Assembly (NCBI RefSeq): GCF_900090285.1
Contig: NZ_LT607754.1
Location: 4,366,001 to 4,430,000, forward strand
Direction of reading: 5' to 3'
DNA from: Micromonospora inositola
GTDB taxonomy: Bacteria; Actinomycetota; Actinomycetes; Mycobacteriales; Micromonosporaceae
DNA length: 64,000 nucleotides
Shown: one piece after another, positions 1-64,000 of the stretch
Position numbering within the stretch: the first letter of the stretch is position 1
Layout of the letters: every line of letters begins with the position of its first letter
Translations under genes and position numbers: made by a program
Notes under the pieces: model-generated
Databases searched by the model: none
What the model was told of the DNA's origin: nothing
The model's input: the letters and a program-made list of their open reading frames with translations, nothing else

Positions 1-1003
1 AGCCGAAGTTCTGGATCCGCCCCACCTTCGCCGCCGGGTCGTGCACGTAGATCCAGTTGTCCGGGAACGAGAACTCCTCGGGCACGACCAGCGCGACGGT
101 CAGAAAGTCCCGGTAGCGCAGGTCGTCGGCGGCGGCGCGCACCTCGGGCGGGGCGGCCGGCCGCAGCGCGTGGACCAGCGCGGAGATCGGCATGGACGAG
201 ATCACGTGGTCGGCCGGCTCGGTCCGTTCCCCGTCCGCGTCGGCCACGGTCACGCCGGTGGCCCGGCGGGCCGCCGGGTCGCGGTGCACGGCCGTCACCC
301 AACTGCCGGTACGCACCGAGCCGCCCCTCTTCTCCACCTGCTCGGTGCAGCGCTCCCACATCATCCCGGGGCCGTGCTTGGGGTACTGGAACTCCTCGAT
401 CAGGCTCGCCACGTCCTTGCGGTTGCGGCGCGGCAGGAGGGCGTTGACCATCGCCTTGGACAGCGACAGATTCTTGATCCGCTGCGCGGCCCAGTCGGCC
501 TGCAACCGGTCGGCCGGCATCCCCCAGACCTTCTCCGTGTACGTCTTGAAGAAGATCGAGTAGAGCCGCCAGCCGAACCGGGCCGACACCCAGCCCTCGA
601 AGTGCGACTGGTCCTTCGGCGGCCGCAGCCGCGCCCGCCCGTACGAGCCGACGCAGCGCAACGCCTCGACGACGCCCAGGTTGCGCAGCGCGTTGCCGGC
701 GCTGAGCGGGTAGTCGTAGAGCGCGCCCCGGTAGTAGATCCGGCTCATCCTCGGCCGGAGCAGGAAGTCCTCGTCGGGCAGGATCTCGTGCCAGAACGCC
801 TCCACCCGGGAGACCTTGGTGAAGAACCGGTGCCCGCCGATGTCGAAGCGCCAGCCGTCCCGCTCCACGGTGCGGCTGATCCCGCCGACCACGTCGTCGG
901 CCTCGAAGACCCGGACCGGCTCGCCGTGCCGGAGCAGCTCGTACGCCGCGGTCAGTCCCGCCGGTCCCGCCCCGATGACCACGGTGCCGTTGTTCTCGCC
1001 CAT
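1..1003 (-). CDS. FAD-dependent oxidoreductase (protoporphyrinogen oxidase / UDP-galactopyranose mutase-like), partial
   Basis: The gene reads from an ATG at 1003 leftward off the window edge, so about 334 residues are visible and the C-terminus is missing. The N-terminus has the dinucleotide-binding fold [17 protein letters not shown], then an acidic residue ending strand 2 ([10 protein letters not shown]), which is typical of FAD-binding amine-oxidase-like flavoproteins. Further motifs include GGHRFFTKV and [12 protein letters not shown], seen in actinobacterial NAD(P)/FAD-dependent oxidoreductases annotated near UDP-galactopyranose mutase or HemY-like proteins. The substrate cannot be told. 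It is transcribed divergently from the membrane protein at 1224, with about 220 bp between them for promoters. Confidence 0.85.
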
Positions 1004-1223
1004 GCTGCCCGAGCCCTCCGCCCGTCCGCCTGACAGTTGCGGCAGCGCGGTTACCCGGCCCGCCCCCGAACTCACCTCTCCGTGCCGCGCGATGTCGCCG
1101 GCCCCCGGTCCGCCCGCCGTCCCGCGTCCACCGACAACAGGTGTCAACGGCCGCGGAACGGGGATGCCGGGCGACGGTTCGCGGTCCGGGGTGGTCGCGG
1201 GCGGGGCGACGCGTGGGGGACGG

Positions 1224-2504
1224 ATGGTGAACGGGCGGACGGCCGGTGTGGCCCTCGGTCCCGCCACGGACCGTCCGGGGCCCGTGGTCCGGCTCCGACG
1301 CGCCGGCCGGCCGCTGTCCCGGCTCGCCGCCCGGGTGCCCGCCCCGTGGGGGTTCGTGCTGGCGGTCTTCGTCGGCTCGAAGGTCGTGCTCAGCCTGGTC
1401 GGCGTGATCGCGCTGAGCGCGTGGGACGGGGTGCCCGGCGCGCCGCCCGCCGACGAGGCGATGATGCGGGCCCAGCAGCACGCCATCTCGCCGCACCGGT
1501 GGATCTCGCTCTGGTTCGCCTGGGACTCGTTCCTCTACGACCACCTGGCCCAGCTCCCGCTGGACCGGCCCTGGCGGGACTTCGGCTTCCCGCTGCTCTA
1601 TCCGTTCCTGGCCCGGCCGGTCGCGCCGCTGCTCGGTGGGCACACCGCGTGGGCCCTGCTGCTGGTCAGCAACCTCGCCCTGGTGTTCCAGCTCTACTAC
1701 GCCCACCAGCTCGGCGCCCGCCTGATCGGCACGGGCGGCGCGGCGGGCGGCGCCGACCCGGCGGCGGGTCGACGGTTCGTGCGCTACCTGCTGCTCCTGC
1801 CGACCGCCTTCCTGTTCCAGGCGGCGCTGACCGAGTCGCTCTTCCTCTGCCTGGCGCTGGCCGCCTTCTGGTACGCCGAGCGGCGTCGCTGGCTGCTGGT
1901 GGGGATCGTCGGCTACTTCCTGGCGCTGAGCCGCTCGGTCGGCTTCCTGCTGGTCGTACCGCTCGCCCTGGTCCTGCTGCGCCAGCACGGGTACCGGCTC
2001 GACCCCCGCACGCTCGGGCGGTACCTGCGGCGGGGCTGGCCGCTGCTGCTCGTACCGGCCGGCTGGCTGACCTTCATGGCGTTCTGCCGCTGGCAGTCCG
2101 GCGACTGGTACGCGTACAAGCACGCCCAGGAGCGGGGCTGGGGGATCAGCGTGCAGAACCCGTTCCGGGTGGCGTACGCGGCGCTGACCGGGGAGAACAG
2201 CGCCGACGCCCTGCGGGTCTGGTGCGCCGTGGCCGTCCTGGTGGTCGTCCTGGCCGGGCTGCGCCGGGCCGAGCTGCCGTACCTGGTCTACACGGTGATC
2301 GTGGTGCTGGTGCCGCTGTCGATGGGCCCGCCGGTGCACAAGAGCCTGCTGCGCTACCTGCTCGCCGCGTTCCCGGTCGCGCTGGTGCTGGCGCGCTGGG
2401 CCCGCCGGGCCAGCCTCGACACCTGGTTCACCGCCGCGCTGGCGCTGCTCCAAGGGGCGCTCTTCGTGGTCTGGCTGACCTACTGGACGCACTTCGTCAT
2501 CTGA
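1224..2504 (+). CDS. Multi-pass membrane glycosyltransferase, PIG-V mannosyltransferase-like (GT-C)
   Basis: The product is about 426 residues with roughly ten hydrophobic segments. The loop after TM1 carries [14 protein letters not shown] and then LLYPFLARP, a pattern seen in PIG-V-type mannosyltransferases of actinobacteria, which transfer sugars from polyprenyl phosphate on the outer face of the membrane. I chose ATG 1224 (preceded by GGGGGA) because residues upstream of it look like shadow translation of the divergent gene. An in-frame ATG at 1164 is possible. The acceptor is unknown. The stop lies 8 bp before the PadR palindrome, so it ends just where the next unit is controlled. Confidence 0.7.
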
Positions 2505-2512
2505 ACCCCGGC

Positions 2513-2540
2513 CTTGCTATGCAACGAGTTGCATAGCAAG
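2513..2540. promoter_or_regulatory. Perfect palindromic operator in front of padR
   Basis: The sequence CTTGCTATGCAAC is followed by GA and then its exact reverse complement, giving 13-bp arms with a 2-bp centre. It ends 8 bp before the PadR start codon. PadR regulators bind dyads of this kind and repress their own operon, so autoregulation is the likely role (inference). Confidence 0.8.
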
Positions 2541-2548
2541 ATGCTGGC

Positions 2549-3121
2549 ATGTCGCTGGAGCACGCCATCCTGGTCTCGCTGCTGGAGCAGCCGGCCTCCG
2601 GGTACGAGCTGGCCCGGCGCTTCGACCGCTCGATCGGCCGCTTCTGGACCGCCACCCACCAGCAGATCTACCGGGTGCTCAAGCGGATGGAGGCGGACAC
2701 CTGGATCGCGGGCGAGGAGATCGGCCAGGAAGGGCTGCCCGACAAGAAGGTCTGGTCGGCCACGCCGGCCGGCCGGGCCGCGCTGGTGACCTGGCTGCGC
2801 GCCCCGGTTCAGCCGGAGGCGGTCCGGCACGAGCTGGCCGTCAAGATCCGCGGCGTGGCGTTCGACGACGCCCCCGGCCGCGCCGCCCTGGTCGCCGAGG
2901 TCGAGCGGTACCGCGCCGACCACGAGGCCACCCTCGCCGGCTACCTGGCCGGCGAGCGCCGCGACTTCCCGGACCCCGACGAACTGGACGCCCGCGAGTC
3001 GCTCCAGCACGTCGTGCTGCGCGGCGGCATCGCGTACGAGCGGATGGTGCTGGCCTGGCTCGACGACGTCCTCGCCACCCTCCGCGACCTCGACCCCCCG
3101 ACCAGGAAGGCGACCCCGTGA
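2549..3121 (+). CDS. PadR-family transcriptional regulator
   Basis: The product is 190 residues. Residues 1-75 form the PadR winged helix, beginning SLEHAILVSLLEQPASGYEL with the WTATHQQIYRVLKRM recognition region. Residues about 90-180 form the C-terminal alpha-helical dimerisation domain (Vir_act_alpha_C). This is the classic long PadR architecture (subfamily 1). The stop overlaps the GTG of the acyl-CoA dehydrogenase by 4 bp (GTGA), so the two are translationally coupled. The palindrome just upstream is the obvious self-operator. The effector is probably an acyl, aromatic or drug-like small molecule but cannot be named. Confidence 0.93.
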   Translation: MSLEHAILVSLLEQPASGYELARRFDRSIGRFWTATHQQIYRVLKRMEADTWIAGEEIGQEGLPDKKVWSATPAGRAALVTWLRAPVQPEAVRHELAVKIRGVAFDDAPGRAALVAEVERYRADHEATLAGYLAGERRDFPDPDELDARESLQHVVLRGGIAYERMVLAWLDDVLATLRDLDPPTRKATP

Positions 3122-4839
3122 CCGACCCGCTGCTGCTCAACCCGCACACCTACGACCCCACCCACCTCGACGAGCCCTCCCGCCGGCTGCTGCGGGCCAC
3201 CGTCGACTGGTTCGAGTCTCGCGGCAAGCAGGCGCTCGTCGACAGCTACAACCGGCGCGACTGGTACGGCGACTTCCTCGACTTCGCCGCCAAGGAGGGC
3301 CTCTTCGCCACCTTCCTCACCCCGGCCGCCGACGGCGGCGGCGACCCGGACAAGCGCTGGGACACCGCGCGCAACGCGGCGCTGAGCGAGATCCTCGGCT
3401 TCTACGGCCTCGGCTACTGGTACACCTGGCAGGTCACCGTCCTCGGCCTCGGCCCGGTCTGGCAGAGCGGCAACGCCGCCGCTCGGGCCCGCGCGGCCGA
3501 ACTGCTCGACGCCGGGCACGTGATGGCCTTCGGGCTCTCCGAGCGCCCGCACGGCGCCGACATCTACTCGACCGACATGGTGCTCACCCCGGACGGCGCG
3601 GGCGGCTTCCGGGCCACCGGCGGCAAGTACTACATCGGCAACGGCAACGTCGCCGGGCTGGTCTCCGTCTTCGGCCGCCGGGCCGACGTCGAGGGCCCCG
3701 ACGGGTACGTCTTCTTCGTCGCCGACAGCCGGCACCCGGCGTACCGGCTGGTCCGCAACGTGGTCAACGCGCAGATGTACGTCAGCGAGTTCCGGCTGGA
3801 GGACTACCCGGTACGCGCCGAGGACCTCCTGCACACCGGCAAGGCCGCTTTCGACGCCGCGCTGAACACTGTCAACGTCGGCAAGTTCAACCTCTGCACC
3901 GCCTCCATCGGCATCTGCGAGCACGCCATGTACGAGGCGGTCACCCACGCCCACAACCGGGTCCTCTACGGCAGGCGGGTCACCGACTTCCCGCACGTCC
4001 GCCGCGAGCTGACCGACGCGTACGCCCGCCTGGTCGCGATGAAGCTGTTCAGCGACCGGGCGGTCGACTACTTCCGTTCGGCCGGCCCCGACGACCGGCG
4101 GTACCTGCTGTTCAACCCGATGACCAAGATGAAGGTCACCACCGAGGGCGAGAAGGTCATCGACCTGCTCTGGGACGTGATCGCCGCGAAGGGCTTCGAG
4201 GCCGACACCTACTTCGACAAGGCCGCCAAGGACATCCGCGGCCTGCCGAAGCTGGAGGGGACCGTGCACGTCAACCTGGCGCTGATCCTCAAGTTCATGG
4301 CGAACTACCTGTTCCAGCCGACCGACCACCCGCCGGTGCCGACCCGCCGCGACGCGTGTGACGACGAGTTCCTGTTCCGGCAGGGCCCGGCCCGCGGCCT
4401 GGGCGGGATCCGCTTCCACGACTGGCGCGCCGCGTACGACGCGCACGCCGGAGTGCCGAACGTGGCCCGGTTCCGGGAGCAGGCCGACGGGCTCTGCGCG
4501 CTGCTCGCCGCGCACGCCCCGGACGAGGCCCAGCAGCGGGACCTGGACTTCCTGCTCGCCCTCGGCCAGCTCTTCGCGCTGGTCGTCTACGGCCACCTCA
4601 TCCTGGAGCAGGCGGAGCTGACCGGGCTGGACGGCGACGTGCTGGACGAGATCTTCGACCTCCTGGTCCGCGACTTCTCCACGCACGCCACCGAGCTGCA
4701 CGGCAAGGCGGCCACCACCGAGGAGCAGGCCGGCTGGGCACTGGCCCACATCCGCCGCCCGGTGCGGGACGCCGAGCGCACCGCCCGGGTCTGGGAGCGG
4801 GTGGCCGCCCTCTCCGGCACGTACGAGATGCGCCCCTGA
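3118..4839 (+). CDS. Acyl-CoA dehydrogenase-family flavoprotein, long form
   Basis: The product is 573 residues, longer than the usual 380-410. The flavin/acyl-binding region includes MAFGLSERPHGADIYS and ATGGKYYIGNGN, and a central helical region contains NRVLYGRRVTDFPHVRRELTDAYARL, as in ACADs. The C-terminal ~150 residues are an extra helical extension (FRQGPARGLGGIRFHDW onward), which is also found in long FadE-type enzymes of actinobacteria. The predicted reaction is FAD-dependent alpha,beta-dehydrogenation of an acyl-CoA with transfer of electrons to ETF. It is coupled to padR by a GTGA overlap, so it is presumably the regulated target. Substrate chain length cannot be inferred. Confidence 0.88.
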   Translation: MTDPLLLNPHTYDPTHLDEPSRRLLRATVDWFESRGKQALVDSYNRRDWYGDFLDFAAKEGLFATFLTPAADGGGDPDKRWDTARNAALSEILGFYGLGYWYTWQVTVLGLGPVWQSGNAAARARAAELLDAGHVMAFGLSERPHGADIYSTDMVLTPDGAGGFRATGGKYYIGNGNVAGLVSVFGRRADVEGPDGYVFFVADSRHPAYRLVRNVVNAQMYVSEFRLEDYPVRAEDLLHTGKAAFDAALNTVNVGKFNLCTASIGICEHAMYEAVTHAHNRVLYGRRVTDFPHVRRELTDAYARLVAMKLFSDRAVDYFRSAGPDDRRYLLFNPMTKMKVTTEGEKVIDLLWDVIAAKGFEADTYFDKAAKDIRGLPKLEGTVHVNLALILKFMANYLFQPTDHPPVPTRRDACDDEFLFRQGPARGLGGIRFHDWRAAYDAHAGVPNVARFREQADGLCALLAAHAPDEAQQRDLDFLLALGQLFALVVYGHLILEQAELTGLDGDVLDEIFDLLVRDFSTHATELHGKAATTEEQAGWALAHIRRPVRDAERTARVWERVAALSGTYEMRP

Positions 4840-4969
4840 CGCACGGCCCCGGCCCGTCGGCTTGGGCGATCCCGGCGTCCCGCTCGGTGGTCGCGTCGGT
4901 CGCGGTCGGTCCGGTTCCCGGCGCCGCCGGCCGGGCACCGCACCCGCGTGCGCTACGAAGCCGGGCGCG

Positions 4970-5203
4970 GAGAGCCGGGGGCTGGCCACGCTCGCCGCCC
5001 GCCGGATCATCGACTGGGCGATCCGGGAGCGCGGCATCCACCGGGTGGAGTGGCACACCAACGTGGCCAACGCCCCCAGCATCGCCGTCGCCCGCCGCCT
5101 CGGCATGCGCCACGACGGTACGCTCCGCCAGGTCCTTCCCGGTCCCGACGGGCGGATCGACCTGGAGGTCTGGTCGGTGCTGGCCCCGGAGTGGACCGCC
5201 TGA
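4970..5203 (+). pseudogene. GNAT N-acetyltransferase remnant (C-terminal half)
   Basis: Reading GLATLAARRIIDWAIRE, then HRVEWHTNVANAPSIAVARR and LGMRHDGTLRQ, this is the acetyl-CoA-binding C-terminal half of a RimJ/RimL-type GNAT enzyme ending in a natural stop. The N-terminal half is absent. The in-frame sequence upstream (4862-4970) is low-complexity Gly/Arg-rich and does not resemble the family. Normal relatives are about 170-200 residues, while only about 77 match here. Confidence 0.75.
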
Positions 5204-5253
5204 CGCCGGTTGCGTTCCCGAGTTTGGTCGTACCCGGACGTCAACATGCGTCC

Positions 5254-5664
5254 ATGGCTGTCCCCGCCCTGGCCCACGAGACCGATCCGCCGCGCGCCCT
5301 GCCGCTGCGGGAGGTCCGCACCCGCCTCACCCAGCTCGTCGCCCTGGCCGAGCTGACCGACACGGTCACCGTGGTCACCCGCGACGGTGATCCCCGTCCG
5401 GTGGCCGCGATCGTGCCCGCCTCCGCCGCCCGCTCGGCGGCCCAGGCGCGGGCCGACGCGGAGCGGCTCGCCGCGGTCACCGCCGGCTGGGCCCGTCGTC
5501 TGGAGGACCTGCACCGGCAAACCGGTCGCCGGCACGCGGCCGAGCTGCGTGCGGTCACCGACGCCCTGGCCGAGGTCTGGGCCGAGCTGGACCGTCGATC
5601 GCCGGCCGGCGACCCGGTGGTGGCCCGGCTGCGGGCCGCGCACGCCGACCTGCTGCGCGACTGA
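5254..5664 (+). CDS. Phd/YefM-like antitoxin-type protein
   Basis: The product is 136 residues. The first ~60 resemble the Phd/YefM DNA-binding fold: LPLREVRTRLTQLVALAEL, then TDTVTVVTRDGDPRPVAAIVPAS, in which the beta-strand phrase on avoiding a set value is characteristic. The remainder is charged and helical, with likely coiled-coil character (ADAERLAAVTAGWARRLEDL). No toxin gene follows, since the next gene is convergent pgi, so it is an orphan antitoxin-like protein or a stand-alone regulator. ATG 5254 has only a weak SD. Confidence 0.65.
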   Translation: MAVPALAHETDPPRALPLREVRTRLTQLVALAELTDTVTVVTRDGDPRPVAAIVPASAARSAAQARADAERLAAVTAGWARRLEDLHRQTGRRHAAELRAVTDALAEVWAELDRRSPAGDPVVARLRAAHADLLRD

Positions 5665-5692
5665 CCCGGCGCGCCGCCACCGGCGAACGGGT

Positions 5693-7327
<1,635 letters not shown>

Positions 7328-7621
7328 CGGGTCCATCTTCTCCTTCACGACGGGTCTGTCGGCGGGCCGTCGTCGCGCCCGCCGCCGGCGACTCCCTCAG
7401 CCTGCCACCCGGGGCGGGCCGGCGCGACGCGACCCGACATCGCCCACCCCGTGGAAGCCCGGGGGTGGTCCCGGGCGACACACGGTTGGGACACCTGTTC
7501 GACATGCCAGCCACCGGCTGACCCGGTCCCGCCTTGACCTCGAGTGCGCTCGAATTCCTAGGTTGGCCGGACCGGCCCCGCCGCCCGGCCAGTGCGGCGC
7601 ACACCCCCTCGGGGAGGACTG

Positions 7622-8671
7622 ATGCGTTACCGCGTGCTCGGCGGCACCGGCATCGAGGTGAGCGTCCACTGTCTCGGCACGATGATGTTCGGCGCGGTCG
7701 GCAACCCTGACCACGAGGACTGCGTCCGGATCGTGCACGCCGCCCTCGACCAGGGGATCAACTTCGTGGACACGGCCGACATGTACTCCGCCGGCGAGTC
7801 GGAGACGATCGTCGGCAGGGCGCTGCGGGGCCGGCGGGACGACGTGGTGCTCGCAACGAAGGTGCACTTCCCGATGGGGGAGGGGCCCAACCGGGGCGGC
7901 AACTCGCGGCGCTGGATCGTCCGCGCGGTCGAGGAGAGCCTGCGCCGCCTGGACACTGACTGGATCGACCTCTACCAGGTGCACCGGCCGGACCACACCA
8001 CGGACATCGAGGAGACCCTGGGCGCGCTCGGCGACCTCGTCCGGGCCGGCAAGATCCGGGCCTTCGGCTGCTCGACCTTCCCCGCGGAGGAGATCGTGGA
8101 GTCGCAGCACGTCGCCGAGCGGCGGGCGCTCGGGCGGTTCCGCACCGAGCAGCCGCCGTACTCGATCCTCGCCCGGGGGGTGGAGACCGCGGTGCTGCCG
8201 GTCTGCCAGCGGTACGGCATGGGGGTGCTGGTCTGGAGTCCGCTCGCCTCGGGGTTCCTCTCCGGCCGGTACCGCCCCGGCCGGGCGGTCGACCTCACCG
8301 CTGGCCGGCCGGCCCTCACCCCGGCCCGGTTCGACCCGGCGATCGCCGGCAACGCCGCCAAGTACGCCGCGGTCGAGGAGCTGCTCGCGCTCGCCGACGA
8401 GATCGGCTGCACCCTGCCCGAGCTGGCCGTGGCGTTCACCGTGGCGCACCCGGCGGTCACCTCGGCGATCATCGGTCCGCGCACCATGGAGCAGCTGGAG
8501 GGACTGCTCAAGGGCGCGACGCTCACCCTCGACGACGCCGTCCTCGACCGGATCGACGAGATCGTCCCGCCCGGGATGAACCGCTACCAGCCGGACGGGG
8601 TGTGGTCGCCGCCGGTGCTCACCGACCCGGCGCGCCGGCGGCGTCCGCCGGCGGACCGCGCCGCGGCCTGA
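7622..8671 (+). CDS. Aldo/keto reductase
   Basis: The product is 349 residues of the AKR TIM-barrel family, using NADPH to reduce aldehydes and ketones. Visible catalytic-tetrad features are D in FVDTADMYSAGESE (Asp and Tyr), K in VLATKVHFPMGEG and H in LYQVHRPDHTT. The C-terminus carries the cofactor-binding SAIIGPRTMEQL motif. ATG 7622 follows GGGGAGGACTG, a strong SD. It is monocistronic. The physiological substrate is unknown; members of this YajO/Tas-like group are often detoxification enzymes. Confidence 0.93.
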   Translation: MRYRVLGGTGIEVSVHCLGTMMFGAVGNPDHEDCVRIVHAALDQGINFVDTADMYSAGESETIVGRALRGRRDDVVLATKVHFPMGEGPNRGGNSRRWIVRAVEESLRRLDTDWIDLYQVHRPDHTTDIEETLGALGDLVRAGKIRAFGCSTFPAEEIVESQHVAERRALGRFRTEQPPYSILARGVETAVLPVCQRYGMGVLVWSPLASGFLSGRYRPGRAVDLTAGRPALTPARFDPAIAGNAAKYAAVEELLALADEIGCTLPELAVAFTVAHPAVTSAIIGPRTMEQLEGLLKGATLTLDDAVLDRIDEIVPPGMNRYQPDGVWSPPVLTDPARRRRPPADRAAA

Positions 8672-8814
8672 GTCGACCGGGCCCGAAAGGGGGCGCTGTC
8701 CGGCCACCGGCCGGGCTGCCGCGCGGCTACCGTCGGATGCCGGGGGTCCGGTGCAGGCGGCCGGGGCGGCCGGACCCTGGACGCCGTCGCCGGTCCTCCG
8801 GCAGGATGCCCGGG

Positions 8815-9888
8815 ATGTCATCGTCGACGATCCGCCGCGCCGGAGCCGTCGTGGCCGCGCTGGCGGTGCTCGCAGCGGGCTGCGCGGCGCCCGACCGTAC
8901 GCCCGCTGCCGCGCCCGCGCCCGCCACCACCGCCCCGGCCGGGGCGGGGGCCAGCCTGCCCGCCGCGCCGACCGGGGCGCCCTCGGCCCGGGCCGGCTTC
9001 GGCGGCCGGCCGCGTCCGGTGGCGCGGGCCTGCACGGTGCTGCCGGCGGACAACGTCTGGCACGCCGACGTCTCCCGGCTGCCCGTGCATCCGCGCTCCG
9101 CGGCGATGGTCGCCGCGATCGGCGCCGGCGCCACCGCCCACCCCGACTTCGGCTCGGGCACCTGGGACGGGGCCCCGATCGGCATCCCGGTCACCGTTGT
9201 GCCCGCCGGGCAGCGTCGGGTCCCGGTCAGCTTCTCGTACGCGTCGGAGAGCGACCCGGGGCCGTACCCGATCCCGCCGGACGCGGCGATCGAGGGCGGG
9301 CCGCGCGGCGACGGCGACCGGCACGTCATCGTCTGGGACCGGGCTGCCTGCCGGGCGTACGAGCTCTTCGACGCGCACCCGGCCGGCGGCGGCTGGCGGG
9401 CCGGCTCCGGGGCGGTCTTCGACCTCCGGTCGAACCGGCTGCGCCGGGCGGGCTGGACCTCCGCCGAGGCCGCCGGGCTGTCGATCCTCGCCGGGCTGGT
9501 CCGGTACGACGAGGTCGCCGCCGGCCGGATCGACCACGCCATCCGGGTCACCGTGCCGCGTACCCGCGCCGGCTGGACGTGGCCGGCCAGCCACTCCGCC
9601 TCCGACGCGGCCGACCCGGCGCTGCCGCAGCTCGGTCAGCGGCTGCGGCTCAAGCGGTCGGTGGGTGTCTCCCGGCTGCCCCGGCAGGCCCGGATCGTCG
9701 CCGAGGCCATGCAGCGGTACGGACTGATCGTCGCCGACCACGGCTCGGCGTGGTTCCTCTCCGGCGCGCCGGACGACCGGTGGGACAACGACGCCCTGCG
9801 GACGCTGGGCGGCCTGCGCGGCAGCGACTTCGAGGTGGTCGACGCGGCCGGGCTGATGGTCAGTCCCACCTCGGGCGCCACCCGCTGA
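8815..9888 (+). CDS. Secreted lipoprotein of unknown function
   Basis: The product is 357 residues starting MSSSTIRRAGAVVAALAVLA with lipobox LAAGC (Cys about 23), followed by an Ala/Pro/Thr-rich linker to about residue 65. The rest is a folded extracellular domain with recurring phrases such as PDFGSGTWDGAPIGIPVTVV, HVIVWDRAACRAYELFDAHP and GLIVADHGSAWFLSGAPDDR. Similar secreted proteins occur widely in actinobacteria without assigned function. The pattern of conserved His/Asp residues hints at binding or hydrolysis of a surface polymer, but no catalytic motif can be named. It is followed by kptA after 49 bp. Confidence 0.8.
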   Translation: MSSSTIRRAGAVVAALAVLAAGCAAPDRTPAAAPAPATTAPAGAGASLPAAPTGAPSARAGFGGRPRPVARACTVLPADNVWHADVSRLPVHPRSAAMVAAIGAGATAHPDFGSGTWDGAPIGIPVTVVPAGQRRVPVSFSYASESDPGPYPIPPDAAIEGGPRGDGDRHVIVWDRAACRAYELFDAHPAGGGWRAGSGAVFDLRSNRLRRAGWTSAEAAGLSILAGLVRYDEVAAGRIDHAIRVTVPRTRAGWTWPASHSASDAADPALPQLGQRLRLKRSVGVSRLPRQARIVAEAMQRYGLIVADHGSAWFLSGAPDDRWDNDALRTLGGLRGSDFEVVDAAGLMVSPTSGATR

Positions 9889-9937
9889 TCGCCGGTATCC
9901 GTCGACGGGTGCCGCCGCCCTGGGCGACACTGTCGCC

Positions 9938-10477
9938 GTGGATCATCGCGACCTGGTCCGGGTGAGCAAGAAGATGTCCCTGGCGCTGCGACACCGGCCG
10001 GACCGGTTCGGGCTGACGCCGGACCAGGCCGGCTGGGTGCCCGTCGCCGACCTGCTGGCCGCGCTGCGGATCAGCCGCGGCGTCCTCGACGAGGTGGTGG
10101 CCGGCAACGACAAGCAGCGCTTCGCCGTCGAGCGGGGGGCCGACGGCGTCGACCGCATCCGGGCCAGCCAGGGGCACTCCATCCGGGTCGACCTCGGGCT
10201 GGCCCCGACGCCACCGCCGGAACGGCTCTACCACGGCACGAGCGCCACGGTCGTACCGTCCATCATGGCCGAGGGCCTGCGGCGCGGCGGCCGGCACCAT
10301 GTCCATCTCTCGCCCGACCTGGAGACCGCCCGCCGGGTGGGCGCCCGGCGGGGCGGCCCGGTGGCGATCCTCACCGTCGACGCGGCGGCGATGGCGCGTG
10401 ACGGCCACCTCTTCTACCGCAGCGCCAACGGCGTCTGGCTCGCCGACGCCGTGCCCGCTGCGTACTTGACCAGCTGA
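9938..10477 (+). CDS. kptA: RNA 2'-phosphotransferase (Tpt1/KptA family)
   Basis: The product is 179 residues, the normal length for KptA. In eukaryotes the family removes the splice-junction 2'-phosphate from tRNA by NAD+-dependent ADP-ribosyl transfer. Bacterial members have the activity but no settled substrate. Diagnostic motifs in order are VSKKMSLALRHRPD (N-terminal RNA-binding lobe with the conserved Arg-His), RASQGHS, ERLYHGTS (NAD-binding HGTS), GRHHVHLSPD and LFYRSANGVWL. The start is GTG 9938 with no clear SD, possibly leaderless or read through from the lipoprotein gene. Confidence 0.95.
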   Translation: MDHRDLVRVSKKMSLALRHRPDRFGLTPDQAGWVPVADLLAALRISRGVLDEVVAGNDKQRFAVERGADGVDRIRASQGHSIRVDLGLAPTPPPERLYHGTSATVVPSIMAEGLRRGGRHHVHLSPDLETARRVGARRGGPVAILTVDAAAMARDGHLFYRSANGVWLADAVPAAYLTS

Positions 10478-10528
10478 CCGCTGCCGGCCGCGCCCCCGGG
10501 GTGCCGCGCTCCAGATGCGTGGGACGGG

Positions 10529-11833
10529 TCAGGTCACGGTCACCGGGTGCCGGACGACGCCGTCGAAGAGGTACCCGAAATCGTTGTGACCGGCCGCCTC
10601 GGGCTGGCCGGCCCCGGTCACGTCGACGGCTCGGGCGCGCAGCGTCCACCGGCCGGGGGCGGGCGGCCGCCAGGCGACGGTCCACCGCTGCCACGCCCCG
10701 CCCCGGTCGGCGGCGACCAGCTCGGCGGGGCGCCAGTCGTCGTCGCCGGTGGCGACCTCGACCCGCGCGATCGGCCCGTTGCCCGACCAGGACCGGCCGT
10801 GCAGCAGCACCTCCGCGCCCGCCGGGATGCGGGCGTCCCAGGCCAGCTCGAAGGCGCTCTTCACCGACTGGGCGGCCAGCACCCCGCCGCCGGTCGGATG
10901 CCCGGGACCGAACATCCGGTAGAACTGGGTGTTCCACGGCGAGAAGAGGGGAGTGGCGGAGACCTCGACCGCTCCCACCCACTTGATCGAGGAGATGCCG
11001 ATCCAGCCGGGCACCACCACCCGCACCGGGAAGCCGTGGTCGGCGGGGAGCGGCTCGCCGTTCATCTCGTACGCCAGCAGCACGTCGTCGAGGGCTTTGC
11101 CGACCGGCAGCGGCCGGCGTACCCGGCCGAGGTTCATCCCGCCGGTGACGTAGTCCGGGTCCAGCCCCTCCGGCATCACGTCGACCGCCGCGTCGGTGAG
11201 GCCGGCCAGCCGGAGGACGGTGCCCAGCCGTACGCCCCGCCAGCGCGCGACGCCGACCCCGCCGAGGCCCCAGGCCACGCCGGGGGCGGGGTAGCCCTGC
11301 TGCTCGGCGAAGTAGCGGCGTCCGTTGCCCGCGCACTCGACCAGCGCGGTGCGCTCCTCGGCGGGCAGCCCCCGCAGGTCGGACAGGTCGAACTCGACCG
11401 GGTCGGGCCGGGTCGGCGCGCCGCGCAGCCCGGTGCCGAAGAGGCTCAGCCGCCAGGTGTCGGCGTCCAGCGGTGGCGTCACGGTGTGGTTGCGGACGAA
11501 GAAGCGGTCGTTGGGGACGACATGCCCCCGCCCGGCCATCGCCTCCCAGCGCATCTCGGCGTTGCTGTCCAGCCGCCGGAACAGGTGCGGCGGCAGCGGC
11601 TTGGCGATGGGCGCCGGGGCGGGTCCGGCTCCGCCGGGGTCGACGCCGACCGGGGCGCGGGTGACGCCGACCGGCTCCCGTTCCGCGGCGGCGGCGGTGA
11701 CGGCGCCCATGGCCGCGCCCAGCTCGAGCAGCTCCTGGCGGGAGATCCCGTCGCAGCGGGCCTCCCCGGCGAGCCACTGCCGGGTCCGTCGGGCGTCGTG
11801 GTCGCCTTCGTCCTGGGAGAGCGGGCGTGACAA
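10529..11833 (-). CDS. Sulfite oxidase-family molybdopterin oxidoreductase
   Basis: The product is about 434 residues. The molybdenum-coordinating cysteine lies in LVECAGNGR. The Moco domain (FFVRNHTVTPPLD onward) is followed by a C-terminal Mo-co dimerisation beta-sandwich (VEVSATPLFSPWNTQFYR to the end), the order expected for sulfite-oxidase or nitrate-reductase-like enzymes. No cytochrome b5 domain is present, so it resembles bacterial SorA or plant-type enzymes. The N-terminal hydrophobic Ala-rich stretch (ELLELGAAMGAVTAAAAE) may be a weak export signal. I choose TTG 11833 because GGAGG lies exactly 6 nt upstream; the longer ATG 11863 reading lacks an SD. Confidence 0.92.
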   Translation of the reverse strand: MSRPLSQDEGDHDARRTRQWLAGEARCDGISRQELLELGAAMGAVTAAAAEREPVGVTRAPVGVDPGGAGPAPAPIAKPLPPHLFRRLDSNAEMRWEAMAGRGHVVPNDRFFVRNHTVTPPLDADTWRLSLFGTGLRGAPTRPDPVEFDLSDLRGLPAEERTALVECAGNGRRYFAEQQGYPAPGVAWGLGGVGVARWRGVRLGTVLRLAGLTDAAVDVMPEGLDPDYVTGGMNLGRVRRPLPVGKALDDVLLAYEMNGEPLPADHGFPVRVVVPGWIGISSIKWVGAVEVSATPLFSPWNTQFYRMFGPGHPTGGGVLAAQSVKSAFELAWDARIPAGAEVLLHGRSWSGNGPIARVEVATGDDDWRPAELVAADRGGAWQRWTVAWRPPAPGRWTLRARAVDVTGAGQPEAAGHNDFGYLFDGVVRHPVTVT

Positions 11834-11918
11834 GGGGGACCTCCGGGCTCGGCGACGCTGCATTCCTATTCAATCAGCAGAAATAGCGGTCGATCAGAGC
11901 CGGTGGTGGCCCCTCAGG

Positions 11919-12467
11919 TCAGACCGCGGGCTGGCCGGCGAGGAAGTCGGCCAGCACCCGGGTGTGGGTGGAGAAGGCCAACTCGACCGGCTCGGTGAGG
12001 ACCAGCCACTCCGTGGCCTCCTCGGTCGGCGCCGACGGGGGCAGCTCCTCGGCCGTCCGCTCGGGCAGCACGCCGAAGACCATCATGGTGCCGCCGGCCG
12101 GCGCGCCGTGCACCGCGAAGAGCCGCGCCTGCCCGGGCTCGGCCAGCAGGCCGGTCTCCTCGCGCAGCTCCCGGACCAGCGCTTCGGACCACTCCTCGCC
12201 GTACTCGATGAACCCGCCGGGCAGCGCGAGCTGGCCACGGGCCGGCTCGATGTCGCGGCGGACCACCACCACGCCCAGGCCGGTCGCCGTGCGCACCGGC
12301 AGCACCGCCACCGCGACCGGCAGCGGATTCCGCCAGACCGTACCGCCGCAGACCGCGCAGACCCGCGGCCAGCCGGCTCCCGCCGGGTAGGCCGCGCCGC
12401 AGGAGGAGCAGTGCGAGTACGGTGCGCCGGTCACGCCGCAGCACGTTACCCGCCGGGCCGACGACAT
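11919..12467 (-). CDS. NUDIX hydrolase with N-terminal zinc ribbon
   Basis: The product is 182 residues. An N-terminal ribbon has two CxxC pairs (CSSCGAAYP and CAVCGG). The Nudix box fits GX5EX7REUXEEXGU exactly: GFIEYGEEWSEALVRELREE followed by TGLL. The zinc ribbon resembles NudC-type NADH pyrophosphatases, but this protein is shorter and lacks the rest of NudC, so the nucleoside-diphosphate-linked substrate is uncertain. Its 3' end is 85 bp upstream of the sulfite-oxidase TTG, in the same direction, which could allow read-through. Confidence 0.92.
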   Translation of the reverse strand: MSSARRVTCCGVTGAPYSHCSSCGAAYPAGAGWPRVCAVCGGTVWRNPLPVAVAVLPVRTATGLGVVVVRRDIEPARGQLALPGGFIEYGEEWSEALVRELREETGLLAEPGQARLFAVHGAPAGGTMMVFGVLPERTAEELPPSAPTEEATEWLVLTEPVELAFSTHTRVLADFLAGQPAV

Positions 12468-12506
12468 GCTCTCGTCACCCGGCCGACCCGGCCCCGCGGG
12501 GCTGAG

Positions 12507-12534
12507 CGGGGCGCCCGGGTCACCGGGCGCCCCG
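12507..12534 (-). terminator. GC-rich hairpin terminator after the SRPBCC gene
   Basis: Perfect 12-bp arms (CGGGGCGCCCGG) enclose a GTCA loop, placed 10 bp beyond the stop of the minus-strand SRPBCC gene and before the NUDIX start. There is no U-tract, as is usual in high-GC actinobacteria. Confidence 0.7.
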
Positions 12535-12543
12535 CGCCGCCGG

Positions 12544-13185
12544 TCAGGAGGCCGGCACCCCGGTGTACGCGGCGGTGGTCCGCTGCGCCGCGGCCCGCGC
12601 CTCCTCGGCCGGGGTGCCCGCCGCCACGCTCGCCTCGCGCCAGCGCTCGCTGCTCAGCGTCATGAACTGGCGGCCCTCGTCGGAGCCCATCCAGGCGGCG
12701 GCCTGGTCCGGGCTGACCCCGCTGCCGTCGGCCGCCAGGTGGGAGGCCAGGCCGAGCAGGCCCATGTCCCAGCCGACGCCGGTGGCGCCCGGGCCGAACT
12801 CGGCCCAGCGCTCGTCGTCGACGTGCGCGACGTGCTCCAGTTCGAAGCGGGTACGTCCCTCGCCCGCCGGGCTGAGCCGCACCTCGATCCAGCTCACCTC
12901 GCCGCCGTACTCCCAGGTCGCGGCGAAGCGGTGCGGCGGGTCGCAGCGTTCGACGATGCCGCCGGCGTTGCCCTCCAGCTGGTAGCGGCCGCCCAGCCGC
13001 AGCTCGCCGGAGATGGGCAGGAACCAGCGGGGGATCCGCTCGGCGCTGGTGCAGGCATCCCAGACGTCCTCCAGCGGCGCGTCGTAGGTCTGACTGATGA
13101 TGCTCACGCGCGCCTGGCCGGCGGGCAGCGTACGGCTGCCGACGGTGCGTTCGACGGCGCTGATCTGCCCGGTCACGTCGATCAT
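12544..13185 (-). CDS. SRPBCC/AHSA1-domain protein
   Basis: The product is 213 residues of the START-like SRPBCC fold, with the AHSA1 (activator of Hsp90 ATPase homologue 1-like) pattern: YDAPLEDVWDACTSAERIPR, WFLPISGELRLGGRYQLEGN and DPPHRFAATWEYGGEV. The C-terminal ~55 residues form an additional helical tail (AAAWMGSDEGRQFMTLSSER). Its ATG overlaps the ArsR stop by 4 bp (ATGA), making an ArsR-SRPBCC operon, a very common actinobacterial pairing in which the SRPBCC protein probably binds a hydrophobic ligand. Confidence 0.9.
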   Translation of the reverse strand: MIDVTGQISAVERTVGSRTLPAGQARVSIISQTYDAPLEDVWDACTSAERIPRWFLPISGELRLGGRYQLEGNAGGIVERCDPPHRFAATWEYGGEVSWIEVRLSPAGEGRTRFELEHVAHVDDERWAEFGPGATGVGWDMGLLGLASHLAADGSGVSPDQAAAWMGSDEGRQFMTLSSERWREASVAAGTPAEEARAAAQRTTAAYTGVPAS

Positions 13186-13544
13186 GGTGTGCTCCTCTCG
13201 TCGGGGCCGCCCTCGCGAAGCCGCCGTTCCCGTCGGCCCCGGGCCAGTTCGGTGGCGAGCGCCTCCAGCGGCGGCGTCCAGAACCGGCGGAAGTGGTCCA
13301 GCCAGGCGTCGACCTGGCGGAGCGGCTGCGGGTCCACCGCGTAGAGGCGGCGGGTGCCCTCGGGTCGTACGGTCGCGAAGCCGTTGTCGCGCAGCACCTT
13401 GAGGTGCTGCGACACGGCCGGTTGGGAGATGCCGAACTCCCGCTGGACCGCGGCGCACACGGCGCCGGCGGTCTGCTCGCCCTCGGCCAGGAGTTCCAGG
13501 ATCCGGCGGCGGACCGGGTCCCCGAGGACGTCGAAGGCGTGCAC
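13182..13544 (-). CDS. ArsR-family transcriptional regulator
   Basis: The product is 120 residues with the winged-helix pattern VLGDPVRRRILELLAEGEQT, then ISQPAVSQHLKVLRDNGFAT as recognition helix, and the wing at RPEGTRRLYAVDP. No metal-binding CxC motif is seen, so it belongs to the non-metal ArsR group that pairs with SRPBCC proteins. The start is GTG 13544 after AAGGGG. The palindrome GCTTATATAAGC 22 bp upstream is the likely operator. Confidence 0.93.
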   Translation of the reverse strand: MHAFDVLGDPVRRRILELLAEGEQTAGAVCAAVQREFGISQPAVSQHLKVLRDNGFATVRPEGTRRLYAVDPQPLRQVDAWLDHFRRFWTPPLEALATELARGRRERRLREGGPDERSTP

Positions 13545-13565
13545 GACCCCTTTCTATCAGATCCA

Positions 13566-13577
13566 GCTTATATAAGC
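13566..13577. promoter_or_regulatory. Palindrome GCTTATATAAGC upstream of arsR
   Basis: A perfect 12-bp AT-rich palindrome lies 22 bp before the ArsR start in otherwise GC-rich DNA. It overlaps the expected -10 region, so it is a plausible self-repression operator. Confidence 0.6.
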
Positions 13578-13630
13578 GAGCAGTGAGAATCTCGGCCGGG
13601 CGGACCGGCGGCACGGATGGGTCCGGACCG

Positions 13631-13705
13631 CGCTACGAAGCTGATGACGCAGACGAATCACCGCGGCCACGGCCGCGATTCGTTCACGCCATCAGCTTCG
13701 TAGCG
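13631..13705. repeat. 75-bp imperfect inverted repeat (29-bp arms)
   Basis: The left arm starts CGCTACGAAGCTGATG (13631-13659). The right arm (13677-13705) is its reverse complement with four mismatches. The centre holds a second perfect hairpin, GCGGCC-AC-GGCCGC. The element lies between the amidase stop and the arsR promoter. It may be a bidirectional terminator or a small non-autonomous element. Confidence 0.7.
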
Positions 13706-13810
13706 TCGGCGAGGTGCCACGGCCGCGCCGCGTCGCCGGGTGGGCCCGGGCTCGACGGCCACCGACGGCAGGCCGCTGCGCCACCTCCGTCCGGGCCCGC
13801 CCCGGCCCGG

Positions 13811-14482
13811 TCAGCCGAGCCGGGCGGCAACCGCGCTGCGCAGCTCGGGCAGGCGGTCGTGCAGCAGCCCGGGACACTGGGTGTTGTTGAAGTCCTTGTG
13901 CCCGTAGATCTCGGTGGCCGGGATGGCGTACTGCTGGCAGGTGAACGCGCAGAACAGCACCAAACTGTCCCAGAGCGCCTGCGGCGGCTGCACGTCGAGG
14001 TAGATGCCCTCGTTCTCGATGCCGATGGCCTGGCTGTTCTGCCCGACGCAGTGCGCGCCCTGGACCATGGTCTGTCCGTGCAGCAGCGCGTAGAGGCTGC
14101 CGTGCCGGCCCTCGGTCAGGTAGCCGGCCCGGCTGTTGGTGAAGTGCTGCCCGGAGTCGAGCCAGCCGTTGGTGTCCATGTGCAGGTTCTGGATGTCGCG
14201 GGAGTTGGCGTACGCGTGGGCCAGGCTGTAGTCGGTCGAGTTGGGGAATGCCGTGTGGTGGATGATGATCTTGTTGGGGCGGTTCTGCACCACCGTCACC
14301 GCCGAGGACGGCGGCCTGGCGCCCCAGGTGGCGCAGTTGGCGATCGTCGGCTGGTCGACGCGGGTGGCGAACGCCCGGGCGCTCCGGTCGCCGGTGACCT
14401 GGCCGAGGGCGGTGACGCCGGCGGCGGCGCCGAGCAGGACGGCGCCGCGCAGCACGGCCCGCCGGGGTACGGGGACGGACAT
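13811..14482 (-). CDS. Secreted N-acetylmuramoyl-L-alanine amidase (Amidase_2/PGRP fold)
   Basis: The product is 223 residues. The N-terminus MSVPVPRRAVLRGAVLLGAA is a signal peptide with a twin-arginine-like PRRAVLRG start. The catalytic domain has the zinc ligands of Amidase_2: His in IIIHHTAFPN and the His/Cys pair in YGHKDFNNTQCPG, plus the GIENEG motif. It cleaves the MurNAc-L-Ala amide bond of peptidoglycan outside the membrane. It lies directly downstream of the GH25 lysozyme but behind a strong hairpin, so expression may be partly independent. No cell-wall-binding domain is present. Confidence 0.92.
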   Translation of the reverse strand: MSVPVPRRAVLRGAVLLGAAAGVTALGQVTGDRSARAFATRVDQPTIANCATWGARPPSSAVTVVQNRPNKIIIHHTAFPNSTDYSLAHAYANSRDIQNLHMDTNGWLDSGQHFTNSRAGYLTEGRHGSLYALLHGQTMVQGAHCVGQNSQAIGIENEGIYLDVQPPQALWDSLVLFCAFTCQQYAIPATEIYGHKDFNNTQCPGLLHDRLPELRSAVAARLG

Positions 14483-14506
14483 CGGGACCTCCTCGTCTCG
14501 GGGCTC

Positions 14507-14540
14507 CTCCGGTGGCGGGCCGGGCGGCCCGCCACCGGAG
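14507..14540 (-). terminator. Perfect 15-bp-arm hairpin between lysozyme and amidase
   Basis: CTCCGGTGGCGGGCC, loop GGGC, then the exact reverse complement, starting 5 bp after the GH25 stop. This is a strong intrinsic-type terminator or attenuator on the minus strand. Confidence 0.8.
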
Positions 14541-14544
14541 TGGA

Positions 14545-15291
14545 TCAGCACGGTCCGTTGCAGGCCAGCACCTTGAGCCGGTCCAGGGTGCCGTTCCAGA
14601 CGTTCTGGTCGCCGGGGAAGGTGCCGGAGGAGGCCCACTGCCAGAACGAGTACGTCGGCCAGCCGGCCGGCAGGGTGCCCACGGAGCTGGAGTACCGGGC
14701 GATCCAGAGCGGGTTGTTGGCGGCGAAGCCGCTGTAGTTGCCGGTACAGGTGATCCACCAGTCGGTGGTGGTGTAGATGGTCGCCCACCGGCCCGTGCGC
14801 GAGTGGTACTGGTTCACGAACGAGGCGATCCAGCTGCGCATCGACGCCTGGCTCAGCCCGTAGCAGGTCGAGCCGTACGGGTTGTACTCGATGTCCAGCG
14901 CGCCGGGCAGCGTCTTGCCGTCCTTGGACCAGCCGCCGCCGTGGTCGACGAAGTAGTTGGCCTGGGTGGCGCCGCTGGTGGTGTCCGGACGCGCGAAGTG
15001 GTACGAGCCCCGGATCATCCCGACGTTGTAGGAGCCGTTGTACTGCTGGGCGAAGTACGGGTTGGTGTAGTAGGTGCCCTCGGTGGCCTTGACATACGCG
15101 AACCGGGCGCCGTTGTTCCAGGCGGCGGACCAGTTGACGTTGCCCTGGTGGCTGGAGACGTCCATGCCGGGCAGGCCGGCCGGGGCGGCGCTGGCCGGGG
15201 TGGCGCCGAGGGTGGCCGAGGCGACCAGGGTGACTGTGGCGAGCAGGACGGCGGCGGCGGCCCGCCGCGCCGATCGGAGGGGACGGTTCAT
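14545..15291 (-). CDS. Secreted GH25 lysozyme (muramidase)
   Basis: The product is 248 residues. The signal peptide runs to about residue 35 (ATLGATPASAAPAG, AxA site). The GH25 barrel has MDVSSHQGNVNW near its start, ATEGTYYTNPYF, and the catalytic acid pair region GALDIEYNPYG. The domain runs to the C-terminus with a conserved WQWASSGTF stretch and cysteines (STCYG, ITCTG, LACNGPC) that could form disulfides. It cleaves the MurNAc-GlcNAc beta-1,4 bond. The ATG follows GGGAGGAAAG. With the neighbouring amidase it forms a wall-lysis pair. Confidence 0.95.
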   Translation of the reverse strand: MNRPLRSARRAAAAVLLATVTLVASATLGATPASAAPAGLPGMDVSSHQGNVNWSAAWNNGARFAYVKATEGTYYTNPYFAQQYNGSYNVGMIRGSYHFARPDTTSGATQANYFVDHGGGWSKDGKTLPGALDIEYNPYGSTCYGLSQASMRSWIASFVNQYHSRTGRWATIYTTTDWWITCTGNYSGFAANNPLWIARYSSSVGTLPAGWPTYSFWQWASSGTFPGDQNVWNGTLDRLKVLACNGPC

Positions 15292-15346
15292 CTTTCCTCC
15301 CTGGGGGATGCCGCGGGGGCGGCGGGAGCAACGAAAGGAACTGTCA

Positions 15347-15396
15347 GTATTAGGTCACAAGGTGAAGATTAACTTCAATAGATACATGGAAGATTT
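15347..15396 (-). promoter_or_regulatory. AT-rich promoter region of the lysozyme gene with GAAGATT boxes
   Basis: On the minus strand a TAATAC -10-like hexamer is at 15347-15352. Further upstream is TGAAG-TTAAT-CTTCA (15363-15377), a 5-5-5 inverted repeat, and a second related GAAGATTTTC box near 15390. This is the most AT-rich stretch in the first 30 kb. It is probably a binding site for a regulator of wall hydrolases. Confidence 0.5.
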
Positions 15397-15419
15397 TCTC
15401 TGCCATGCGGACCCGTCGG

Positions 15420-15848
15420 CTACGGCGTCCGGCCGAACCAGTCCCGGGCGGCCTCCGTGCAGAGCAGCGCCACGTACACCAGGGGCCAGAGCAGGTCGAC
15501 GACGGCCGAGGCCTTCCCACCCGCGGCCAGCTTGACGGCCGCCAGCGCGACGCCGACCCCGCAGAGCACCAGCACCGTGCGGCGGGCCCAGCGCCGACCG
15601 TGCTGCACGCCCCAGCCCAACCCGACGTAGAGCAGGCCGTACAGGACCAGCGCCCAGGGCGGCAGCAGACCGGAGAACCCGCCGCTGACGCGGTTGCCGA
15701 CCAGGCCGTACAGGAGGGTCAGCCCGCCGCCGACGTAGAGCAGGATGGCGGCGGCCAGGACCGGACCCGGCGCCTTCCCGGCGGGCGGTCGGCCGCCCGG
15801 CTCGGGCTGATGGTCGTGGTCGGGCGTCGGTACGGACATGATCGGCAT
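15420..15848 (-). CDS. Small integral membrane protein, unknown
   Basis: The product is about 142 residues. A Pro/His-rich cytoplasmic N-terminus (DHDHQPEPGG) is followed by four hydrophobic helices (LAAAILLYVGGGLTLLYGLV, LLPPWALVLYGLLYVGLG, RTVLVLCGVGVALAAV, VVDLLWPLVYVALLC). No family motif is recognised; similar four-TM proteins are common and uncharacterised in actinobacteria. The start could be ATG 15848 or 15839; neither has a clear SD. Confidence 0.75.
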   Translation of the reverse strand: MPIMSVPTPDHDHQPEPGGRPPAGKAPGPVLAAAILLYVGGGLTLLYGLVGNRVSGGFSGLLPPWALVLYGLLYVGLGWGVQHGRRWARRTVLVLCGVGVALAAVKLAAGGKASAVVDLLWPLVYVALLCTEAARDWFGRTP

Positions 15849-15990
15849 CCAAGCACAGCCGGCCGCTTGGCGCGGACCCCGCGAAGACGACCGACATCAA
15901 CCTCGGTCGGCGTGTCGATCCGGCGGCGGCCCGTTCGTGTGGAGGGTGAAGGGGCCGGTGACGGGCCGGCCGCCGGGCGAGGAGGACACC

Positions 15991-16341
15991 GTGAAGCAGT
16001 ACCTGATCAGCATGTACCAGCCGGCGGGCGAGGGGATGCCCGACCCGGAGTTCCTGGCCGAGGTGATGCGCAAGGTCGACGCCATCCACGACGAGCTGGT
16101 CGAGGCCGGGTCGTGGGTCTTCGGCGACGGGCTGCACGCCCCGGAGACGGCCACCGTGCTGCGCCCGAAGGGGGAGGAGGTGCTGGTCACCGACGGGCCC
16201 TACATCGAGGGCAAGGAGTACCTCGGCGGTTTCACCATCATCACCGCGCCGGACCTGGACGCCGCCCTGGAGTGGGGCCGCCGGTACGCCCTGGCGACCA
16301 CCCTGCCGATCGAGGTCCGCCCGTTCCAGGGCGAGGTCTGA
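15991..16341 (+). CDS. YCII-domain protein (DGPF family), pair 1
   Basis: The product is 116 residues of the YCII/DGPF ferredoxin-like fold: MKQYLISMYQPAGEGMPDPE, the DGPY motif (VTDGPYIEGKEYLGGFTIIT) and a C-terminal strand PIEVRPF. Start GTG 15991 follows GAGGA. It is 9 bp from the downstream ECF42 sigma gene. The YCII/ECF42 linkage is a known conserved association, and the YCII protein is thought to modulate or accompany the sigma factor. Two further such pairs occur in this window. Confidence 0.93.
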   Translation: MKQYLISMYQPAGEGMPDPEFLAEVMRKVDAIHDELVEAGSWVFGDGLHAPETATVLRPKGEEVLVTDGPYIEGKEYLGGFTIITAPDLDAALEWGRRYALATTLPIEVRPFQGEV

Positions 16342-16350
16342 CCGTCGCCC

Positions 16351-17565
16351 ATGCCCACCGACGTCGAGCGGGTGTTCCGCGCGGAGTACGGCCGCGCGGT
16401 GGCCGTCCTGGTCCGCGTCCTCGGCGACATCGACCTCGCCGAGGAGGCGGTCCAAGAGGCGTTCACCACGGCGGTCGGCCGCTGGCCGGTCGACGGGGTG
16501 CCGCCGAGTCCCGCCGGCTGGATCATCACCACCGCCCGGAACCGGGCGATCGACCGGCTGCGCCGCGAGGCCACCCGGGCCGACCGGCACGCGCAGGCCG
16601 CGCTCCTGTACGCCCGCGACGCACCGGCCGAGGAGGGACCCGTGCGCGACGACCGGCTCCGCCTGATCTTCACCTGCTGCCACCCGGCGCTGGGCGCCGC
16701 CGCCCGGGTCGCGTTGACCCTGCGGCTGCTCGGCGGCCTGAGCACCGCCGAGATCGCCCGCGCCTTCCTGGTGCCGGAGCCGACCATGGCCCAGCGCCTG
16801 GTCCGAGCCAAGGCGAAGATCCGGGACGCCGGGATCCCGTACCGGGTGCCCCGCGACGCGGACCTGCCCGACCGGCTCCGGGCGGTGCTGGCCGTCGTCT
16901 ACCTGATCTTCAACGAGGGGTACGCCGCCAGCTCGGGGGAGCGGCTGGTCCGCGACGAGCTGTGCGCCGAGGCGGTCCGGCTCGCCCGGCTGCTCGCCGA
17001 GCTGATGCCGGACGAGCCGGAGGCGCTGGGGCTGCTCGCGTTGCTGCTGCTCACCGAGGCGCGCCGACCCGCCCGCACCGGACCCGACGGCGCTCTGGTG
17101 CCGCTGGCCGAGCAGAACCGCGACCGGTGGGATCGCGAGCTGATCGCCGAGGGGCAGACGCTGGTCCGCCGCTGCCTGCGGCGGGACCGGCCCGGGCCGT
17201 ACCAGATCCAGGCGGCGATCAACGCGGTGCACAGCGCCGCGGCGACCGCCGCCGACACCGACTGGGGCCAGATCGTGGCGCTCTACGACCAGCTCATGAC
17301 GGTCGCCCCCGGCCCGGTGGTCGCGCTCAACCGGGCGGTCGCGGTGGCCGAGGTCGCCGGGCCGGCCGCCGCGCTCGGCCTGGTCGACGACCTCGACCTG
17401 GCCGGTTACCACGTGTTCCACGCCGTCCGGGCAGACCTGCTCCGCCGGCTGGGCCGCCACGCGGAGGCCGCCCGGGCGTACGACGCGGCGATCGAACGCA
17501 CCGACAACACGGCCGAGCGGGAGTTCCTCCGGCGGGCCCGGGAGCGGATGGAGACGCACCGATGA
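16351..17565 (+). CDS. ECF42-type RNA polymerase sigma factor, copy 1
   Basis: The product is 404 residues. Sigma region 2 is at about 10-75 ([49 protein letters not shown]). Then come the FTCCHPAL motif at about 108 and sigma region 4 ([30 protein letters not shown]). The remaining ~220 residues are the TPR-like C-terminal extension that defines ECF42, with [13 protein letters not shown] near its start. There is no anti-sigma gene; ECF42 proteins are thought to be controlled through the C-terminal domain. The stop overlaps the SMP-30 ATG by 4 bp (ATGA). Confidence 0.94.
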
Positions 17566-18398
17566 CGACCCCACGCGTAGTGGTCGACGGCCTGGCCTTC
17601 GGGGAGTCGCCCCGCTGGCACGACGGGCGGCTCTGGCTGGCCGACTGGGGCGCCGGGGAGGTGCTGACGGTCGACGCCGACGGCGGGACCGAGGTGGTGG
17701 CCCGGGTCGACGGCTTGCCGATCTGCCTGGACTGGCTGCCCGACGGGCGGCTGCTGGTCGTCGCCGGCGGGGCCGGCCGGCTGCTGCGCCGGGAGCCGGA
17801 CGGCACGCTGGTCGGCCACGCCGACCTGCGGTCGCTGGTGGCGCACCCGTGGAACGAGGTGGTGACGGACGCCCGCGGCAACGCGTACGTCAACACCATC
17901 GGGTTCGACTTCCCCGGGGGCGAGTTCGCGCCGGGCGCGGTCGCCCTGGTCCCGCCCGACGGGCCGCCCCGGCTGGTGGCCGACGGGCTCGCCTTCCCCA
18001 ACGGCATGGTGCTCACCCCGGACGGCGGCACCCTGATCGTCGCCGAGTCGTACGCCGCCCGGCTCACCGCGTACGACGTGGCCGCCGACGGCTCGCTGAC
18101 CGGCCGGCGGGTCTGGGCGGAGCTCCCCGGTGCCGCGCCGGACGGCATCTGCCTCGACGCCGAGGGCGCCGTCTGGTACGGCGACGTACCGAACCAGTGC
18201 GCGGTGCGGGTGGCCGCGGGCGGCCGGGTGCTGGACCGGATCGACCTAGACCGGGGCTGCTTCGCCTGCGCCCTCGGCGGGCGGGACGGCCGGACGCTGT
18301 TCCTGGTGGTCACCGAGTGGTCGCCGCGGGCGCTGGCCGGCGGCCCGCGCACCGGTCAGGTCCGCGCCCTGACCGCCCCCGCCGCGGCGGCCGGCTGA
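17562..18398 (+). CDS. SMP-30/gluconolactonase/LRE family protein
   Basis: The product is 278 residues of the six-bladed beta-propeller lactonase family. Blade repeats include [72 protein letters not shown] and [19 protein letters not shown]. The Glu of GESPRW and the Asn and Asp of the FPNG and PDGI phrases are the usual divalent-metal ligands. It probably opens a sugar-like lactone. Translational coupling to the ECF42 gene makes it part of the sigma-factor operon. Confidence 0.92.
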
Positions 18399-18399
18399 C

Positions 18400-18628
18400 G
18401 CACCGCCCGCGACCCGTCGTCCATCAGGTCCGCGAGATCCTCCCGTACGGTGCGCCGCCCGGCCGCGTGCCGCTTCGCCGTCGCCTCGGCGCGGGCCTCG
18501 TCGCGCAGCCCGGCCTGGCGCTGGAGCACCTCGGCCAGCTCGGCGCGGACGGGCTCCCCGGACCCCGCGGCCGCTCCCGGCCGTGCCGGTGCGGGGTCGG
18601 GTGGGGCGGGCGGCTCCTCGTCGCTCAC
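18400..18628 (-). pseudogene. Acyl-CoA carboxylase carboxyltransferase subunit, N-terminal remnant
   Basis: The reading frame from GTG 18628 gives about 75 residues ending RAELAEVLQRQAGLRDEARA, then AKRHAAGRRTVREDLADLMD and DGS. This matches the extreme N-terminus of acetyl/propionyl-CoA carboxylase beta-type subunits (KRHAxGRxTxREx(I/L)xxLxDxGS), which normally run over 500 residues. Here the homology stops after DDGS and the frame runs into the antisense of the SMP-30 gene (stop at 18356). It is coupled to the upstream TetR gene by a GTGA overlap, so the carboxylase was probably the next gene of the acyl-CoA operon before a deletion. Confidence 0.65.
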
Positions 18629-19347
18629 GGGTTCCTCCTCGCCGGGCTCCGCCGGGACCGCTGGGCGCCGCCGGCCGGGCGCCGCCCGGGCGCCGGCTCG
18701 GGGGAGTGCGGCGGCTCCGGTTCCGGTCCCGGCGGGCGCAGGCCGCCGAGGAACAGCTCGGCGAGCTGGTGACCGACCTCCGCGAAGGTCAGCGGCCCGT
18801 CGGGATGGAACCAGGTGTGCGTGTTGCCCAGGGCGCTGAGGAACGCGTGGGTCATCACCGTGGCGGAGAGATCGGTGCGCACCGCGCCGCTGGCCTGCCC
18901 TTCGCGGACCAGGTCGCGGAACAGGTCGTGGTAGTGCCGCCGCTCCCGGCGGGTCGCCTCGGCCTGCTCGTCGTCCAGCAGGTGCGCCGACCGGGCCCAG
19001 ACGGTGAGTTCGTCGGCGTGCTCGGCGGTGTGCGCCACGACGTCGAGGGCCGCCGCGCGCAGCCGCTCCTCGACCGGCCCGCTGCCGTCGGCGATCTCCC
19101 GCAGCCGCTGGGTCTGCTCGGCGAGCAGCTCCCGGTAGATGCTGGTGAGCAGCTCGGACTTCGACCCGAACCAGTGGTACAGGGCGCCCTTGGTGACCTC
19201 GGCCGCGGCCACGATCTCCTGCACGCTCGTGGCCTCGTAGCCGCGCCGGGCGAAGAGTTCGGTGGCGGCCGCGACGATGCTGCGCCGGGCCGAGCCGCGC
19301 GGCGCCCGCCGCCGCCCCACGGTCGGCTCGGTGGCCGTGACGGTCAC
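18625..19347 (-). CDS. TetR/AcrR-family regulator
   Basis: The product is 240 residues. The HTH is at about 20-65: [47 protein letters not shown]. The ligand domain is followed by a Pro/Glu-rich basic tail with no homology (about 205-240). Start GTG 19347 overlaps the ACAD stop by 4 bp, so the order on the minus strand is ACAD, TetR, carboxylase remnant. The context suggests a FadR/KstR-like acyl-CoA-responsive repressor acting at the CATACCG dyad at 20616. Confidence 0.92.
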
Positions 19348-20558
19348 CGCGACTCCAGCTGGCGGCGGATCTCGCGCCGGGCGACGTCGCGTACGTGCAC
19401 CTCGTCGGGGCCGTCGGCGATGCGCAGGGTCCGGGCGCCGGCGTACATCGACGCGAGCGGGACGTCGTCGGAGACCCCGGCGCCGCCGTGCACCTGGATC
19501 GCCCGGTCGAGCACGTCGAGGGCGACCCGGGGAGCGATGACCTTGATGGCGGCGATCTCGGCCCGCGCGGCCTTGGCGCCGTACTTGTCGATCATCCAGG
19601 CGGCCTTGAGGGTGAGCAGCCGGGCCTGCTCGATCGCCATCCGGGACTCGGCGATCTGCTGCTGCACCACGCCCTGCTCGGCCAGCTTCCGGCCGAAGGC
19701 GACCCGGGTGGCGGCGCGGCGCACCAGCAGACCGAGCGCGCGCTCGGCCAGGCCGATGGCGCGCATGCAGTGGTGGATGCGACCGGGTCCGAGCCGGGCC
19801 TGGGCGAGGGCGAAGCCGCCGCCCTCCTCGCCGAGCAGGTGCGCCGCCGGCACCCGCACGTCGGAGAAGACGACCTCGCCGTGGCCGTGCTGGTCGTGGT
19901 AGCCGAAGACCGGCAGCGAGCGGACCACCTCGACGCCGGGGGTGTCCACCGGCACCAGGATCATCGACTGCTGCCGGTGGGTGTCGGCCGACGGGTCCGT
20001 CTTGCCCATCACGATCATGACCTGGCAGCGCGGGTCGGCGATGCCGGTGGTCCACCACTTGCGGCCGTTGATGACGTACGAGTCGCCGTCGCGTTCGATC
20101 CGGGTGGAGATGTTGGTGGCGTCGCTGGAGGCGACGTCCGGCTCGGTCATCGCGAAGGCCGACCGGATCTGGCCGTCGAGCAGCGGGCGCAGCCAGCGCT
20201 CCTGCTGCTCGGCGGTGCCGAACATGTGCAGGATCTCCATGTTGCCGGTGTCCGGCGCCGCGCAGTTGGTGGCCTCGGGGGCGAGTTCGATGGAGCGGCC
20301 CATCAGCTCGGCGAGCGGGGCGTACTCCAGGTTGGTCAGGCCGGAGAGGGCGGGCAGGAAGAGGTTCCACAGCCCGCGGCGGCGGGCCTCCGCCTTGAGG
20401 TCCTCGACGACGGCGGGCAGGTGGTGGCGGTTGCCGGCCGCCGTCAGTTCGGCCCGCTGCGCCGCGTAGACCGGTTCCGCCGGGTAGACGTGGTCGTCCA
20501 TGAACTCCTGAAGCCGCTTCAGGTGCTCGGCGGCGCGTGCGGTCGGTTCGAAGTCCAT
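19344..20558 (-). CDS. Acyl-CoA dehydrogenase, ACAD10/11-like
   Basis: The product is 404 residues. Motifs in order are [36 protein letters not shown] (flavin/substrate loop), [38 protein letters not shown] and the C-terminal [14 protein letters not shown]. This pattern matches the ACAD10/11 group, which acts on long or branched acyl-CoAs, including 4-hydroxy acids in relatives. ATG 20558 is preceded by GGGGAGG. It is divergent from the SDR gene and shares a dyad operator with it. FAD is the cofactor and electrons go to ETF. Confidence 0.94.
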
Positions 20559-20615
20559 GACTGCCTCCCCATTGACGCGCATGTCGGCGGCTCGCTACCG
20601 TCGCCGGACGCCGAA

Positions 20616-20635
20616 CATACCGGCTGGTCGGTATG
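20616..20635. promoter_or_regulatory. TetR-type operator CATACCG-N6-CGGTATG in divergent promoter
   Basis: 7-bp inverted arms with a 6-bp spacer are centred between the divergent ACAD (start 20558) and SDR (start 20671) genes. Size and symmetry fit a TetR dimer site. The TetR gene two positions downstream of the ACAD start is the natural ligand-responsive repressor. Confidence 0.7.
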
Positions 20636-20670
20636 GCGTCCAGAGCACCGCGAACGTGAGGAGCACCAGG

Positions 20671-21432
20671 GTGAGCGTGATGGACCGGTTCCGCCTCGAC
20701 GGGAAGGTCGCCGTGGTGACCGGCGCCTCCTCCGGCCTGGGGGTGTCGTTCGCCCGCGCGCTCGCCGAGGCCGGCGCCGACGTGGTGCTCGGCGCCCGCC
20801 GGGTCGAGCGGCTGCCGGAGACGGGCGCGCTCGTCGAGGCGGCCGGTCGCCGGTACGCGGCCCGCGCCACCGACGTCAGCCGGCCCGAGGACTGCGAGGC
20901 GCTGATCGCCACCGCCGTCGAACACTTCGGACGGGTGGACGTCCTGGTCAACAACGCCGGAGTCGGCACCGCCGTCCCCGCCACCCGGGAGACGCCGGAC
21001 CAGTTCCGCTCCGTCGTCGACGTCAACCTGATGGGCAGCTACTGGATGGCGCAGGCCTTCGCCCGGGCCGCCACGCACGGTGGGGCCATCGTCAACATCT
21101 CCAGCGTCATCGGCCTGCGCCCCGGCGGTATTCCGCAGGCCGCGTACGCCTCCAGCAAGGCTGGCGTCATCGGGCTGACCCGCGACCTGGCCGCGCAGTG
21201 GACCGGCCGCAAGGGCATCCGGGTCAACTGCATCGCGCCCGGCTTCTTCCAGTCCGAGATGAGCGACCAGCTTCAGCCGAGCACCTTCGAGATGGTCAAG
21301 GCGCTGGCGCCGGCCGGCCGCCTCGGTGAGCACGAGGAGCTCGCCGCCACGCTGATCTGGTTGGCCAGCGACGCCTCGTCGTACGTGACCGGAGCGACCG
21401 TGCCCGTCGACGGGGGCCTGGTCATGCCGTGA
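20671..21432 (+). CDS. Short-chain dehydrogenase/reductase
   Basis: The product is 253 residues of classical SDR type. The NAD(P)-binding motif is VVTGASSGLGVSFARALAEA, with NNAGVG, catalytic Ser in IVNISSVIG, and Tyr/Lys in AAYASSKAGVIGL. The C-terminal YVTGATVPVDGG is typical. GTG 20671 sits 7 nt after GAGGAG and is preferred; ATG 20680 is internal. It is divergent from the ACAD gene and likely oxidises a hydroxyacyl-CoA or related alcohol in the same pathway. Confidence 0.93.
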   Translation: MSVMDRFRLDGKVAVVTGASSGLGVSFARALAEAGADVVLGARRVERLPETGALVEAAGRRYAARATDVSRPEDCEALIATAVEHFGRVDVLVNNAGVGTAVPATRETPDQFRSVVDVNLMGSYWMAQAFARAATHGGAIVNISSVIGLRPGGIPQAAYASSKAGVIGLTRDLAAQWTGRKGIRVNCIAPGFFQSEMSDQLQPSTFEMVKALAPAGRLGEHEELAATLIWLASDASSYVTGATVPVDGGLVMP

Positions 21433-21449
21433 CGCCCGAGGCGAAAACT

Positions 21450-21584
21450 TTGCACAGCAAGTGCAACGGTCGCGCCCCGGCCGGCTCACCCCTGCCCGGA
21501 AATGTCCTGATAGGACATGCCGAGGTCACAGCGTCGTAACGAAAACATCGACGCTATCCGCTTGATCGATACACTCCCGGTGTA
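21450..21584. promoter_or_regulatory. Leader region of the liv operon with three inverted repeats
   Basis: Three separate dyads lie in the 196-bp gap before livG: TTGCAC-N5-GTGCAA (21450-21466), the perfect ATGTCCT-GAT-AGGACAT (21502-21518), and TACAC-N5-GTGTA (21570-21584). The gap is also AT-richer than its surroundings. They look like binding sites for more than one regulator of the transporter operon. Confidence 0.55.
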
Positions 21585-21628
21585 ACAACCAGCCCCATGC
21601 TTCGCCCCGCGTCTTACAAGAGGTGAAG

Positions 21629-22456
21629 ATGAGCCCTCCACCCACCGACGGAACCGATCTGGCCCTCCACCACGTCGGCGTGCGCTTCGGCGGGCTGGTC
21701 GCGCTCGACGACGTCTCCCTGCGGGTGCCACCCGGCCGGATCGTCGGCGTGATCGGCCCCAACGGCGCCGGGAAGACCACCCTGTTCAATGTGGTCTGCG
21801 GCTTCGTCCCGCCGACCAGCGGTTCGCTCACCCTCGACGGCCGGCCGTTCCGGCCGCGCCCGCACCGACTCACCCGCCTCGGCATCGCCCGCACGCTCCA
21901 GGGGGTCGGCCTCTTCCCGGGCCTCAGCGTCGTCGAGAACGTGATGGCCGGCGCCAGCCACGCCGCCCTTGCCGGCTTCGCCGCCGCCCTGTTCGGCCTG
22001 CCCCGCAGCGACCGCGACGAACGGCGGCTCCGGGACGAGGCCCGTGACCTGCTGGCCGAGCTGGGCGTCGCGCAGCATGCCGGGGCGGCCCCCGCCACGC
22101 TGCCGTACGCCGTCCGCAAGCGGGTCGCCCTCGCCCGCGCCCTGATCGCCCGGCCCCGCCTGCTCCTGCTCGACGAACCGGCCGGCGGCCTCAGCACCGA
22201 GGACATCGCCGAGCTGGGCGAGCTCATCACGGCGCTGCCCGACCGGGCGGGCGGGGCCTGCTCGATCATGCTCGTCGAGCACCACATGGACCTGGTGATG
22301 TCCGTCTGCCACGAGATCGTGGTGCTCGACTTCGGCAGGGTCATCGCCGCCGGGACACCCGAGCAGGTGCGGGACGACCCGCTGGTGACCGAGGCGTACC
22401 TCGGCGCCGACGTGCCGGCCGGGGCGGCGGCGCCGGGCCCGGGGGCCGGCGCGTGA
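21629..22456 (+). CDS. livG: ABC transporter ATP-binding protein, LivG-type
   Basis: The product is 275 residues. Walker A is GPNGAGKTT (about 42-50) and Walker B is LLLLDEPAGG. The signature is degenerate: TLPYAVRKRVALARAL is in the position of LSGGQ, as in many LivG proteins of the branched-chain amino acid (HAAT) group. The H-loop is in LVEHHMDLVM. ATG 21629 follows AGAGGTGA. It is the first gene of a five-gene importer (two ATPases, two permeases, binding protein), followed by livF with a 4-bp overlap. Confidence 0.94.
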   Translation: MSPPPTDGTDLALHHVGVRFGGLVALDDVSLRVPPGRIVGVIGPNGAGKTTLFNVVCGFVPPTSGSLTLDGRPFRPRPHRLTRLGIARTLQGVGLFPGLSVVENVMAGASHAALAGFAAALFGLPRSDRDERRLRDEARDLLAELGVAQHAGAAPATLPYAVRKRVALARALIARPRLLLLDEPAGGLSTEDIAELGELITALPDRAGGACSIMLVEHHMDLVMSVCHEIVVLDFGRVIAAGTPEQVRDDPLVTEAYLGADVPAGAAAPGPGAGA

Positions 22457-23169
22457 CCGCCATCCTGGAGGTGGAGGGGCTCAGCTCCGGCTACGGGCCG
22501 GTGCCGGTGCTGCGCGACGTCACGCTCAGCGTGCCCACCGGGAGCATCACCGCCGTGCTCGGCGCCAACGGCGCGGGCAAGACCACCCTGCTGCGGACCC
22601 TCTCCGGCCTGCTCCGACCCACCGGCGGCCGGGTCCGCTTCGACGGCGCGGACCTGCGCGGCGTACGCGTGGAACGCCTGGTGCGGCGTGGCCTGGCGCA
22701 CGTGCCCGAGGGACGCGGCATCGTCGCCGAGCTGACCGTCGAGGAGAACCTGCGCCTCGGCGGCCTGTGGCGTCGGGACCGGGCCGACGCCCGCCGGGCG
22801 CAGGACGAGGTGTACCAGCTCTTCGCACCGCTGGCCCGGCGGCGCCGGCACGCCGGCCACCAGCTCTCCGGCGGGGAACGGCAGATGCTCGCCCTCGGGC
22901 GGGCGCTGATCGCGCGCCCCAAGCTGCTCCTCCTCGACGAGCCGTCGCTCGGGCTCGCCCCCCGGGTGACCGCGCAGATCATGGCGCTGCTGCGCCAACT
23001 CTGCGACAGCGACGGGCTGACCGTGCTGCTCGTGGAGCAGAACGTGCGCAGCGCCCTCTCCGTCGCCGACCAGGGCGTGGTGATGTCCCTCGGCCGGGTC
23101 GTGATGGCCACCCCGGCGGCGCAGTTGCGCGACGACGCCACGCTCCGCCACGCGTACCTCGGGTTCTGA
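22453..23169 (+). CDS. livF: ABC transporter ATP-binding protein, LivF-type
   Basis: The product is 238 residues. Walker A is GANGAGKTT, the signature is QLSGGERQMLALGRAL, Walker B is LLLLDEPSLGLAP, and the H-loop region is VLLVEQNVRSAL. The GLAHVPEGRGIVAELTVEEN stretch is diagnostic for LivF. It begins at a GTG overlapping the livG stop by 4 bp. It pairs with LivG as the heterodimeric ATPase of a branched-chain amino acid or amide-type importer. Confidence 0.95.
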   Translation: MTAILEVEGLSSGYGPVPVLRDVTLSVPTGSITAVLGANGAGKTTLLRTLSGLLRPTGGRVRFDGADLRGVRVERLVRRGLAHVPEGRGIVAELTVEENLRLGGLWRRDRADARRAQDEVYQLFAPLARRRRHAGHQLSGGERQMLALGRALIARPKLLLLDEPSLGLAPRVTAQIMALLRQLCDSDGLTVLLVEQNVRSALSVADQGVVMSLGRVVMATPAAQLRDDATLRHAYLGF

Positions 23170-23197
23170 CCGCCCGCCACGTAGGAAGGATCCGCGC

Positions 23198-24076
23198 TTG
23201 GACCGGTTCTTGTTCCTCACCTTCGACGGACTGTCCACCGGCGCCGTCTACGCGGCGTTCGCCCTCGCCCTGGTGCTCATCTGGCGGGCGGCCCGTCTGG
23301 TCAACTTCGCGCAGGGCGCGATGGCGGTGGCGACCGCCTACGTCGGCTACGCGGTCGTCTCCGCCACCGGCTCGTACTGGCTCGGCTTCGGCGCCGCCGT
23401 CCTCGCCGGCCTCGCGTTGGGTGCGCTCGTCGAGCGGGTGCTGATGCGCTTCGTCGGCCACGCAAACCCGCTCAACGACGTCATCGTCGCCCTCGGCCTG
23501 GTGCTGCTGATCCAGGCGGTGCTCGGCATGGTCTTCGGCAACGAGTACCGGCCGGCGGCCACGCCGTTCGACACCGACGCGCTCACCGTCGGCGGGGTCG
23601 CCGCGATGTCCCCGTACGACCTGTGGGTCCTCGGCGCCGTCCTGACGGTCGTGGTGCTGCTCGCGCTGCTGTTCACCCGGACGCCGATCGGCCTGCGGAT
23701 GCGGGCGTCCGCCTTCGCGCCCGAGGTGTCGCGGCTGCTCGGCGTCAACGTCGGTCGGATGCTCACGGTGGGCTGGGCGCTGGCCGCCGCGGTCGGCGCC
23801 CTCGCCGGCATGCTGGTCGTCCCCACCGGGCTGGGGCTGCATCCGCACGCGATGGACCTGGTCTTCGTGGTGGCGTTCACCGCCGCGGTGGTCGGCGGCC
23901 TGGACAGCCCGGCCGGCGCCGTGGTCGGCGGCCTGCTGGTCGGCCTGATCCTGTCGTACGTCACCGGCTACCTCGGCCCCGACACCACGCCGCTGGCCAT
24001 CCTCGTCCTGCTGCTGGCGATCCTGCTGGTCCGCCCCGGTGGGCTCTTCTCCAGCATGAGAGCGAGGCACGTGTGA
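23198..24076 (+). CDS. livH: Branched-chain amino acid-type ABC permease, LivH-type
   Basis: The product is 292 residues with about eight TM helices. The LivH hallmarks are GAVYAAFALALVLIWRAARL, VNFAQGAMAVATAYVGY and HANPLNDVIVALGLVLLIQA. The start is TTG 23198, 8 nt after AAGGA. A C-terminal segment FTAAVVGGLDSPAGAVVGGL contains the Gly-rich EAA-like contact loop. It overlaps livM by 4 bp (GTGA). Confidence 0.94.
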   Translation: MDRFLFLTFDGLSTGAVYAAFALALVLIWRAARLVNFAQGAMAVATAYVGYAVVSATGSYWLGFGAAVLAGLALGALVERVLMRFVGHANPLNDVIVALGLVLLIQAVLGMVFGNEYRPAATPFDTDALTVGGVAAMSPYDLWVLGAVLTVVVLLALLFTRTPIGLRMRASAFAPEVSRLLGVNVGRMLTVGWALAAAVGALAGMLVVPTGLGLHPHAMDLVFVVAFTAAVVGGLDSPAGAVVGGLLVGLILSYVTGYLGPDTTPLAILVLLLAILLVRPGGLFSSMRARHV

Positions 24077-25215
24077 CCGCGACCCAGCCTCCCGAGGTCT
24101 CCACGGCGGCGCCTCGGCCCGCCGCTCCGTCGCCGCTGCGCCGGCTGCTGCCCGGCCCGCCCGGGGCCGCCGGGGCACGCGGGTCGACGCTGCTGCGCCA
24201 CCTGGTCCTGGCCGTGCTCGCCGGCACGGCGGTCGTGCTGCTGACCAACCAGTTGCCGCCGTACCAGAACCTCCAGGTCGCCCGGGTCTGCGCGTTCCTC
24301 TGCGTGACCGCCGGCTACACCGTCCTGGTTGGGCTCAACGGCCAGCTCTCGCTCGGGCACGGGGCGCTGATGGCGACCGGCGCGTACACGGTCGCCCTGG
24401 TTCAGCAGGGTCTCGACGAGCGCGGAGTGCAGGGCCGGTGGATCCTGCCGCTGTCCCTGCTGCTCGCCGTCGTCGTGACCGCGGTGGCGGGCCTGGTCAT
24501 CGGGCTGGCCGCCGCCCGGCTGCGCGGGCCGTACCTGGCCGGCGTCACCCTCGCCGTGGCGACCCTGGTCCCGGCGATCGCCACGATCTTCACCGACGTG
24601 TTCAACGGGGACCAGGGGTTGCGCTTCCCGATGGAGACGCCGCCGGCGTTCCTGGGCGCGTACTTCCAGCCGGAGCGCTGGCTGGCCTGGGTGGCGCTGC
24701 TCGCCGCGCTGCTGACGATGCTGCTGATGGCGAACCTGGTGCGCAGCCGGCTCGGCCGGTCGCTGCGCGCCGTCCGCGACGACGAGGTGGCCGCCCGGCT
24801 GGCCGGCATCCACGTCGCCCGCAACCAGGTGCTCGCCTTCGTGGTGAGCGCCGCCTGCGCCGGCCTGGGTGGTGGTGTGTACGCGGTGCTCACCGCCACC
24901 GTCGCCCCCGGCAAGTTCTCGCTCGACCTGTCGCTGTTCCTGCTGATGGCGATCGTGATCGGCGGCCTGGGCAGCCTCGCCGGCGCGGTCTGGGGGGCGG
25001 TCCTGCTGGTGGCGCTGCAGGACCTGCCGAGCCTCATCACCGAGACCTTCACCCTGCCGTCGGGCCTCGCCCAGCGGCTGGAGGGCAACCTGGCCCTCGC
25101 CGTGTTCGGTCTGATCCTCATCGTCGTCATGCTCGCGGCCCCGGGCGGCCTCCAGGGCGCCGCCCGCACGCTCACCGCACGTCTCCGGGCGGGCCGCCGG
25201 ACCCCGCGCCCCTGA
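24073..25215 (+). CDS. livM: Branched-chain amino acid-type ABC permease, LivM-type
   Basis: The product is 380 residues. An unusually long Pro/Ala-rich N-terminal extension (about 45 residues) precedes about ten TM helices. LivM motifs are GLNGQLSLGHGALMATGAYT, RLRGPYLAGVTLAVATL and VRDDEVAARLAGIHVARNQV, then VIGGLGSLAGAVWGA near the C-terminus. Start GTG 24073 is coupled to livH. It heterodimerises with LivH to form the channel. Confidence 0.94.
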   Translation: MTATQPPEVSTAAPRPAAPSPLRRLLPGPPGAAGARGSTLLRHLVLAVLAGTAVVLLTNQLPPYQNLQVARVCAFLCVTAGYTVLVGLNGQLSLGHGALMATGAYTVALVQQGLDERGVQGRWILPLSLLLAVVVTAVAGLVIGLAAARLRGPYLAGVTLAVATLVPAIATIFTDVFNGDQGLRFPMETPPAFLGAYFQPERWLAWVALLAALLTMLLMANLVRSRLGRSLRAVRDDEVAARLAGIHVARNQVLAFVVSAACAGLGGGVYAVLTATVAPGKFSLDLSLFLLMAIVIGGLGSLAGAVWGAVLLVALQDLPSLITETFTLPSGLAQRLEGNLALAVFGLILIVVMLAAPGGLQGAARTLTARLRAGRRTPRP

Positions 25216-25268
25216 CCCACCCGGTTCCACCCACCCCGTTCGCACCCGTCGCACCGGAATGGAGAACC

Positions 25269-26540
25269 ATGCATCCCACCGCACGCCGCGCACTCGCGGC
25301 CGCTGCCGGCCTCGCGCTGTTGGTCGGCGCGTCGGCCTGCGCCAACGACGAGCAGCAGGCGGCCGAGAACGTCCCGGGCGTCACCGACACCGAGGTCGTG
25401 ATCGGCACCCACCAGCCCCTCACCGGTCCCGCCGCGCCTGGCTACTCGAAGATCTCCGCCGCCACCAAGGCCTACTTCGACCACGTCAACAGCAAGGGTG
25501 GGGTGAACGGCCGGAAGATCGTCTACAAGGTGATGGACGACGGCTACAACCCGGCGAACACCGACAACGTGGTCCGCAAGCTCGTCCTCGACGACAAGGT
25601 CTTCGCGCTCCTCGGCGGCCTCGGCACCCCCACCCACACCAACGTGCTGGAGTTCGTCAAGGCGCAGAAGGTGCCCGACCTCTTCGTCTCCTCCGGCAGC
25701 CGCAACTGGAACCAGCCCGACAAGTACCCCACCACCTTCGGCTGGCAGCCCGACTACACCGTCGAGGGCAAGATCCTCGCCACCTTCGTGAAGCAGCAGT
25801 TCGCCGGTGCGAAGGTGTGCCACTTCGGGCAGAACGACGACTTCGGCCGCGACTCCCTCCTCGGGGTCGAGAAGGTCCTCGGACCGGTGGCGGCGAAGCA
25901 GACCTACACCCCCACCAACCAGCAGGTCGGCCCGGCGATCGGGGCGCTGAAGGCGGCCGGCTGCCAGGTGGTGATCTCGGCGAGCATCCCCGGCTTCACC
26001 GCGCTGGCCATGGGCCAGGCCGCCGGCCAGGGGTTCAAGGCGCAGTGGGTGGTGTCCAACGTGGGCGCGGACTACACCACGCTGTCCAAGCAGCTCGGCG
26101 ACAAGAAGGTGATCCTGGAGGGCATGCTCGCCGACAACTACCTGCCGATGGCCAACGACGCGAGCAACCCGTGGATCCAGGCGTTCACGAAGATCCACCA
26201 GCAGTACAACGCGGCCAACCCGATCGACGGCAACGCCGTGTACGGCTACTCGATGGCGTACACGTTCGTGCAGGCGCTGCTGGCGGCCGGCAAGGACCTC
26301 ACCCGGGAGAAGCTGCTCGACGCGGTGCGCAAGGGCGGCTTCAAGGGGCCCGGCCTCACCCCGTTCCGGTACAGCGAGGACGTGCACGCCGGCTACAGCG
26401 GCGTCCGGATGAACAAGGTCACGGGCGGCGTGCAGAGCTACTTCGGTCCGACCTGGACCACCGACGACGGTGACGGCGAGGTCAAGGAGTTCACCGAGAC
26501 GCCGACCGCCCCGCCGGCGGACGCCATCCCGACGACCTGA
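25269..26540 (+). CDS. livK: Branched-chain amino acid-type ABC substrate-binding lipoprotein
   Basis: The product is 423 residues. The signal sequence ends LLVGASACAN with a slightly atypical lipobox (Ala at -3). The periplasmic-binding type I fold starts TEVVIGTHQPLTGPAAPGYS and continues YFDHVNSKGGVNGRKIVYKV, MDDGYNPANTDNVVRKLV and DNYLPMANDASNPWIQAF. The Asp/Tyr-rich C-terminus (SYFGPTWTTDDGDGEVKEF) is extracellular. It lies 53 bp after livM with its own SD (GGAG). The ligand could be an amino acid, amide, urea or aromatic acid; it is not determinable here, though the acyl-CoA neighbours hint at an acid. Confidence 0.93.
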   Translation: MHPTARRALAAAAGLALLVGASACANDEQQAAENVPGVTDTEVVIGTHQPLTGPAAPGYSKISAATKAYFDHVNSKGGVNGRKIVYKVMDDGYNPANTDNVVRKLVLDDKVFALLGGLGTPTHTNVLEFVKAQKVPDLFVSSGSRNWNQPDKYPTTFGWQPDYTVEGKILATFVKQQFAGAKVCHFGQNDDFGRDSLLGVEKVLGPVAAKQTYTPTNQQVGPAIGALKAAGCQVVISASIPGFTALAMGQAAGQGFKAQWVVSNVGADYTTLSKQLGDKKVILEGMLADNYLPMANDASNPWIQAFTKIHQQYNAANPIDGNAVYGYSMAYTFVQALLAAGKDLTREKLLDAVRKGGFKGPGLTPFRYSEDVHAGYSGVRMNKVTGGVQSYFGPTWTTDDGDGEVKEFTETPTAPPADAIPTT

Positions 26541-26575
26541 CCCGCGCGACCGCCGGTCTCAGGGCCGGCGGACCG

Positions 26576-26619
26576 CTCGGAACCGGGCCGCCACGGCGGT
26601 TGTGGCGGCCCGTTCCGAG
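26576..26619 (+). terminator. Hairpin terminator after the liv operon
   Basis: Arms CTCGGAAC(C)GGGCCGCCAC and GTGGCGGCCCGTTCCGAG pair over 18 bp with a single bulged C and a 7-nt loop. It is 36 bp after the livK stop. Confidence 0.8.
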
Positions 26620-26715
26620 CGAATCGCGGCGGCTCCGCGGCACCCGGCAGGCGTCGTTACGCTTCCGGTGCAGCTTCCTCCGGCACCGCCGGCCGTACCG
26701 ACAGGGGACCGTCAG

Positions 26716-27342
26716 ATGATCGACGTGGAAGCCGATGCGTCGGCGCGGATGGACGGGCGAGCCGCGCGAGCCGAGCGCACCCGCGGCGCCATCGTCGAGG
26801 CGCACCTGGCGCTGATCGACGAGGGGGACCTCAAGCCCACGGGGGAGCGCATCGCCGAACGCGCGGGGGTGTCGCTGCGCACCCTGTGGACCAACTTCAA
26901 GGACATGGAGACCCTGTACGCCGCGACCGGGCAGCGGGTCAGCGAGCGGCAGCTGGAGTTGCTCCGTCCGATCCCGCCGGACCTGCCGCTCACCCGGCGC
27001 GTCGAGCAGTTCTGCGCCCAGCGCGTCCAGATGCTGGAGGTGCTGGCGCCCTCGGCCCGCGCCTCCGCACTGCGCGAGCCCTTCTCGCCCCAGTTGCGGC
27101 GCAACCGGGAGGGCAACATCGGCCGGGTGCGCAGCGGAATCGAGAACGTGTTCGGCCCGGAGCTGGCGTACGCGGGGGAGGGGCGCGCGCAGTTGCTCGA
27201 CGCCCTGACCGTGGCGAGCACCTGGTCGGCCTGGTCGATGATGCGCGACGCGATGGGGCTCGACGTCGAGACGGCACGCGGCATCATGGCCCGGACCCTC
27301 GGCGCGCTGCTCGTCGACGCCATCGCCGCCGGCCTGCGCTGA
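26716..27342 (+). CDS. TetR-family regulator
   Basis: The product is 208 residues. The HTH is at about 20-65 (RTRGAIVEAHLALIDEGDLK, PTGERIAERAGVSLRTLWTN, FKDMETLY). The variant SLRTLWTNFKD recognition helix and helical C-terminal domain match TetR proteins of actinobacteria with unknown ligands. It is separated from livK by a terminator, so it is a separate unit, but it could control the liv operon through one of the dyads at 21450-21584 (inference). ATG 26716 is the most plausible start. Confidence 0.88.
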   Translation: MIDVEADASARMDGRAARAERTRGAIVEAHLALIDEGDLKPTGERIAERAGVSLRTLWTNFKDMETLYAATGQRVSERQLELLRPIPPDLPLTRRVEQFCAQRVQMLEVLAPSARASALREPFSPQLRRNREGNIGRVRSGIENVFGPELAYAGEGRAQLLDALTVASTWSAWSMMRDAMGLDVETARGIMARTLGALLVDAIAAGLR

Positions 27343-27389
27343 CCGGCGGTCGACGAGTTCAGTCGGTGGCGGCGCTCAACGGCGGAACC

Positions 27390-27830
27390 TCAGCGCTCGG
27401 CGAGCCGCTTGACGGTGTCCGACACCTGCGCCCAGTTGGCCTCGGAATGCTTCCGCTCCTCCTCGCTCCCGGCGTTGCTCTGGCTGATGGTCAGCTCGGT
27501 GCCACCCTTGGCGGGCGTCAGGCCGAACGTCACCGTGTGGTAGTTCTCCGGGAGATCGGGCTGGCCGCTCAGCGGGCTGTAGTGGGTGAACCGGAGCAGC
27601 TTGTCCGGCTCGACGGTGACGATCTCCCCCTTGTCCTGAAAGGACTTCCCGTCCCACTCGCCGCTGAAGGTGATGGGGCTGCCGGCCCGCCAGTCCGTCT
27701 CGACCTTCGCGCCGAAGAAGGCCTGACTCAGCAGTTCAGGGTCGGTCAGTACCGCCCACACCGCGGCCGGCTCCGCATCGATGACCCCGGTCGTCGTTGC
27801 CGTCAATTTCTGCGCCACGTGCCTCTCCAT
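27390..27830 (-). CDS. SRPBCC/AHSA1-domain protein
   Basis: The product is 146 residues (or 142 from GTG 27818, which has GGAGAGG upstream). It has the AHSA1 layout: VIDAEPAAVWAVLTDPELLS, FFGAKVETDWRAGSPITFSG, PDKLLRFTHYSPLSG and a C-terminal NWAQVSDTVKRLAER helix. It is a ligand-binding START-like fold with no enzymatic residues visible. It is downstream of marR on the same strand, 131 bp away. A role in stress or small-molecule handling is likely but unproven. Confidence 0.9.
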   Translation of the reverse strand: MERHVAQKLTATTTGVIDAEPAAVWAVLTDPELLSQAFFGAKVETDWRAGSPITFSGEWDGKSFQDKGEIVTVEPDKLLRFTHYSPLSGQPDLPENYHTVTFGLTPAKGGTELTISQSNAGSEEERKHSEANWAQVSDTVKRLAER

Positions 27831-27961
27831 TCTCTCGGGACCTGACCAGTTCTGCCCGTTCCGCTACTCGTTCAACCTGAGCAGCATGTGACGGACACGC
27901 CGGCAGGCCCGACGGTCGACAAGAGCGCTGCACTTTTCCGTGCCGGATCGGGTGCGGCCGG

Positions 27962-28378
27962 TCAGTCGTGCAGCGTACGCAGGATGCGGGCCAGGTCGGC
28001 CCGGTCGGCCGCGCCGAGGTCGCCGAAGAAGCGTTCCGCCTCGGCGTCCCGGGCGGCCCGGATCGCCGTCCCCACCCGGGTGCCCTCGTCGGTCAGCGCG
28101 ACCAGGGTCGCGCGCCGGTCGTCGGGGTCGGGCTGGCGTGCGACGAGGCCGCGCTCCTCCAGGCCGTCGACCACCTCGGTGGTGGAGCGCGGGGCGATGT
28201 GCAGGTGCTCGGCGAGCGTGCTGAGCCGCAGCGCGCCGTGCCGCAGCAGCACCGCGAGGGCCCGGGCGTGACCGGGGTTGATCTCCCACGGTTCGAGGGT
28301 GCGGCGGGACTGGTGACGCAGCCGCCGGGCCACCGCCCAGAACAGCTCGGCCAGGCTCTCCTCGTCGTTCCCGGTCAC
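27962..28378 (-). CDS. MarR-family transcriptional regulator
   Basis: The product is 138 residues. The winged helix spans about 45-110: LRLSTLAEHLHIAPRSTTEV, VDGLEERGLVARQPDPDDRR, ATLVALTDEG, with the DxRxxxVxLT wing pattern intact. The start is GTG 28378. It is divergent from an exporter-type ABC gene and shares a perfect palindrome with it, the usual arrangement for a MarR repressor of a drug efflux pump. Confidence 0.94.
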   Translation of the reverse strand: MTGNDEESLAELFWAVARRLRHQSRRTLEPWEINPGHARALAVLLRHGALRLSTLAEHLHIAPRSTTEVVDGLEERGLVARQPDPDDRRATLVALTDEGTRVGTAIRAARDAEAERFFGDLGAADRADLARILRTLHD

Positions 28379-28405
28379 CGGAATACCGTAGCAGTACTTC
28401 CTGTT

Positions 28406-28426
28406 GTTACCTCATGATGAGGTAAC
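28406..28426. promoter_or_regulatory. Perfect palindrome GTTACCTCAT-G-ATGAGGTAAC (MarR operator)
   Basis: 10-bp arms around a single G lie midway between divergent marR (28378) and the ABC exporter (28461). Length and symmetry match MarR operators, predicting co-repression of both genes. Confidence 0.82.
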
Positions 28427-28460
28427 CTCAGCATCACCCCGAACAGGAAGCGAGCACCCC

Positions 28461-30254
28461 TTGGAAGCACCCCGAGAAGTCCGCGGTGGCGGCCCCCGCA
28501 CCGTCAGCGCCGCCGAGAAGGCGCAGGCCCGGCAGGTGTCACTGCGCCGCGTGGGCGGGCTCTTCGCCGCGCACCGCGGTCCGCTGGCCGTCGTCGTGGC
28601 GATCATCGTGGCGTCCTCCGTCATCGCGATGGCGTCGCCGTTCCTGCTCCGTACCGTGATCGACCGGGCCCTGCCGGAGCGCGACCTCACCCTGCTGGTC
28701 TGGCTGGTCCTCGGCATGGTCGCCGTCGCGGCGGTGACCTCGGTGCTCGGCGTCGTGCAGACCTGGATCTCCACCCGGGTCGGGCAGGAGGTCATGCACC
28801 GGTTGCGCACCGACGTCTTCGCCCACCTGCACCGGCAGTCGATCGCGTTCTTCACCCGCACCCGCACCGGCGAGGTGCAGTCCCGGATCACCAACGACAT
28901 CGGCGGCATGCAGACCGTCGTCACCTCCACCGCCACCTCGATCGCGGCGAACCTCACCACGGTCGTCGCCACCGCCGTCGCCATGGTGGCGCTGAGCTGG
29001 CGGCTGTCCCTGGTGTCGCTGGTGGTGCTGCCCCCGGCGATCTGGCTGACCCGCCGGGTGGCCCGGATGCGCCGCGAGATCACCGCGCAGCGGCAGCGCG
29101 AGCTCGCCGACCTGAACGTCACCATCGAGGAGGGGCTGTCGATCAGCGGCGTGCAGCTCAGCAAGACCCTCGGCGCCGGGCCCAAGCTGGTCGAGCGGTT
29201 CACCGCCTCCTCGGCGCGGCTGGTCGACCTGGAACTCCGCTCCGAGCTGGCCGGCCGGTGGCGGATGGCCGCGATGAGCGTCATCTTCGCCGCCATCCCG
29301 GCGGTCATCTACCTCAGCGCCGGCCTGCCCGCCACCGCCGGCACCCTGAGCATCGGCACCCTGGTCGCCTTCACCGCCCTGCAGGGCGGGCTGTTCCGGC
29401 CGCTGATGGGGCTGCTCAACGTGGGCGTCTCGCTGACCGCCTCGCTGGCGCTCTTCGCCCGGATCTTCGAATACCTGGACCTGCCCGTCGACGTGGACGA
29501 CCCCGCCCGACCGGTCGAGATCGACCCGGCCCGGGTGCGCGGGCACCTGCGCTTCACCGACGTCACCTTCAGCTACCCGGGCAGCGACACCGCCGCCGTC
29601 GCCGGCGTCAGCGTGGACGTCCCGGCCGGCACCAGCCTCGCCCTGGTGGGCGAGACCGGCTCCGGCAAGAGCACCCTCGCCGCGCTGATCACCCGGTTCC
29701 ACGACCCGGCCGCCGGCCGGGTCACCATCGACGGCGTCGACCTGCGCGACCTGCGCCTGGCCGACCTGGCCGCCGTCGTGGGCGTGGTCAGCCAGGAGAC
29801 CTACCTGCTGCACACCACCGTGCGGGAGAACCTCCGGTACGCCCGGCCGGACGCCACCGACGCCGAGATCGAGGCCGCGGCGCACGCCGCGCAGATCCAC
29901 GACCTCATCGCCGGCCTCCCCGACGGGTACGACACGGTCGTCGGCTCCCGCGGCCACCGCTTCTCCGGCGGCGAGAAGCAGCGTCTGGCCATCGCCCGTA
30001 CGCTGCTGCGCGACCCCCGCATCCTGGTGCTGGACGAGGCGACCAGCGCCCTGGACACCGAGACCGAGCGCGCCGTGCAGCGGGCCTTCGACGCGCTGTC
30101 GGAGGGGCGCACGGTGGTCACCATCGCGCACCGGCTCTCCACGGTGCGGGACGCCGACCAGATCGCGGTGATCGACCACGGCCGGATCGTCGAGTCCGGC
30201 AACCACCAGAGCCTGCTCGACCGGGCCGGCCGGTACGCGGCGCTGGCCGCCTGA
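28461..30254 (+). CDS. ABC exporter, fused TMD-NBD (multidrug type)
   Basis: The product is about 597 residues. It has six TM helices (about 30-310; first helix near LAVVVAIIVASSVIAMASPF) and an NBD with Walker A VGETGSGKST (about 396), signature FSGGEKQRLAIARTLL (about 500), Walker B ILVLDEATSALD (about 520) and H-loop TIAHRLSTV (about 554). It is a half-transporter that would homodimerise. I choose TTG 28461, with AGGAAG upstream, because longer readings would run through the operator. The MarR partner suggests efflux of a toxic compound. A hairpin terminator follows. Confidence 0.93.
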   Translation: MEAPREVRGGGPRTVSAAEKAQARQVSLRRVGGLFAAHRGPLAVVVAIIVASSVIAMASPFLLRTVIDRALPERDLTLLVWLVLGMVAVAAVTSVLGVVQTWISTRVGQEVMHRLRTDVFAHLHRQSIAFFTRTRTGEVQSRITNDIGGMQTVVTSTATSIAANLTTVVATAVAMVALSWRLSLVSLVVLPPAIWLTRRVARMRREITAQRQRELADLNVTIEEGLSISGVQLSKTLGAGPKLVERFTASSARLVDLELRSELAGRWRMAAMSVIFAAIPAVIYLSAGLPATAGTLSIGTLVAFTALQGGLFRPLMGLLNVGVSLTASLALFARIFEYLDLPVDVDDPARPVEIDPARVRGHLRFTDVTFSYPGSDTAAVAGVSVDVPAGTSLALVGETGSGKSTLAALITRFHDPAAGRVTIDGVDLRDLRLADLAAVVGVVSQETYLLHTTVRENLRYARPDATDAEIEAAAHAAQIHDLIAGLPDGYDTVVGSRGHRFSGGEKQRLAIARTLLRDPRILVLDEATSALDTETERAVQRAFDALSEGRTVVTIAHRLSTVRDADQIAVIDHGRIVESGNHQSLLDRAGRYAALAA

Positions 30255-30263
30255 CCGGCCCGC

Positions 30264-30297
30264 CCCGGCCCGGCGGTCGGGACGGCGCCGGGCCGGG
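30264..30297. terminator. Bidirectional hairpin between convergent genes
   Basis: 12-bp perfect arms (CCCGGCCCGGCG and its complement) with a 10-nt loop, placed between the stop of the ABC exporter and the stop of the minus-strand gene at 30310. Confidence 0.72.
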
Positions 30298-30309
30298 CCG
30301 CCCCCCCGG

Positions 30310-30780
30310 CTACCGGCTGAGCGCGGCGCGGACGCGCGGGTCCGCCAGGGCGCGCGCCATCGCCGCCAGCATCCCGCTGGCGCAGAGGCCGGGCGCGCCG
30401 ACCAGGAACTCCTCGCGCTCCATCCACTCGACCCGCTCGACGCCCGGCCGGTCCAGCAGTGCCTGGTCCAGGGTGCGCGCGGCGTCGTCGTAGCACATCC
30501 GGGCCTCGTCGCCGAGCCACAGCCCCCAGTGGAACGGGCCGATGAGGTCCGGGCCGCTGTCCGTCTCGTCGTAGATCTCCAGCCACCGGTCGCGCGACTG
30601 CGCGGGCGTGACGCCGAGCGCACTCGCCTCGACGAGGTCCCGGACCGTCAGTGGCTCCATGCCGCGCTCGGTGACCGGCAACGCCAGGCCGGCCAGCTCG
30701 TCGTCGTGCTCCGGACACGCGCAGTTGGGCCGCTGCGGCGGCGTCCAGTCTTCGCTTCCATGCCGGTCGATGAAGGCCAT
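30310..30780 (-). CDS. Conserved hypothetical protein
   Basis: The product is 156 residues starting MAFIDRHGSEDWTPPQRPNC, with an early CAC motif (NCACPEHDDEL) and acidic central text (EIYDETDSGPDLIGPFHWGL). It is predicted soluble; no family motif is recognised. The ORF is open further upstream, but ATG 30780 begins the compact domain. Function unknown. Confidence 0.7.
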   Translation of the reverse strand: MAFIDRHGSEDWTPPQRPNCACPEHDDELAGLALPVTERGMEPLTVRDLVEASALGVTPAQSRDRWLEIYDETDSGPDLIGPFHWGLWLGDEARMCYDDAARTLDQALLDRPGVERVEWMEREEFLVGAPGLCASGMLAAMARALADPRVRAALSR

Positions 30781-31234
30781 GGCGGGATCGTACGGGCGGT
30801 GCGTGCTCCCGTGGGGTCCCCGGAACGCCCGGCGGCCGACGGGCCGGCGAACATCCGGCGGCCGGCCTGGCACGGCGAATACCAGCGCCGTGGGTTGGCG
30901 TCAAGATGCCCCGACGGCTCGTCTAGTTGATCAACACGTCGGTAACGTCGCCCGAATGGTTGACGCGGAACATTAGTTGCCGATGGTCAACTGCTACCCG
31001 CATGCGTACGGACCGGTACCGGCTCCCACCTGGGAATCGTGTCGCCGGGTCCCGTCATGCCGGCCGGTCCGGACGGCGGATCTGACCGGGACCCAACGGG
31101 TCCCTCAGTTCGTCCTGGCACCGGTCTGAAACCAGCGCGCGTGGGGCGCTCTGGCATGCGCAGAGTCGGTGGCCCTTGGGTGTGGCCGCCGTCGACAGCC
31201 TTCGGGCTGTGTACATATCGGGGAGAAAGAACAA
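30781..31234. other. Intergenic region between divergent genes
   Basis: About 450 bp with no supported gene. It contains the promoter of the DUF4352-like lipoprotein, whose SD is GGGGAGAAAG just before 31235. No strong dyad or repeat copy was seen. Confidence 0.5.
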
Positions 31235-31792
31235 ATGCAGAAGCAGAACCGCCTGGCCGTCGCGGGCCTGGTCGTCGCCGGCCTGATCACTCTTGGTTGT
31301 GGTGCCGGCAGCAGTGACACCGGCAAGGTCACCGAGGGTGGCGCCAAGGCCACCGGTGCGGCGGCCCAGGCGGCCAAGGGCGAGACCAAGAAGGTCGCCA
31401 AGATGGGTGCCGACTCGGTGACGCTGGACGGTGGCATCCTCGTGTCCGCCAGCAAGCCGACGAAGTTCACCCCGAGCACCTACTCCGCGGGGCACACCCG
31501 GGGAAACAGCGCGATCCTGGTGTCGGTGACCATTGAGAACAAGGGTGCGGAGCCGCTGGACCTCGGCCTGGTCACGGTCACCGCCGCCTTCGGCAAGGAC
31601 GGTACGCAGGCGGAGAGCGTCTTCGACAGCGCGAAGGGCATCGAGAGCTCGTTCCAGTCGACGATCGCTGCGGGGCAGAAGCGGACGGCCAAGTTCGCTT
31701 TCTCGGCGGCCACCAAGGACCTGTCGCTGATCGCGATCACGGTCCAGCCGGGCTTCGACAACAACGTCGCGCTGTTCGAGGGCGCCCTGTAG
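31235..31792 (+). CDS. Lipoprotein with DUF4352/immunoglobulin-like domain
   Basis: The product is 185 residues. The signal segment LAVAGLVVAGLITLGCG has Cys about 22 (TLGC, a loose lipobox). A Thr/Ala/Lys linker is followed by a beta-rich domain (VSVTIENKGAEPLDLGLVTV, FDSAKGIESSFQSTIAAGQK, ATKDLSLIAITVQPGFDNN) matching the DUF4352/TRX-like secreted Ig-fold type that ends in a QPG phrase. It is membrane-anchored outside the cell. Codon use is slightly less GC-biased than its neighbours. A strong terminator follows at 31806. Confidence 0.85.
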   Translation: MQKQNRLAVAGLVVAGLITLGCGAGSSDTGKVTEGGAKATGAAAQAAKGETKKVAKMGADSVTLDGGILVSASKPTKFTPSTYSAGHTRGNSAILVSVTIENKGAEPLDLGLVTVTAAFGKDGTQAESVFDSAKGIESSFQSTIAAGQKRTAKFAFSAATKDLSLIAITVQPGFDNNVALFEGAL

Positions 31793-31805
31793 CGCAATGA
31801 CGTGG

Positions 31806-31840
31806 GGGTGCCGCCCAACCGGTCCCGTTGGGCGGCACCC
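31806..31840 (+). terminator. Terminator after the lipoprotein gene
   Basis: GGGTGCCGCCCAAC, a 7-nt loop, then the exact complement, 14 bp after the stop. This is a perfect intrinsic-type stem. Confidence 0.85.
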
Positions 31841-31909
31841 TCATGCCGGGGAAGAAAAGTACGATCTCCAACACCTGAGTCGGATGTCCGTCGTGGGTAG
31901 AGTGGCGCG

Positions 31910-32593
31910 GTGCATAACGGAGTGCAGGCTCAGGTGCCGGTGCTGTACGTCGCGGACGCCGACGCAGCGCGGCGGTTCTACGAGGTCTTCGGCTACTCCG
32001 AGCAGCGCTCGGGCGGCGACGGCGAGTCCCGCTGGTCGTACCTGCAGTGTGGCGAGCTGACCCTGCTGCTGGCGGCGGTGACGCCGCGCCTGGTCACCGT
32101 CGAGCTGCCCCTGCTGATCTATTTCTACGTCGACGACCTGACGGCGACGCTCCAGCGGCTGACCGCCGCCGGGTACGCCGTCGAGCGGGTCGGCTACCCC
32201 GAGCACGCCCCGGGCGGGGAGTGCCGGACCGCCGACCCGGACGGCAACGTGGTGGTCTTCGGGCAGCGCCGGGCCGTACCCGAGCAGGCCCGGGTCGAGC
32301 AGCCCGGCGAGGCGCGCTTCTCGCTGATCCGCCAGGCCGCCGAGGCGGTCCACCGCCGGGGCGGCGCCCCGGCCCGCTGCCAGATCGGCGGCCCACGCGG
32401 CGAGCCGTGCCCCGAGCCGGCCGAGGTGAAGCTCGCCGACTCGTGGGGCGACACCGTGTGGGGCTGCATGACGCACGCCGACGAGGCGCTGCTCAACGCC
32501 CGCTGCGCCTTCCTGGCCACCGAGGACGGGACGGGCCTCGGGCCGTTCCTCCAGGCGCGCCAGCCGCAGTCGGAGCGCGCCGCGCAGGGCTGA
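31910..32593 (+). CDS. VOC-domain protein with extra C-terminal domain
   Basis: The product is 227 residues. Residues 1-120 are a single glyoxalase/bleomycin-resistance (VOC) module: VPVLYVADADAARRFYEVFG, YFYVDDLTATLQRLTAAGY and the terminal DPDGNVVVFGQ. Residues about 125-227 are a second, Cys-rich domain (PARCQIGG, GEPCPEPAEVKLADSWGDTV, WGCMTHADEALLNARCAF) that is not VOC and is not recognised; its Cys/His pattern could bind a metal. The start is GTG 31910. Relatives include drug-binding or dioxygenase-like proteins. Confidence 0.85.
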   Translation: MHNGVQAQVPVLYVADADAARRFYEVFGYSEQRSGGDGESRWSYLQCGELTLLLAAVTPRLVTVELPLLIYFYVDDLTATLQRLTAAGYAVERVGYPEHAPGGECRTADPDGNVVVFGQRRAVPEQARVEQPGEARFSLIRQAAEAVHRRGGAPARCQIGGPRGEPCPEPAEVKLADSWGDTVWGCMTHADEALLNARCAFLATEDGTGLGPFLQARQPQSERAAQG

Positions 32594-32628
32594 CAGCCCG
32601 ATCAACAGCGGGCTGCGGAGCTCGGTGA

Positions 32629-32727
32629 AGGTGTCTCGAGACCCCAGTTGAATGCGACAACGAGTGGGCCGCCCTGCCGGACGCCTGGGTCGTCAACGTC
32701 CACCGCAGCGCGGTGGCGGCTTCCTGA
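32629..32727 (+). other. Short coding-like fragment
   Basis: The frame between stops reads ETPVECDNEWAALPDAWVVN then VHRSAVAAS and a stop. It has amino-acid composition of a real protein C-terminus but no start codon. It is probably a leftover from a deleted gene; family not recognised. Confidence 0.3.
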
Positions 32728-32775
32728 TGGTCGTCGGGATCGTCAACAGCGATCTTGTGGGGTTGACGTCTCGGA

Positions 32776-33165
32776 TTAGTCAGCCGAGCCGGGAGGCACC
32801 ACCCAGGCTGTTGGCTGACCGGTGATTGCCGTGATCAGGTCGAAGTCACCGTCGTAGTGCAGCACGGTGGCGCCGTGGCGTTCGGCGGTGGCGGCGGCGA
32901 TCAGCAGGTCCGCCATCGACAGGGCTCGGTGGTTGCCCTTGTGGAGCGCCTGGACCTGGACGTCGATCGCCCGGTCCCAGATCTCGTCGGGCATGGCCAG
33001 CCACTGGAAGCCGCCGAGGAGCCAACGCGCGCTGCGCGTCCTTGGCCGTGCGGGCACTGTGGATCACCTCGATCTCCACCGCTCCGCACACCGCCAGCAG
33101 CCCTCTGTCGGACAACTCGTCGAGCACGGGAGCTACGGTGGGCGTGCTGACTCGCTGCCGGGAGA
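32776..33165 (-). pseudogene. vapC: VapC (PIN-domain) toxin remnant, frameshifted
   Basis: The first frame reads [48 protein letters not shown] frameshift near 33035 then moves to [60 protein letters not shown]. Together they rebuild a normal ~130-residue VapC RNase, but the N-terminal strand with the first catalytic Asp (xxLxDTS) is missing because a TAA precedes the alignment. It lies head-to-head with an intact vapB-like gene rather than downstream of it. Confidence 0.8.
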
Positions 33166-33177
33166 GAGGCCCTTACC

Positions 33178-33378
33178 ATGTCACGAACGATCCTGGACGT
33201 TCACGACGACCTGCTCGCGGAAGCGTCGAAGATCCTGGGTACCACGACGAAGAAGGCGACTGTCAACGCCGCTCTTGAAGCGGTCGTCAATAGGGAAAAG
33301 CGGCGCGAGTTTGCCGACTGGCTCAAGAGCGGTGGGCTTCCCGACCTGACCGGTGGAACGGGCGCGGCCGGGCGATGA
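33178..33378 (+). CDS. vapB: VapB-type antitoxin
   Basis: The product is 66 residues: MSRTILDVHDDLLAEASKIL, GTTTKKATVNAALEAVV, NREKRREFADWL. This is the ribbon-helix-helix DUF2191/VapB pattern in which TxKKxTVNxAL is diagnostic. Normally vapC follows immediately; here the next plus-strand gene is a VOC protein and the only vapC sequence is a broken copy on the opposite strand. It is an orphan antitoxin, possibly retained as a DNA-binding regulator. SD GAGAGG is weakly placed. Confidence 0.85.
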   Translation: MSRTILDVHDDLLAEASKILGTTTKKATVNAALEAVVNREKRREFADWLKSGGLPDLTGGTGAAGR

Positions 33379-33405
33379 TATCAAGAATGCGCGTAGTTGA
33401 TATCA
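33376..33405. repeat. Inverted repeat TGATATCAA-N12-TTGATATCA
   Basis: Perfect 9-bp AT-rich arms start at the stop codon of vapB, in a GC-rich setting. It could be a VapB or other operator, or a small terminator. Confidence 0.5.
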
Positions 33406-33507
33406 CTGCTCTCGGGGCGCGCCGGGCGGGATTACTCGGTTTGCGCGAACGTCACCGCGGCGCGCAACCGGCCCGGAATTATCCGACCGGTATGTCAGGA
33501 TGGCGGG

Positions 33508-34281
33508 ATGACGACACCAGAGTTCCCCAAGGGCGCTCCGACCTGGGTTGACATCGGCACGACCGACATTCCGGGTGCCGTCGCCTTCTACACCCGGCTC
33601 TTCGGCTGGACACACCTGGACTTCGGACCCGACGCGGGCGGCTACGGAGCGTTCCTCAAGGACGGCCGGCAGACGGCCGGGATCGGCCCGGCGGCGGATG
33701 CGGAGCGCGGCACGTCCTGGGCGACCTATCTCGCTACGGACGACGCGACGGCGACCGCTGCCGCCGCGGAGGGCACCGGCGCAAAGGTGATCATGGGACC
33801 GATGCAGGTGATGGACCAGGGCACCATGGCGGTCCTGCTCGACCCCACGGGCGCGTACGTCTCGATCTGGCAGCCCGGCAAGCACCGCGGTGCCGAGGTG
33901 ACCGGCGAGCACGGCAGCCTCACCTGGGCCGAGCTCATGACGAGCGACATCGCGGCGAGCAAGGCGTTCTACACCTCCGTCTTCGGGGTCACGACGCGGG
34001 ACGTGGCAATGGGCGGCAACGAGACCTACACGCTCATCGAGGCCGGTGGGCAGCCCGTGGCGGGAGCCTTGCAGATCAGGCCCGACTGGGGACCGATGCC
34101 CTCGCAGTGGAGCGTCTACTTCGCCGTCGACGACTGCGACGCCACCGCGGACCTGGCCATCTCGCTGGGCGCGACGGAGAAGCTGCGGCAGGACTCGCCC
34201 GCCGGGCGATTCGCCACACTCATCGACCCGCAGGGTGGCGTCTTCTCGATCATCAAGAACGACCCGAACTTCTCCATGTGA
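33508..34281 (+). CDS. Tandem VOC-domain protein (glyoxalase superfamily)
   Basis: The product is 257 residues with two VOC modules. Module 1 has VDIGTTDIPGAVAFYTRLFG and closes at LLDPTGAYVSIWQPG (to about 125). Module 2 has AELMTSDIAASKAFYTSVFG, YFAVDDCDATADLAISLGA and closes at LIDPQGGVFSIIKND. The double-module form resembles actinobacterial hydroxylase or resistance-type VOC proteins, often annotated as 27 kDa antigen Cfp30B-like. ATG 33508 fits; a hairpin terminator follows at 34291. Confidence 0.92.
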   Translation: MTTPEFPKGAPTWVDIGTTDIPGAVAFYTRLFGWTHLDFGPDAGGYGAFLKDGRQTAGIGPAADAERGTSWATYLATDDATATAAAAEGTGAKVIMGPMQVMDQGTMAVLLDPTGAYVSIWQPGKHRGAEVTGEHGSLTWAELMTSDIAASKAFYTSVFGVTTRDVAMGGNETYTLIEAGGQPVAGALQIRPDWGPMPSQWSVYFAVDDCDATADLAISLGATEKLRQDSPAGRFATLIDPQGGVFSIIKNDPNFSM

Positions 34282-34290
34282 CGCTGCGTC

Positions 34291-34314
34291 CGGCCCACCG
34301 CTCCAGGTGGGCCG
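34291..34314 (+). terminator. Terminator after tandem VOC gene
   Basis: CGGCCCACC-GCTCCA-GGTGGGCCG, perfect 9-bp stem 9 bp after the stop. Confidence 0.75.
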
Positions 34315-34377
34315 CCGCCACAATGCCCCTTGAGCAGGTGCGAATCGCGGGCGTCGACACGCTCGTTGCCCTTTCAC

Positions 34378-35012
34378 TCATCCGTCCGCCATGAGGTTGA
34401 CCGGCCGTTGGGGGAGACGGATCCTCCCCTCGCCGAGCAGTCGGATCAGCGTCGACCCCAGCGCCGCGGCATCCACCGCCCCGCCCGTGTGGGTCAGAGC
34501 CGAGATCTCTGCCCCGAAGTTGTCGGAGGAGGGCCACCAATCACAGAGGCCTGCCGGCAGGCTGCGGGTCAACCCGTGCGCGCCGATGCTCGTGCCAACC
34601 GGCTTGTGCAGCGTGCCGGCGGTCCGCCCCTGTAACGCCGCAACCGTTGCCGGCGCCGACCCCGCCGCTTGGCCAGGGCTGGCACCGTCGCAGGCCATCC
34701 GTCCGGCCAGTGTGGTCCAGCCACGGCTCGATGCCAGAGATGCCCTGCATGGCTGCCCACCACATGTACGCATGCCAAACGCTGATCGGCGGTGGGCAGA
34801 CTCCCTCATGCGTGAGGCGGACGTGGGTCCGAATCAGCCCGTCGACGGTGAAGCAGGCGAGCTGGCCGGCGCTGGTGGCCCGCAGTGTCCCGCTGGACCG
34901 GCACCACGTTGCCACCGGTCGCACCGATCGCATCACCGAGCATCAGCCCGAGCATCAGCCCGAGCACGCAGCCCCGAGCGGTCGCGACCTGCTCTTCCGT
35001 CACCCTGGTCAT
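34378..35012 (-). pseudogene. ADP-ribosylglycohydrolase remnant, multiply frameshifted
   Basis: Three frames must be joined to follow the family. The start is MTRVTEEQVATARGCVLGLM with GDAIGATGGN. The second frame has TSAGQLACFTVDGLIRTHVR and VWHAYMWWAAMQG. The third has TSIGAHGLTRSLPAGLC and FGAEISALTHTGGAVDAAAL. These are ADP-ribosyl-(dinitrogen reductase) hydrolase motifs; the GDAIGA and FTVDG segments normally hold metal-binding residues. A 12-bp unit is tandemly duplicated near 34940-34965, giving GLMLGLMLG. The C-terminal half is absent. Confidence 0.8.
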
Positions 35013-35280
35013 TCCGCGAAGCATAGGGGCGGGTGGCACGGGAGCGGCTCGGGGCCGAGGTGCTGGTGACGGGGTGGAGGCCGGACAGCTGGATGTAGAT
35101 ATCGCGCTTGGCGGTCGCGTTGCCGCGTCGGTTGATTTCGTAGCCGGTCAGCCAGATCCAACCGGAGTACGTCGGGCGGTCGCAGACCGAGACAACGCGG
35201 AACGTCAGGGCGCGATCTCCGGCGAACTGCACCGAGGCCCGGCCGTCGATCAGCAGCAGGTCGCCGAGGGAGGGGCGCAC
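34933..35280 (-). CDS. Small conserved hypothetical protein with run-on C-terminus
   Basis: The first ~72 residues, MRPSLGDLLLIDGRASVQFA, then FRVVSVCDRPTYSGWIWLTG and YEINRRGNATAKRDIYIQ, form a compact beta-rich domain seen in short actinobacterial proteins of unknown function. After HPV the frame continues through low-complexity Arg/Ala/Ser text that overlaps the ADP-ribosylglycohydrolase remnant, so the native stop seems lost. The start is GTG 35280. It is 3 bp after a 19-codon ORF on the same strand. Confidence 0.6.
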   Translation of the reverse strand: MRPSLGDLLLIDGRASVQFAGDRALTFRVVSVCDRPTYSGWIWLTGYEINRRGNATAKRDIYIQLSGLHPVTSTSAPSRSRATRPYASRNDQGDGRAGRDRSGLRARADARADAR

Positions 35281-35283
35281 GGG

Positions 35284-35343
35284 CTACCAGGGGCCCTCAT
35301 TCGTGTGGTACTCCTGCGGCGGCACGCACTCGAGCTGGGCCAC
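35284..35343 (-). CDS. 19-residue leader-like micro-ORF
   Basis: GTG 35343 with GGAGAAAGG upstream encodes MAQLECVPPQEYHTNEGPW and stops at TAG, 3 bp before the GTG of the next gene. The good SD and tight spacing suggest a translated peptide coupled to the downstream gene, or the C-terminus of a lost gene. No family known. Confidence 0.4.
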   Translation of the reverse strand: MAQLECVPPQEYHTNEGPW

Positions 35344-35482
35344 CTCGATACACCTTTCTCCGGACTATCGACCGAAGCACGCGGCCGGGTGTGATCGGCA
35401 ACCTCGACCACTGTGAGACTCTGTGACGGCCTCGTCCGGTAACCCTGCGTAACGGTTACCCTGAGGCGGCACGTCGCTCGGC

Positions 35483-35503
35483 TTCCGGATCTGCCGATGA
35501 GCG
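35483..35503 (+). repeat. Dispersed repeat copy A
   Basis: Core TTCCGGATCTGCCGATGAGC; upstream of vanZ. Confidence 0.7.
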
Positions 35504-35581
35504 ATCACCCGATCTTGTTGCACGGGATCCACACATTTCGTTGGCGTGGGCTGATGCCCGGCCGAACTATGGTGGTCCACG

Positions 35582-36130
35582 ATGATTCCAGGCGGGTACC
35601 TGCGTTGGCTTCCGGTCGTGGCGACAGCGGTGGCTCTCGTCCTGGCCAGCCTGGTCGGCACGCGTCACCTCGTGGCCTGTTACCGGCAGCGCGGCGTCCC
35701 AGCGGGGCTGGCGGTCCGGCGGGCACTGGCCACGACGGCCATGGCGGTCTGGACGCTGCCGTGGCTGATAGTGGTCCTCACCCCACTCGACGCCCCCCGA
35801 GAGGTTCGGCTAGTGCCGCTGCGCGACCTTATGGAGATCCTCGCCGACCGCCCGCTGACCGCGTTCTTCCAGATCGGGGGCAATCTGCTGGTGTTCGCGG
35901 CGGTCGGGTTCGGTCTGGGCATGGGGTGGCAGGTCCGGTTCGCATACGTGGTCGCCGCGGCTGCGGGCATGTCGACCGCGGTGGAAGCGCTGCAGTACGC
36001 CCTGGCACTCGGACGCGTCTCGTCGATCGACGACGTGCTGTTGAACGCGACCGGTGCAGGCCTGGCCGTCCTCGCGGCGCGTCGGCTGCCGGTTCCCGAT
36101 CGCCTGCTGTCCCTACTGCCGCCGCGATGA
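35582..36130 (+). CDS. VanZ-family membrane protein
   Basis: The product is 182 residues with four to five TM helices. The VanZ core is visible: RLVPLRDLMEI, then FFQIGGNLLVFAAVGFGLGM and a STAVEALQYALALGRVSSID segment ending DDVLLNATGAGL. The conserved Glu in VEALQ and the Asp pair in SIDDVLLN are the family hallmark. VanZ proteins confer low-level teicoplanin resistance or affect the cell envelope. A copy of the dispersed repeat lies about 80 bp upstream. Confidence 0.92.
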   Translation: MIPGGYLRWLPVVATAVALVLASLVGTRHLVACYRQRGVPAGLAVRRALATTAMAVWTLPWLIVVLTPLDAPREVRLVPLRDLMEILADRPLTAFFQIGGNLLVFAAVGFGLGMGWQVRFAYVVAAAAGMSTAVEALQYALALGRVSSIDDVLLNATGAGLAVLAARRLPVPDRLLSLLPPR

Positions 36131-36270
36131 GCCCCTCCCGGTCACGGAGCCGGACACCCGCCACCGCGTGGCCATCCGCTACCACCGCTGGTCGCGTCGC
36201 AGCCGGGCTGGAGTAGCTGCAGCGATTAGAGGTCCGCTGGGGGCCACAACGTGGCAGTTATGATCTTGGC

Positions 36271-36295
36271 GTCCGGATTTGCCGCTGACAGCGCG
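36271..36295 (+). repeat. Dispersed repeat copy B
   Basis: Core GTCCGGATTTGCCG followed by hairpin CGCTG-A-CAGCG; between vanZ and the gene at 36349. Confidence 0.7.
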
Positions 36296-36348
36296 GGTGG
36301 CCGCCTGGCTCGCCATCTGTGTTCCGTGCCGCATGTGATGATCGGTTC

Positions 36349-36750
36349 GTGAGCCTTCGTGAGTGGCAGCTCCTGACGCATATCGAGCGGGCTTTCTTCA
36401 TCAACTCGTTCGAGATGGACCTCCTGCCCGGCGTGTTCGGTGACCTGGACCCCGCCCAGCCGGAGCCGTCGTTGTCCGAGCTGGCCTCCGTCCTGCTGAA
36501 CTTGGTGGACCGCGGCTGGATGGAAATGCGCCGCTACGTGCGGCGGGTTGCCAATGACGACCGGGAGGGCTTGGCGCACGGCGATCCTGTGCCGAGGGAC
36601 CAGCTGCCGGTGCTGCTGGCAGACCCCGCCAGTTGGGAGTACCCGGATGATCCGAGTTGGATTGGTGCGCTGACGCTGGTGGAGACCGAAGCCGGCAGGA
36701 CGATCAGCCGGATGTCCGCCGACGAGATTGCCACACGCGACAACGTATAG
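36349..36750 (+). CDS. Conserved hypothetical protein
   Basis: The product is 133 residues starting at GTG 36349: MSLREWQLLTHIERAFFINS, then LSELASVLLNLVDRGWMEMR and a C-terminal WIGALTLVETEAGRTISRMS. The middle resembles a winged-helix-like fold (helix, LVDRGWMEMRRY), but no named family is recognised. It is flanked on both sides by copies of the dispersed repeat (36271 and 36777), which makes it look like a discrete cassette. Confidence 0.65.
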   Translation: MSLREWQLLTHIERAFFINSFEMDLLPGVFGDLDPAQPEPSLSELASVLLNLVDRGWMEMRRYVRRVANDDREGLAHGDPVPRDQLPVLLADPASWEYPDDPSWIGALTLVETEAGRTISRMSADEIATRDNV

Positions 36751-36776
36751 GCGAGCGGCTCGGAGTCCTGTAACGG

Positions 36777-36807
36777 CATCCGCATCTGCCGCCGAGCGTG
36801 CGTCACG
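36777..36807 (+). repeat. Dispersed repeat copy C
   Basis: Core CATCCGCATCTGCCGCC with hairpin CGTG-CGT-CACG; immediately after the gene at 36349. Confidence 0.7.
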
Positions 36808-36854
36808 TTCCGTACGGATGTCGGTGCTGAAGAACCTCGGCGGGCCGTCCTTCC

Positions 36855-37364
36855 TCAGAAACCTTTCCCTTGCCGGATGACCGCGACGCCGCTTACCTCC
36901 GCGCACGGCCACAGATCGAGTTGATACCGGAAGTGCGGACCCTCCTCCAACGCCTTCACCGGCACTGGTGGCGGGCCGCACGGCACGTGCGAGACCCGGA
37001 TCCGGTACTGCCCGGCAGGGATCTCAACTCGGTGCTCGGGCCCGGGAAGTTCCATGCAGCCGAAGACGTGGACCACGCCACTCGGCACCGTCAGGTCCGC
37101 CTCCACGATGTGCTCGGCTTCGACCAAGCGCGGCTCTCCGCCGTGTACCCGCAGCGTCGTCTCGACGTGGTCGCTGCGGGCCGCGCCGATCGCGATCGAA
37201 CACGGGCCGTCCAGGCCGATGCGGTAGACGGCAACAGCATCCTCCGACCATGCTTCGGGCCAGTCGTAGCCTTCGTCTGCCTCGGCCGCCATCTGCCCGT
37301 CGATATCTTGAATATAGAACTGGCTGTGGTCGGCGAACACCAAGGCTTGGCGCACTTTGTTCAT
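36855..37364 (-). CDS. Conserved hypothetical protein
   Basis: The product is 169 residues: MNKVRQALVFADHSQFYIQD, ACRIG-free central text with AVYRIGLDGPCSIAIGAARS and VETTLRVHGGEPRLVEAEHI, and a C-terminus RYQLDLWPCAEVSGVAVIRQ. Predicted soluble, beta-rich. Proteins of this shape occur in actinobacteria and proteobacteria near competence-like or immunity-type loci, but no function can be assigned. Confidence 0.65.
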   Translation of the reverse strand: MNKVRQALVFADHSQFYIQDIDGQMAAEADEGYDWPEAWSEDAVAVYRIGLDGPCSIAIGAARSDHVETTLRVHGGEPRLVEAEHIVEADLTVPSGVVHVFGCMELPGPEHRVEIPAGQYRIRVSHVPCGPPPVPVKALEEGPHFRYQLDLWPCAEVSGVAVIRQGKGF

Positions 37365-37597
37365 CGCCGCAGCCTACTGTTCCGCCCCCAGATGCCTTCG
37401 CCGCCATGAACCAAGGTCAAGCGCACGCTTCTGCCGCTGTCCGCGCGTTGGCCCCGCCCGGCGCAGTGCGCTGTCGTGCCGACGAGCGGATGCTTCGAGT
37501 TCATCCGGACCATCGAGTACGAGACCATCGGGCGGTGCCTGGCAGCCACAACGGGGCTATCGATCACTTGGAATCTTGTCGTACTAGTCTTCGCCGC

Positions 37598-38221
37598 ATG
37601 GCCTTGCGACCGGACGAGTTCTATGACCACGCAGTCGCCGTCGCGGACAGCGAGCGCCGGCTCCCGTTGGCACGCATGACGGGATGGGAGATCAGTCCGT
37701 TCGAGCCGGACGGACTGCGCGTAGCGCCGTTGCGCCCGCCGGTGCTCCCGGAGCCCGCGCGGCACGGCGAGGATCCGTCGGACTGCAACGCCTGCCGCGA
37801 CCGGGACGAAGGGATCTGGATCAACGATCACTGGCGGCTGGTCCGGATTCCGGGAGTGGGCGTCCCGCTGGTGCTCATGCTGTATCCGCGCGATCACTAC
37901 GACATGGCGGATCTACCTGACGAACTGGCCGCCGAACTGGGGCTGTTGAGCACTCGCATCGTCCGCCACATGCAGGCACTGCCGCACATCTCGCGGGCCC
38001 ACGTCTACCGCATCGGAGATGGTGGCGCCCACCTGCACGTTTGGTTCTTCGCTCGGCCCGAGGGGCAGGCCCAATTGTACGGGTCGTGGCTGGTCGTCTG
38101 GGACGACCTGCTACCGGAGTACCCGGCGGACGTCGCAGAAGCTGACGCTGAAATCGTGGCAGACGCGTTGGCCGCGTGCCACGGAGGCCACCGGTCGCCC
38201 ACCAGCGAACCGGCCGCCTGA
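37598..38221 (+). CDS. HIT-like (histidine triad) protein
   Basis: The product is 207 residues. The near-canonical triad is GGAHLHVWFFARP (about 145-155), matching HxHxxxx of HIT nucleotide hydrolases or transferases, although the third His is Phe. An upstream CNACRDRDEG motif could bind Zn as in Fhit/GalT-like proteins. Other features are HWRLVRIPGVGVPLVLMLYP and DHYDMADLPDELAAELGLLS. It probably acts on a nucleoside-phosphate substrate. ATG 37598 begins the homologous part. Confidence 0.75.
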   Translation: MALRPDEFYDHAVAVADSERRLPLARMTGWEISPFEPDGLRVAPLRPPVLPEPARHGEDPSDCNACRDRDEGIWINDHWRLVRIPGVGVPLVLMLYPRDHYDMADLPDELAAELGLLSTRIVRHMQALPHISRAHVYRIGDGGAHLHVWFFARPEGQAQLYGSWLVVWDDLLPEYPADVAEADAEIVADALAACHGGHRSPTSEPAA

Positions 38222-38441
38222 CCGGCCTGATCCACCATCCGATTGTCACCGTCACGGCTGTTACCACCGCCGCCGTGCGGATTTGCCAAGGTCACGTATC
38301 CGGATCTGCCGCCGAGCGGGCACAGTGGCATGTAAGGAGCTCGGGTACCATCCGTGCGCGGTCCGCCGAGCCGAGTGCGCCCGAAGGCCCGGCCGCTTGG
38401 CTGTGCCGATTCGCGGTTGAGCGAGGATGTGACGGTGCGCC
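38222..38441. other. Intergenic region with dispersed repeat copies
   Basis: Contains a degenerate core at about 38275 (GTGCGGATTTGCC) and a good copy at 38297 (TATCCGGATCTGCCGCC). No supported gene. Confidence 0.5.
38297..38320 (+). repeat. Dispersed repeat copy D
   Basis: Core TATCCGGATCTGCCGCCGAG; after the HIT-like gene. Confidence 0.75.
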
Positions 38442-38555
38442 ATGAGCATCATCTTCCACAACCCGCCGTCAGCGACACCGGCAGAAGTGCGTGGGCTGAT
38501 CGACGCATGGCTGGACTCGCCGACCACCCCGCCGGCGACCGGCCCACTCACCTGA
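38442..38555 (+). CDS. Putative 37-residue small protein
   Basis: ATG 38442 encodes MSIIFHNPPSATPAEVRGLI, DAWLDSPTTPPATG, PLT. There is no clear SD, but the codon bias is actinobacterial and it begins with a helix-like segment (AEVRGLIDAWL). It may be a real micro-protein or the N-terminal stub of a lost gene; its stop lies 28 bp before the convergent response-regulator stop. Confidence 0.3.
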   Translation: MSIIFHNPPSATPAEVRGLIDAWLDSPTTPPATGPLT

Positions 38556-38582
38556 CCGCCCGGGCGGGCGCCCCGGCGCTGA

Positions 38583-39239
38583 TCAGCCACCGGGGCGCAG
38601 CAGCCCTGACTCGTACGCGAGCACCACCAGCTGGGCCCGGTCCCGCAGCCCCCGCTTGGCAAGCAAGTTGGCTACGTGCGTCTTCACCGTGCTCTCGGCG
38701 AGGAAAAGCTCGCTGGCCACCTCGGCGTTGGATAACCCCCGGCCGACCAGCCGCAGCACGTCCGTCTCCCGGGCGGTCAGCCCGGCCAGGCTCGGCGGGG
38801 TACCGGTGCCCGGCGCCGGCCGGCGCAGGAACTCCTCCACCAGCCGGCGGGTGATCGCCGGGGCGAGCAGAGCATCGCCGGTCGCCACCGTGCGGATGCC
38901 GAACGCCAACTGCTCACCGGGCACGCTCTTGAGCAGGAAGCCGGCGGCGCCGGCCCGCATCGCCTCGTAGACGTACTCGTCCAGGTCGAACGTGGTGAGC
39001 ACGAGCACCCGGGGTGGGTTGGGCAGCCGGACCACCCGCCGGGTCGCCTCGATGCCGTCGAGGGTCGGCATCCGGACGTCCATCAGGACCACGTCCGGCT
39101 CGAGCCGGCGGGCCTCATCGATCGCGGCCAGCCCGTCGGCGGCCTCGCCGACCACCTCGATGTCCGTCGCCGCGCCGAGGATCGCGGCGAGCCCGTGCCG
39201 GATCAGGGTCTCGTCGTCGGCGACCAGCACCCGGATCAC
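38583..39239 (-). CDS. NarL/FixJ-type response regulator
   Basis: The product is 218 residues. The receiver domain is 1-120 with acidic pair DDE (8-10), phosphoacceptor Asp54 (VVLMDVRMP) and Lys in FLLKSVPG. The LuxR HTH is at about 150-215 (LTARETDVLRLVGRGLSNAE, VASELFLAESTVKTHVANLL). The start is GTG 39239, overlapping the kinase stop by 4 bp. It forms a two-component pair with the sensor kinase upstream. Confidence 0.95.
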   Translation of the reverse strand: MIRVLVADDETLIRHGLAAILGAATDIEVVGEAADGLAAIDEARRLEPDVVLMDVRMPTLDGIEATRRVVRLPNPPRVLVLTTFDLDEYVYEAMRAGAAGFLLKSVPGEQLAFGIRTVATGDALLAPAITRRLVEEFLRRPAPGTGTPPSLAGLTARETDVLRLVGRGLSNAEVASELFLAESTVKTHVANLLAKRGLRDRAQLVVLAYESGLLRPGG

Positions 39240-40399
39240 GCCGTGGGCCGCAGCGGTAGGCGGGCGTGCACCCGGAAGCCGGCGGAGACGTCGAGCTCCA
39301 GGCTGCCGCCGCAGAGCGACACCCGCTCCCACATGCCGAGCAGCCCCCGGCCGGTGCCGCCGGAGCCCTCGCGCGGCTTGCCGTTGTCCCGGACGTCCAG
39401 GTCGAGCGAGTCGCTGCCGTACCGCAGCCGGACCACCACCTCACCGCCCTCGGAGTGCTTGAGCGAGTTGGTCAGCGACTCCTGGATCAGCTGATAAGCG
39501 GAGAGACCGACCCCCTTGTCGATCGGCCGGGCGGCACCCTCGATCTCGAGGCGCGCCGGCAGCCCGGCCGCTCGGAACCGCCCGACGAGCGGATCGAGCA
39601 TAGCCAGGTCGGGCTGCGGGGCGAGCTCGACGCGGGCCGGTGCGCCGCGGTCGTCCTCGTCTGCGGAGAGCAGCCGCAGCAGCCGGGCCAGCTCGACCAG
39701 CGCCGAGCGGGACGCGTCGGCGATCGCCGCGAACGCTGCGCGCGCGCTGGCCGGCTCCCGGTCGAGAAGCTGCTGGCCGGCCTCGGCCTGCACGGCGATC
39801 ACGCTCACCGTGTGCGACACCAGGTCGTGCAGCTCACGGGCGATCCGGCGCCGCTCAGCCGCGACGGCGAGGCGCGCCTGCTCCTCCCTGGTCTCCTCCG
39901 CCTGTCGGGCGCGCTCCGAGAGGGCGAGCACGTGCAGCCAGCGCTGCCGGTAAGCCGCACCCATCAACAGCGGCAGACCGATGAAGAGCACGATCGTCGG
40001 CACCACGTTGGCGAGCGAGGAGTCGGAGGGATCCAGCGCGATCGCCACCACCATCGCCGCCGACTGCGTCACCGCCGCCAGCACGCCGGCGCCGGTGCTC
40101 GCGTACGCGCCGGCGGCGAACGCCGCCACCGCCACCGCTACCAGGGCGGCCACTTCGTCGGGGGGCTCGCCGCCGAACGACACGGCGACGATCACGCCGC
40201 TCACCGCGACCGCCACCAGCACCGGATAGCGGCGACGCAACGCCAGGGCCAGGGTGACGAGCACGGTACCCGCCACGTGCTGGGCTCGCACCGCACCGGT
40301 CAGCTCGCCCATCAGCACCTCGACGAGCCCGAGCACGCAGAGCGCGACCGCCGGGGCGACGTCGACGACGGCGCGACGCCAGGTGGGGGTGGTGGTCAT
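39236..40399 (-). CDS. Sensor histidine kinase (HisKA_3/DesK-NarX class)
   Basis: The product is 387 residues. Five or six TM helices in the first ~150 residues (ALCVLGLVEVLMG onward) lack a large extracellular sensor, so it probably senses membrane or intramembrane signals. The HisKA_3 motif is ERRRIARELHDLVSHTVSVI, with the phospho-His about 190. The HATPase_c N-box is YQLIQESLTNSLKHSEG and the G-box is GTGRGLLGMWERV. It is transcribed with the response regulator and divergent from a membrane protein that could be its target. Confidence 0.95.
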   Translation of the reverse strand: MTTTPTWRRAVVDVAPAVALCVLGLVEVLMGELTGAVRAQHVAGTVLVTLALALRRRYPVLVAVAVSGVIVAVSFGGEPPDEVAALVAVAVAAFAAGAYASTGAGVLAAVTQSAAMVVAIALDPSDSSLANVVPTIVLFIGLPLLMGAAYRQRWLHVLALSERARQAEETREEQARLAVAAERRRIARELHDLVSHTVSVIAVQAEAGQQLLDREPASARAAFAAIADASRSALVELARLLRLLSADEDDRGAPARVELAPQPDLAMLDPLVGRFRAAGLPARLEIEGAARPIDKGVGLSAYQLIQESLTNSLKHSEGGEVVVRLRYGSDSLDLDVRDNGKPREGSGGTGRGLLGMWERVSLCGGSLELDVSAGFRVHARLPLRPTA

Positions 40400-40601
40400 G
40401 GCGTGCAGCCTAGGCGGGAGCGATCCGGGACCGCGTCCGCCTGTCGTACCGGTCACCTCGATCCGGTTCCACCCGCAGGTGGAGCCGATCACCACTCGCG
40501 GCGGGGGTGTCCGGGGGCCGGGATCCCTAGCGTCTGGGTCGTGCCGGTTCGCGGCACGAACCGGCAACGCCGGCTCCAACCACTTCCACTGGGAGATCAC
40601 C

Positions 40602-41273
40602 GTGACCGTTCCGTCCAGCCGCGCAGGCCGGCCGCTGGCCGCCGCCCTGGTCGCCGCACCGCTGCTCTATCTCGTCTCCGAACTGATCGTGCCGCGCAAC
40701 TACGTCGAGGACAAACCAGCCGCCGAGCTGGCGATGCTCGCGGAGCACCATTACGCGTTCCTCGCCGCTGCCCTGCTCGACTTCACCACGATGGTGCTGT
40801 TCGCCGCCGCGGTACCAGCCGTCGTCCGGCTCGTCCGCGGTCGCGGCCGGGTCTTCATCCGGATCGCCGGAACCATGGTGTTCCTCGGCACCATGGGCCT
40901 CGCGGCGCACGCCATGTTCGCCCTGTCGGACCTCGACCTGGCGGCCAACCCGCAGCGCGACGCGATGGCGGCGGCGAGCGAGGTCATCTCCAGCGGCACC
41001 GCCGCGATCCTCATCCTGGTGCTGCGGCTCTTCGCCTTCGATCTCGGACTGACCCTGCTCACCATCGCCGCCTGGCGGGCACGGCTGATCCCGGTCTGGG
41101 CGGCGCCGTTCGGCTTCCTCGCGCTCGTCGGCGACTTCTCACCCGGCAACTACAACGGGATCCTCTGGGCGATCGCGTCAACGGCGGCGTTCGGGATGAT
41201 CGCGCTGAGCCTCCTGCGGCGCAGCGAGTCGGCCGAACTGCCCGCACCGGCCATGCTCCCAGCGAACGCCTGA
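40602..41273 (+). CDS. Integral membrane protein, unknown
   Basis: The product is 223 residues with about seven hydrophobic helices (LAAALVAAPLLYLVSELIV, AALLDFTTMVLFAAAVPAVV, ILILVLRLFAFDLGLTLLTI and others). Start GTG 40602 follows GGGAG. It is divergent from the NarL-type two-component genes with about 200 bp between, an arrangement in which such systems often regulate the neighbour. No family motif is recognised. A strong terminator follows. Confidence 0.8.
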   Translation: MTVPSSRAGRPLAAALVAAPLLYLVSELIVPRNYVEDKPAAELAMLAEHHYAFLAAALLDFTTMVLFAAAVPAVVRLVRGRGRVFIRIAGTMVFLGTMGLAAHAMFALSDLDLAANPQRDAMAAASEVISSGTAAILILVLRLFAFDLGLTLLTIAAWRARLIPVWAAPFGFLALVGDFSPGNYNGILWAIASTAAFGMIALSLLRRSESAELPAPAMLPANA

Positions 41274-41277
41274 AAGG

Positions 41278-41319
41278 AAGGGGCCCTTGTTATCGCACTC
41301 CGCATAGCAAGGGCCCTTT
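41278..41319 (+). terminator. Hairpin AAGGGGCCCTTGTTAT / ATAGCAAGGGCCCTTT with T-rich tail
   Basis: 16-bp arms with two mismatches and a 10-nt loop, followed by TTTATT, starting 4 bp after the membrane-protein stop. The GGGGCCCTTGTTA text is a terminator type I recall from Micromonospora genomes, which supports the taxon guess. Confidence 0.85.
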
Positions 41320-41341
41320 ATTAACAGCATGGGCTGGGTGA

Positions 41342-41471
41342 TCAGCCGGCCATAACCCGCTGGTGCAGCGCGGAGACCGCCGAACGGGCGGCGACGAACG
41401 CGCCGTGCTGCCAGGCCACCTCGTGCCTCACCGGCGAAGTAGACCCGACCCGTCTCAGAATCGGGCGCGGG
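41342..41471 (-). pseudogene. Flavin amine oxidase C-terminal remnant
   Basis: One frame reads DSETGRVYFAGEA; the next frame continues VRHEVAWQHGAFVAARSAVS, ALHQRVMAG and a stop. Joined, this is the FAD-dihydrophobic C-terminal motif of amine oxidases, where GRVYFAGE contacts the flavin and WQHGAF follows. Only about 43 residues of a normal 450 or more remain, with one frameshift. Confidence 0.7.
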
Positions 41472-41511
41472 CGGCCAGCGAGATGCCGCAGCGTGAACGT
41501 CTTGAGGGTGA

Positions 41512-41590
41512 CATCCTCATTTGCCGCGATCCGCGCGCTACGCGGCGTCACGAAGTGCTGACTCGGCCGGCATACGCACATAGCCGAGAT
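41512..41590 (+). repeat. Dispersed repeat copy E, long form
   Basis: Core CATCCTCATTTGCCGC with stem CCGCG-CGCTA-CGCGG and about 40 further bp shared with the copy at 47484 (differences: one T/C and one extra A in 68 bp). Confidence 0.85.
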
Positions 41591-41779
41591 GAGGACGTTC
41601 GATCAAGCAGCACGCCGTACCGCATCGCCTGTGCTTCGTCGAGCCAGCTTGGTGTAGGCGTGACGTATCGGGCTGGCAACCGTAGCGTGTTCCGTCTCGA
41701 GCGGTTCCGGCCTGACCAGGCGTTGATAGGTGGTGGAGGGAACATGCGGCGCCGGCGGCGTTTGTCCTGGTCGGGAACA

Positions 41780-42967
41780 TCAGGCGGTTCCGGCCGAGGC
41801 GGTTGCCGCAACGCGCGGCGGGGGGCTCGGCAGGCGGGTCAGCGTGGACACCAGGCAGAGCATCGGTACCAACGCCGCCAATGCCCACGTGAGACCGACG
41901 AGTTCGGCGGCCGCACTTATGAGCCCGGGGCCGAGCAGGATTCCCGCGTAGGTGAACGTGGTGAACCGCGCGACGAAGGTCGCGGTCCGCTGGCCGCCGG
42001 CCTGCCCGACCGCGCTGAACGTCAACGGGAGCAGCACGGAGCTGCCGAGCCCGGCGACGAGGAACCCGGCGACCGCGGTGGCGGGGCGCGGTCCTGTCAC
42101 GGCGATGGCGAGCCCGGCCGCGGCCACGAGTCCGCCGGTGCGGAACACCGGCTGGCGGCCGTACCGGGAAGTGAGCCGGTCGCCGACCAGCCGCCCGCCG
42201 GTCTGGCCGGCGGTGTACGCGGTGACGGCGCCCGCGGCGATGCTCAGCGACGCACCGCGAATGTCGTGCAGGAAGACCGCGCCCCAACCGAGGGCGGCGC
42301 CCTCGCAGACCATCAGGGCGGTACCGGTCAACCCCAGGGCCACGACGGTCCGGCTCCAGCCGGCCCGCCAGTCGACGCGCCCGCGCATCGCAGGCCGGCC
42401 GTGGCGCCGGTCCGCGTCTGCAGGCAGCAGGAACGGGCCGAGCGCCACCCCGCCGACGAGCAACGCAATGGCGGCGCCCGTCAGGTGTACGGTCAGGGAG
42501 ACGCCGGCGTGCGCGAGGCCGGCCGTGATGAGCGAGGCGAGGACCGCGCTGACACTCCACGCGCCGTGGCAGCCGTTGAGGATGGGTCGGCCGGCGCGGC
42601 GCTCGGCGGCGACCGCATGGGAGTTCATCGCCGCATCCGTCGTGCCGTGTACCGCGCCGAGGATGGTGAGGACAGCGGCCAGGGCAGCGACGCCGTGGAC
42701 CCAGCCGATGAGCGCGAGCAGTACCGGCATCACGGCAAGGGACACGCGCAGCACCGGGCGGCTGCCCACCCGGGCGACCAGCGTACCGACCGCCTGCATG
42801 CTGGCGAGCGCGGCGACGGCGAACAGCACGCCGAGCACGCCGAGCTGACCGTCTGTCAGGTGGTACGCAACCTTCGTCGTCGGTATCCGCACGATGTAGG
42901 TCGACAAAGTCAGTCCATTGAGGAAGAAGACGGCGGTGGCGGGCCAGCGGCCGGTTGTGGTTGTCAT
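41780..42967 (-). CDS. MFS transporter
   Basis: The product is 395 residues with twelve predicted helices. MFS sequence marks are GVLFAVAALASMQAVGTLVA with RVGSRPVLR after TM2 (the loop 2-3 motif) and the mirrored GQTGGRLVGDRLTSRYGRQP in the second half. It resembles the YbjJ/FucP-like exporter group. A conserved NGCHGAWSVSAV segment in TM5 also fits that group. ATG 42967 is used; the longer frame is shadow. Substrate unknown. Confidence 0.9.
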   Translation of the reverse strand: MTTTTGRWPATAVFFLNGLTLSTYIVRIPTTKVAYHLTDGQLGVLGVLFAVAALASMQAVGTLVARVGSRPVLRVSLAVMPVLLALIGWVHGVAALAAVLTILGAVHGTTDAAMNSHAVAAERRAGRPILNGCHGAWSVSAVLASLITAGLAHAGVSLTVHLTGAAIALLVGGVALGPFLLPADADRRHGRPAMRGRVDWRAGWSRTVVALGLTGTALMVCEGAALGWGAVFLHDIRGASLSIAAGAVTAYTAGQTGGRLVGDRLTSRYGRQPVFRTGGLVAAAGLAIAVTGPRPATAVAGFLVAGLGSSVLLPLTFSAVGQAGGQRTATFVARFTTFTYAGILLGPGLISAAAELVGLTWALAALVPMLCLVSTLTRLPSPPPRVAATASAGTA

Positions 42968-43016
42968 GCCCGGTCGACGATCCGCCCCGGCCGGCCTTCG
43001 ACCCCCGTGAGCTATG

Positions 43017-44189
43017 TCACAACTCGTCGTGCCGGCGACGCAGGAAGCGCCGCTCCACCTCCGTCGGCGCGAGCGCAATGGCTTGCTCGTACGCTGTCGC
43101 CGCCTCCGCCCGCCGATTCAGCCGGCGCAGCAGGTCGGCGCGGGTGGCCGGCAGCAGGTGGTAGCCCTGGAGCCGACCGGACGCCGCAAGCGCATCGACC
43201 AGCCGCAGGCCCGCCTGCGGACCCTCGGCCATGGCGACGGCAACCGCCCGGTTGAGCTGGACCACCGGCGATCCGGTCAGCCCGACGAGCTGCTCATACA
43301 GGCCGGCGATGCGCGGCCAGTCGGTATCCGCCGCCGTGGCCGCGGTGGCATGGCAGGCCGCGATGGCGGCTTGGAGCTGATACGGCGTGGGGGTACCGGT
43401 GAGCAGCCCGCGGCCTTCGTCGATCAGCGTGCGGTCCCAGCGGCTACGGTCCTGCTCGTCCAGCGGCACCAGGTCACCGTTTCGGTCCGTGCGCGCCGCC
43501 GCCCGGGCGTGCTGCAACAGCATGAGCGCGACCAACCCCCGCACCTCGGTCTCTGTGGGCATCAGGCGCACCAGCAGCCGGCCGAGCCGGATCGCTTCTC
43601 CGGCGAGCTCCCGGCGCCCGGAGTACCCCTCGTTGAACAGCAGGTAGAGCACGCCCAGTACGCCGGTAAGGCGCTCCGGCAGCAGATCCGCAGGCGGTAC
43701 CCGGTACGGGATGCCCGCCTCACGGATCTTGCGTTTGGCGCGAACCACCCGTTGCGCCATCGTCGCGGTCGACGTCAGAAACGCCCGCGCGATCTCCTCG
43801 GTCGCCAGGCCAGCGACCGTCTGCAGGGTCAGCGCCACCCGCGCGTCCAGCGTCAGCGCAGGGTGGCAGCACGTGAAGATGAGGCGCAGCCGGTCGTCGG
43901 TCCACTCGTCGTCGCCCGCATCCGGCGCCTCGGCAAGCTCCTGCAGCTTGGCCGCCTCAACATTCGCGCGGCGCAACCGATCGAGCGCACGGTGACGCGC
44001 CGTCGTGGTCAGCCACGCGCCGGGGCGCCGGGGTACGCCGTCAACGGGCCATCGCCGTAGCGCCGCCTCAAAGGCGTCCTGGACGCACTCCTCGGCCAAC
44101 TCCCAGTCACCGGTCAGCCGGATGACGGTGGCCAGTACCGCCAGCCGCTCGGCACGGAAGGCTCTGGCCACTGCGTCCGGAGTATTCAC
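43017..44189 (-). CDS. ECF42-type RNA polymerase sigma factor, copy 2
   Basis: The product is 390 residues. Sigma2 is FRAERLAVLATVIRLTGDWE with LAEECVQDAFEAALRRW and LTTTARHRALDRLRR. Then come [20 protein letters not shown] and sigma4 GLATEEIARAFLTSTATMAQ. The C-terminal TPR-like region begins at GVLYLLFNEGYSGRREL. It is translationally coupled to its YCII gene (ATGA overlap). It differs from copies 1 and 3 throughout, so the pairs are old paralogues and not recent duplications. Confidence 0.94.
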   Translation of the reverse strand: MNTPDAVARAFRAERLAVLATVIRLTGDWELAEECVQDAFEAALRRWPVDGVPRRPGAWLTTTARHRALDRLRRANVEAAKLQELAEAPDAGDDEWTDDRLRLIFTCCHPALTLDARVALTLQTVAGLATEEIARAFLTSTATMAQRVVRAKRKIREAGIPYRVPPADLLPERLTGVLGVLYLLFNEGYSGRRELAGEAIRLGRLLVRLMPTETEVRGLVALMLLQHARAAARTDRNGDLVPLDEQDRSRWDRTLIDEGRGLLTGTPTPYQLQAAIAACHATAATAADTDWPRIAGLYEQLVGLTGSPVVQLNRAVAVAMAEGPQAGLRLVDALAASGRLQGYHLLPATRADLLRRLNRRAEAATAYEQAIALAPTEVERRFLRRRHDEL

Positions 44190-44518
44190 GTCTCCCAGAA
44201 CCGGCCCTCCCAGATCGGGCGCAGTTCAAGGGTCCCGAACTGCGCCGCCGGGTGCTTGGTCGCCACCTCGATCGCCTCGTCGAGGTCCGTGCAATCGAGG
44301 ATGTCGAACCCGGCGATCTGCTCCTTGGTCTCCGCGAACGGCCCGTCCGCGACCAGTACCTCGCCGTTTCGCACCCGTACCGTCGTCGAGTCGCGGATCG
44401 GTCGCAACCGGTCGCCTGACTGGCGGACACCGCGGCGCTGCATCTCCTCGACCCACGCTGTCGGGTCAGCGTTGCGCTCCTCGTCCTCGGCGACGCAGAC
44501 CAGCATCACATACCGCAC
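44186..44518 (-). CDS. YCII-domain protein (DGPF family), pair 2
   Basis: The product is 110 residues: VRYVMLVCVAEDEERNADPT, EVLVADGPFAETKEQIAGFD, ILDCTDLDEAIEVATKHPA. The DGPF motif is exact. GTG 44518 is preceded by GAAGGAGGAG, one of the best SDs in the window. It overlaps the ECF42 start by 4 bp. Confidence 0.94.
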   Translation of the reverse strand: MRYVMLVCVAEDEERNADPTAWVEEMQRRGVRQSGDRLRPIRDSTTVRVRNGEVLVADGPFAETKEQIAGFDILDCTDLDEAIEVATKHPAAQFGTLELRPIWEGRFWET

Positions 44519-45093
44519 GCCTCCTCCTTCCGTCACATGTCTAGCAGGACGACGAACGGCAACACCCCGGTATCGACAGCCGCCCTCATCGTGCTTGCAT
44601 CGGCCCGAAGGCCGAGACCGAGGCGTGGCGCCGACGATGCGTGGGTGCGACCCGTGGCCGGCAACCAGTATTCGGAACAGATCCCGCTTGCCCAAAGCGA
44701 GGCATCCGGATCTGCCGCATTGCGCATGCCGCACATCCCGGCGCGTACGCAGCGCCGAATCGACAGATCCAGTAGATCCACCCGGTACGCGGCCCGAGGC
44801 CCGGCCGGGACGGGGCCGTCGACACCAGCACCTCCGAGGTGTCCGCACAACATCGCTCCAACTCGTGGGTTGCAGCGGCGCCCTCGCGACGTCGGATGGT
44901 GGCGGGACCGTCGGCGGCGGAGTCTGCGGCCGCGGGCCGGCGTCCGGGCCGATCGGCCAATCCACACCGGACACGAGTGGTGCGAGGCTGAAAGCCCGAG
45001 ACGACTTCGGTCATGCGCACCTCGTTGGGCACGCAAGGCGTCCTACTTGTTGGGGAGGCGGCTACGGTCGTGACGCGAATCAGGCTCTTGGAC
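44519..45093. other. 575-bp intergenic region with one dispersed repeat
   Basis: No supported gene on either strand. It holds a repeat copy at 44703 (CATCCGGATCTGCCGC followed by the palindromic TTGCGCATGC) and presumably divergent promoters for the YCII gene and the lipoprotein. Confidence 0.55.
44703..44729 (+). repeat. Dispersed repeat copy F
   Basis: Core CATCCGGATCTGCCGC followed by the GCAT-TGC-GCATGC dyad; between a YCII gene and a lipoprotein gene. Confidence 0.75.
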
Positions 45094-45690
45094 ATGAGAC
45101 GTCTCCCCACGCTGGCCGCGGCGCTCCTGCTCACCGCATGTACGCCAGGTCCGTCGACGCCGATGCCCTTCGCACGGTCCGCCCCGCCGCCCAGCGGCAC
45201 ACCCGCGGCGGCAGTAGCTTCGCTGCTCGCCCGGCCGCTGCGGCTGCCGACCATTCCGGCCGGAACCGACTGCCCCGTCACGCAGGCCCGACCTCTGGCC
45301 GCAGGTGAGGGCCAGTTCACCACCAACGTGTTCGGCACCGGCCCCCTCTATCCTCTTCCCCCGTACCTCGGGCCGAACACCACACTGCGGCTCAGCGGAG
45401 AGACCCCGCGACCGGACGGGCTGTACGAGAAAAAGGTGGTCTGGGCGAACAAGGGCGGCTACACCGGGCCCGCCGTGGTTCGCATAGGCCGGCTCGACGG
45501 CCCGGGACACGGCCAGGTGCGGCTCTACTACGACGCCGCTGCCAGCCAAGCAGAAGCGCTCGTCTTCGGCCTGAGCAACGACCCCACCCAGTGGCCCTCC
45601 GGCACGTTCGTGTCGGGCCCAGGCTGCTACGCTTACCTGATCGAGGGCACCACGTTCAGCGACACCATCATCTTCAAGGTCACCGCCTGA
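45094..45690 (+). CDS. Lipoprotein of unknown function
   Basis: The product is 198 residues. A short signal MRRLPTLAAALLLTAC has a clean lipobox LTAC (Cys 16), followed by a Pro/Ser-rich linker to about 45. The extracellular domain carries PTIPAGTDCPVTQARPLAAG, GLYEKKVVWANKGGYTGPAV, VRIGRLDGPGHGQVRLYY and SGPGCYAYLIEGTTFSDTII; two cysteines may pair. Proteins of this kind are frequent in Micromonosporaceae with no function. It ends about 130 bp before the IS110 boundary. Confidence 0.85.
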   Translation: MRRLPTLAAALLLTACTPGPSTPMPFARSAPPPSGTPAAAVASLLARPLRLPTIPAGTDCPVTQARPLAAGEGQFTTNVFGTGPLYPLPPYLGPNTTLRLSGETPRPDGLYEKKVVWANKGGYTGPAVVRIGRLDGPGHGQVRLYYDAAASQAEALVFGLSNDPTQWPSGTFVSGPGCYAYLIEGTTFSDTIIFKVTA

Positions 45691-45824
45691 CGGGCAGTCT
45701 GCCGCAACCGGAACAGACATCCATCGAGGTCGACTTGACCGAGAGCGTCACGACCACCAAAGGGCGTGATCATCGCCCCGCTACACCCGCCGGTGAGACA
45801 GGGACCGCTGAACGTCCGGTCATC

Positions 45825-46036
45825 AGCGTAAGTCGTTTTGTGTCAAGCTTTTGGTCGGTGCCTCGGCCGTCGTCTGTCCCTGCATAGCGGTGATGGGGTT
45901 GGTCCCCGGCAACGTGTAATCGGGTTGATGAGACGACGGGCCGGGGCTGCCCATGATGACCGGCGAGATCACAGTGCGTGTCTCAATGCCGCGTAGGGCT
46001 CGCCCCGGCCGTCAGCTTGAACGCCGCGACGAGGAA
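45825..46036 (-). ncRNA. Candidate bridge-RNA region of the IS110 element
   Basis: About 210 bp noncoding DNA lies between the transposase stop and the element end. Recent work shows IS110-family elements encode a structured bridge RNA in such a noncoding end. The minus strand contains CGCGGCAT at about 45,995, an 8-nt match to the target repeat read on the same strand, which could be a target-guide segment. Structure was not computed, so this is a suggestion. Confidence 0.35.
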
Positions 46037-47389
46037 TCAGGCGGCTAGAGCCACCTGCCTGCGGTGGTGGCTGCCGTAGGTGGCGATGTCGGCGTTCCAC
46101 GCTCGTCCGGTGGTGATGACGGCGTGCAACTGGCGCAGGATCGCCGCGGCGATGACGGTCTGGGCTTGGGTCGCCGTGAGTTTGTTGGTCTCCCGGGTGG
46201 TCAGATGCTGGTAGCGGGCGGCATAGACGGCATTGCTGCGCTGGGCGCCCCAGACCGCCCGCCAGGCGGCCAGACGCAGCGCGGGTCGGCCCTGGCCGGT
46301 GAGTTTGGTGCGGCCGACGAACGTCCCGGACAGTTTCTCCCGCGGTGCGAGGCCGGCGTGCTTGACCAGGGCGCGGGCGGTGGCGAACCGGTTCGGGTCA
46401 CCGGTCTCGGCGAGGATCGCCGCCGCGCCGACCGCGGATAGGCCGGGGATGGAGGTGGCCAGTTCGGTCAGCTTGAGCTCGTCGAGGACGCGGGTCATCC
46501 GGGTGTCGGTGTCGGTGAGTTTGTCGGCGGCGGTGTGCCAGTCCTGCAGCAGGAACGCGACCCGCTCCAGCGCACCGGGCCGGTGGGCGGTCACCCCGGT
46601 GGGGTCGGTCAACGCGGTGAACAGGTGCCGCAGGATGCGCAGCGAGGGTTTGCACCCACCGCGGCGGGTGATCTCACGGCGCACGGCCTGCTCGAATCGG
46701 GCCGCGCCGAGGCGTCGGGTGCGGGCGAGGTCACCGCCGTCACGCTGGCAGATCACCGTCATCGCCGCCGCCCAGGTGCGGGACCGGAACGGCTGCTTGG
46801 CGGTGTCGAGCGCGGCGGGCCACACACACTCGAGCAGCGCGCGGATCTGCTGGACCTGGCTGACCATCTCGATGATGAGCTGTTCGCGGCGGGCGCCCAG
46901 ATGCCGCAGCCGGCCCCAGGTCTCATCGACCGGCTCGGGTACGTAGCAGCGCAGCTGCGCGGTCAGCCGGGCGATGAGCACCGCGTCCTTCTCATCGGTT
47001 TTGTCCGAGGTCAGGTCCTCGCTGCGCCGCGCCCACGAGGTCAGCATCGGCTGCACACACACGAACGGCATCGCCCGGTCCGCAGCGAGCTGGCCGAGGA
47101 CCCGCCACCGGTGCCCGGTCGGCTCGCACGCCACCGTCACCCCCGCCCAGCCTTTCGCCGTGGCCCGCTCGGCGGCCCAGTCCAGCGCTGCCCCGAGATT
47201 CCAGGCCCGGCAGCGGAATGTCTTACGGGCCAACACCTTCGAGTCGTGATCGGTGACTACGACCATCTGCTTCGCGTCGGCCAAATCGATCCCCACGATC
47301 GCGTTGGTCACCGGCACCAACGCCCGCAGCCGAGCAAGCCGGGCGTTGCGGTTGCGATCACCCCGGGACACACCGCTACCGTTACCCAT
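46037..47389 (-). CDS. IS110-family transposase (DEDD recombinase)
   Basis: The product is 450 residues. The DEDD RuvC-like domain at the N-terminus has VGIDLADAKQMVVVTDHDSK (Asp), VTVACEPTGHRWRVLGQLAA (Glu) and DKTDEKDAVLIARLT (Asp-Asp). The C-terminal Transposase_20 domain has LATSIPGLSAVGAAAILAET and FATARALVKHAGLAPREKLS, including the region of the catalytic Ser. ATG 47389 follows GGAGGAGG. The gene is intact and probably active. The long noncoding end is 3' of the gene. Confidence 0.95.
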   Translation of the reverse strand: MGNGSGVSRGDRNRNARLARLRALVPVTNAIVGIDLADAKQMVVVTDHDSKVLARKTFRCRAWNLGAALDWAAERATAKGWAGVTVACEPTGHRWRVLGQLAADRAMPFVCVQPMLTSWARRSEDLTSDKTDEKDAVLIARLTAQLRCYVPEPVDETWGRLRHLGARREQLIIEMVSQVQQIRALLECVWPAALDTAKQPFRSRTWAAAMTVICQRDGGDLARTRRLGAARFEQAVRREITRRGGCKPSLRILRHLFTALTDPTGVTAHRPGALERVAFLLQDWHTAADKLTDTDTRMTRVLDELKLTELATSIPGLSAVGAAAILAETGDPNRFATARALVKHAGLAPREKLSGTFVGRTKLTGQGRPALRLAAWRAVWGAQRSNAVYAARYQHLTTRETNKLTATQAQTVIAAAILRQLHAVITTGRAWNADIATYGSHHRRQVALAA

Positions 47390-47480
47390 GAACGTCCTCC
47401 TCCTGCGATGGGACACCAAGCCCGACAAGCGCATCAGGGGGACGTTCCTACGTCCTGCATCGACACGCAGAACGTCTTTC

Positions 47481-47550
47481 TATGCCGCGATCCGCGCGCT
47501 ACGCGGCGTCACGAAGTGCTGACTCGGCCGGCACACGCACATGCCGAGAT
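47481..47550 (+). repeat. Dispersed repeat copy G, right half interrupted by IS110
   Basis: From TATGCCGCGATCC onward, near-identical to copy E. Its left part is on the other side of the IS110 element at 45810-45824. Confidence 0.85.
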
Positions 47551-47597
47551 CAGTACGGCTGATCTTGATGTGCCGGACTGCCGCTAGCATCGTCGGC

Positions 47598-48335
47598 ATG
47601 GCAGCGCGGCTTGTTCAAATCAACATGAAGGCTCGGGACGACTCCGCGCTGGGCGGTTTCTGGGCGGAGGCGCTCGGCTGGGGAGTCTCCAGCGAGGGAC
47701 CCGGCGTGACCAACCTCGAACCCGAGGGCTTCGTCTACCCCGACCCCGTCGCTGTCTGCCTCGACCTCATCGTCTCCCCGGAACCCAAGACGGTGAAGAA
47801 CCGCGTGCACGTCGACCTCGCCACCACCTCGGCGGCCCATCAGGCGGAGGTGGTCACGCGCCTGAAGGATCTCGGCGCAGCACCCGCCGACGTAGGCCAG
47901 GGCGACGTCCCATGGACGGTCATGGCCGACCCAGAGGGCAACGAGTTCTGCGTGCTGGACCCCCGACCGCTCTACCGAGACACCGGACCGATCGCCGCGG
48001 TAGTGGTCGACTGCGCGGATCCGCGAGCCATGGCCCGCTTCTGGGGCAAGGCCATGGACTGGTCCCTGCACGAGATGACCGACCACAACGCGGTACTGCG
48101 CTCCGCCAAGGGCGTCGGCCCATATCTGCAGTTCCTCCGCACACCCGACGTGAAGACCGTGTGGAACCGCGTCCATCTCGACCTCCGCCCATACCCAGGT
48201 GACGTCCTAGAGGCAGAGGCGGCCAGACTGCGGACTCTCGGCGCCACCGCCATCGACCTAGGCCAGAGCGATGTCCCGTGGACTGTCCTCGCCGACCCGG
48301 AAGGCAACGAGTTCTGCCTCCTCACCCCAGGCTGA
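47598..48335 (+). CDS. Tandem VOC-domain protein
   Basis: The product is 245 residues with two VOC modules of the short kind. Module 1 runs from RLVQINMKARDDSALGGFWA to WTVMADPEGNEFCVLDPRPL. Module 2 runs from VVVDCADPRAMARFWGKAMD to WTVLADPEGNEFCLLTPG. Each ends in the DPEGNEFC phrase typical of the glyoxalase-like Glyoxalase_6 group. ATG 47598 starts the first strand. It is transcribed away from the IS110 element and converges on a truncated MOSC gene. Confidence 0.92.
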   Translation: MAARLVQINMKARDDSALGGFWAEALGWGVSSEGPGVTNLEPEGFVYPDPVAVCLDLIVSPEPKTVKNRVHVDLATTSAAHQAEVVTRLKDLGAAPADVGQGDVPWTVMADPEGNEFCVLDPRPLYRDTGPIAAVVVDCADPRAMARFWGKAMDWSLHEMTDHNAVLRSAKGVGPYLQFLRTPDVKTVWNRVHLDLRPYPGDVLEAEAARLRTLGATAIDLGQSDVPWTVLADPEGNEFCLLTPG

Positions 48336-48602
48336 CCCAAAAACGGCGATGCCGGCAGTGAGGACGTTGCGCCGGACCTGCACCAGATCAACGCCGGGCG
48401 GCAAGGACTCCTGCGCGATCACGGTCACGCTCGCGTCGCGATGCGCCTGCTTGGCGAAGTACCGGTCGCCGACGATGCCCAGGCCCGCCCGGATCCGGAC
48501 CTCCTCGACCAGTTCGCCCGACGGCGCCGGCGCCGGACCGTCCGCGGGCCGGCCCACATACCGAGGTACGGGCGAGGCCAGCAGCTGGACGATCCGCGAC
48601 AT
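48336..48602 (-). pseudogene. MOSC-domain protein, 3'-truncated
   Basis: From ATG 48602: MSRIVQLLASPVPRYVGRPA, GELVEEVRIRAGLGIVGDRY, FAKQAHRDASVTVIAQESLP, VRRNVLTAGI. These match the N-terminal ~90 residues of a MOSC (molybdenum cofactor sulfurase C-terminal) protein. The homology then ceases and the frame runs antisense into the VOC gene (stop 48258). The conserved Cys that carries sulfur is in the missing part. Confidence 0.75.
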
Positions 48603-48613
48603 GGCAGCCAGCG

Positions 48614-50221
48614 TCACCCGATGACCTTGGGCCTTCGCATTGGCGCACCATCCAACGGATGTGCGGCCGGGGCCTGCCCGAACGCCTGGCGCAGGCGCAG
48701 AGCGACCTCCTCTTGGGCGTGCGCGGCCTTGTCCAGCACCGCGGCAAGGCCGAAGAAGTCGTGCATCACTCCCCCGTAACGGACCGACGTGGCCCGCACG
48801 CCGGCGGCCTCCAAGCGGGCGCACCACTCGTCGCCCTGGCTCTGCAGCACGTCGCGGTCGGTGGTGACGATCAGTGTCGGCGGCAGACCGGCGAGGCCCT
48901 GCGCGGAGAGCGGGAGCAGATCGACCCTGGGGTCTTTCAGGCTGTCGGTCACGCCACGGAAGGCGTGCATCATCATCCAGGACAGCAGCGGACGATTCAG
49001 CGGCCGGGCGTCTGCGGCATCCCGCATGGACGCGCCGTACTGGGCGGTGGTGGTCAGCGGGCAGACGAGCACCTGCGCCACGGGCAGTGGCTCACCTGCC
49101 TGCTTGAGCTGACCGCAGGTCGCGGCCGCCATGTTCGCCCCGACGCCCTCGCCACCGATGGCGATGCGTGACGGGTCGCCGCCGAGCCCGGTGGCGTTGG
49201 TCCGGAGCCACCGGTAGGTGGCCAGCACGTCCTCGTGGGCGGCCGGGAACACGTGCTCGGGAGCCTTGCGATACTCCGGCGACACCACGATCGCGCCCGT
49301 CCGGTTGACCAGGGCGCGGCAGGACGCGTCATAGTCGTCGTTCGTGAACAGGATCCAACCGCCACCGTGCACCCACATCACGACGGGCACCGGATCGCGG
49401 GTCTGGCCGAGCGGCTTGTAGACGCGTACGACCAGATCACCACCCGGGCCGGGCACGGTGACGTCCGCTGCCGATCCGACCCCCTCGGGGTCCGTCGGCC
49501 GCCCGTCCTGCTGCAGGATCTCCATCGCCGCGTCGGCGAGGCTCGGCTGCTGGCGGGCCTGCTCGAGGGTGAGGAGCTCGTACGGGGCCAGTACCAGTCG
49601 GGACCAGGTGTCGAGGATCCGCTGCGCCTGGGTGTCGAGCAGCCAGGAGGCGTCGGTCGACAGGACGTTGCTGCGGCCGGATACCCGGTCGCGCACCTTG
49701 TCCATGAACCCGGCGGCCACGTGCATGAGCCTGCCACGGCGTCCGGTGGGCGGGACGGTGGGATGCGAGCGGGCCGGGGCCGACTGCTTGGCGGCGAGGT
49801 ACCGCTCGCCGAGCCGGCCCATCTCCTCCGCGCCCACCGCCCGCCGCAGCGCCGGGAGGAATTCCCGTTCCTCCTTCTCGATGTGGTGCCGGATACCGCC
49901 GATCAGCTTGGTCAGCGCCCGCTCGAATTTGTGGCTGCCGGGATCCGCATGGTCAAGCAGGACGAGCAGCCTCTTGAGGGCCTGGTGCTCGTCCCGCCCC
50001 TCCTCGGCGTCCCCGGCGGCGCCGATCGCGGCCAGCGCCGGATACAACACCTCCTCCTCGGCGTGGGCGTGCAGGGCGCGGCCGTAACTCACCTGGTCGA
50101 CCAGCATGCGCCGGTCACCGCGTCCGGCCTCGAGGTGCTCGAAGAGGCGGTTCGCCACCACGTGCTCGTCGGCGATCAGGTGGTCGAGGTCGCCCGGCAA
50201 GGTCGCGTACGGCAGCGTCAT
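48614..50221 (-). CDS. Hemerythrin-HHE domain fused to HSL-type alpha/beta-hydrolase, nucleophile absent
   Basis: The product is 535 residues. Residues 1-150 form an HHE four-helix bundle with likely di-iron ligands His20, His53, Glu57, His79, His113 and Glu117. Residues about 175-535 form a hormone-sensitive-lipase-type hydrolase: oxyanion motif HGGG at 285-288, Asp455 (TTDRD), His487 (GVMHDFF). The nucleophile elbow, normally GDSAG/GESVG, reads GEGVG, with Gly359 (GGC) where Ser (AGC) is expected. The fusion could be an O2/NO-sensing or redox-linked pseudo-esterase. ATG 50221 follows GGAGGAGG. Family membership is clear; activity is in doubt. Confidence 0.88.
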   Translation of the reverse strand: MTLPYATLPGDLDHLIADEHVVANRLFEHLEAGRGDRRMLVDQVSYGRALHAHAEEEVLYPALAAIGAAGDAEEGRDEHQALKRLLVLLDHADPGSHKFERALTKLIGGIRHHIEKEEREFLPALRRAVGAEEMGRLGERYLAAKQSAPARSHPTVPPTGRRGRLMHVAAGFMDKVRDRVSGRSNVLSTDASWLLDTQAQRILDTWSRLVLAPYELLTLEQARQQPSLADAAMEILQQDGRPTDPEGVGSAADVTVPGPGGDLVVRVYKPLGQTRDPVPVVMWVHGGGWILFTNDDYDASCRALVNRTGAIVVSPEYRKAPEHVFPAAHEDVLATYRWLRTNATGLGGDPSRIAIGGEGVGANMAAATCGQLKQAGEPLPVAQVLVCPLTTTAQYGASMRDAADARPLNRPLLSWMMMHAFRGVTDSLKDPRVDLLPLSAQGLAGLPPTLIVTTDRDVLQSQGDEWCARLEAAGVRATSVRYGGVMHDFFGLAAVLDKAAHAQEEVALRLRQAFGQAPAAHPLDGAPMRRPKVIG

Positions 50222-50315
50222 CGGACACCTCCTCCTCCACACTTACCGCAACCGGCACCGCCTTCGCGGCATAACCTGGCATGTCGCCAAGAACCCGAAC
50301 GGGCGGGTGATCGAG

Positions 50316-50347
50316 TATCCGGATCTGCCGCCATGCGCGCGCACTGG
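50316..50347 (+). repeat. Dispersed repeat copy H
   Basis: Core TATCCGGATCTGCCGCC followed by palindrome TGCGCGCGCA. Confidence 0.75.
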
Positions 50348-50385
50348 GCCGCCGAAGGCATACACAGGGTGCTGCCCCGGGGAGC

Positions 50386-51087
50386 TCAGGCCGCCCTGAG
50401 CCAGCGGCCGTGGATGTCCTCGTAGCGCAGCGGCTCGACGGCGGCCGGGTCGTCCAGGAGGGTAACCAGCAGGGCGCCGTTCGGGAGTCGGCGCGTGCGA
50501 GCGGCGACCTCGGGCAGCCGTGGCGGTGGCAGACGGCCGTCGGGGCCGAGGTAGGTCCACCAGCCGAGCTCAGCCGGCCAACCACCGGCCGGGTGCAGTG
50601 CGTCGTGGATGCCCCATTCCCATATCTGATCACTCGACCATTCGTCGAGGACTCGACCGACGTCGGCGTTCAGACGCTGCGCGACATCAAGCCACAAGCC
50701 GGTCAGGCGGCCGTGCAGCTCGCGGAAGGTGTCCGCCTCGGACACCGGGCGGCGATAGCAGAAGCATGCGTCCAGCGCCCAGACCAGGCGCCCGTCTTCC
50801 CAGTTGACGAAGATGTCGATGTCGCCGTTCGTCCAGAACTGGCCGTGCTCCGTGCCCGTCGCCATTGCGGCGACCGCCGTGTCGGGATCCTCGACCGTGC
50901 GTAGGTCGGCGTCGGGATTGGTGAACAGGTTGATCAACCCATCGGGACGCTGCGGGCGCAGGTCCCGCTCAGCTGCCAGTGCATACAACTGGCGAAGAGC
51001 CGGCCCGGCCGCCACGGGTACCCGCACTTCCCAGATCCAGTCCGACCCCACGACCGCATAGTGCCGATCCGCCTCTGTCCAGGGCAA
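50386..51087 (-). CDS. Conserved hypothetical protein
   Basis: The product is 233 residues: MPWTEADRHYAVVGSDWIWE, VPVAAGPALRQLYALAAER, FWTNGDIDIFVNWEDGRLVW, LDACFCYRRPVSEADTFREL, DEWSSDQIWEWGIHDALHPA. It is rich in Trp and acidic residues and predicted soluble. Proteins of this appearance are sometimes immunity or SUKH-like, but no motif allows a call. A dispersed repeat copy (50316) separates it from the hemerythrin fusion. Confidence 0.7.
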   Translation of the reverse strand: MPWTEADRHYAVVGSDWIWEVRVPVAAGPALRQLYALAAERDLRPQRPDGLINLFTNPDADLRTVEDPDTAVAAMATGTEHGQFWTNGDIDIFVNWEDGRLVWALDACFCYRRPVSEADTFRELHGRLTGLWLDVAQRLNADVGRVLDEWSSDQIWEWGIHDALHPAGGWPAELGWWTYLGPDGRLPPPRLPEVAARTRRLPNGALLVTLLDDPAAVEPLRYEDIHGRWLRAA

Positions 51088-51157
51088 GCCGAATACAAGA
51101 TCCGCTCATGCCGGCGTCCCGCTCCAAGAGCGGCACCGAACGGGCCCTGCTGAACAG

Positions 51158-51220
51158 CATCCTCATTTTCCGCGATCAGGGCGCCGGCTCACCGGTCGCT
51201 GAACGACCGGATCTGCCGAG
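51158..51220 (+). repeat. Dispersed repeat copies I (two cores)
   Basis: CATCCTCATTTTCCGCGATC at 51158 and GACCGGATCTGCCGAG at 51205, just upstream of the APH-like gene. Confidence 0.65.
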
Positions 51221-51245
51221 AACAGTGATGTTCGGAGCCCGTAAG

Positions 51246-51986
51246 ATGTGGCCAGTGGGGTGGGAGGCACTCGGGCGGTGGGGTGAAGACGTCGCTCGCA
51301 TCGAACCGCTAGCTGGCGGAGTTGCGAACGACGTGTGGAGCGTGCGCGTCAATGGGCATCTCGCCGTCGGTCGTCTCGGCACCAGGAGCGACGCTGATCT
51401 CGCGTGGGAGACCGAGCTCCTCCAATACCTCGACCGTGAAGGTCTGACCGTGCCGGTGCCGATCCCGACTATGGACGGCCGGTTGTTCGCCGAGGGTCTG
51501 GTGGTGATGACCTATCTGGATGGCGGACCGCCCGAGACGCAGGCCGACTGGCGTCGCGTGGCCGGCATGCTGCGCGAGCTGCATCGGTTGACGCAGGGCT
51601 GGCCGCAGCGCCCAGGCTGGCGATCGTCGACCGACCTCCTGCACGCCGAGACCGGGACGAAGATCGACCTAGGCGCGATGCCCGCTGAGGGCGTTGCTCG
51701 ATGCCGAGCGGCGTGGGCGCGGTTCACCGGGCGTCTGACATGCGTCGTCCACGGCGACCCCAACCCTGGCAACGTCCGCATGACCGCGAATCGGGTCGCG
51801 CTGATCGACTGGGACGAGTCGCACGTCGACGTCCCCGACCTCGATCTCGTGCTGCCCGGCAACGCCGCCGGCCTCGACGACGGCGCGTACGACATCGCCG
51901 CGCAAGCGTCGGCCGCGTGGGAAGCCGCCGTCTGCTGGGACGACGAGTACGCAGTCAAGCGGCTCGCCGAAGTTCGAGCGGTCTGA
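51246..51986 (+). CDS. Aminoglycoside phosphotransferase-like kinase
   Basis: The product is about 246 residues of the APH/choline-kinase fold. Early ARIEPLAGGVANDVWSVRVN (Gly-rich loop) and a hydrophobic lobe with VVMTYLDGGPP (hinge) are present. The catalytic HGDPNPGNV matches the Brenner motif HGDxxxxN, and metal-binding IDWDESHVDVPDLDL follows. Substrate may be an aminoglycoside, a sugar alcohol or an amino-alcohol; such genes are common in Micromonospora. The start among 51228, 51246 and 51255 is uncertain. Repeat copies flank it on both sides. Confidence 0.88.
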   Translation: MWPVGWEALGRWGEDVARIEPLAGGVANDVWSVRVNGHLAVGRLGTRSDADLAWETELLQYLDREGLTVPVPIPTMDGRLFAEGLVVMTYLDGGPPETQADWRRVAGMLRELHRLTQGWPQRPGWRSSTDLLHAETGTKIDLGAMPAEGVARCRAAWARFTGRLTCVVHGDPNPGNVRMTANRVALIDWDESHVDVPDLDLVLPGNAAGLDDGAYDIAAQASAAWEAAVCWDDEYAVKRLAEVRAV

Positions 51987-52025
51987 GGACGCGTCCGAGG
52001 AGTATAGCTATTGGCGGTCGAGTGT

Positions 52026-52054
52026 GCACATCTGCCGCGAAGTGCTCGTCACGG
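52026..52054 (+). repeat. Dispersed repeat copy J
   Basis: GCACATCTGCCGCGAAGTGC, then TCGTCACGG; after the APH-like gene. Confidence 0.6.
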
Positions 52055-52252
52055 AAGGTAACCGGATCGCGGGTGCCTGCATCCGGACGTGTCGATGAGC
52101 GTGCACTATGCGCCTGTGTGAAGCGTGGACGATGATCGCCTACCGAACGGCCTTGCTCTGATCGGGGCCGGATCGAGTTTCGACGTCGAGGTGTCGATTT
52201 CGCGGCTCGCCGTTCGTCTTACTGCGAATCTGGTACCGACGAGGAGGTAGCG

Positions 52253-52636
52253 ATGAAGTACGTCATGCTCATCTACCAGGGCCCGGCGCTCGAACGGCAG
52301 GCCGCGCTCACCGAGGAGGAGCAGAAGCAGGTCTACGCCGACTACCAGGGGATCAACCAGACACCGGGTGTCACCCCCGCGCCGCCGCTGGGACTCGCCG
52401 AGAACGCGACCACTGTGCGGGTCTTAGGAGGCAAGACCCTGACGACCGATGGCCCGTTCGTCGGGATGAAGGAGGCCGTGGGCGGTCTGTTCATCCTCGA
52501 GGCCGACGACATCGACGCGGCGATCGAGGTGGCCGCTCGCGTCCCGGCAGCGCGTCCGCGGGCAGCGAACGGAACGCGAGCACCGGCACGTTATGGCGGA
52601 GCCGTCGAGATCCGGCCGTCGGAAGTGTATTGGTAA
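52253..52636 (+). CDS. YCII-domain protein (DGPF family), pair 3
   Basis: The product is 127 residues: MKYVMLIYQGPALERQAALT, TTDGPFVGMKEAVGGLFILE, DDIDAAIEVAARVPAARPRA and a C-terminal strand VEIRPSEVYW. ATG 52253 is preceded by GAGGAGGTAGCG. It overlaps the ECF42 start (TTG 52630) by 7 bp, the tightest coupling of the three pairs. Confidence 0.95.
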   Translation: MKYVMLIYQGPALERQAALTEEEQKQVYADYQGINQTPGVTPAPPLGLAENATTVRVLGGKTLTTDGPFVGMKEAVGGLFILEADDIDAAIEVAARVPAARPRAANGTRAPARYGGAVEIRPSEVYW

Positions 52637-53838
52637 CGGCACTTGACGAGATCTTCCGCGACGAGTGGGGACGCGTCCTGGCCACCCTCATCGGCGTCCT
52701 CGGCGACTTCGACCTCGCCGAGGACGCCGCGCAGGAGGCATTCGTCATCGCCGCCGATCATTGGCCACGCGACGGCGTGCCAACCAACCCGCGCGCCTGG
52801 CTGATCCGCACGGCGCGTAACCGCGCCACCGACCACATCCGCCGCGACCGAGCTTTCGCCGCCAGGCTCGGCCTGCTCGTCGCTGCCCAGGAGGTCGAGA
52901 TGCCCGTGGACACCACCACGTTTCCCGACGAACGCCTGGAACTCATCTTCACCTGCTGTCACCCGGCGCTCGGCATCGAGGCGCAGGTCGCGCTCACGCT
53001 GCGTACCCTCGGGGGCTTGACCACCGACGAGATCGCCCGCGCCCTGCTCGTCCCGGAGCGCACCATGGCGCAGCGGCTGGTGCGTGCCAAACGCAAGATC
53101 AAGGCGGCGGGAATCCCGTTCCGGATCCCGCCGGATCACCTGCTCCGTGAGCGTCTCGACGCCGTACTCACCGTCGTGTACCTGATCTTCAACGAGGGTT
53201 ATGGCGGTCGCGACGAGCTCGCGGCCGAGGCGATCTGGCTGGGAGGTGCACTGACCGAACTCCTTCCTGACGACCCCGAGGTTCGCGGGCTTCTGGCGAT
53301 GATGCTCTTGCACGACTCCCGCCGCGAGACGCGGTTCAACGACGGCGAACTGGTGCTGCTCGAAGATCAAGATCCGTCACGGTGGAACACCACGCCGATC
53401 GCCCGGGGACGCGCCGAACTCGACCAGGCGATCGCTTTGGGCGGCCGAGGGCCCTACGTCCTCCAGGCTGCGATCGCCTCGCTGCACGCCGAGACGCCGT
53501 GCGACTGGGCGCAGATCGCCGCCCTGTACGGCGAGCTCACCCGCCTGACCGCCTCGCCGGTCGTCGAGCTGAACCGCGCCATCGCCGTCGCCGAGACCGA
53601 AGGACCACAGGCCGGTCTGCGTATCGTCGACGAACTCGGTCTGGACGACTTCCGCTACCTGCACTCAACTAGGGCCGAACTGCTGCGACGGCTCGGGCGC
53701 ACCGATGAGGCGCGCGACGCCTATCGACGTGCGAGGGAACTCACCGAGGACGGAGCCGAACGGCGCTTCCTCGAACGCCGGCTAACGGAACTTGCCAACA
53801 GAACAGGTTCCGGTTGCGACCCGGCGGCACCGGAGTGA
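52630..53838 (+). CDS. ECF42-type RNA polymerase sigma factor, copy 3
   Basis: The product is 402 residues. Sigma2 is LDEIFRDEWGRVLATLIGVL and [40 protein letters not shown] follows, then sigma4 GLTTDEIARALLVPERTMAQ. The extension starts at [20 protein letters not shown] and ends FLERRLTELANRTG. The start is the TTG inside the end of the YCII gene. Regulation is likely through the C-terminal domain and the YCII protein, with no anti-sigma gene nearby. Confidence 0.95.
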   Translation: MVTALDEIFRDEWGRVLATLIGVLGDFDLAEDAAQEAFVIAADHWPRDGVPTNPRAWLIRTARNRATDHIRRDRAFAARLGLLVAAQEVEMPVDTTTFPDERLELIFTCCHPALGIEAQVALTLRTLGGLTTDEIARALLVPERTMAQRLVRAKRKIKAAGIPFRIPPDHLLRERLDAVLTVVYLIFNEGYGGRDELAAEAIWLGGALTELLPDDPEVRGLLAMMLLHDSRRETRFNDGELVLLEDQDPSRWNTTPIARGRAELDQAIALGGRGPYVLQAAIASLHAETPCDWAQIAALYGELTRLTASPVVELNRAIAVAETEGPQAGLRIVDELGLDDFRYLHSTRAELLRRLGRTDEARDAYRRARELTEDGAERRFLERRLTELANRTGSGCDPAAPE

Positions 53839-54194
53839 GTCCTGACCAGGGTCCTGGCCTAGCGCCAGTTGCCGGCCAGCCCTACGCCCCCTTCCCGGGT
53901 GACCGGCGACATCGCCGCACCTGTGTCGGTGCGGCGTCGGATGCCCACCCTTGTCACCGAACACCCCGCGCCTCCCGGCCGGCCAAACCGGGCACCGCCG
54001 ATCATCGCATCCGGATCTGCCGCTGACCGCGTGTCACGCAGCGTCACAGTCGGTCGGTCAAGACGGTGCTCGGTCTTGCCGATGAGCGGATGTTATGCGA
54101 CACCGTGAACTGTGTGGCTGGCTGACTCAGTGTCGGCCCGGCGTCCGTATGGGGACTCACGAACAGGCGGGGCGGCGTCCGCCAGGATGGACAG
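53839..54194. other. Intergenic region with two dispersed repeat copies
   Basis: About 355 bp with no supported gene. It has a strong copy at 54008 with hairpin GCGTG-T-CACGC and a second, related TCTTGCCGATGAGCGGATG at 54074. Confidence 0.6.
54008..54050 (+). repeat. Dispersed repeat copy K
   Basis: Core CATCCGGATCTGCCGC with hairpin GCGTG-T-CACGC (54029-54039). Confidence 0.8.
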
Positions 54195-55133
54195 GTGGAT
54201 CTCGAACCTTACCGGAGTGAGTTGGTTGCGTACTGCTATCGGATGCTGGGCTCGTTTCACGATGCTGAGGATCTGGTCCAGCAGACGATGTTGCGAGCCT
54301 GGAAGGCCCGTGACCGGTACGACCGCGGACGGGCGTCGGTGCGGACCTGGTTGTACCGGATCGCCACGAACGCGTGCCTGACCGCGTTGGAGGGGCGGGC
54401 GCGTCGGCCGTTGCCGTCCGGGCTGGGCGCGGCATGTGACGATCCTGGCGCGCCACTCGCAGCGGCGTTCGATGTCCCTTGGCTGCAGCCGTTTCCCGAT
54501 GCCCGGTTCGACTTGGAGGTGCGGGCTGACCTGCGGCTCGCGCTGGTGGCGGCGATGCAGGTGCTGCCGGCGCGTCAGCGGGCCGTGCTCCTGCTCCGGG
54601 AGGTACTGCAGTTCAGTGCCGGCGAGGTAGCCGCACAACTGGGGACCACGGTCGCAGCCGTCAACAGCACGCTGCAGCGTGCTCGTGCCGCCCTCTCAGC
54701 CGTGGGTGACATCGGCGAGGTCACCGAGCCGGACGATCCCCGGGTACGGGCGGTGATCGAACGGTATGTGCGGGCGTTCGAGGCGGCTGACGTCCCGGCG
54801 CTCGTGCGGCTGCTCACCGACGATGCGGTCCTGGAGATGCCGCCGGTCCCGCTCTGGTATCGCGGCAGCCGCCACTACGGCCTGTTCATGGACCGCGTGT
54901 TCCAGATGCGCGGGACGGACTGGGTCATGAGGCACCTCACCGCCAACGGGCAGCCGGCACTCGCCGCGTACGCGCCGGAGTCCTGTGGCGGGCATCGACT
55001 CCACACCCTGCAGATATTCACGGTCGTCGGCGACCGGGTCGCGCACAATGTCGTGTTCGCCGATCCGCGTGTGTTCGAGGCGTTCGACCTTCCCCAGCAG
55101 ATTTCTTCCGACGAGGTTCGCCAGGCGCGATGA
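54195..55133 (+). CDS. ECF sigma factor with C-terminal SnoaL-like domain (SigJ/SigX5-type)
   Basis: The product is 312 residues. Sigma2 (about 1-70) is RSELVAYCYRMLGSFHDAED, LVQQTMLRAWKARDRYD and RTWLYRIATNACLTALE. Sigma4 (about 120-175) is LPARQRAVLLLREVLQFSAG, EVAAQLGTTVAAVNSTLQRA. Residues about 190-312 form an NTF2/SnoaL-like domain (RVRAVIERYVRAFEAADVPA, LVRLLTDDAVLEMPPVPLWY) that regulates this ECF class and substitutes for an anti-sigma factor. GTG 54195 is preceded by a weak SD. It is followed 56 bp later by a RibD-like reductase gene that may be co-transcribed. Confidence 0.94.
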   Translation: MDLEPYRSELVAYCYRMLGSFHDAEDLVQQTMLRAWKARDRYDRGRASVRTWLYRIATNACLTALEGRARRPLPSGLGAACDDPGAPLAAAFDVPWLQPFPDARFDLEVRADLRLALVAAMQVLPARQRAVLLLREVLQFSAGEVAAQLGTTVAAVNSTLQRARAALSAVGDIGEVTEPDDPRVRAVIERYVRAFEAADVPALVRLLTDDAVLEMPPVPLWYRGSRHYGLFMDRVFQMRGTDWVMRHLTANGQPALAAYAPESCGGHRLHTLQIFTVVGDRVAHNVVFADPRVFEAFDLPQQISSDEVRQAR

Positions 55134-55189
55134 GTCCGAGCGGTGCCGCCGGTATGTACGGGTAGGCATCGAACGAAGGGGCATACGTC

Positions 55190-55747
55190 GTGAGCGTCAT
55201 CGTCATTCAGTTCATCACCCTGGACGGAATCGTGTCGGATCCGGACGGATCGGGGGGCACACCGACCGGTGGCTGGGCGTTCCGGCACGGTCCCGAGACG
55301 GTCGCCGGTGACAAGTTCCGCCTCGGAAGTATGCTGGACGACGGGATCCTGCTGCTGGGGCGTACCACCTGGCAGTTGTTTTCCCATCTCTGGCCAGGAC
55401 GCGATGACCCGTTCTCCGCACGGATGAACGCCACGCCCAAACTGGTCGCCTCTCGCACCATGACTGACTCCTCGGCGTGGGCGAACTCGCAGGTCATCGA
55501 CCGCGACCTGATAGATGCCGTCAAGCACGAGCAACGCGATGTGATCATCACCGGCAGCTTGAGTATTGTGCACGCCCTGATGGCCGAGGACCTCATCGAT
55601 GAGTACCGGCTCCTGACCTTCCCCACCGTCCTCGGCACCGGCCGGCGACTCTTCCTCGCCGGCAAGCCGCCTACCTACCTGCGGTGTCTGTCGGCAGAGC
55701 AGGCCGGTGCCGCCGTCCTCACGCGGTACGGGAGAACAGCACAGTGA
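55190..55747 (+). CDS. Dihydrofolate reductase / RibD C-terminal-like protein
   Basis: The product is 185 residues: MSVIVIQFITLDGIVSDPDG, GWAFRHGPETVAGDK, DDGILLLGRTTWQLFSHLWP, DVIITGSLSIVHALMAEDLI, DEYRLLTFPTVLGTGRRLF. This is the bacterial RibD_C-type reductase that binds NADPH; similar proteins are common with ECF sigma factors in actinobacteria. It is not a true FolA. The start is GTG 55190. A dispersed repeat begins about 60 bp after the stop. Confidence 0.92.
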   Translation: MSVIVIQFITLDGIVSDPDGSGGTPTGGWAFRHGPETVAGDKFRLGSMLDDGILLLGRTTWQLFSHLWPGRDDPFSARMNATPKLVASRTMTDSSAWANSQVIDRDLIDAVKHEQRDVIITGSLSIVHALMAEDLIDEYRLLTFPTVLGTGRRLFLAGKPPTYLRCLSAEQAGAAVLTRYGRTAQ

Positions 55748-56135
55748 CAACGCGGTTCGTCCATCCCGGTGCCGGCACTCGCCGGGCGACGGCGCGAAGC
55801 ACGGACATCCGGATCTGCCGCGATCCGCGCGGCCTGGGCCAGTAGGACGGAAGCCGCGCGGGGCACATCTGGACTCCTCGCCTTCGCGGTCGTACAGCCA
55901 TTGGTGCAGCCAACACGGCAGACAGAGTCTGATGGAGAGCGGCGTCGGCAGACTTCTGATGCAGGTGAACGGTCATCACCGGCACCAGCCGACGGATCGC
56001 GCCATCTTTGCAATGCAGGGGTTCGGCGGCGCCATCACCCAACAACAACGGATGGGCCGACCAGGTGCGCAACCACCTGACCCGCCGGTCTCAGGATGAG
56101 GGCGGTAAGGGTCCGCCAGCGTGCGGGCCGTTCTG
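55748..56135. other. Intergenic region with a dispersed repeat
   Basis: About 390 bp. A strong copy at 55806 has the GATCCGCGCGG hairpin part. No other supported feature; reading frames on both strands look like random translation. Confidence 0.55.
55806..55840 (+). repeat. Dispersed repeat copy M
   Basis: Core CATCCGGATCTGCCGC followed by GATCCGCGCGG; after the RibD-like gene. Confidence 0.8.
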
Positions 56136-56258
56136 CTATCGGTACAAGCTCGGCGAGACTGTGCCGGCGAGGAACAGCCCGCCGCAACACAGCACCAGCC
56201 CCAGGATGGCCCCCGTTATTACCCACGCCAGGATCCGGACCGGTTTGGCACCACGCAT
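56136..56258 (-). CDS. 40-residue single-TM micro-protein
   Basis: ATG 56258 encodes MRGAKPVRILAWVITGAILG, LVLCCGGLFLAGTVSPSLYR and a TAG stop. It has a positively charged N-terminus, a continuous 22-residue hydrophobic helix with a Cys pair, and a polar C-terminus. GGTGGG lies about 11 nt upstream. It resembles small actinobacterial membrane peptides, and the codon pattern supports coding. Confidence 0.5.
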   Translation of the reverse strand: MRGAKPVRILAWVITGAILGLVLCCGGLFLAGTVSPSLYR

Positions 56259-56600
56259 CAGTAGTATCACCCACCAATCTCGATGAGATTCAACCAGGCA
56301 AGAGCGCTATTCAGAACGTGTGACGTCCACTGTGGCCAAGAACACGCATGTCGCTAAGGGGGCGACGGCGGGCGCACTTCCGGCACGCCGGGCTGCGACG
56401 GATGCCCTGCCGGCAGGCGTGCGTCACGCTCCGTAGCATCCGCGCGTGGTTGTCTCGGTCATGTTCACGTGCGCGCCTGTCTCTGGTCACTGTCGTGAGC
56501 CGGGACAGTACTACAGATGACCGTGCTCACCACTCGTTTCATCCGAGGTCGGGCCATCCACGGGCCAGTAGCCGGTACCCCGAGCGGTCGCCGCCGGGCG
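56259..56600. other. Intergenic region with a repeat-related sequence
   Basis: A diverged copy at 56407-56433 shares GCGTGCGTCAC and TCCGTA with the copy at 36777. No supported gene. Confidence 0.4.
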
Positions 56601-57425
56601 TCAGCGGTCAGCGCCGACGGTGTAGGCGTCGAAGTATGGCAGTAGCCGTACCCCGTGCGACGGCACGGGTGCTGGCGCGGTGTCGCCGGCCGAGACCCAG
56701 GCGACCGTGCCGGCGACGTCGACCTGTTGCAGTTCGCCGACGAGGGAGTCGAACAACTGGGTCGCCCAGCGGCGAGGCGCGGACAGCCACTGCGCGAACT
56801 GCTGCGGTGTTGCCGGCCCGTACGCGTGCAGGTAGCGCCGGACCAGGCCGGCGAGGGCGTCGGGTGCCGGTGCGGGCCGGAATCCTGGCAGCCACCGTTG
56901 CGGGCTGGTGTAGGTGACCTTCCGTCCACGGTTCGGGCCGAAACGGAGTGCGCCACGGTGTGCGGCAAGGTGTATCGCCTGTCGCCAGCGCGGCCACATG
57001 CCGCCGAACCCGGGCACGACCGGGTCGGCGGCCCAAGAGCCGGTGCGGGCGACCACCGCTGCGGTGAGGTCGTCGATTGTCAGTTCCGCGTCGGCCAGTG
57101 CTTCCGCGATCGCCGAGACGACCTCGTCGGTCTGGTCTCTGGTCAGCCGCGCGTCGGCGGGCAGGCTGTTCGAGGACGGTGGCAACGCGCCGAGCGCGCC
57201 GGTCCACAGCGGTAGATCACGCGTCGGCAGCAGGTGCACGGTGCCGCGCGGCCCGAACGTCTTGACCGGGCTACGTTCCTTCCACAGCGCGTCTCGAACG
57301 TCGTTGCGGGTGGTGCCGGCTACGCGCAACCCGATGGACACCTCAGCGGCGGAGAGCACTTGAGCGTGCGCGCCGCACATGGCGGCAACGGCATCGGCTG
57401 GCCGGCCGCGTACCGGAGCGGACAT
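56601..57425 (-). pseudogene. AlkZ/YcaQ-like winged-helix DNA glycosylase family gene, degraded at both ends
   Basis: The main frame gives ADAVAAMCGAHAQVLSAAEV, DALWKERSPVKTFGPRGTVH, PQQFAQWLSAPRRWATQLFD and GVRLLPYFDAYTVG, matching the HTH_42/AlkZ family. Relatives continue with CHPREL and another ~60 residues; here the frame reads ADR and stops. Upstream, the expected N-terminal RRLRRQQ segment is present only in another frame (near 57480). The gene probably lost both termini, although a ~275-residue product from ATG 57425 remains possible. Confidence 0.7.
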
Positions 57426-57677
57426 GCGCCACGGCGCCGCGCAAGCGCGGCGCAGGGCCGGCCCCGCTCGGCCTGCTGGCGGCGTAAGCGCCGGCATCGG
57501 CCGGCGCGCCGGCCGAGGTCACGTCCCGTGGCCTTCGGACGGGCCCAGGTGCACAACGCGGTCGCCGGGACCCGGCAACGTCTCTAGCGCCGCGCCGTCG
57601 TGACCGCTCACCGCCGAAGCGTCGAGGCCAGCAGAACCGGTGGGCACGACATGCTCGGGGTCTCGACGGGTTCGTGC

Positions 57678-58526
57678 TCAGACCATGCGACGTAGCGCGG
57701 TCTCCACGGCGTCGATCAGCGGATCACCCTCGGTCCGTGGGTGCCGTGCGAGACCGAGCTCGACGTCCGGCAGGACGGGCAGGGCGTCCGCGTCGTGGCA
57801 GGCCATGACCGGTTCGAGGTTCGCGGGCATGAGCGCCGCGACGCCGAGCCCGGCCCGTACCGCGGCGAGCACCCCGACCAGGCTGTTGCTTTCGAAGGCC
57901 ACCCGCCAGCGCCGATCGGCACGTTCCAGCGTTTCCAGCACTGACGTACGCCAGGAGCACGGGTTCGAGAACAGCACCACCGGCAGCGGATCGGCAGCCA
58001 CGTCCATACCCTGGCCGATCGCCCAGACCAGCGGGCGGCGTACCGTCCAGCGCGGCGGCCCGGGAACGTCCGGCACCGCGTCGAGCACGAGTTGGACGCG
58101 GCCCGCGTCGTAGGCTTCCCGCATCGCGGCGCTGGAAATGCTGAGCACCTCCAGCGTCGCGCCGGGGTGCAGCCGGGCGAGGTCGGCGAGGGCCTGCGGA
58201 AGCTGGGACGCGGCGAGGTCTTCGAGCAACCCGACGACGCAGTGGCCGGTAAGCGCGCGTCCGGTTTCGGTGAGTGCCTGGGCGGAGAGCGAGAGAATGC
58301 GTTCGGCGTACGGCAGGAGTTCCTCACCCGCCCGGGTCGGCGAGACGCCAGACGGCGACCGGTAAAGCAGCGGACGGCCGACAACGCTCTCGAGCTTGCG
58401 CAACTGCTGGCTGAGCGCGGGCTGGGTATGTCCGAGCGCGGTCGCGGCACGGCTGATGCTGCCCGCCCGCACGGCGGTGACGAACGACCGCAGCAACGCG
58501 GTCTCAAGATCTCTGGCCATAAGCAT
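57678..58526 (-). CDS. LysR-family transcriptional regulator
   Basis: The product is 282 residues. The LysR HTH is 1-65: LLRSFVTAVRAGSISRAATA, LGHTQPALSQQLRKLESVVG, RPLLYRSPSGVSPT. Then comes the linker and LysR substrate domain (VVGLLEDLAASQLPQALADL to FESNSLVGVLAAVRAGLGVA, ALMPANLEPV). The start could be ATG 58526 or 58520. It is divergent from an MFS gene, with ATAA-N7-TTAT between, and probably controls it. Confidence 0.94.
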   Translation of the reverse strand: MLMARDLETALLRSFVTAVRAGSISRAATALGHTQPALSQQLRKLESVVGRPLLYRSPSGVSPTRAGEELLPYAERILSLSAQALTETGRALTGHCVVGLLEDLAASQLPQALADLARLHPGATLEVLSISSAAMREAYDAGRVQLVLDAVPDVPGPPRWTVRRPLVWAIGQGMDVAADPLPVVLFSNPCSWRTSVLETLERADRRWRVAFESNSLVGVLAAVRAGLGVAALMPANLEPVMACHDADALPVLPDVELGLARHPRTEGDPLIDAVETALRRMV

Positions 58527-58534
58527 TCATTATG
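58518..58534. promoter_or_regulatory. LysR-type box CATAAGCATTCATTATG
   Basis: Inverted ATAA/TTAT with the T-N11-A form overlaps the start of lysR and lies 60 bp before the MFS start. It is a candidate autoregulatory or activation site. Confidence 0.5.
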
Positions 58535-58592
58535 CCAGCTCCAACAAATTACCCACTTCTTATGATGTGACGGATGATTTAACGTCACGCTG

Positions 58593-59798
58593 GTGACCGG
58601 ATACCGACAGGTGCTCGCCGTGCCAGGGATGGCATCGCTGCTGGGCGTTTCGCTGCTTGCCCGCACCGCGATAACGGCCGACGTGATGGCACTGACGCTG
58701 TATGTCGTGCTGGGCCTGGAGCTGAGCTACGCGGCAGCGGGCGGTGTCGCGGCGGCTCTGACCGCCGGAGTGGCGCTGGGCGGGCCGCTGCTCGGCCGCA
58801 TGATCGACTCGCGGGGCCTGCGCACCGTGCTGCTGGTAACCGTCGTAGTGCAGGTCGTGTTCTGGCTGAGCGTGCCGATCCTGCCGTATGGGTTCCTGCT
58901 GGTCGCCAGCTTCGTGGCGGGTCTGCTGATGGTGCCGGCCCAGGCGGTGAGCAGGCAGGCGATCGCCGCGATGACGACAGCGGAGCAGCGCCGGGCCGCG
59001 TTTGCGCTGGAATCGGTGCAGGGCGAGCTGTCGTACATCGTGGGCCCGGCGGTGGTGATCCTGTGTGCGGCGACGATGTCCCCCGATGTGGTGGCGTGGG
59101 GGGTCGGTGCCGCGATCGTGGCCGGCGGAGCCGGAATCGCCTTGCTCAACCCACCGGTGCGTGCCGATGCCGAGGCGGATGCCGGCGCGGCCGGACGGCC
59201 CCCGCGCAGGCAGTGGCTGGGCGCCGGAATGACCGCCGTGCTGACGATGGCGTTCGGCACGACGACGCTGCTCAGCGGCGTCGACCTCGCCATCGTCGCC
59301 ACGCTGCAAGAAGCAGGTCAGGTGTCCTGGGCTGCCGTGGTCGTAGTGGTGTTCGGCGTGTCGTCCGTCGTCGGCGGACTGATCTACGGCGCGCTGACCC
59401 GGCCGCTGCCCACGTGGCTGCTGCTCGGCTTGCTCGGGCTTGTGACGATTCCCGCCGGGCTCGCCCACGACTGGCCCTGGTTGTGCGTGGCCGTCGTCGG
59501 CAGCGGGCTACTCACCGCGCCGACCCTTGCCACGGTGGCCGACGCGGTGAGCCGGCTGGCGCCGGCCGGCGTGCGGGGTGAGGCGACAGGTCTGCAATCG
59601 TCAGCGCAGAGCGCTGGTTTCGCGCTCGGATCCCCGCTCGTCGGCGTGGCGATCGACGTCTCCGTGCCGGCGGGCGGCTTCGCGGCGGCCGGGCTGGCCG
59701 GCCTCGCCGCCGCACTGACCGGACACCTACTGTCCCGCCGCTCGCCCGCTCGAACGGCGGTGCCCTACCACCCTGGTCCAGTTGATCTCGGATATTGA
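58593..59798 (+). CDS. MFS transporter
   Basis: The product is 401 residues with twelve helices. The loop 2-3 motif is LGGPLLGRMIDSRGLRTVLL, followed by SVPILPYGFLLVASFVAGLL. The second half has GVSSVVGGLIYGALTRPLPT and a C-terminal region LQSSAQSAGFALGSPLVGVA. It is an exporter-like type that often follows LysR. The start is GTG 58593. It overlaps the next gene closely (3 bp between). Confidence 0.92.
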   Translation: MTGYRQVLAVPGMASLLGVSLLARTAITADVMALTLYVVLGLELSYAAAGGVAAALTAGVALGGPLLGRMIDSRGLRTVLLVTVVVQVVFWLSVPILPYGFLLVASFVAGLLMVPAQAVSRQAIAAMTTAEQRRAAFALESVQGELSYIVGPAVVILCAATMSPDVVAWGVGAAIVAGGAGIALLNPPVRADAEADAGAAGRPPRRQWLGAGMTAVLTMAFGTTTLLSGVDLAIVATLQEAGQVSWAAVVVVVFGVSSVVGGLIYGALTRPLPTWLLLGLLGLVTIPAGLAHDWPWLCVAVVGSGLLTAPTLATVADAVSRLAPAGVRGEATGLQSSAQSAGFALGSPLVGVAIDVSVPAGGFAAAGLAGLAAALTGHLLSRRSPARTAVPYHPGPVDLGY

Positions 59799-59800
59799 GC

Positions 59801-60313
59801 GTGGCGAGGCGGCGGCGGGGTGCCGCGATCCTGCCGGGAGACGAAGTACGACTCGCGGGTGAGCTGCCAGCCAGCTTGACGGACGACGATGCCGCTTGGC
59901 TGCGAGGAACCGTGTTCGTCGTCCGCTACGTCGGTGACGACGCGACAATCGACGTGCAACCGGACTTGACCGAGGACTACGTGATCAAGGCGGTCCCGAT
60001 TGCCATCATGAAGCCCGCAAAGACGCAGAGCGCGGCGCAGAACCGAGCATCCGCTCATGCCGCGAGTCGCGCGCGCCGACAACCTGCGAGGCGTTTGGGC
60101 CTGGTGCGGGCAAGTGCGGACGCGGTGGCGAGACGTCGGCCGAGCCGGCGGGCTGTCGACCGCCGAAGCTGCAGGTTCGGCGACCGGGGTCTAGCTCGGG
60201 CCACGGCCAACGCACGGTCAACCCAAGGGGTGAGAGCAGATCAAGGTCGCTTTCCGTGGCCGTTCGCGTTACGGCTCAGTTGTCGTGGCGCGAACGAGCG
60301 CAGTCCGGGATAG
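59801..60313 (+). CDS. Small hypothetical protein extended into a repeat copy
   Basis: Residues 1-75 (VARRRRGAAILPGDEVRLAG, DDAAWLRGTVFVVRYVGDDA, TIDVQPDLTEDYVIKAVPIA) form a small beta-barrel-like domain of unknown function. After IMKPAK the frame passes through a diverged repeat (60048-60075) and a long Arg-rich tail to 60313. The tail is probably run-on caused by insertion of the repeat, so the native protein was about 78 residues. GTG 59801 or TTG 59795 starts it, 2-8 bp after the MFS stop. Confidence 0.55.
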   Translation: MARRRRGAAILPGDEVRLAGELPASLTDDDAAWLRGTVFVVRYVGDDATIDVQPDLTEDYVIKAVPIAIMKPAKTQSAAQNRASAHAASRARRQPARRLGLVRASADAVARRRPSRRAVDRRSCRFGDRGLARATANARSTQGVRADQGRFPWPFALRLSCRGANERSPG

Positions 60314-60324
60314 CCTTGACGTAT

Positions 60325-60612
60325 ATGGCTACCTATCGCAGCACCTCAGTGCTTCTCTCCTCGGACGGCACCAGGACCCCCGGCACCGCCGCGCTCTTCG
60401 CCGAGCCCGCCCGCAAGGGTGGGACCCCGCCGTGGGCAGGCGACTTCCGACCCGCCAACAGCGCCGGCAATGGCCCCAAGAACGCGGTCGGGAAGACCTT
60501 TACGTTGGAGCTGCCCGACGGCAGCACCGGCAAGGTCGTGGTCCAGAGCCTCAAGAGCGGGAAGGGAGGCGTCGTGCTGGCGTTGATGGGCGAGGACGCA
60601 CCCCCCTTCTGA
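60325..60612 (+). CDS. Small conserved hypothetical protein
   Basis: The product is 95 residues: MATYRSTSVLLSSDGTRTPG, FAEPARKGGTPPWAGDFRPA, VGKTFTLELPDGSTGKVVVQ, SGKGGVVLALMGEDAPPF. It has a disordered N-terminal half and a beta-strand C-terminal half. ATG 60325 fits. No family recognised. It is followed by two clustered repeat copies (60746-60797). Confidence 0.6.
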   Translation: MATYRSTSVLLSSDGTRTPGTAALFAEPARKGGTPPWAGDFRPANSAGNGPKNAVGKTFTLELPDGSTGKVVVQSLKSGKGGVVLALMGEDAPPF

Positions 60613-60745
60613 TCAGGAGACTGATCGCCGCCGACGCCACCGGCTCGAGACGACCGGTATGCGACCCTGCCGATGTCAATGCGTTCGGATAGCTGCCGGG
60701 CGCATTGCCTCACCCGTGGCTGGGCGTCGACGAAGGTCAGGTGTA

Positions 60746-60797
60746 CTGATCTGCCGCTGACAGCGCGTCCGAGACGACCGGATCTGCCGATGAGCGG
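60746..60797 (+). repeat. Dispersed repeat copies N and O
   Basis: CTGATCTGCCGCTGACAGCG then, 29 bp on, CGACCGGATCTGCCGATGAG; tandem pair between two hypothetical genes. Confidence 0.75.
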
Positions 60798-60852
60798 ACG
60801 CTCCGAGGGCGGCAGACGCGAAACGACGGTGCGGTCCTCACAGGGGCTGTGG

Positions 60853-61848
60853 ATGATGGTTGGCGTGACTGAGAAGGGCAGCGGGTCCGCGGAGCAGCGC
60901 CTGTACGACGCTGTGGCGCGATGGAACGCCGACACCGGGTACGGCCTGGCGGACATGATCCATGCCGCCTGCCAGGCGCTGATCGACGGGCTGGACTCGC
61001 CGACGTTGCGCGAACTCGCTGGCGCTTCGGTGAGAGACTCATCCTGGGATATCCGCGAACTCGTGGCCAAGTCGCTCGAGGAACTCAAGATCCCCTACCC
61101 GGGCACTGTCCCCCCAGGCTTCGCCCTTGCAACAGGCGGAGGAGTCGCCCGCCGGCCAGGAGTCGACTCTCTACGTTTGGAAGTAACGCCGGCGCCCGGC
61201 GACGCAGGCGGCGGATTCCAAGTGCAGGTCTACGTCAACGGTACGGAGATGACCTCTGCGGCAGCGGGCCTCGGGATGGACCCGTACGACGTCCTTGTCC
61301 CCACCAATCGTCTGGTGGCCGCCTCCCAGCCGCGCACCGTCCCGATCGCCCGCTGCGAATGCGGCGTGTACGGCTGTGGATCCACAGACGTCACCATCAC
61401 GCGGGACGGCGAACTGGTGCACTGGGACTGGTCGATCGAGGTGCCCATGAACCGCGGCGTCTCCTTCGCGGCCGCCGAGTACGACGTGGAAGTCGCACGG
61501 GTGGCCGCGGATCATTCGTGGGAGACGGCAGAGCGCACAGCCGGACGACGTGTCCTGACGGACATGGACCGCGAACGGTTGCTCACCCACGGCCTCAGAA
61601 CCAGTTGGGTCGCCAACGACTACCGCGATCACGAGCTGTTCCGGGTCGCCCTTCAGATCGACGGTGACTACCAGGTCTTCGTCGACACCCTGTGGCGTGG
61701 CCGTGGCCCCGAGGAGTTGGCGCGCGAGGTGTGCGCCACCTTGGCACTTCCTCCCAGTGAGTGGCGCGCCACCTGGCACGCCATCAAGCCCACGCTGACC
61801 AAGCCGCCGAAGATCGCGGGGCCGTCCTGGCGACCCGCGCGGTTCTAA
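60853..61848 (+). CDS. Conserved hypothetical protein
   Basis: The product is about 331 residues. The N-terminal part (AEQRLYDAVARWNADTGYGL, LRELAGASVRDSSWDIRELV) is helical. The centre has a Cys-rich CECGVYGCGSTDV motif between beta-rich stretches (RLEVTPAPGDAGGGFQVQVY, VHWDWSIEVPMNRGVSFAAA). The C-terminal segment is YRDHELFRVALQIDGDYQVF. The CxCxxxxCG cluster could bind zinc. No family is recognised; such proteins occur in actinobacteria with no known function. The start may be 60853, 60856 or 60865. Confidence 0.7.
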   Translation: MMVGVTEKGSGSAEQRLYDAVARWNADTGYGLADMIHAACQALIDGLDSPTLRELAGASVRDSSWDIRELVAKSLEELKIPYPGTVPPGFALATGGGVARRPGVDSLRLEVTPAPGDAGGGFQVQVYVNGTEMTSAAAGLGMDPYDVLVPTNRLVAASQPRTVPIARCECGVYGCGSTDVTITRDGELVHWDWSIEVPMNRGVSFAAAEYDVEVARVAADHSWETAERTAGRRVLTDMDRERLLTHGLRTSWVANDYRDHELFRVALQIDGDYQVFVDTLWRGRGPEELAREVCATLALPPSEWRATWHAIKPTLTKPPKIAGPSWRPARF

Positions 61849-61911
61849 CAGCAGCCAGCCGGCACCAGGTCCACGCTGCCGGTTGGGATGGGCGGACCAC
61901 GCAGACGGAAA

Positions 61912-61989
61912 CATCCTCATCTAATGCCGCTGGTCGGGCGTTGGCAGCTCAACGAGTGGGGCACGTCCGGATCTGCCGCGATCCGCGCG
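61912..61989 (+). repeat. Dispersed repeat copies P and Q
   Basis: CATCCTCATCTAATGCCGC at 61912, and CGTCCGGATCTGCCGCGATC at 61964 with CCGCGCG following. The second is the best uninterrupted analogue of the IS110 target. Confidence 0.75.
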
Positions 61990-62058
61990 CGCATCCGTCC
62001 GCGATGCGGTGACCGAGCGTAGCCGGAGGAAGTAGTCGCCCGAGTGACGATGGGAGCC

Positions 62059-62304
62059 TCAGGTCGACCGTCCGGACCCGTCGTCATGTGGATCTTTGTA
62101 TGTCACGGCGTACCTACCTATGTACTCGGACCTGTACGCCGACATCAGGGACGCCTGATGGTGTGCTGGCGGCGGTGCTGGTCGCGACGGCAGCGGACCC
62201 GTGGTCGCGCCATTCCCGTTGTCGCACGCCGCAACGGCGCAGACAGCGACCAGGCCCGCCCCAGTCCAGCCGCGTCGCAGCCGTTCGCTGGTGGCGCTCG
62301 ACAT
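62059..62304 (-). CDS. Small lipoprotein (81 residues)
   Basis: ATG 62304 has GGAGG exactly 7 nt upstream. The product starts MSSATSERLRRGWTGAGLVA, then VCAVAACDNGNG with lipobox VAAC, a Pro-rich linker and a short C-terminal domain SAYRSEYIGRYAVTYKDPHD. It is a membrane-anchored secreted micro-lipoprotein, divergent from the esterase at 62524. It lies 60 bp beyond a repeat copy at 61964. Confidence 0.65.
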   Translation of the reverse strand: MSSATSERLRRGWTGAGLVAVCAVAACDNGNGATTGPLPSRPAPPPAHHQASLMSAYRSEYIGRYAVTYKDPHDDGSGRST

Positions 62305-62523
62305 TGTGTACCTCCGTGTTCGTGTGAACGTGAGCCGATGGACTGCGCTGAGGGCTCGACGACGCCCGCAGCCGCGGGCGCCAGCTGCCGCGCTCCGACC
62401 GGGTTGCTGGCGGCCTCGTTTGGGGCGCTCGATTCCGCGGGCCGCCTGCGGGCTGTCGGGACCGATGTCAGAGCGCTCGACTGCCGCCTCGGGCATCCTC
62501 GTCCGTGGGGCCATGATGCGAGA

Positions 62524-63363
62524 ATGCCTCCTGTGGCGATTCCCGACCTGACGGAATTGCGCGAGCAGATCCGCGCTCGCAATGGGAAGCGGCCCAAGGG
62601 GCCCGAGCTGCCGCTCGTGGAAGACTTCCCCGGGCCCGGCGGGCTGACGTTGCGCCGGTACGGGCACGGCGAGCCGCGTCCGGTGCTGGTATTCGTGCAC
62701 GGAGGGGCATGGGTCCTCGGCGATCTGGACACGCACGATCGCACGTGCCGGCGCATCGCCGCCGCGTGCGGAGTCGAGGTGCTCGCGGTGGACTATCGGC
62801 TCGCACCCGAGCATCCATGCCCGACCGGCATCGAGGACGTGGCGGCGGTGCTGCGTTGGGCGCGGCCGTGGGCGGTGGCGGGCGACAGCGCGGGCGGCTA
62901 CCTGGCGACGCTGGCGTGCCTGCGGCTGCGCGATGCGGGCGAGTCGGTCCCGGCTGCGCAGATACTGTTGTGCCCCAACACTGATCTGACGCTCTCACAG
63001 CCCAGTGTTGAGGAGAAGGGCAACGGCTACGGGCTCGATGCGGACTTCCTGGCCTGGGCAGTCGAGCAGTGGGCGCCCGACTATGAGCAGCGGCTCGATC
63101 CCATGTTGAGCCCGATTCGGATTCCCGACCTCCGGGGCCTGCCGCGAACCGTGCTCGTGACCGCCGAGCACGACGCGCTGCGGGACGAGGGCGAGGCCTA
63201 CGCCAAGCGCATGACCGAGGCCGGGATTTCGGTGACCTATCGATGCGAGCCGGGACTAGTCCACGGATTCATCCAGGGCATGGACCTGACATCGTCCGAG
63301 GCGGCGGCCGCTCACGAGCGGGTGTTCGTCGACATCCGCGCGCTGGTCGACGAGACTCCCTGA
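62524..63363 (+). CDS. Alpha/beta-hydrolase, HSL-type esterase/lipase
   Basis: The product is 279 residues. Motifs are oxyanion VFVHGGAWVLGD, nucleophile elbow AVAGDSAGGYLA, acid in VTAEHDALRDEG and His in LVHGFIQG. This is a full catalytic triad, unlike the hemerythrin fusion at 48614. It probably hydrolyses a short-chain ester or amide. ATG 62524 begins the homologous part; longer readings are improbable. It is followed by a region of gene fragments. Confidence 0.92.
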   Translation: MPPVAIPDLTELREQIRARNGKRPKGPELPLVEDFPGPGGLTLRRYGHGEPRPVLVFVHGGAWVLGDLDTHDRTCRRIAAACGVEVLAVDYRLAPEHPCPTGIEDVAAVLRWARPWAVAGDSAGGYLATLACLRLRDAGESVPAAQILLCPNTDLTLSQPSVEEKGNGYGLDADFLAWAVEQWAPDYEQRLDPMLSPIRIPDLRGLPRTVLVTAEHDALRDEGEAYAKRMTEAGISVTYRCEPGLVHGFIQGMDLTSSEAAAAHERVFVDIRALVDETP

Positions 63364-63367
63364 CCGG

Positions 63368-63499
63368 TCACAGTGCCCGGCCGGTGAAGGCGAGCAGCCG
63401 TCGGTGGGGCGGGCCCTCGAGGTCAGCGATTCGGCCGGCGTCCAGCAGACCCAGCCTCACCAGCACAGCAGGGATCGCGGAGGACACATCGGCAGGCAC
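63368..63499 (-). CDS. Small ORF or C-terminal fragment
   Basis: GTG 63499 gives 43 residues: VPADVSSAIPAVLVRLGLLD, AGRIADLEGPPHRRLLAFTG, RAL. It looks like a real protein C-terminus (hydrophobic-polar alternation), but the family is not recognised. It may be a fragment since no SD is visible. Confidence 0.35.
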   Translation of the reverse strand: MPADVSSAIPAVLVRLGLLDAGRIADLEGPPHRRLLAFTGRAL

Positions 63500-63538
63500 G
63501 GGACACTCTCATGACCTCAGGCTCAAGACATCACATGA

Positions 63539-63773
63539 TCATGAACCCCGCGCCTGCCTTGCTATACACCCCAACTGGCCCGGCCGAGCAACGCGGAATG
63601 TTCCAGCATGGCCGTAGTCATGGCGCATGTCGGACCACGCGACGTCGTGAAGGCCGATGGTGCCGTCGCGCGGTGCCACGACAGCCTTTCGGACGTCGAA
63701 GTGCTCCCAGACACGCTCGATGGCGCTGGCCCAGCCCGTGAGCTGATCGGATCGCTCGCCGTCCTGCGGCTTA
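63539..63773 (-). pseudogene. Coding-like fragment of unrecognised family
   Basis: The frame reads DQLTGWASAIERVWEHFDVR, KAVVAPRDGTIGLHDVAWSD, MRHDYGHAGTFRVARPGQLG. Residue usage resembles a genuine protein, but there is no start codon in front (upstream stop TAG at about 63800). Confidence 0.4.
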
Positions 63774-63836
63774 CACCGTCTTCGCTTGGTTGCCTATCGG
63801 GACGTTCTTCAACCTGCTCGGCTTCGGCGTCCGCGC

Positions 63837-63962
63837 ATGTGGACGGGCCACGCCGAGCTCAGCGAGCTCGGCGTGGCCCGGTTCGCGTTCTACCTGATGC
63901 ACGACCGGAAGGAGTCCACCCTCAAGGTGTACGGGTTCACGGTGCTCAGCCCTGTTTACTGA
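63837..63962 (+). pseudogene. C-terminal membrane-protein fragment
   Basis: ATG 63837 gives WTGHAELSELGVARFAFYLM, HDRKESTLKVYGFTVLSPVY and a stop (41 residues). In the other plus frame just before it is YTVFAWLPIGTFFNLLGFGV, a likely TM helix. A frameshifted C-terminal remnant is likely; family unknown. Confidence 0.35.
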
Positions 63963-64000
63963 GCCGGCTCGGCCGCGTCAGCCGATTCGGCCTGCCTGCC

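Follow-up and report, generated by a model that had tools for sequence, protein, structure and literature searches.

The locus analyzed here, a stretch of 64,000 nucleotides of Micromonospora inositola (NZ_LT607754.1, positions 4,366,001 to 4,430,000; hereafter the window), raises the question of what kind of element repeats a short sequence, always in the same direction, between unrelated genes. A preliminary description made from the sequence alone had reported a dispersed same-orientation family and likened it to REP-like or attC-like elements. Our analysis suggests that the repeats are probably directional sites of a tyrosine recombinase and that the arrays consist of modules joined at sites of the same direction.

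A directional core repeat in a variable island

A search of the window for CATCCGGATCTGCCGC with up to three mismatches affords 15 matches (13 on the plus strand and 2 on the minus strand) versus 1.8 expected, a number reached in none of 100 shuffles. An iterated weight matrix, trained on the same arrays that it was used to scan, gives 23 cores of at least 11 bits, every one on the plus strand, from 35484 to 61966 (Table 1). At this threshold, none is detected in the first 35 kb or on the minus strand; past 61989 and up to 68 kb, no core of at least 10 bits is found on either strand. The dispersed, same-orientation family is confirmed. Two of its diverged copies (54074 and 60048) are cores, whereas two others (51100 and 56407) score under 11 bits. 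Many of the copies originally counted are halves of a double site, in which a TGCCGC core and a TGCCGA core lie 30–97 bp apart.

The core is a 26-bp directional sequence, CRYNC-N5-TGCCG(C/A)-N5-GNRYG. Two degenerate arms of about 10 bp, inverted copies of each other in the consensus, flank a near-invariant TGCCG followed by C (C-type) or A (A-type); in a matrix of 160 cores, TGCCG is 94–99% conserved per base. Judged by its sequence, this design resembles that of a tyrosine-recombinase crossover site and not that of a stem-loop element. An Rfam search of the array half of the window gave no match up to an E value of 1, and pairing the two core motifs loosely, by counting mismatches, gave a signal lost among chance matches.

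Table 1. Positions of the array features within the window.
Feature	Coordinates	Strand	Basis or remark
Variable island with array	34327..64000		extends 3,228 bp past window end
A-type core (TGCCGA), single, first of array	35482..35507	+	23.6 bits
Cargo module with VanZ-like gene (35582-36127, +)	35496..36281		Pfam VanZ, 55 bits
C-type core (TGCCGC)	36270..36295	+	weight matrix
C-type core	36777..36802	+	weight matrix
C-type core, first half of double site	37422..37447	+	weight matrix
A-type core, 45 bp after 37422 core	37467..37492	+	weight matrix
S module and cargo gene (37598-38218, +)	37430..38312		recurs at 5.222 Mb
C-type core	38297..38322	+	weight matrix
C-type core	41512..41537	+	weight matrix
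Cargo stretch: MFS, sigma factor, YCII genes	41743..44637		common to G010
C-type core	44703..44728	+	weight matrix
Left arm of IS-split core	45811..45822	+	IS follows at 45823
IS1111/IS110-type IS inside core; transposase 46037-47434	45823..47482	-	Pfam DEDD_Tnp_IS110 and Transposase_20
Right half of split core (IS end, TGCCGC, right arm)	47473..47498	+	weight matrix
A-type core	47532..47557	+	weight matrix
C-type core	50316..50341	+	weight matrix
Degenerate C-type core (TTCCGC)	51158..51183	+	weight matrix
A-type core, 46 bp after 51158 core	51204..51229	+	weight matrix
C-type core	52023..52048	+	weight matrix
A-type core (TGTCGA)	52080..52105	+	weight matrix
C-type core	54008..54033	+	weight matrix
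A-type core	54067..54092	+	weight matrix
C-type core	55806..55831	+	weight matrix
C-type core	60048..60073	+	weight matrix
A-type core, weak	60658..60683	+	weight matrix, 18 bits
C-type core	60742..60767	+	weight matrix
A-type core, 33 bp after 60742 core	60775..60800	+	weight matrix
C-type core, last of array	61964..61989	+	weight matrix

The orthologous gap was examined in G043, the sister species and closest relative, whose syntenic position lacks the 33-kb island. The backbone is 94–97% identical as far as 34326, and from 67229 it resumes at 95% over 2.9 kb. Between these flanks, G043 holds about 0.82 kb of unrelated DNA, with no core on the array strand and one 7-bit match on the other. 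Presence and absence of arrays in synteny were seen in both directions. A core-like word at an empty gap of genome G000 (window 21.5 kb) lies off the edge of the G043 insertion and points the opposite way, so we propose no mechanism by which whole arrays insert.

A profile search places about 145 cores in the genome, an approximate number (150 candidates scored, matches up to an E value of 1 included). The restriction to the accessory half applies within the window; about a dozen other places in the genome also carry cores. Clusters are mostly one-directional, and their direction varies from cluster to cluster. The GC skew is flat; with the origin placed at dnaA (1.93 Mb) and the terminus assumed to lie opposite, 12 of 18 clusters, counted by hand, run with replication. 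Because this is not significant, replication-linked orientation is not claimed.

Modules shared between arrays and species

Blocks common to different arrays were collected from 34 sources with at least three cores (alignments of at least 85% identity and 40 bp). Of 573 such blocks, 193 have their start, and 198 their end, no more than 15 bp from a core center, as compared to 18 for random placement, and the modal block ends lie at TGCCG. The remaining 380 starts and 375 ends fall elsewhere, reflecting divergence, missed cores, or other events. Both ends lie at cores in 36 alignments: 29 S modules (gene-less spacers of 30–97 bp, usually from a C-type to an A-type core), four cargo modules, and three C-to-C blocks. 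Cargo modules measure 0.3–4 kb, and 21 families cover 45 of the 226 modules. Among 28 cargo pairs, both neighbors differ in 24, only the left in one, only the right in one, and neither in one, with one pair at a contig edge; both sides thus differ in 24 of the 27 pairs not at a contig edge. By a simple ORF heuristic restricted to modules with one clear ORF (138), 64 genes run with and 74 against the core strand, so cargo presumably carries its own promoters. The comparison of the intervening genes to cassettes, made in the preliminary description, agrees well with these data.

Several modules of the window illustrate this sharing. The VanZ-like module recurs at 4.070 Mb, directly after a putative recombinase gene (int, described below), with 99.5% identity over 796 bp that begins and stops at TGCCG. 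The copy of the first S and cargo module in Table 1 at 5.222 Mb is 98.6% identical over 883 bp, both ends being at TGCCG, and its cargo part is also found in G014 and at 3.590 Mb (97–98.5%). The S module at 51158–51229 recurs at 4.804 and 4.808 Mb (100% over 50 bp, core-bounded ends), and the S module at 4.802 Mb is 98% identical to those two. The stretch with the MFS gene (assigned from Pfam) and the sigma factor and YCII genes (named by eye) is 95.5% identical to G010 over 2,895 bp, and its ends lie away from cores. Two more copies of the IS in the genome interrupt a core at the identical point, and a right end of the IS is present in G043.

Sequence comparison shows that the same modules occur in different arrays and species. 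Several blocks exceed a chromosomal Xer-like gene in identity: the G010 block (Xer-like gene, 89%) is joined by blocks in G037 (97.5% over 2,276 bp; Xer-like gene, 87%) and G014 (97.4% over 843 bp; Xer-like gene, 85–89%). G043 shares 22 blocks of at least 500 bp at 86–99.5%, not clearly above the backbone. All block identities are biased upward, as blocks below 85% were discarded.

A putative recombinase encoded within the arrays

The window was said to contain no integron integrase. It indeed has none, and the likely recombinase gene is found in other arrays. This gene, int, encodes an Xer-like recombinase of ~305 aa and is present as three copies in two arrays: intact at 4.069 Mb, and intact (5.209 Mb) and frameshifted (5.235 Mb) in one further array. 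Damaged copies occur in two more arrays (1.456 and 6.564 Mb), the latter with its catalytic Tyr replaced by His. The closest intact copy is 0.33 Mb from the window. In an alignment, both intact copies retain R-K-H-R-H-Y, which we take to be the catalytic residues of a tyrosine recombinase. Where both flanking cores are detected, they enclose int at ~983–995 bp, defining a module of ~985 bp; at 4.069 Mb, the left core is too degenerate for detection. The integron integrase model TIGR02249 scores 40–45 bits in three copies (maximum 44.9; cutoff 265), with an alignment spanning only the C-terminal ~65 residues, and the XerD model scores 103–109 bits, likewise below its own cutoff. The predicted fold is nearest to XerA/XerD-type structures; the best-matching solved folds include the Brujita integrase, and IntI4 ranks 16th.

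Relatives of int sit among same-strand cores, mainly in Micromonosporaceae. Relatives were located through either of two short peptides, and 41 of 65 loci from other genomes, chosen by hand and mostly with longer int matches, were scanned. At 14 bits or more, these loci contain 237 cores in the same strand sense as int and 14 in the opposite sense. In 28 of the 41, the int match is followed by an A-type core (at least 9 bits), which lies at 19–34 bp in 25 of them. Genomes with int, partial matches included and the genome of the window excluded, are richer in cores (median 9 vs 2; 12 vs 48 genomes; p = 0.006). The correspondence is imperfect: G003, G020, G027, G035, and G041 have an int match and 0–2 cores (E ≤ 0.01), although a looser matrix detects 10 and 9 cores in the stretches examined from G003 and G035, and G007 has 12 cores and no int match. 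Plasmids afforded three int relatives only, all below 60% identity. Phage records with a relative number 93, of which 91 are from Arthrobacter or Gordonia; identity is ~47% among the matches listed, with one further record in the 60–80% band.

We infer that the int product is the catalyst. Alternatively, host XerC/XerD could act on the same cores, as in the pdif/dif modules of Acinetobacter, with int as a passenger. The core size and two-armed design resemble those of dif-type sites, the modules shuffle as dif modules do (PMC13141974), and some genomes have cores without int. However, where both cores are detected, int lies between them at ~983–995 bp, cores share its strand in many genera, and core number rises with int. 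The sites of dif modules alternate in orientation, whereas the array cores are all direct. Catalysis by XerC/XerD is thus unlikely.

Double sites, S modules, and folding

The spacing within double sites peaks at 45–46, 57–60, and 79–81 bp, and of 267 C-type cores, 143 stand without an A-type partner. S modules hold the same place as the int module, flanked by a C-type and an A-type core, and in 46 of 62 the similarity to the int leader exceeds that of shuffles (p = 0.0002), as against 45 of 111 in the control. Both observations would fit decayed or nonautonomous copies (MITEs) of one transposon, in which the int module and S deletion derivatives transpose into gaps while the genes stay immobile. 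We find this explanation quite improbable: near-identical cargo has other neighbors on both sides in nearly all related pairs, with four modules cut at TGCCG at both ends, and the strand coherence of arrays is unexpected from free insertion.

The variable, structure-conserving dyads of the preliminary description are not borne out. None of six arm pairings shows significant covariation in total (largest total z, 1.5). At single positions, z reaches 2.4 at an end of the hairpin within the site and 6–8 at one nearly invariant position of the S-circle pairing (0.98–0.99 vs 0.96–0.97). These positions were not accepted as a stem. Folding of 68 deduplicated double sites with cores 40–70 bp apart gives mean z values of −0.48 (top strand) and −0.43 (bottom strand), versus −0.09 and −0.08 for neighboring controls. 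The top strand is more stable in 29 of 68, indicating no strand preference. The copies look like recombinase core sites, not like REP-like or attC-like elements with a conserved stem.

A diverged true integron, with single-stranded attC hairpins, one recombination point, and an IntI-type integrase, would also produce cassette arrays and double-core sites. In some arrays, int has a 3′ core that resembles attI near intI, an arrangement of int with an adjacent site beside a cassette array that is seen at many loci but not in every array. The IS1111-type IS inside a core, like others in attC, and the very slightly better folding of double sites point the same way. Reported attC sites have two antiparallel cores and recombine at only one, according to PMC2727003. 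In contrast, both cores here carry TGCCG on the same strand, and shared blocks end at both types. The R boxes RYYYAAC and GTTRRRY occur in 2 and 5 of 93 sites (controls, 0 and 1 of 93), never together. With the low integrase-model scores, the lack of a strong or strand-biased fold, and the random cargo orientation, a true integron is very unlikely.

Least credible of all are REP-like structured repeats without recombinase function, their common blocks arising by ordinary homologous recombination: the repeats are indeed short, intergenic, and numerous, but TGCCG with loosely conserved arms is too short for homologous recombination, no stem is conserved, and matches to Y1-type transposases, the REP-associated kind, are only three (4.71, 4.87, and 6.31 Mb), all outside the window, from which a RAYT gene had correctly been reported missing. 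One of the Y1 matches has two cores (4.70 Mb) at a distance of ~10 kb.

Proposed mechanism and significance

These studies allow us to propose a mechanism. The array would be a chain of cargo genes, S spacers, and the ~985-bp int module, joined at cores. The ~305-aa recombinase would cut and exchange strands inside TGCCG, recombination of two same-direction cores would release the intervening DNA as a circle bearing a single hybrid core, and this circle would re-enter at any core. Core architecture, direction, exchange points at TGCCG, and same-strand int inside arrays can be read from the DNA itself; the circle is the presumed intermediate, and the system is presumably still active. In our view, the arrays form a chromosomal system for shuffling cassettes that resembles integrons and dif modules in its operation and belongs to neither. 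On balance, we favor an independent, Micromonosporaceae-centered counterpart of integrons. In each genome, an Xer-derived recombinase, itself a module, would shuffle tens to hundreds of gene modules among chromosomal arrays and across species through double-strand exchange. The degenerate 26-bp core would require little beyond a TGCCG match, and the gene-less spacer may derive from the recombinase leader.

None of the titles listed by searches of open-access journal articles describes such a system, in keeping with the earlier suggestion of an undescribed element. Actinobacteria are reported to lack a complete integron (PMC9024848). An actinobacterial group with large arrays of exchangeable gene modules would represent the same solution with a different enzyme and site, and a second chromosomal cassette platform comparable with integrons. 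It could account for some of the variation in gene content in Micromonospora, Actinoplanes, and their kin, and would make the need for single-stranded attC folding in cassette systems testable. A degenerate core and a small, single recombinase could also be a useful tool in rare actinomycetes.

Comparison with known systems

Simple tyrosine recombinases also occur in actinophages: the integrases of Arthrobacter and Gordonia phages include sequence relatives of int, and that of Brujita is close to it in fold. Phage integrases serve one attP/attB, whereas int is found in arrays of many cores. The IS1111-family elements ISKpn4 and ISPst6 target attC and have a noncoding region 3′ of the transposase gene (PMC11187229). 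To that extent, the IS of the window is similar, since it too has a 3′ noncoding region and sits in a site of cassette recombination, always at one point; it differs in targeting the TGCCG core and would be a parasite of the system, not the system itself.

As in dif modules, two-armed tyrosine-recombinase sites, each having a short central region, bound the gene modules, which are extensively shuffled. The arrays differ in having their own recombinase gene instead of, presumably, host XerCD, in sites that are unidirectional per array, and in forming chromosomal arrays of tens of modules in another phylum; dif modules are reported as unique to Acinetobacter (PMC13141974).

With integrons, the arrays share the joining of unrelated genes at sites that repeat on one strand, the presence of a tyrosine recombinase gene in some arrays and its absence from others, double-core sites, and IS1111-type IS within sites. 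The recombinase, however, is Xer-like and not IntI, and int lies between two cores like a module. Integron cassette genes run mostly in one direction, whereas cargo orientation is random here. The sites act like double-stranded cores, showing neither a folded strand nor R-box motifs, and their cores are direct repeats that both exchange.

Core Sites and Array Direction

The intergenic repeats of the window are same-direction copies of a 26-bp core, arranged in arrays, some of which house integrase genes (for an Xer-like tyrosine recombinase of ~305 aa); the modules, the DNA between cores, are shuffled. The plus-strand repeat family of the preliminary description, at 35.5–62 kb, is borne out by 15 mismatch-search matches against 1.8 expected, a number equaled in 0 of 100 shuffles. 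A weight matrix, iterated and trained on the same arrays that it scored, finds 23 cores of at least 11 bits in the window, all 23 on the plus strand and none in the first 35 kb; at 12 bits, it finds 158 plus and 5 minus sites in the stretches fetched from the genome to which the window belongs. A genome-wide profile search (150 candidates scored, matches listed to E ≤ 1) gives 145 clustered sites; a cluster has mostly one direction, which is not the same for all clusters. Among 40 fetched stretches from relatives and the own genome, the majority carry cores on one strand; the exceptions are two stretches with blocks of both directions (L132, L134) and three with one odd-strand site each (L151, L152, L154).

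Positions of core clusters, integrase copies and other array features
Feature	Position	Remark
Core clusters, own genome	~0.55, 1.45–1.52, 2.08–2.14, 2.52, 3.57–3.60, 4.07, 4.18 Mb	Profile search
Core clusters, own genome (continued)	~4.28–4.29, 4.40–4.43, 4.70, 4.76–4.81, 5.21–5.24, 6.40–6.44, 6.56–6.59 Mb	Profile search
Intact integrase genes	4.069 and 5.209 Mb	Within arrays
Frameshifted integrase copy	5.235 Mb (L072)	Between two intact cores of a large array, the same array as the 5.209-Mb copy
Integrase copy, catalytic Tyr to His	6.564 Mb (L062:1120–2034)	Different transposase gene directly behind
Core resembling right core of 6.564-Mb copy	L153:12376	~2 kb beyond that copy
Integrase fragment	1.456 Mb	Within array
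VanZ-like cargo	Window 35.5–36.3 kb	Second copy at 4.070 Mb, immediately 3′ of integrase gene
IS1111/IS110-type element	Window 45823–47482	Inserted in a core
Array in the sister species G043	G043 5395287–5403998	~8.7 kb, ten cores of 12–28 bits, in a backbone gap; own genome has 170 bp there (window 21437–21607)

In consensus, the core is CRYNC-N5-TGCCG(C/A)-N5-GNRYG. Its arms are inverted copies of each other, the layout of a tyrosine-recombinase core, and the fixed center TGCCG sets the direction of the site. C-type cores (TGCCGC) are frequently followed at 30–97 bp by A-type cores (TGCCGA), with spacing peaks at 45–46, 57–60, and 79–81 bp. A-type partners above the 95% control level follow 124 of the 267 C-type cores; a C-type partner precedes 110 of the 169 A-type cores. 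The spacing within these double sites is strongly clustered.

What had been read as a core plus a small dyad is really the center TGCCG with the right arm, and the conserved stem was not recovered. Across 92 sites, none of six arm pairings shows covariation in total (maximum total z of 1.5 against shuffles), although single positions deviate; the pairings covered the arms of a single core, of the two cores of a double site, and of cores on either side of a cargo gene, the geometry of a circular attC. In the 68 double sites folded, stability exceeds that of shuffles and adjacent DNA by only a little, and neither strand is favored. The two R-box motifs of integrons turn up rarely (in 2 and 5 of 93 sites, never both in the same site), and Rfam gave zero matches.

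Exchange of Modules at TGCCG

Thirty-four array stretches from the own genome and relatives were aligned all against all, and blocks of at least 85% identity and at least 40 bp were kept. Of the 573 shared blocks, 193 have their start and 198 their end no more than 15 bp from a core center, compared with 18 for random positions, and the most frequent offsets correspond to the initial T of TGCCG and to the base after it. These alignment ends show TGCCG to be the exchange point between arrays. Both ends lie at cores in 36 blocks, comprising 29 short C-to-A spacers, 4 cargo modules (A-to-C), and 3 C-to-C blocks. The two copies of the VanZ-like cargo are 99.5% identical over 796 bp and are cut at TGCCG on both sides. 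Sorting 226 modules gave 21 multi-member families (45 members); in 28 member pairs, the neighbors differ on both sides in 24, on the left only in one, on the right only in one, and on neither in one, with one pair at a contig edge.

Besides the VanZ-like gene, the window cargo encodes a response regulator, MFS transporters, a glyoxalase, an esterase with a hemerythrin domain, a phosphotransferase (APH family), a YCII protein, sigma-70 factors, RibD-C, an AlkZ-like glycosylase, and a LysR regulator; 6 of the 20 window proteins scanned have no Pfam family match. Cargo runs along the cores in 64 and against them in 74 of the 138 modules that have a single unambiguous ORF, which makes a shared promoter improbable.

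Blocks of at least 500 bp common to the own genome and relatives were compared with one chromosomal Xer-like gene, a thin yardstick, and the discarding of blocks below 85% biases block identities upward. Some blocks exceed the gene: in G037, 97.5% over 2,276 bp and 95.4% over 952 bp vs 87% (9 blocks, 87.2–97.5%); in G014, 97.4% over 843 bp vs gene fragments of 85 and 89% (10 blocks, 85.3–97.6%); in G010, 95.5% over 2,895 bp vs 89% (5 blocks, 87.0–95.5%); and in G047, 2 of 5 blocks exceed the gene's 90%. The closest relative, G043, gives no clear excess (22 blocks, 86.2–99.5%) over the gene (93%) or backbone (94–97%). In G043, the segment from window position 34327 to 3.2 kb past the window end is replaced by ~0.82 kb lacking a clear core, between flanks 97% (left) and 95% (right) identical; the reverse case is tabulated.

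An Insertion Sequence Targeting the Core

The IS1111/IS110-type element is inserted exactly between the left arm and TGCCG of a core, the insertion point also of two more copies in the own genome and of a right end in G043; it is a parasite of core sites. On the 3′ side of the transposase gene, a noncoding region of the element carries both target sides, one as ATGCCGCG and the other as the reverse complement of CCGGTCAT. Both target halves are expected in a target-choosing guide RNA (PMC11187229), which suggests that this region specifies a guide RNA aimed at the core family. The same site–parasite relation links attC and IS1111-type elements (PMC11187229).

The Candidate Recombinase and Its Distribution

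The phage-integrase family has 35 matches in the genome, and the ~305-aa integrases of the arrays form one subfamily among them. A C-type core stands right before the start of the integrase gene and an A-type core ~19–26 bp past its stop, 983–995 bp apart where both are detected; the left core of the 4.069-Mb copy is too degenerate for matrix detection. The proteins stay far below the cutoffs of both the XerD model (103–109 bits) and the integron integrase model (40–45 bits). The structure prediction reached a mean pLDDT of 80.5 and a pTM of 0.62, with poor modeling of the segment that bears the catalytic Tyr; the nearest folds are XerA, an archaeal Xer, the Brujita integrase, and XerD. The roles given to the catalytic residues follow general knowledge of tyrosine recombinases.

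A species-genome scan with two integrase peptides found 65 loci, in genera that we take to be Micromonosporaceae, except Nocardia vinacea. G085 (L138) and G094 (L152), two genomes from a second family of the order, encode integrases of up to 81–85% identity and have 8 and 4 same-strand cores, respectively, in the fetched stretches, so the system reaches beyond one family. Forty-one of the 65 loci hold 237 cores that share the strand of the integrase gene and 14 that are opposite to it (9 of these in one locus); 28 of the 41 have an A-type core following the gene, and 23 have a C-type core at most 260 bp ahead of it. Congeners with the integrase, partial matches included, have a median of 9 cores vs 2 in those without (12 and 48 genomes; p = 0.006); five integrase-positive congeners have just 0–2 cores, and one genome without integrase has 12. 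Arrays of 10 and 6 cores occur in G033 (L155) and G057 (L158), neither of which yielded this integrase subfamily; integron arrays without an integrase are comparable.

Integrase relatives occur in 3 plasmid records, all distant, and in 93 phage records, 91 of them Arthrobacter or Gordonia phages. The phage relatives are ~47% identical among the ten matches listed, with one further record in the 60–80% band. The cassette recombinase may have come from the integrases of these Arthrobacter and Gordonia phages.

Proposed Mechanism and Comparison with Known Systems

In the mechanism we propose, the integrase would bind the core arms, and any pair of cores in the same direction could recombine by strand exchange across TGCCG; modules would thereby be released as circles that could integrate at different cores. 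The S module, a short gene-less C-to-A spacer, resembles the leader of the integrase gene beyond shuffles in 46 of 62 cases (control, 45 of 111), a weak hint that it may have been left over from that leader or be related to it in a regulatory role. The system is possibly new; the literature searched, which excluded subscription journals and preprints, gave no description of it, PMC9024848, PMC8138268, PMC11187229, PMC2727003, and PMC13141974 included. In how it works, the array system resembles both integrons and dif modules, and it falls short in defining tests of each.
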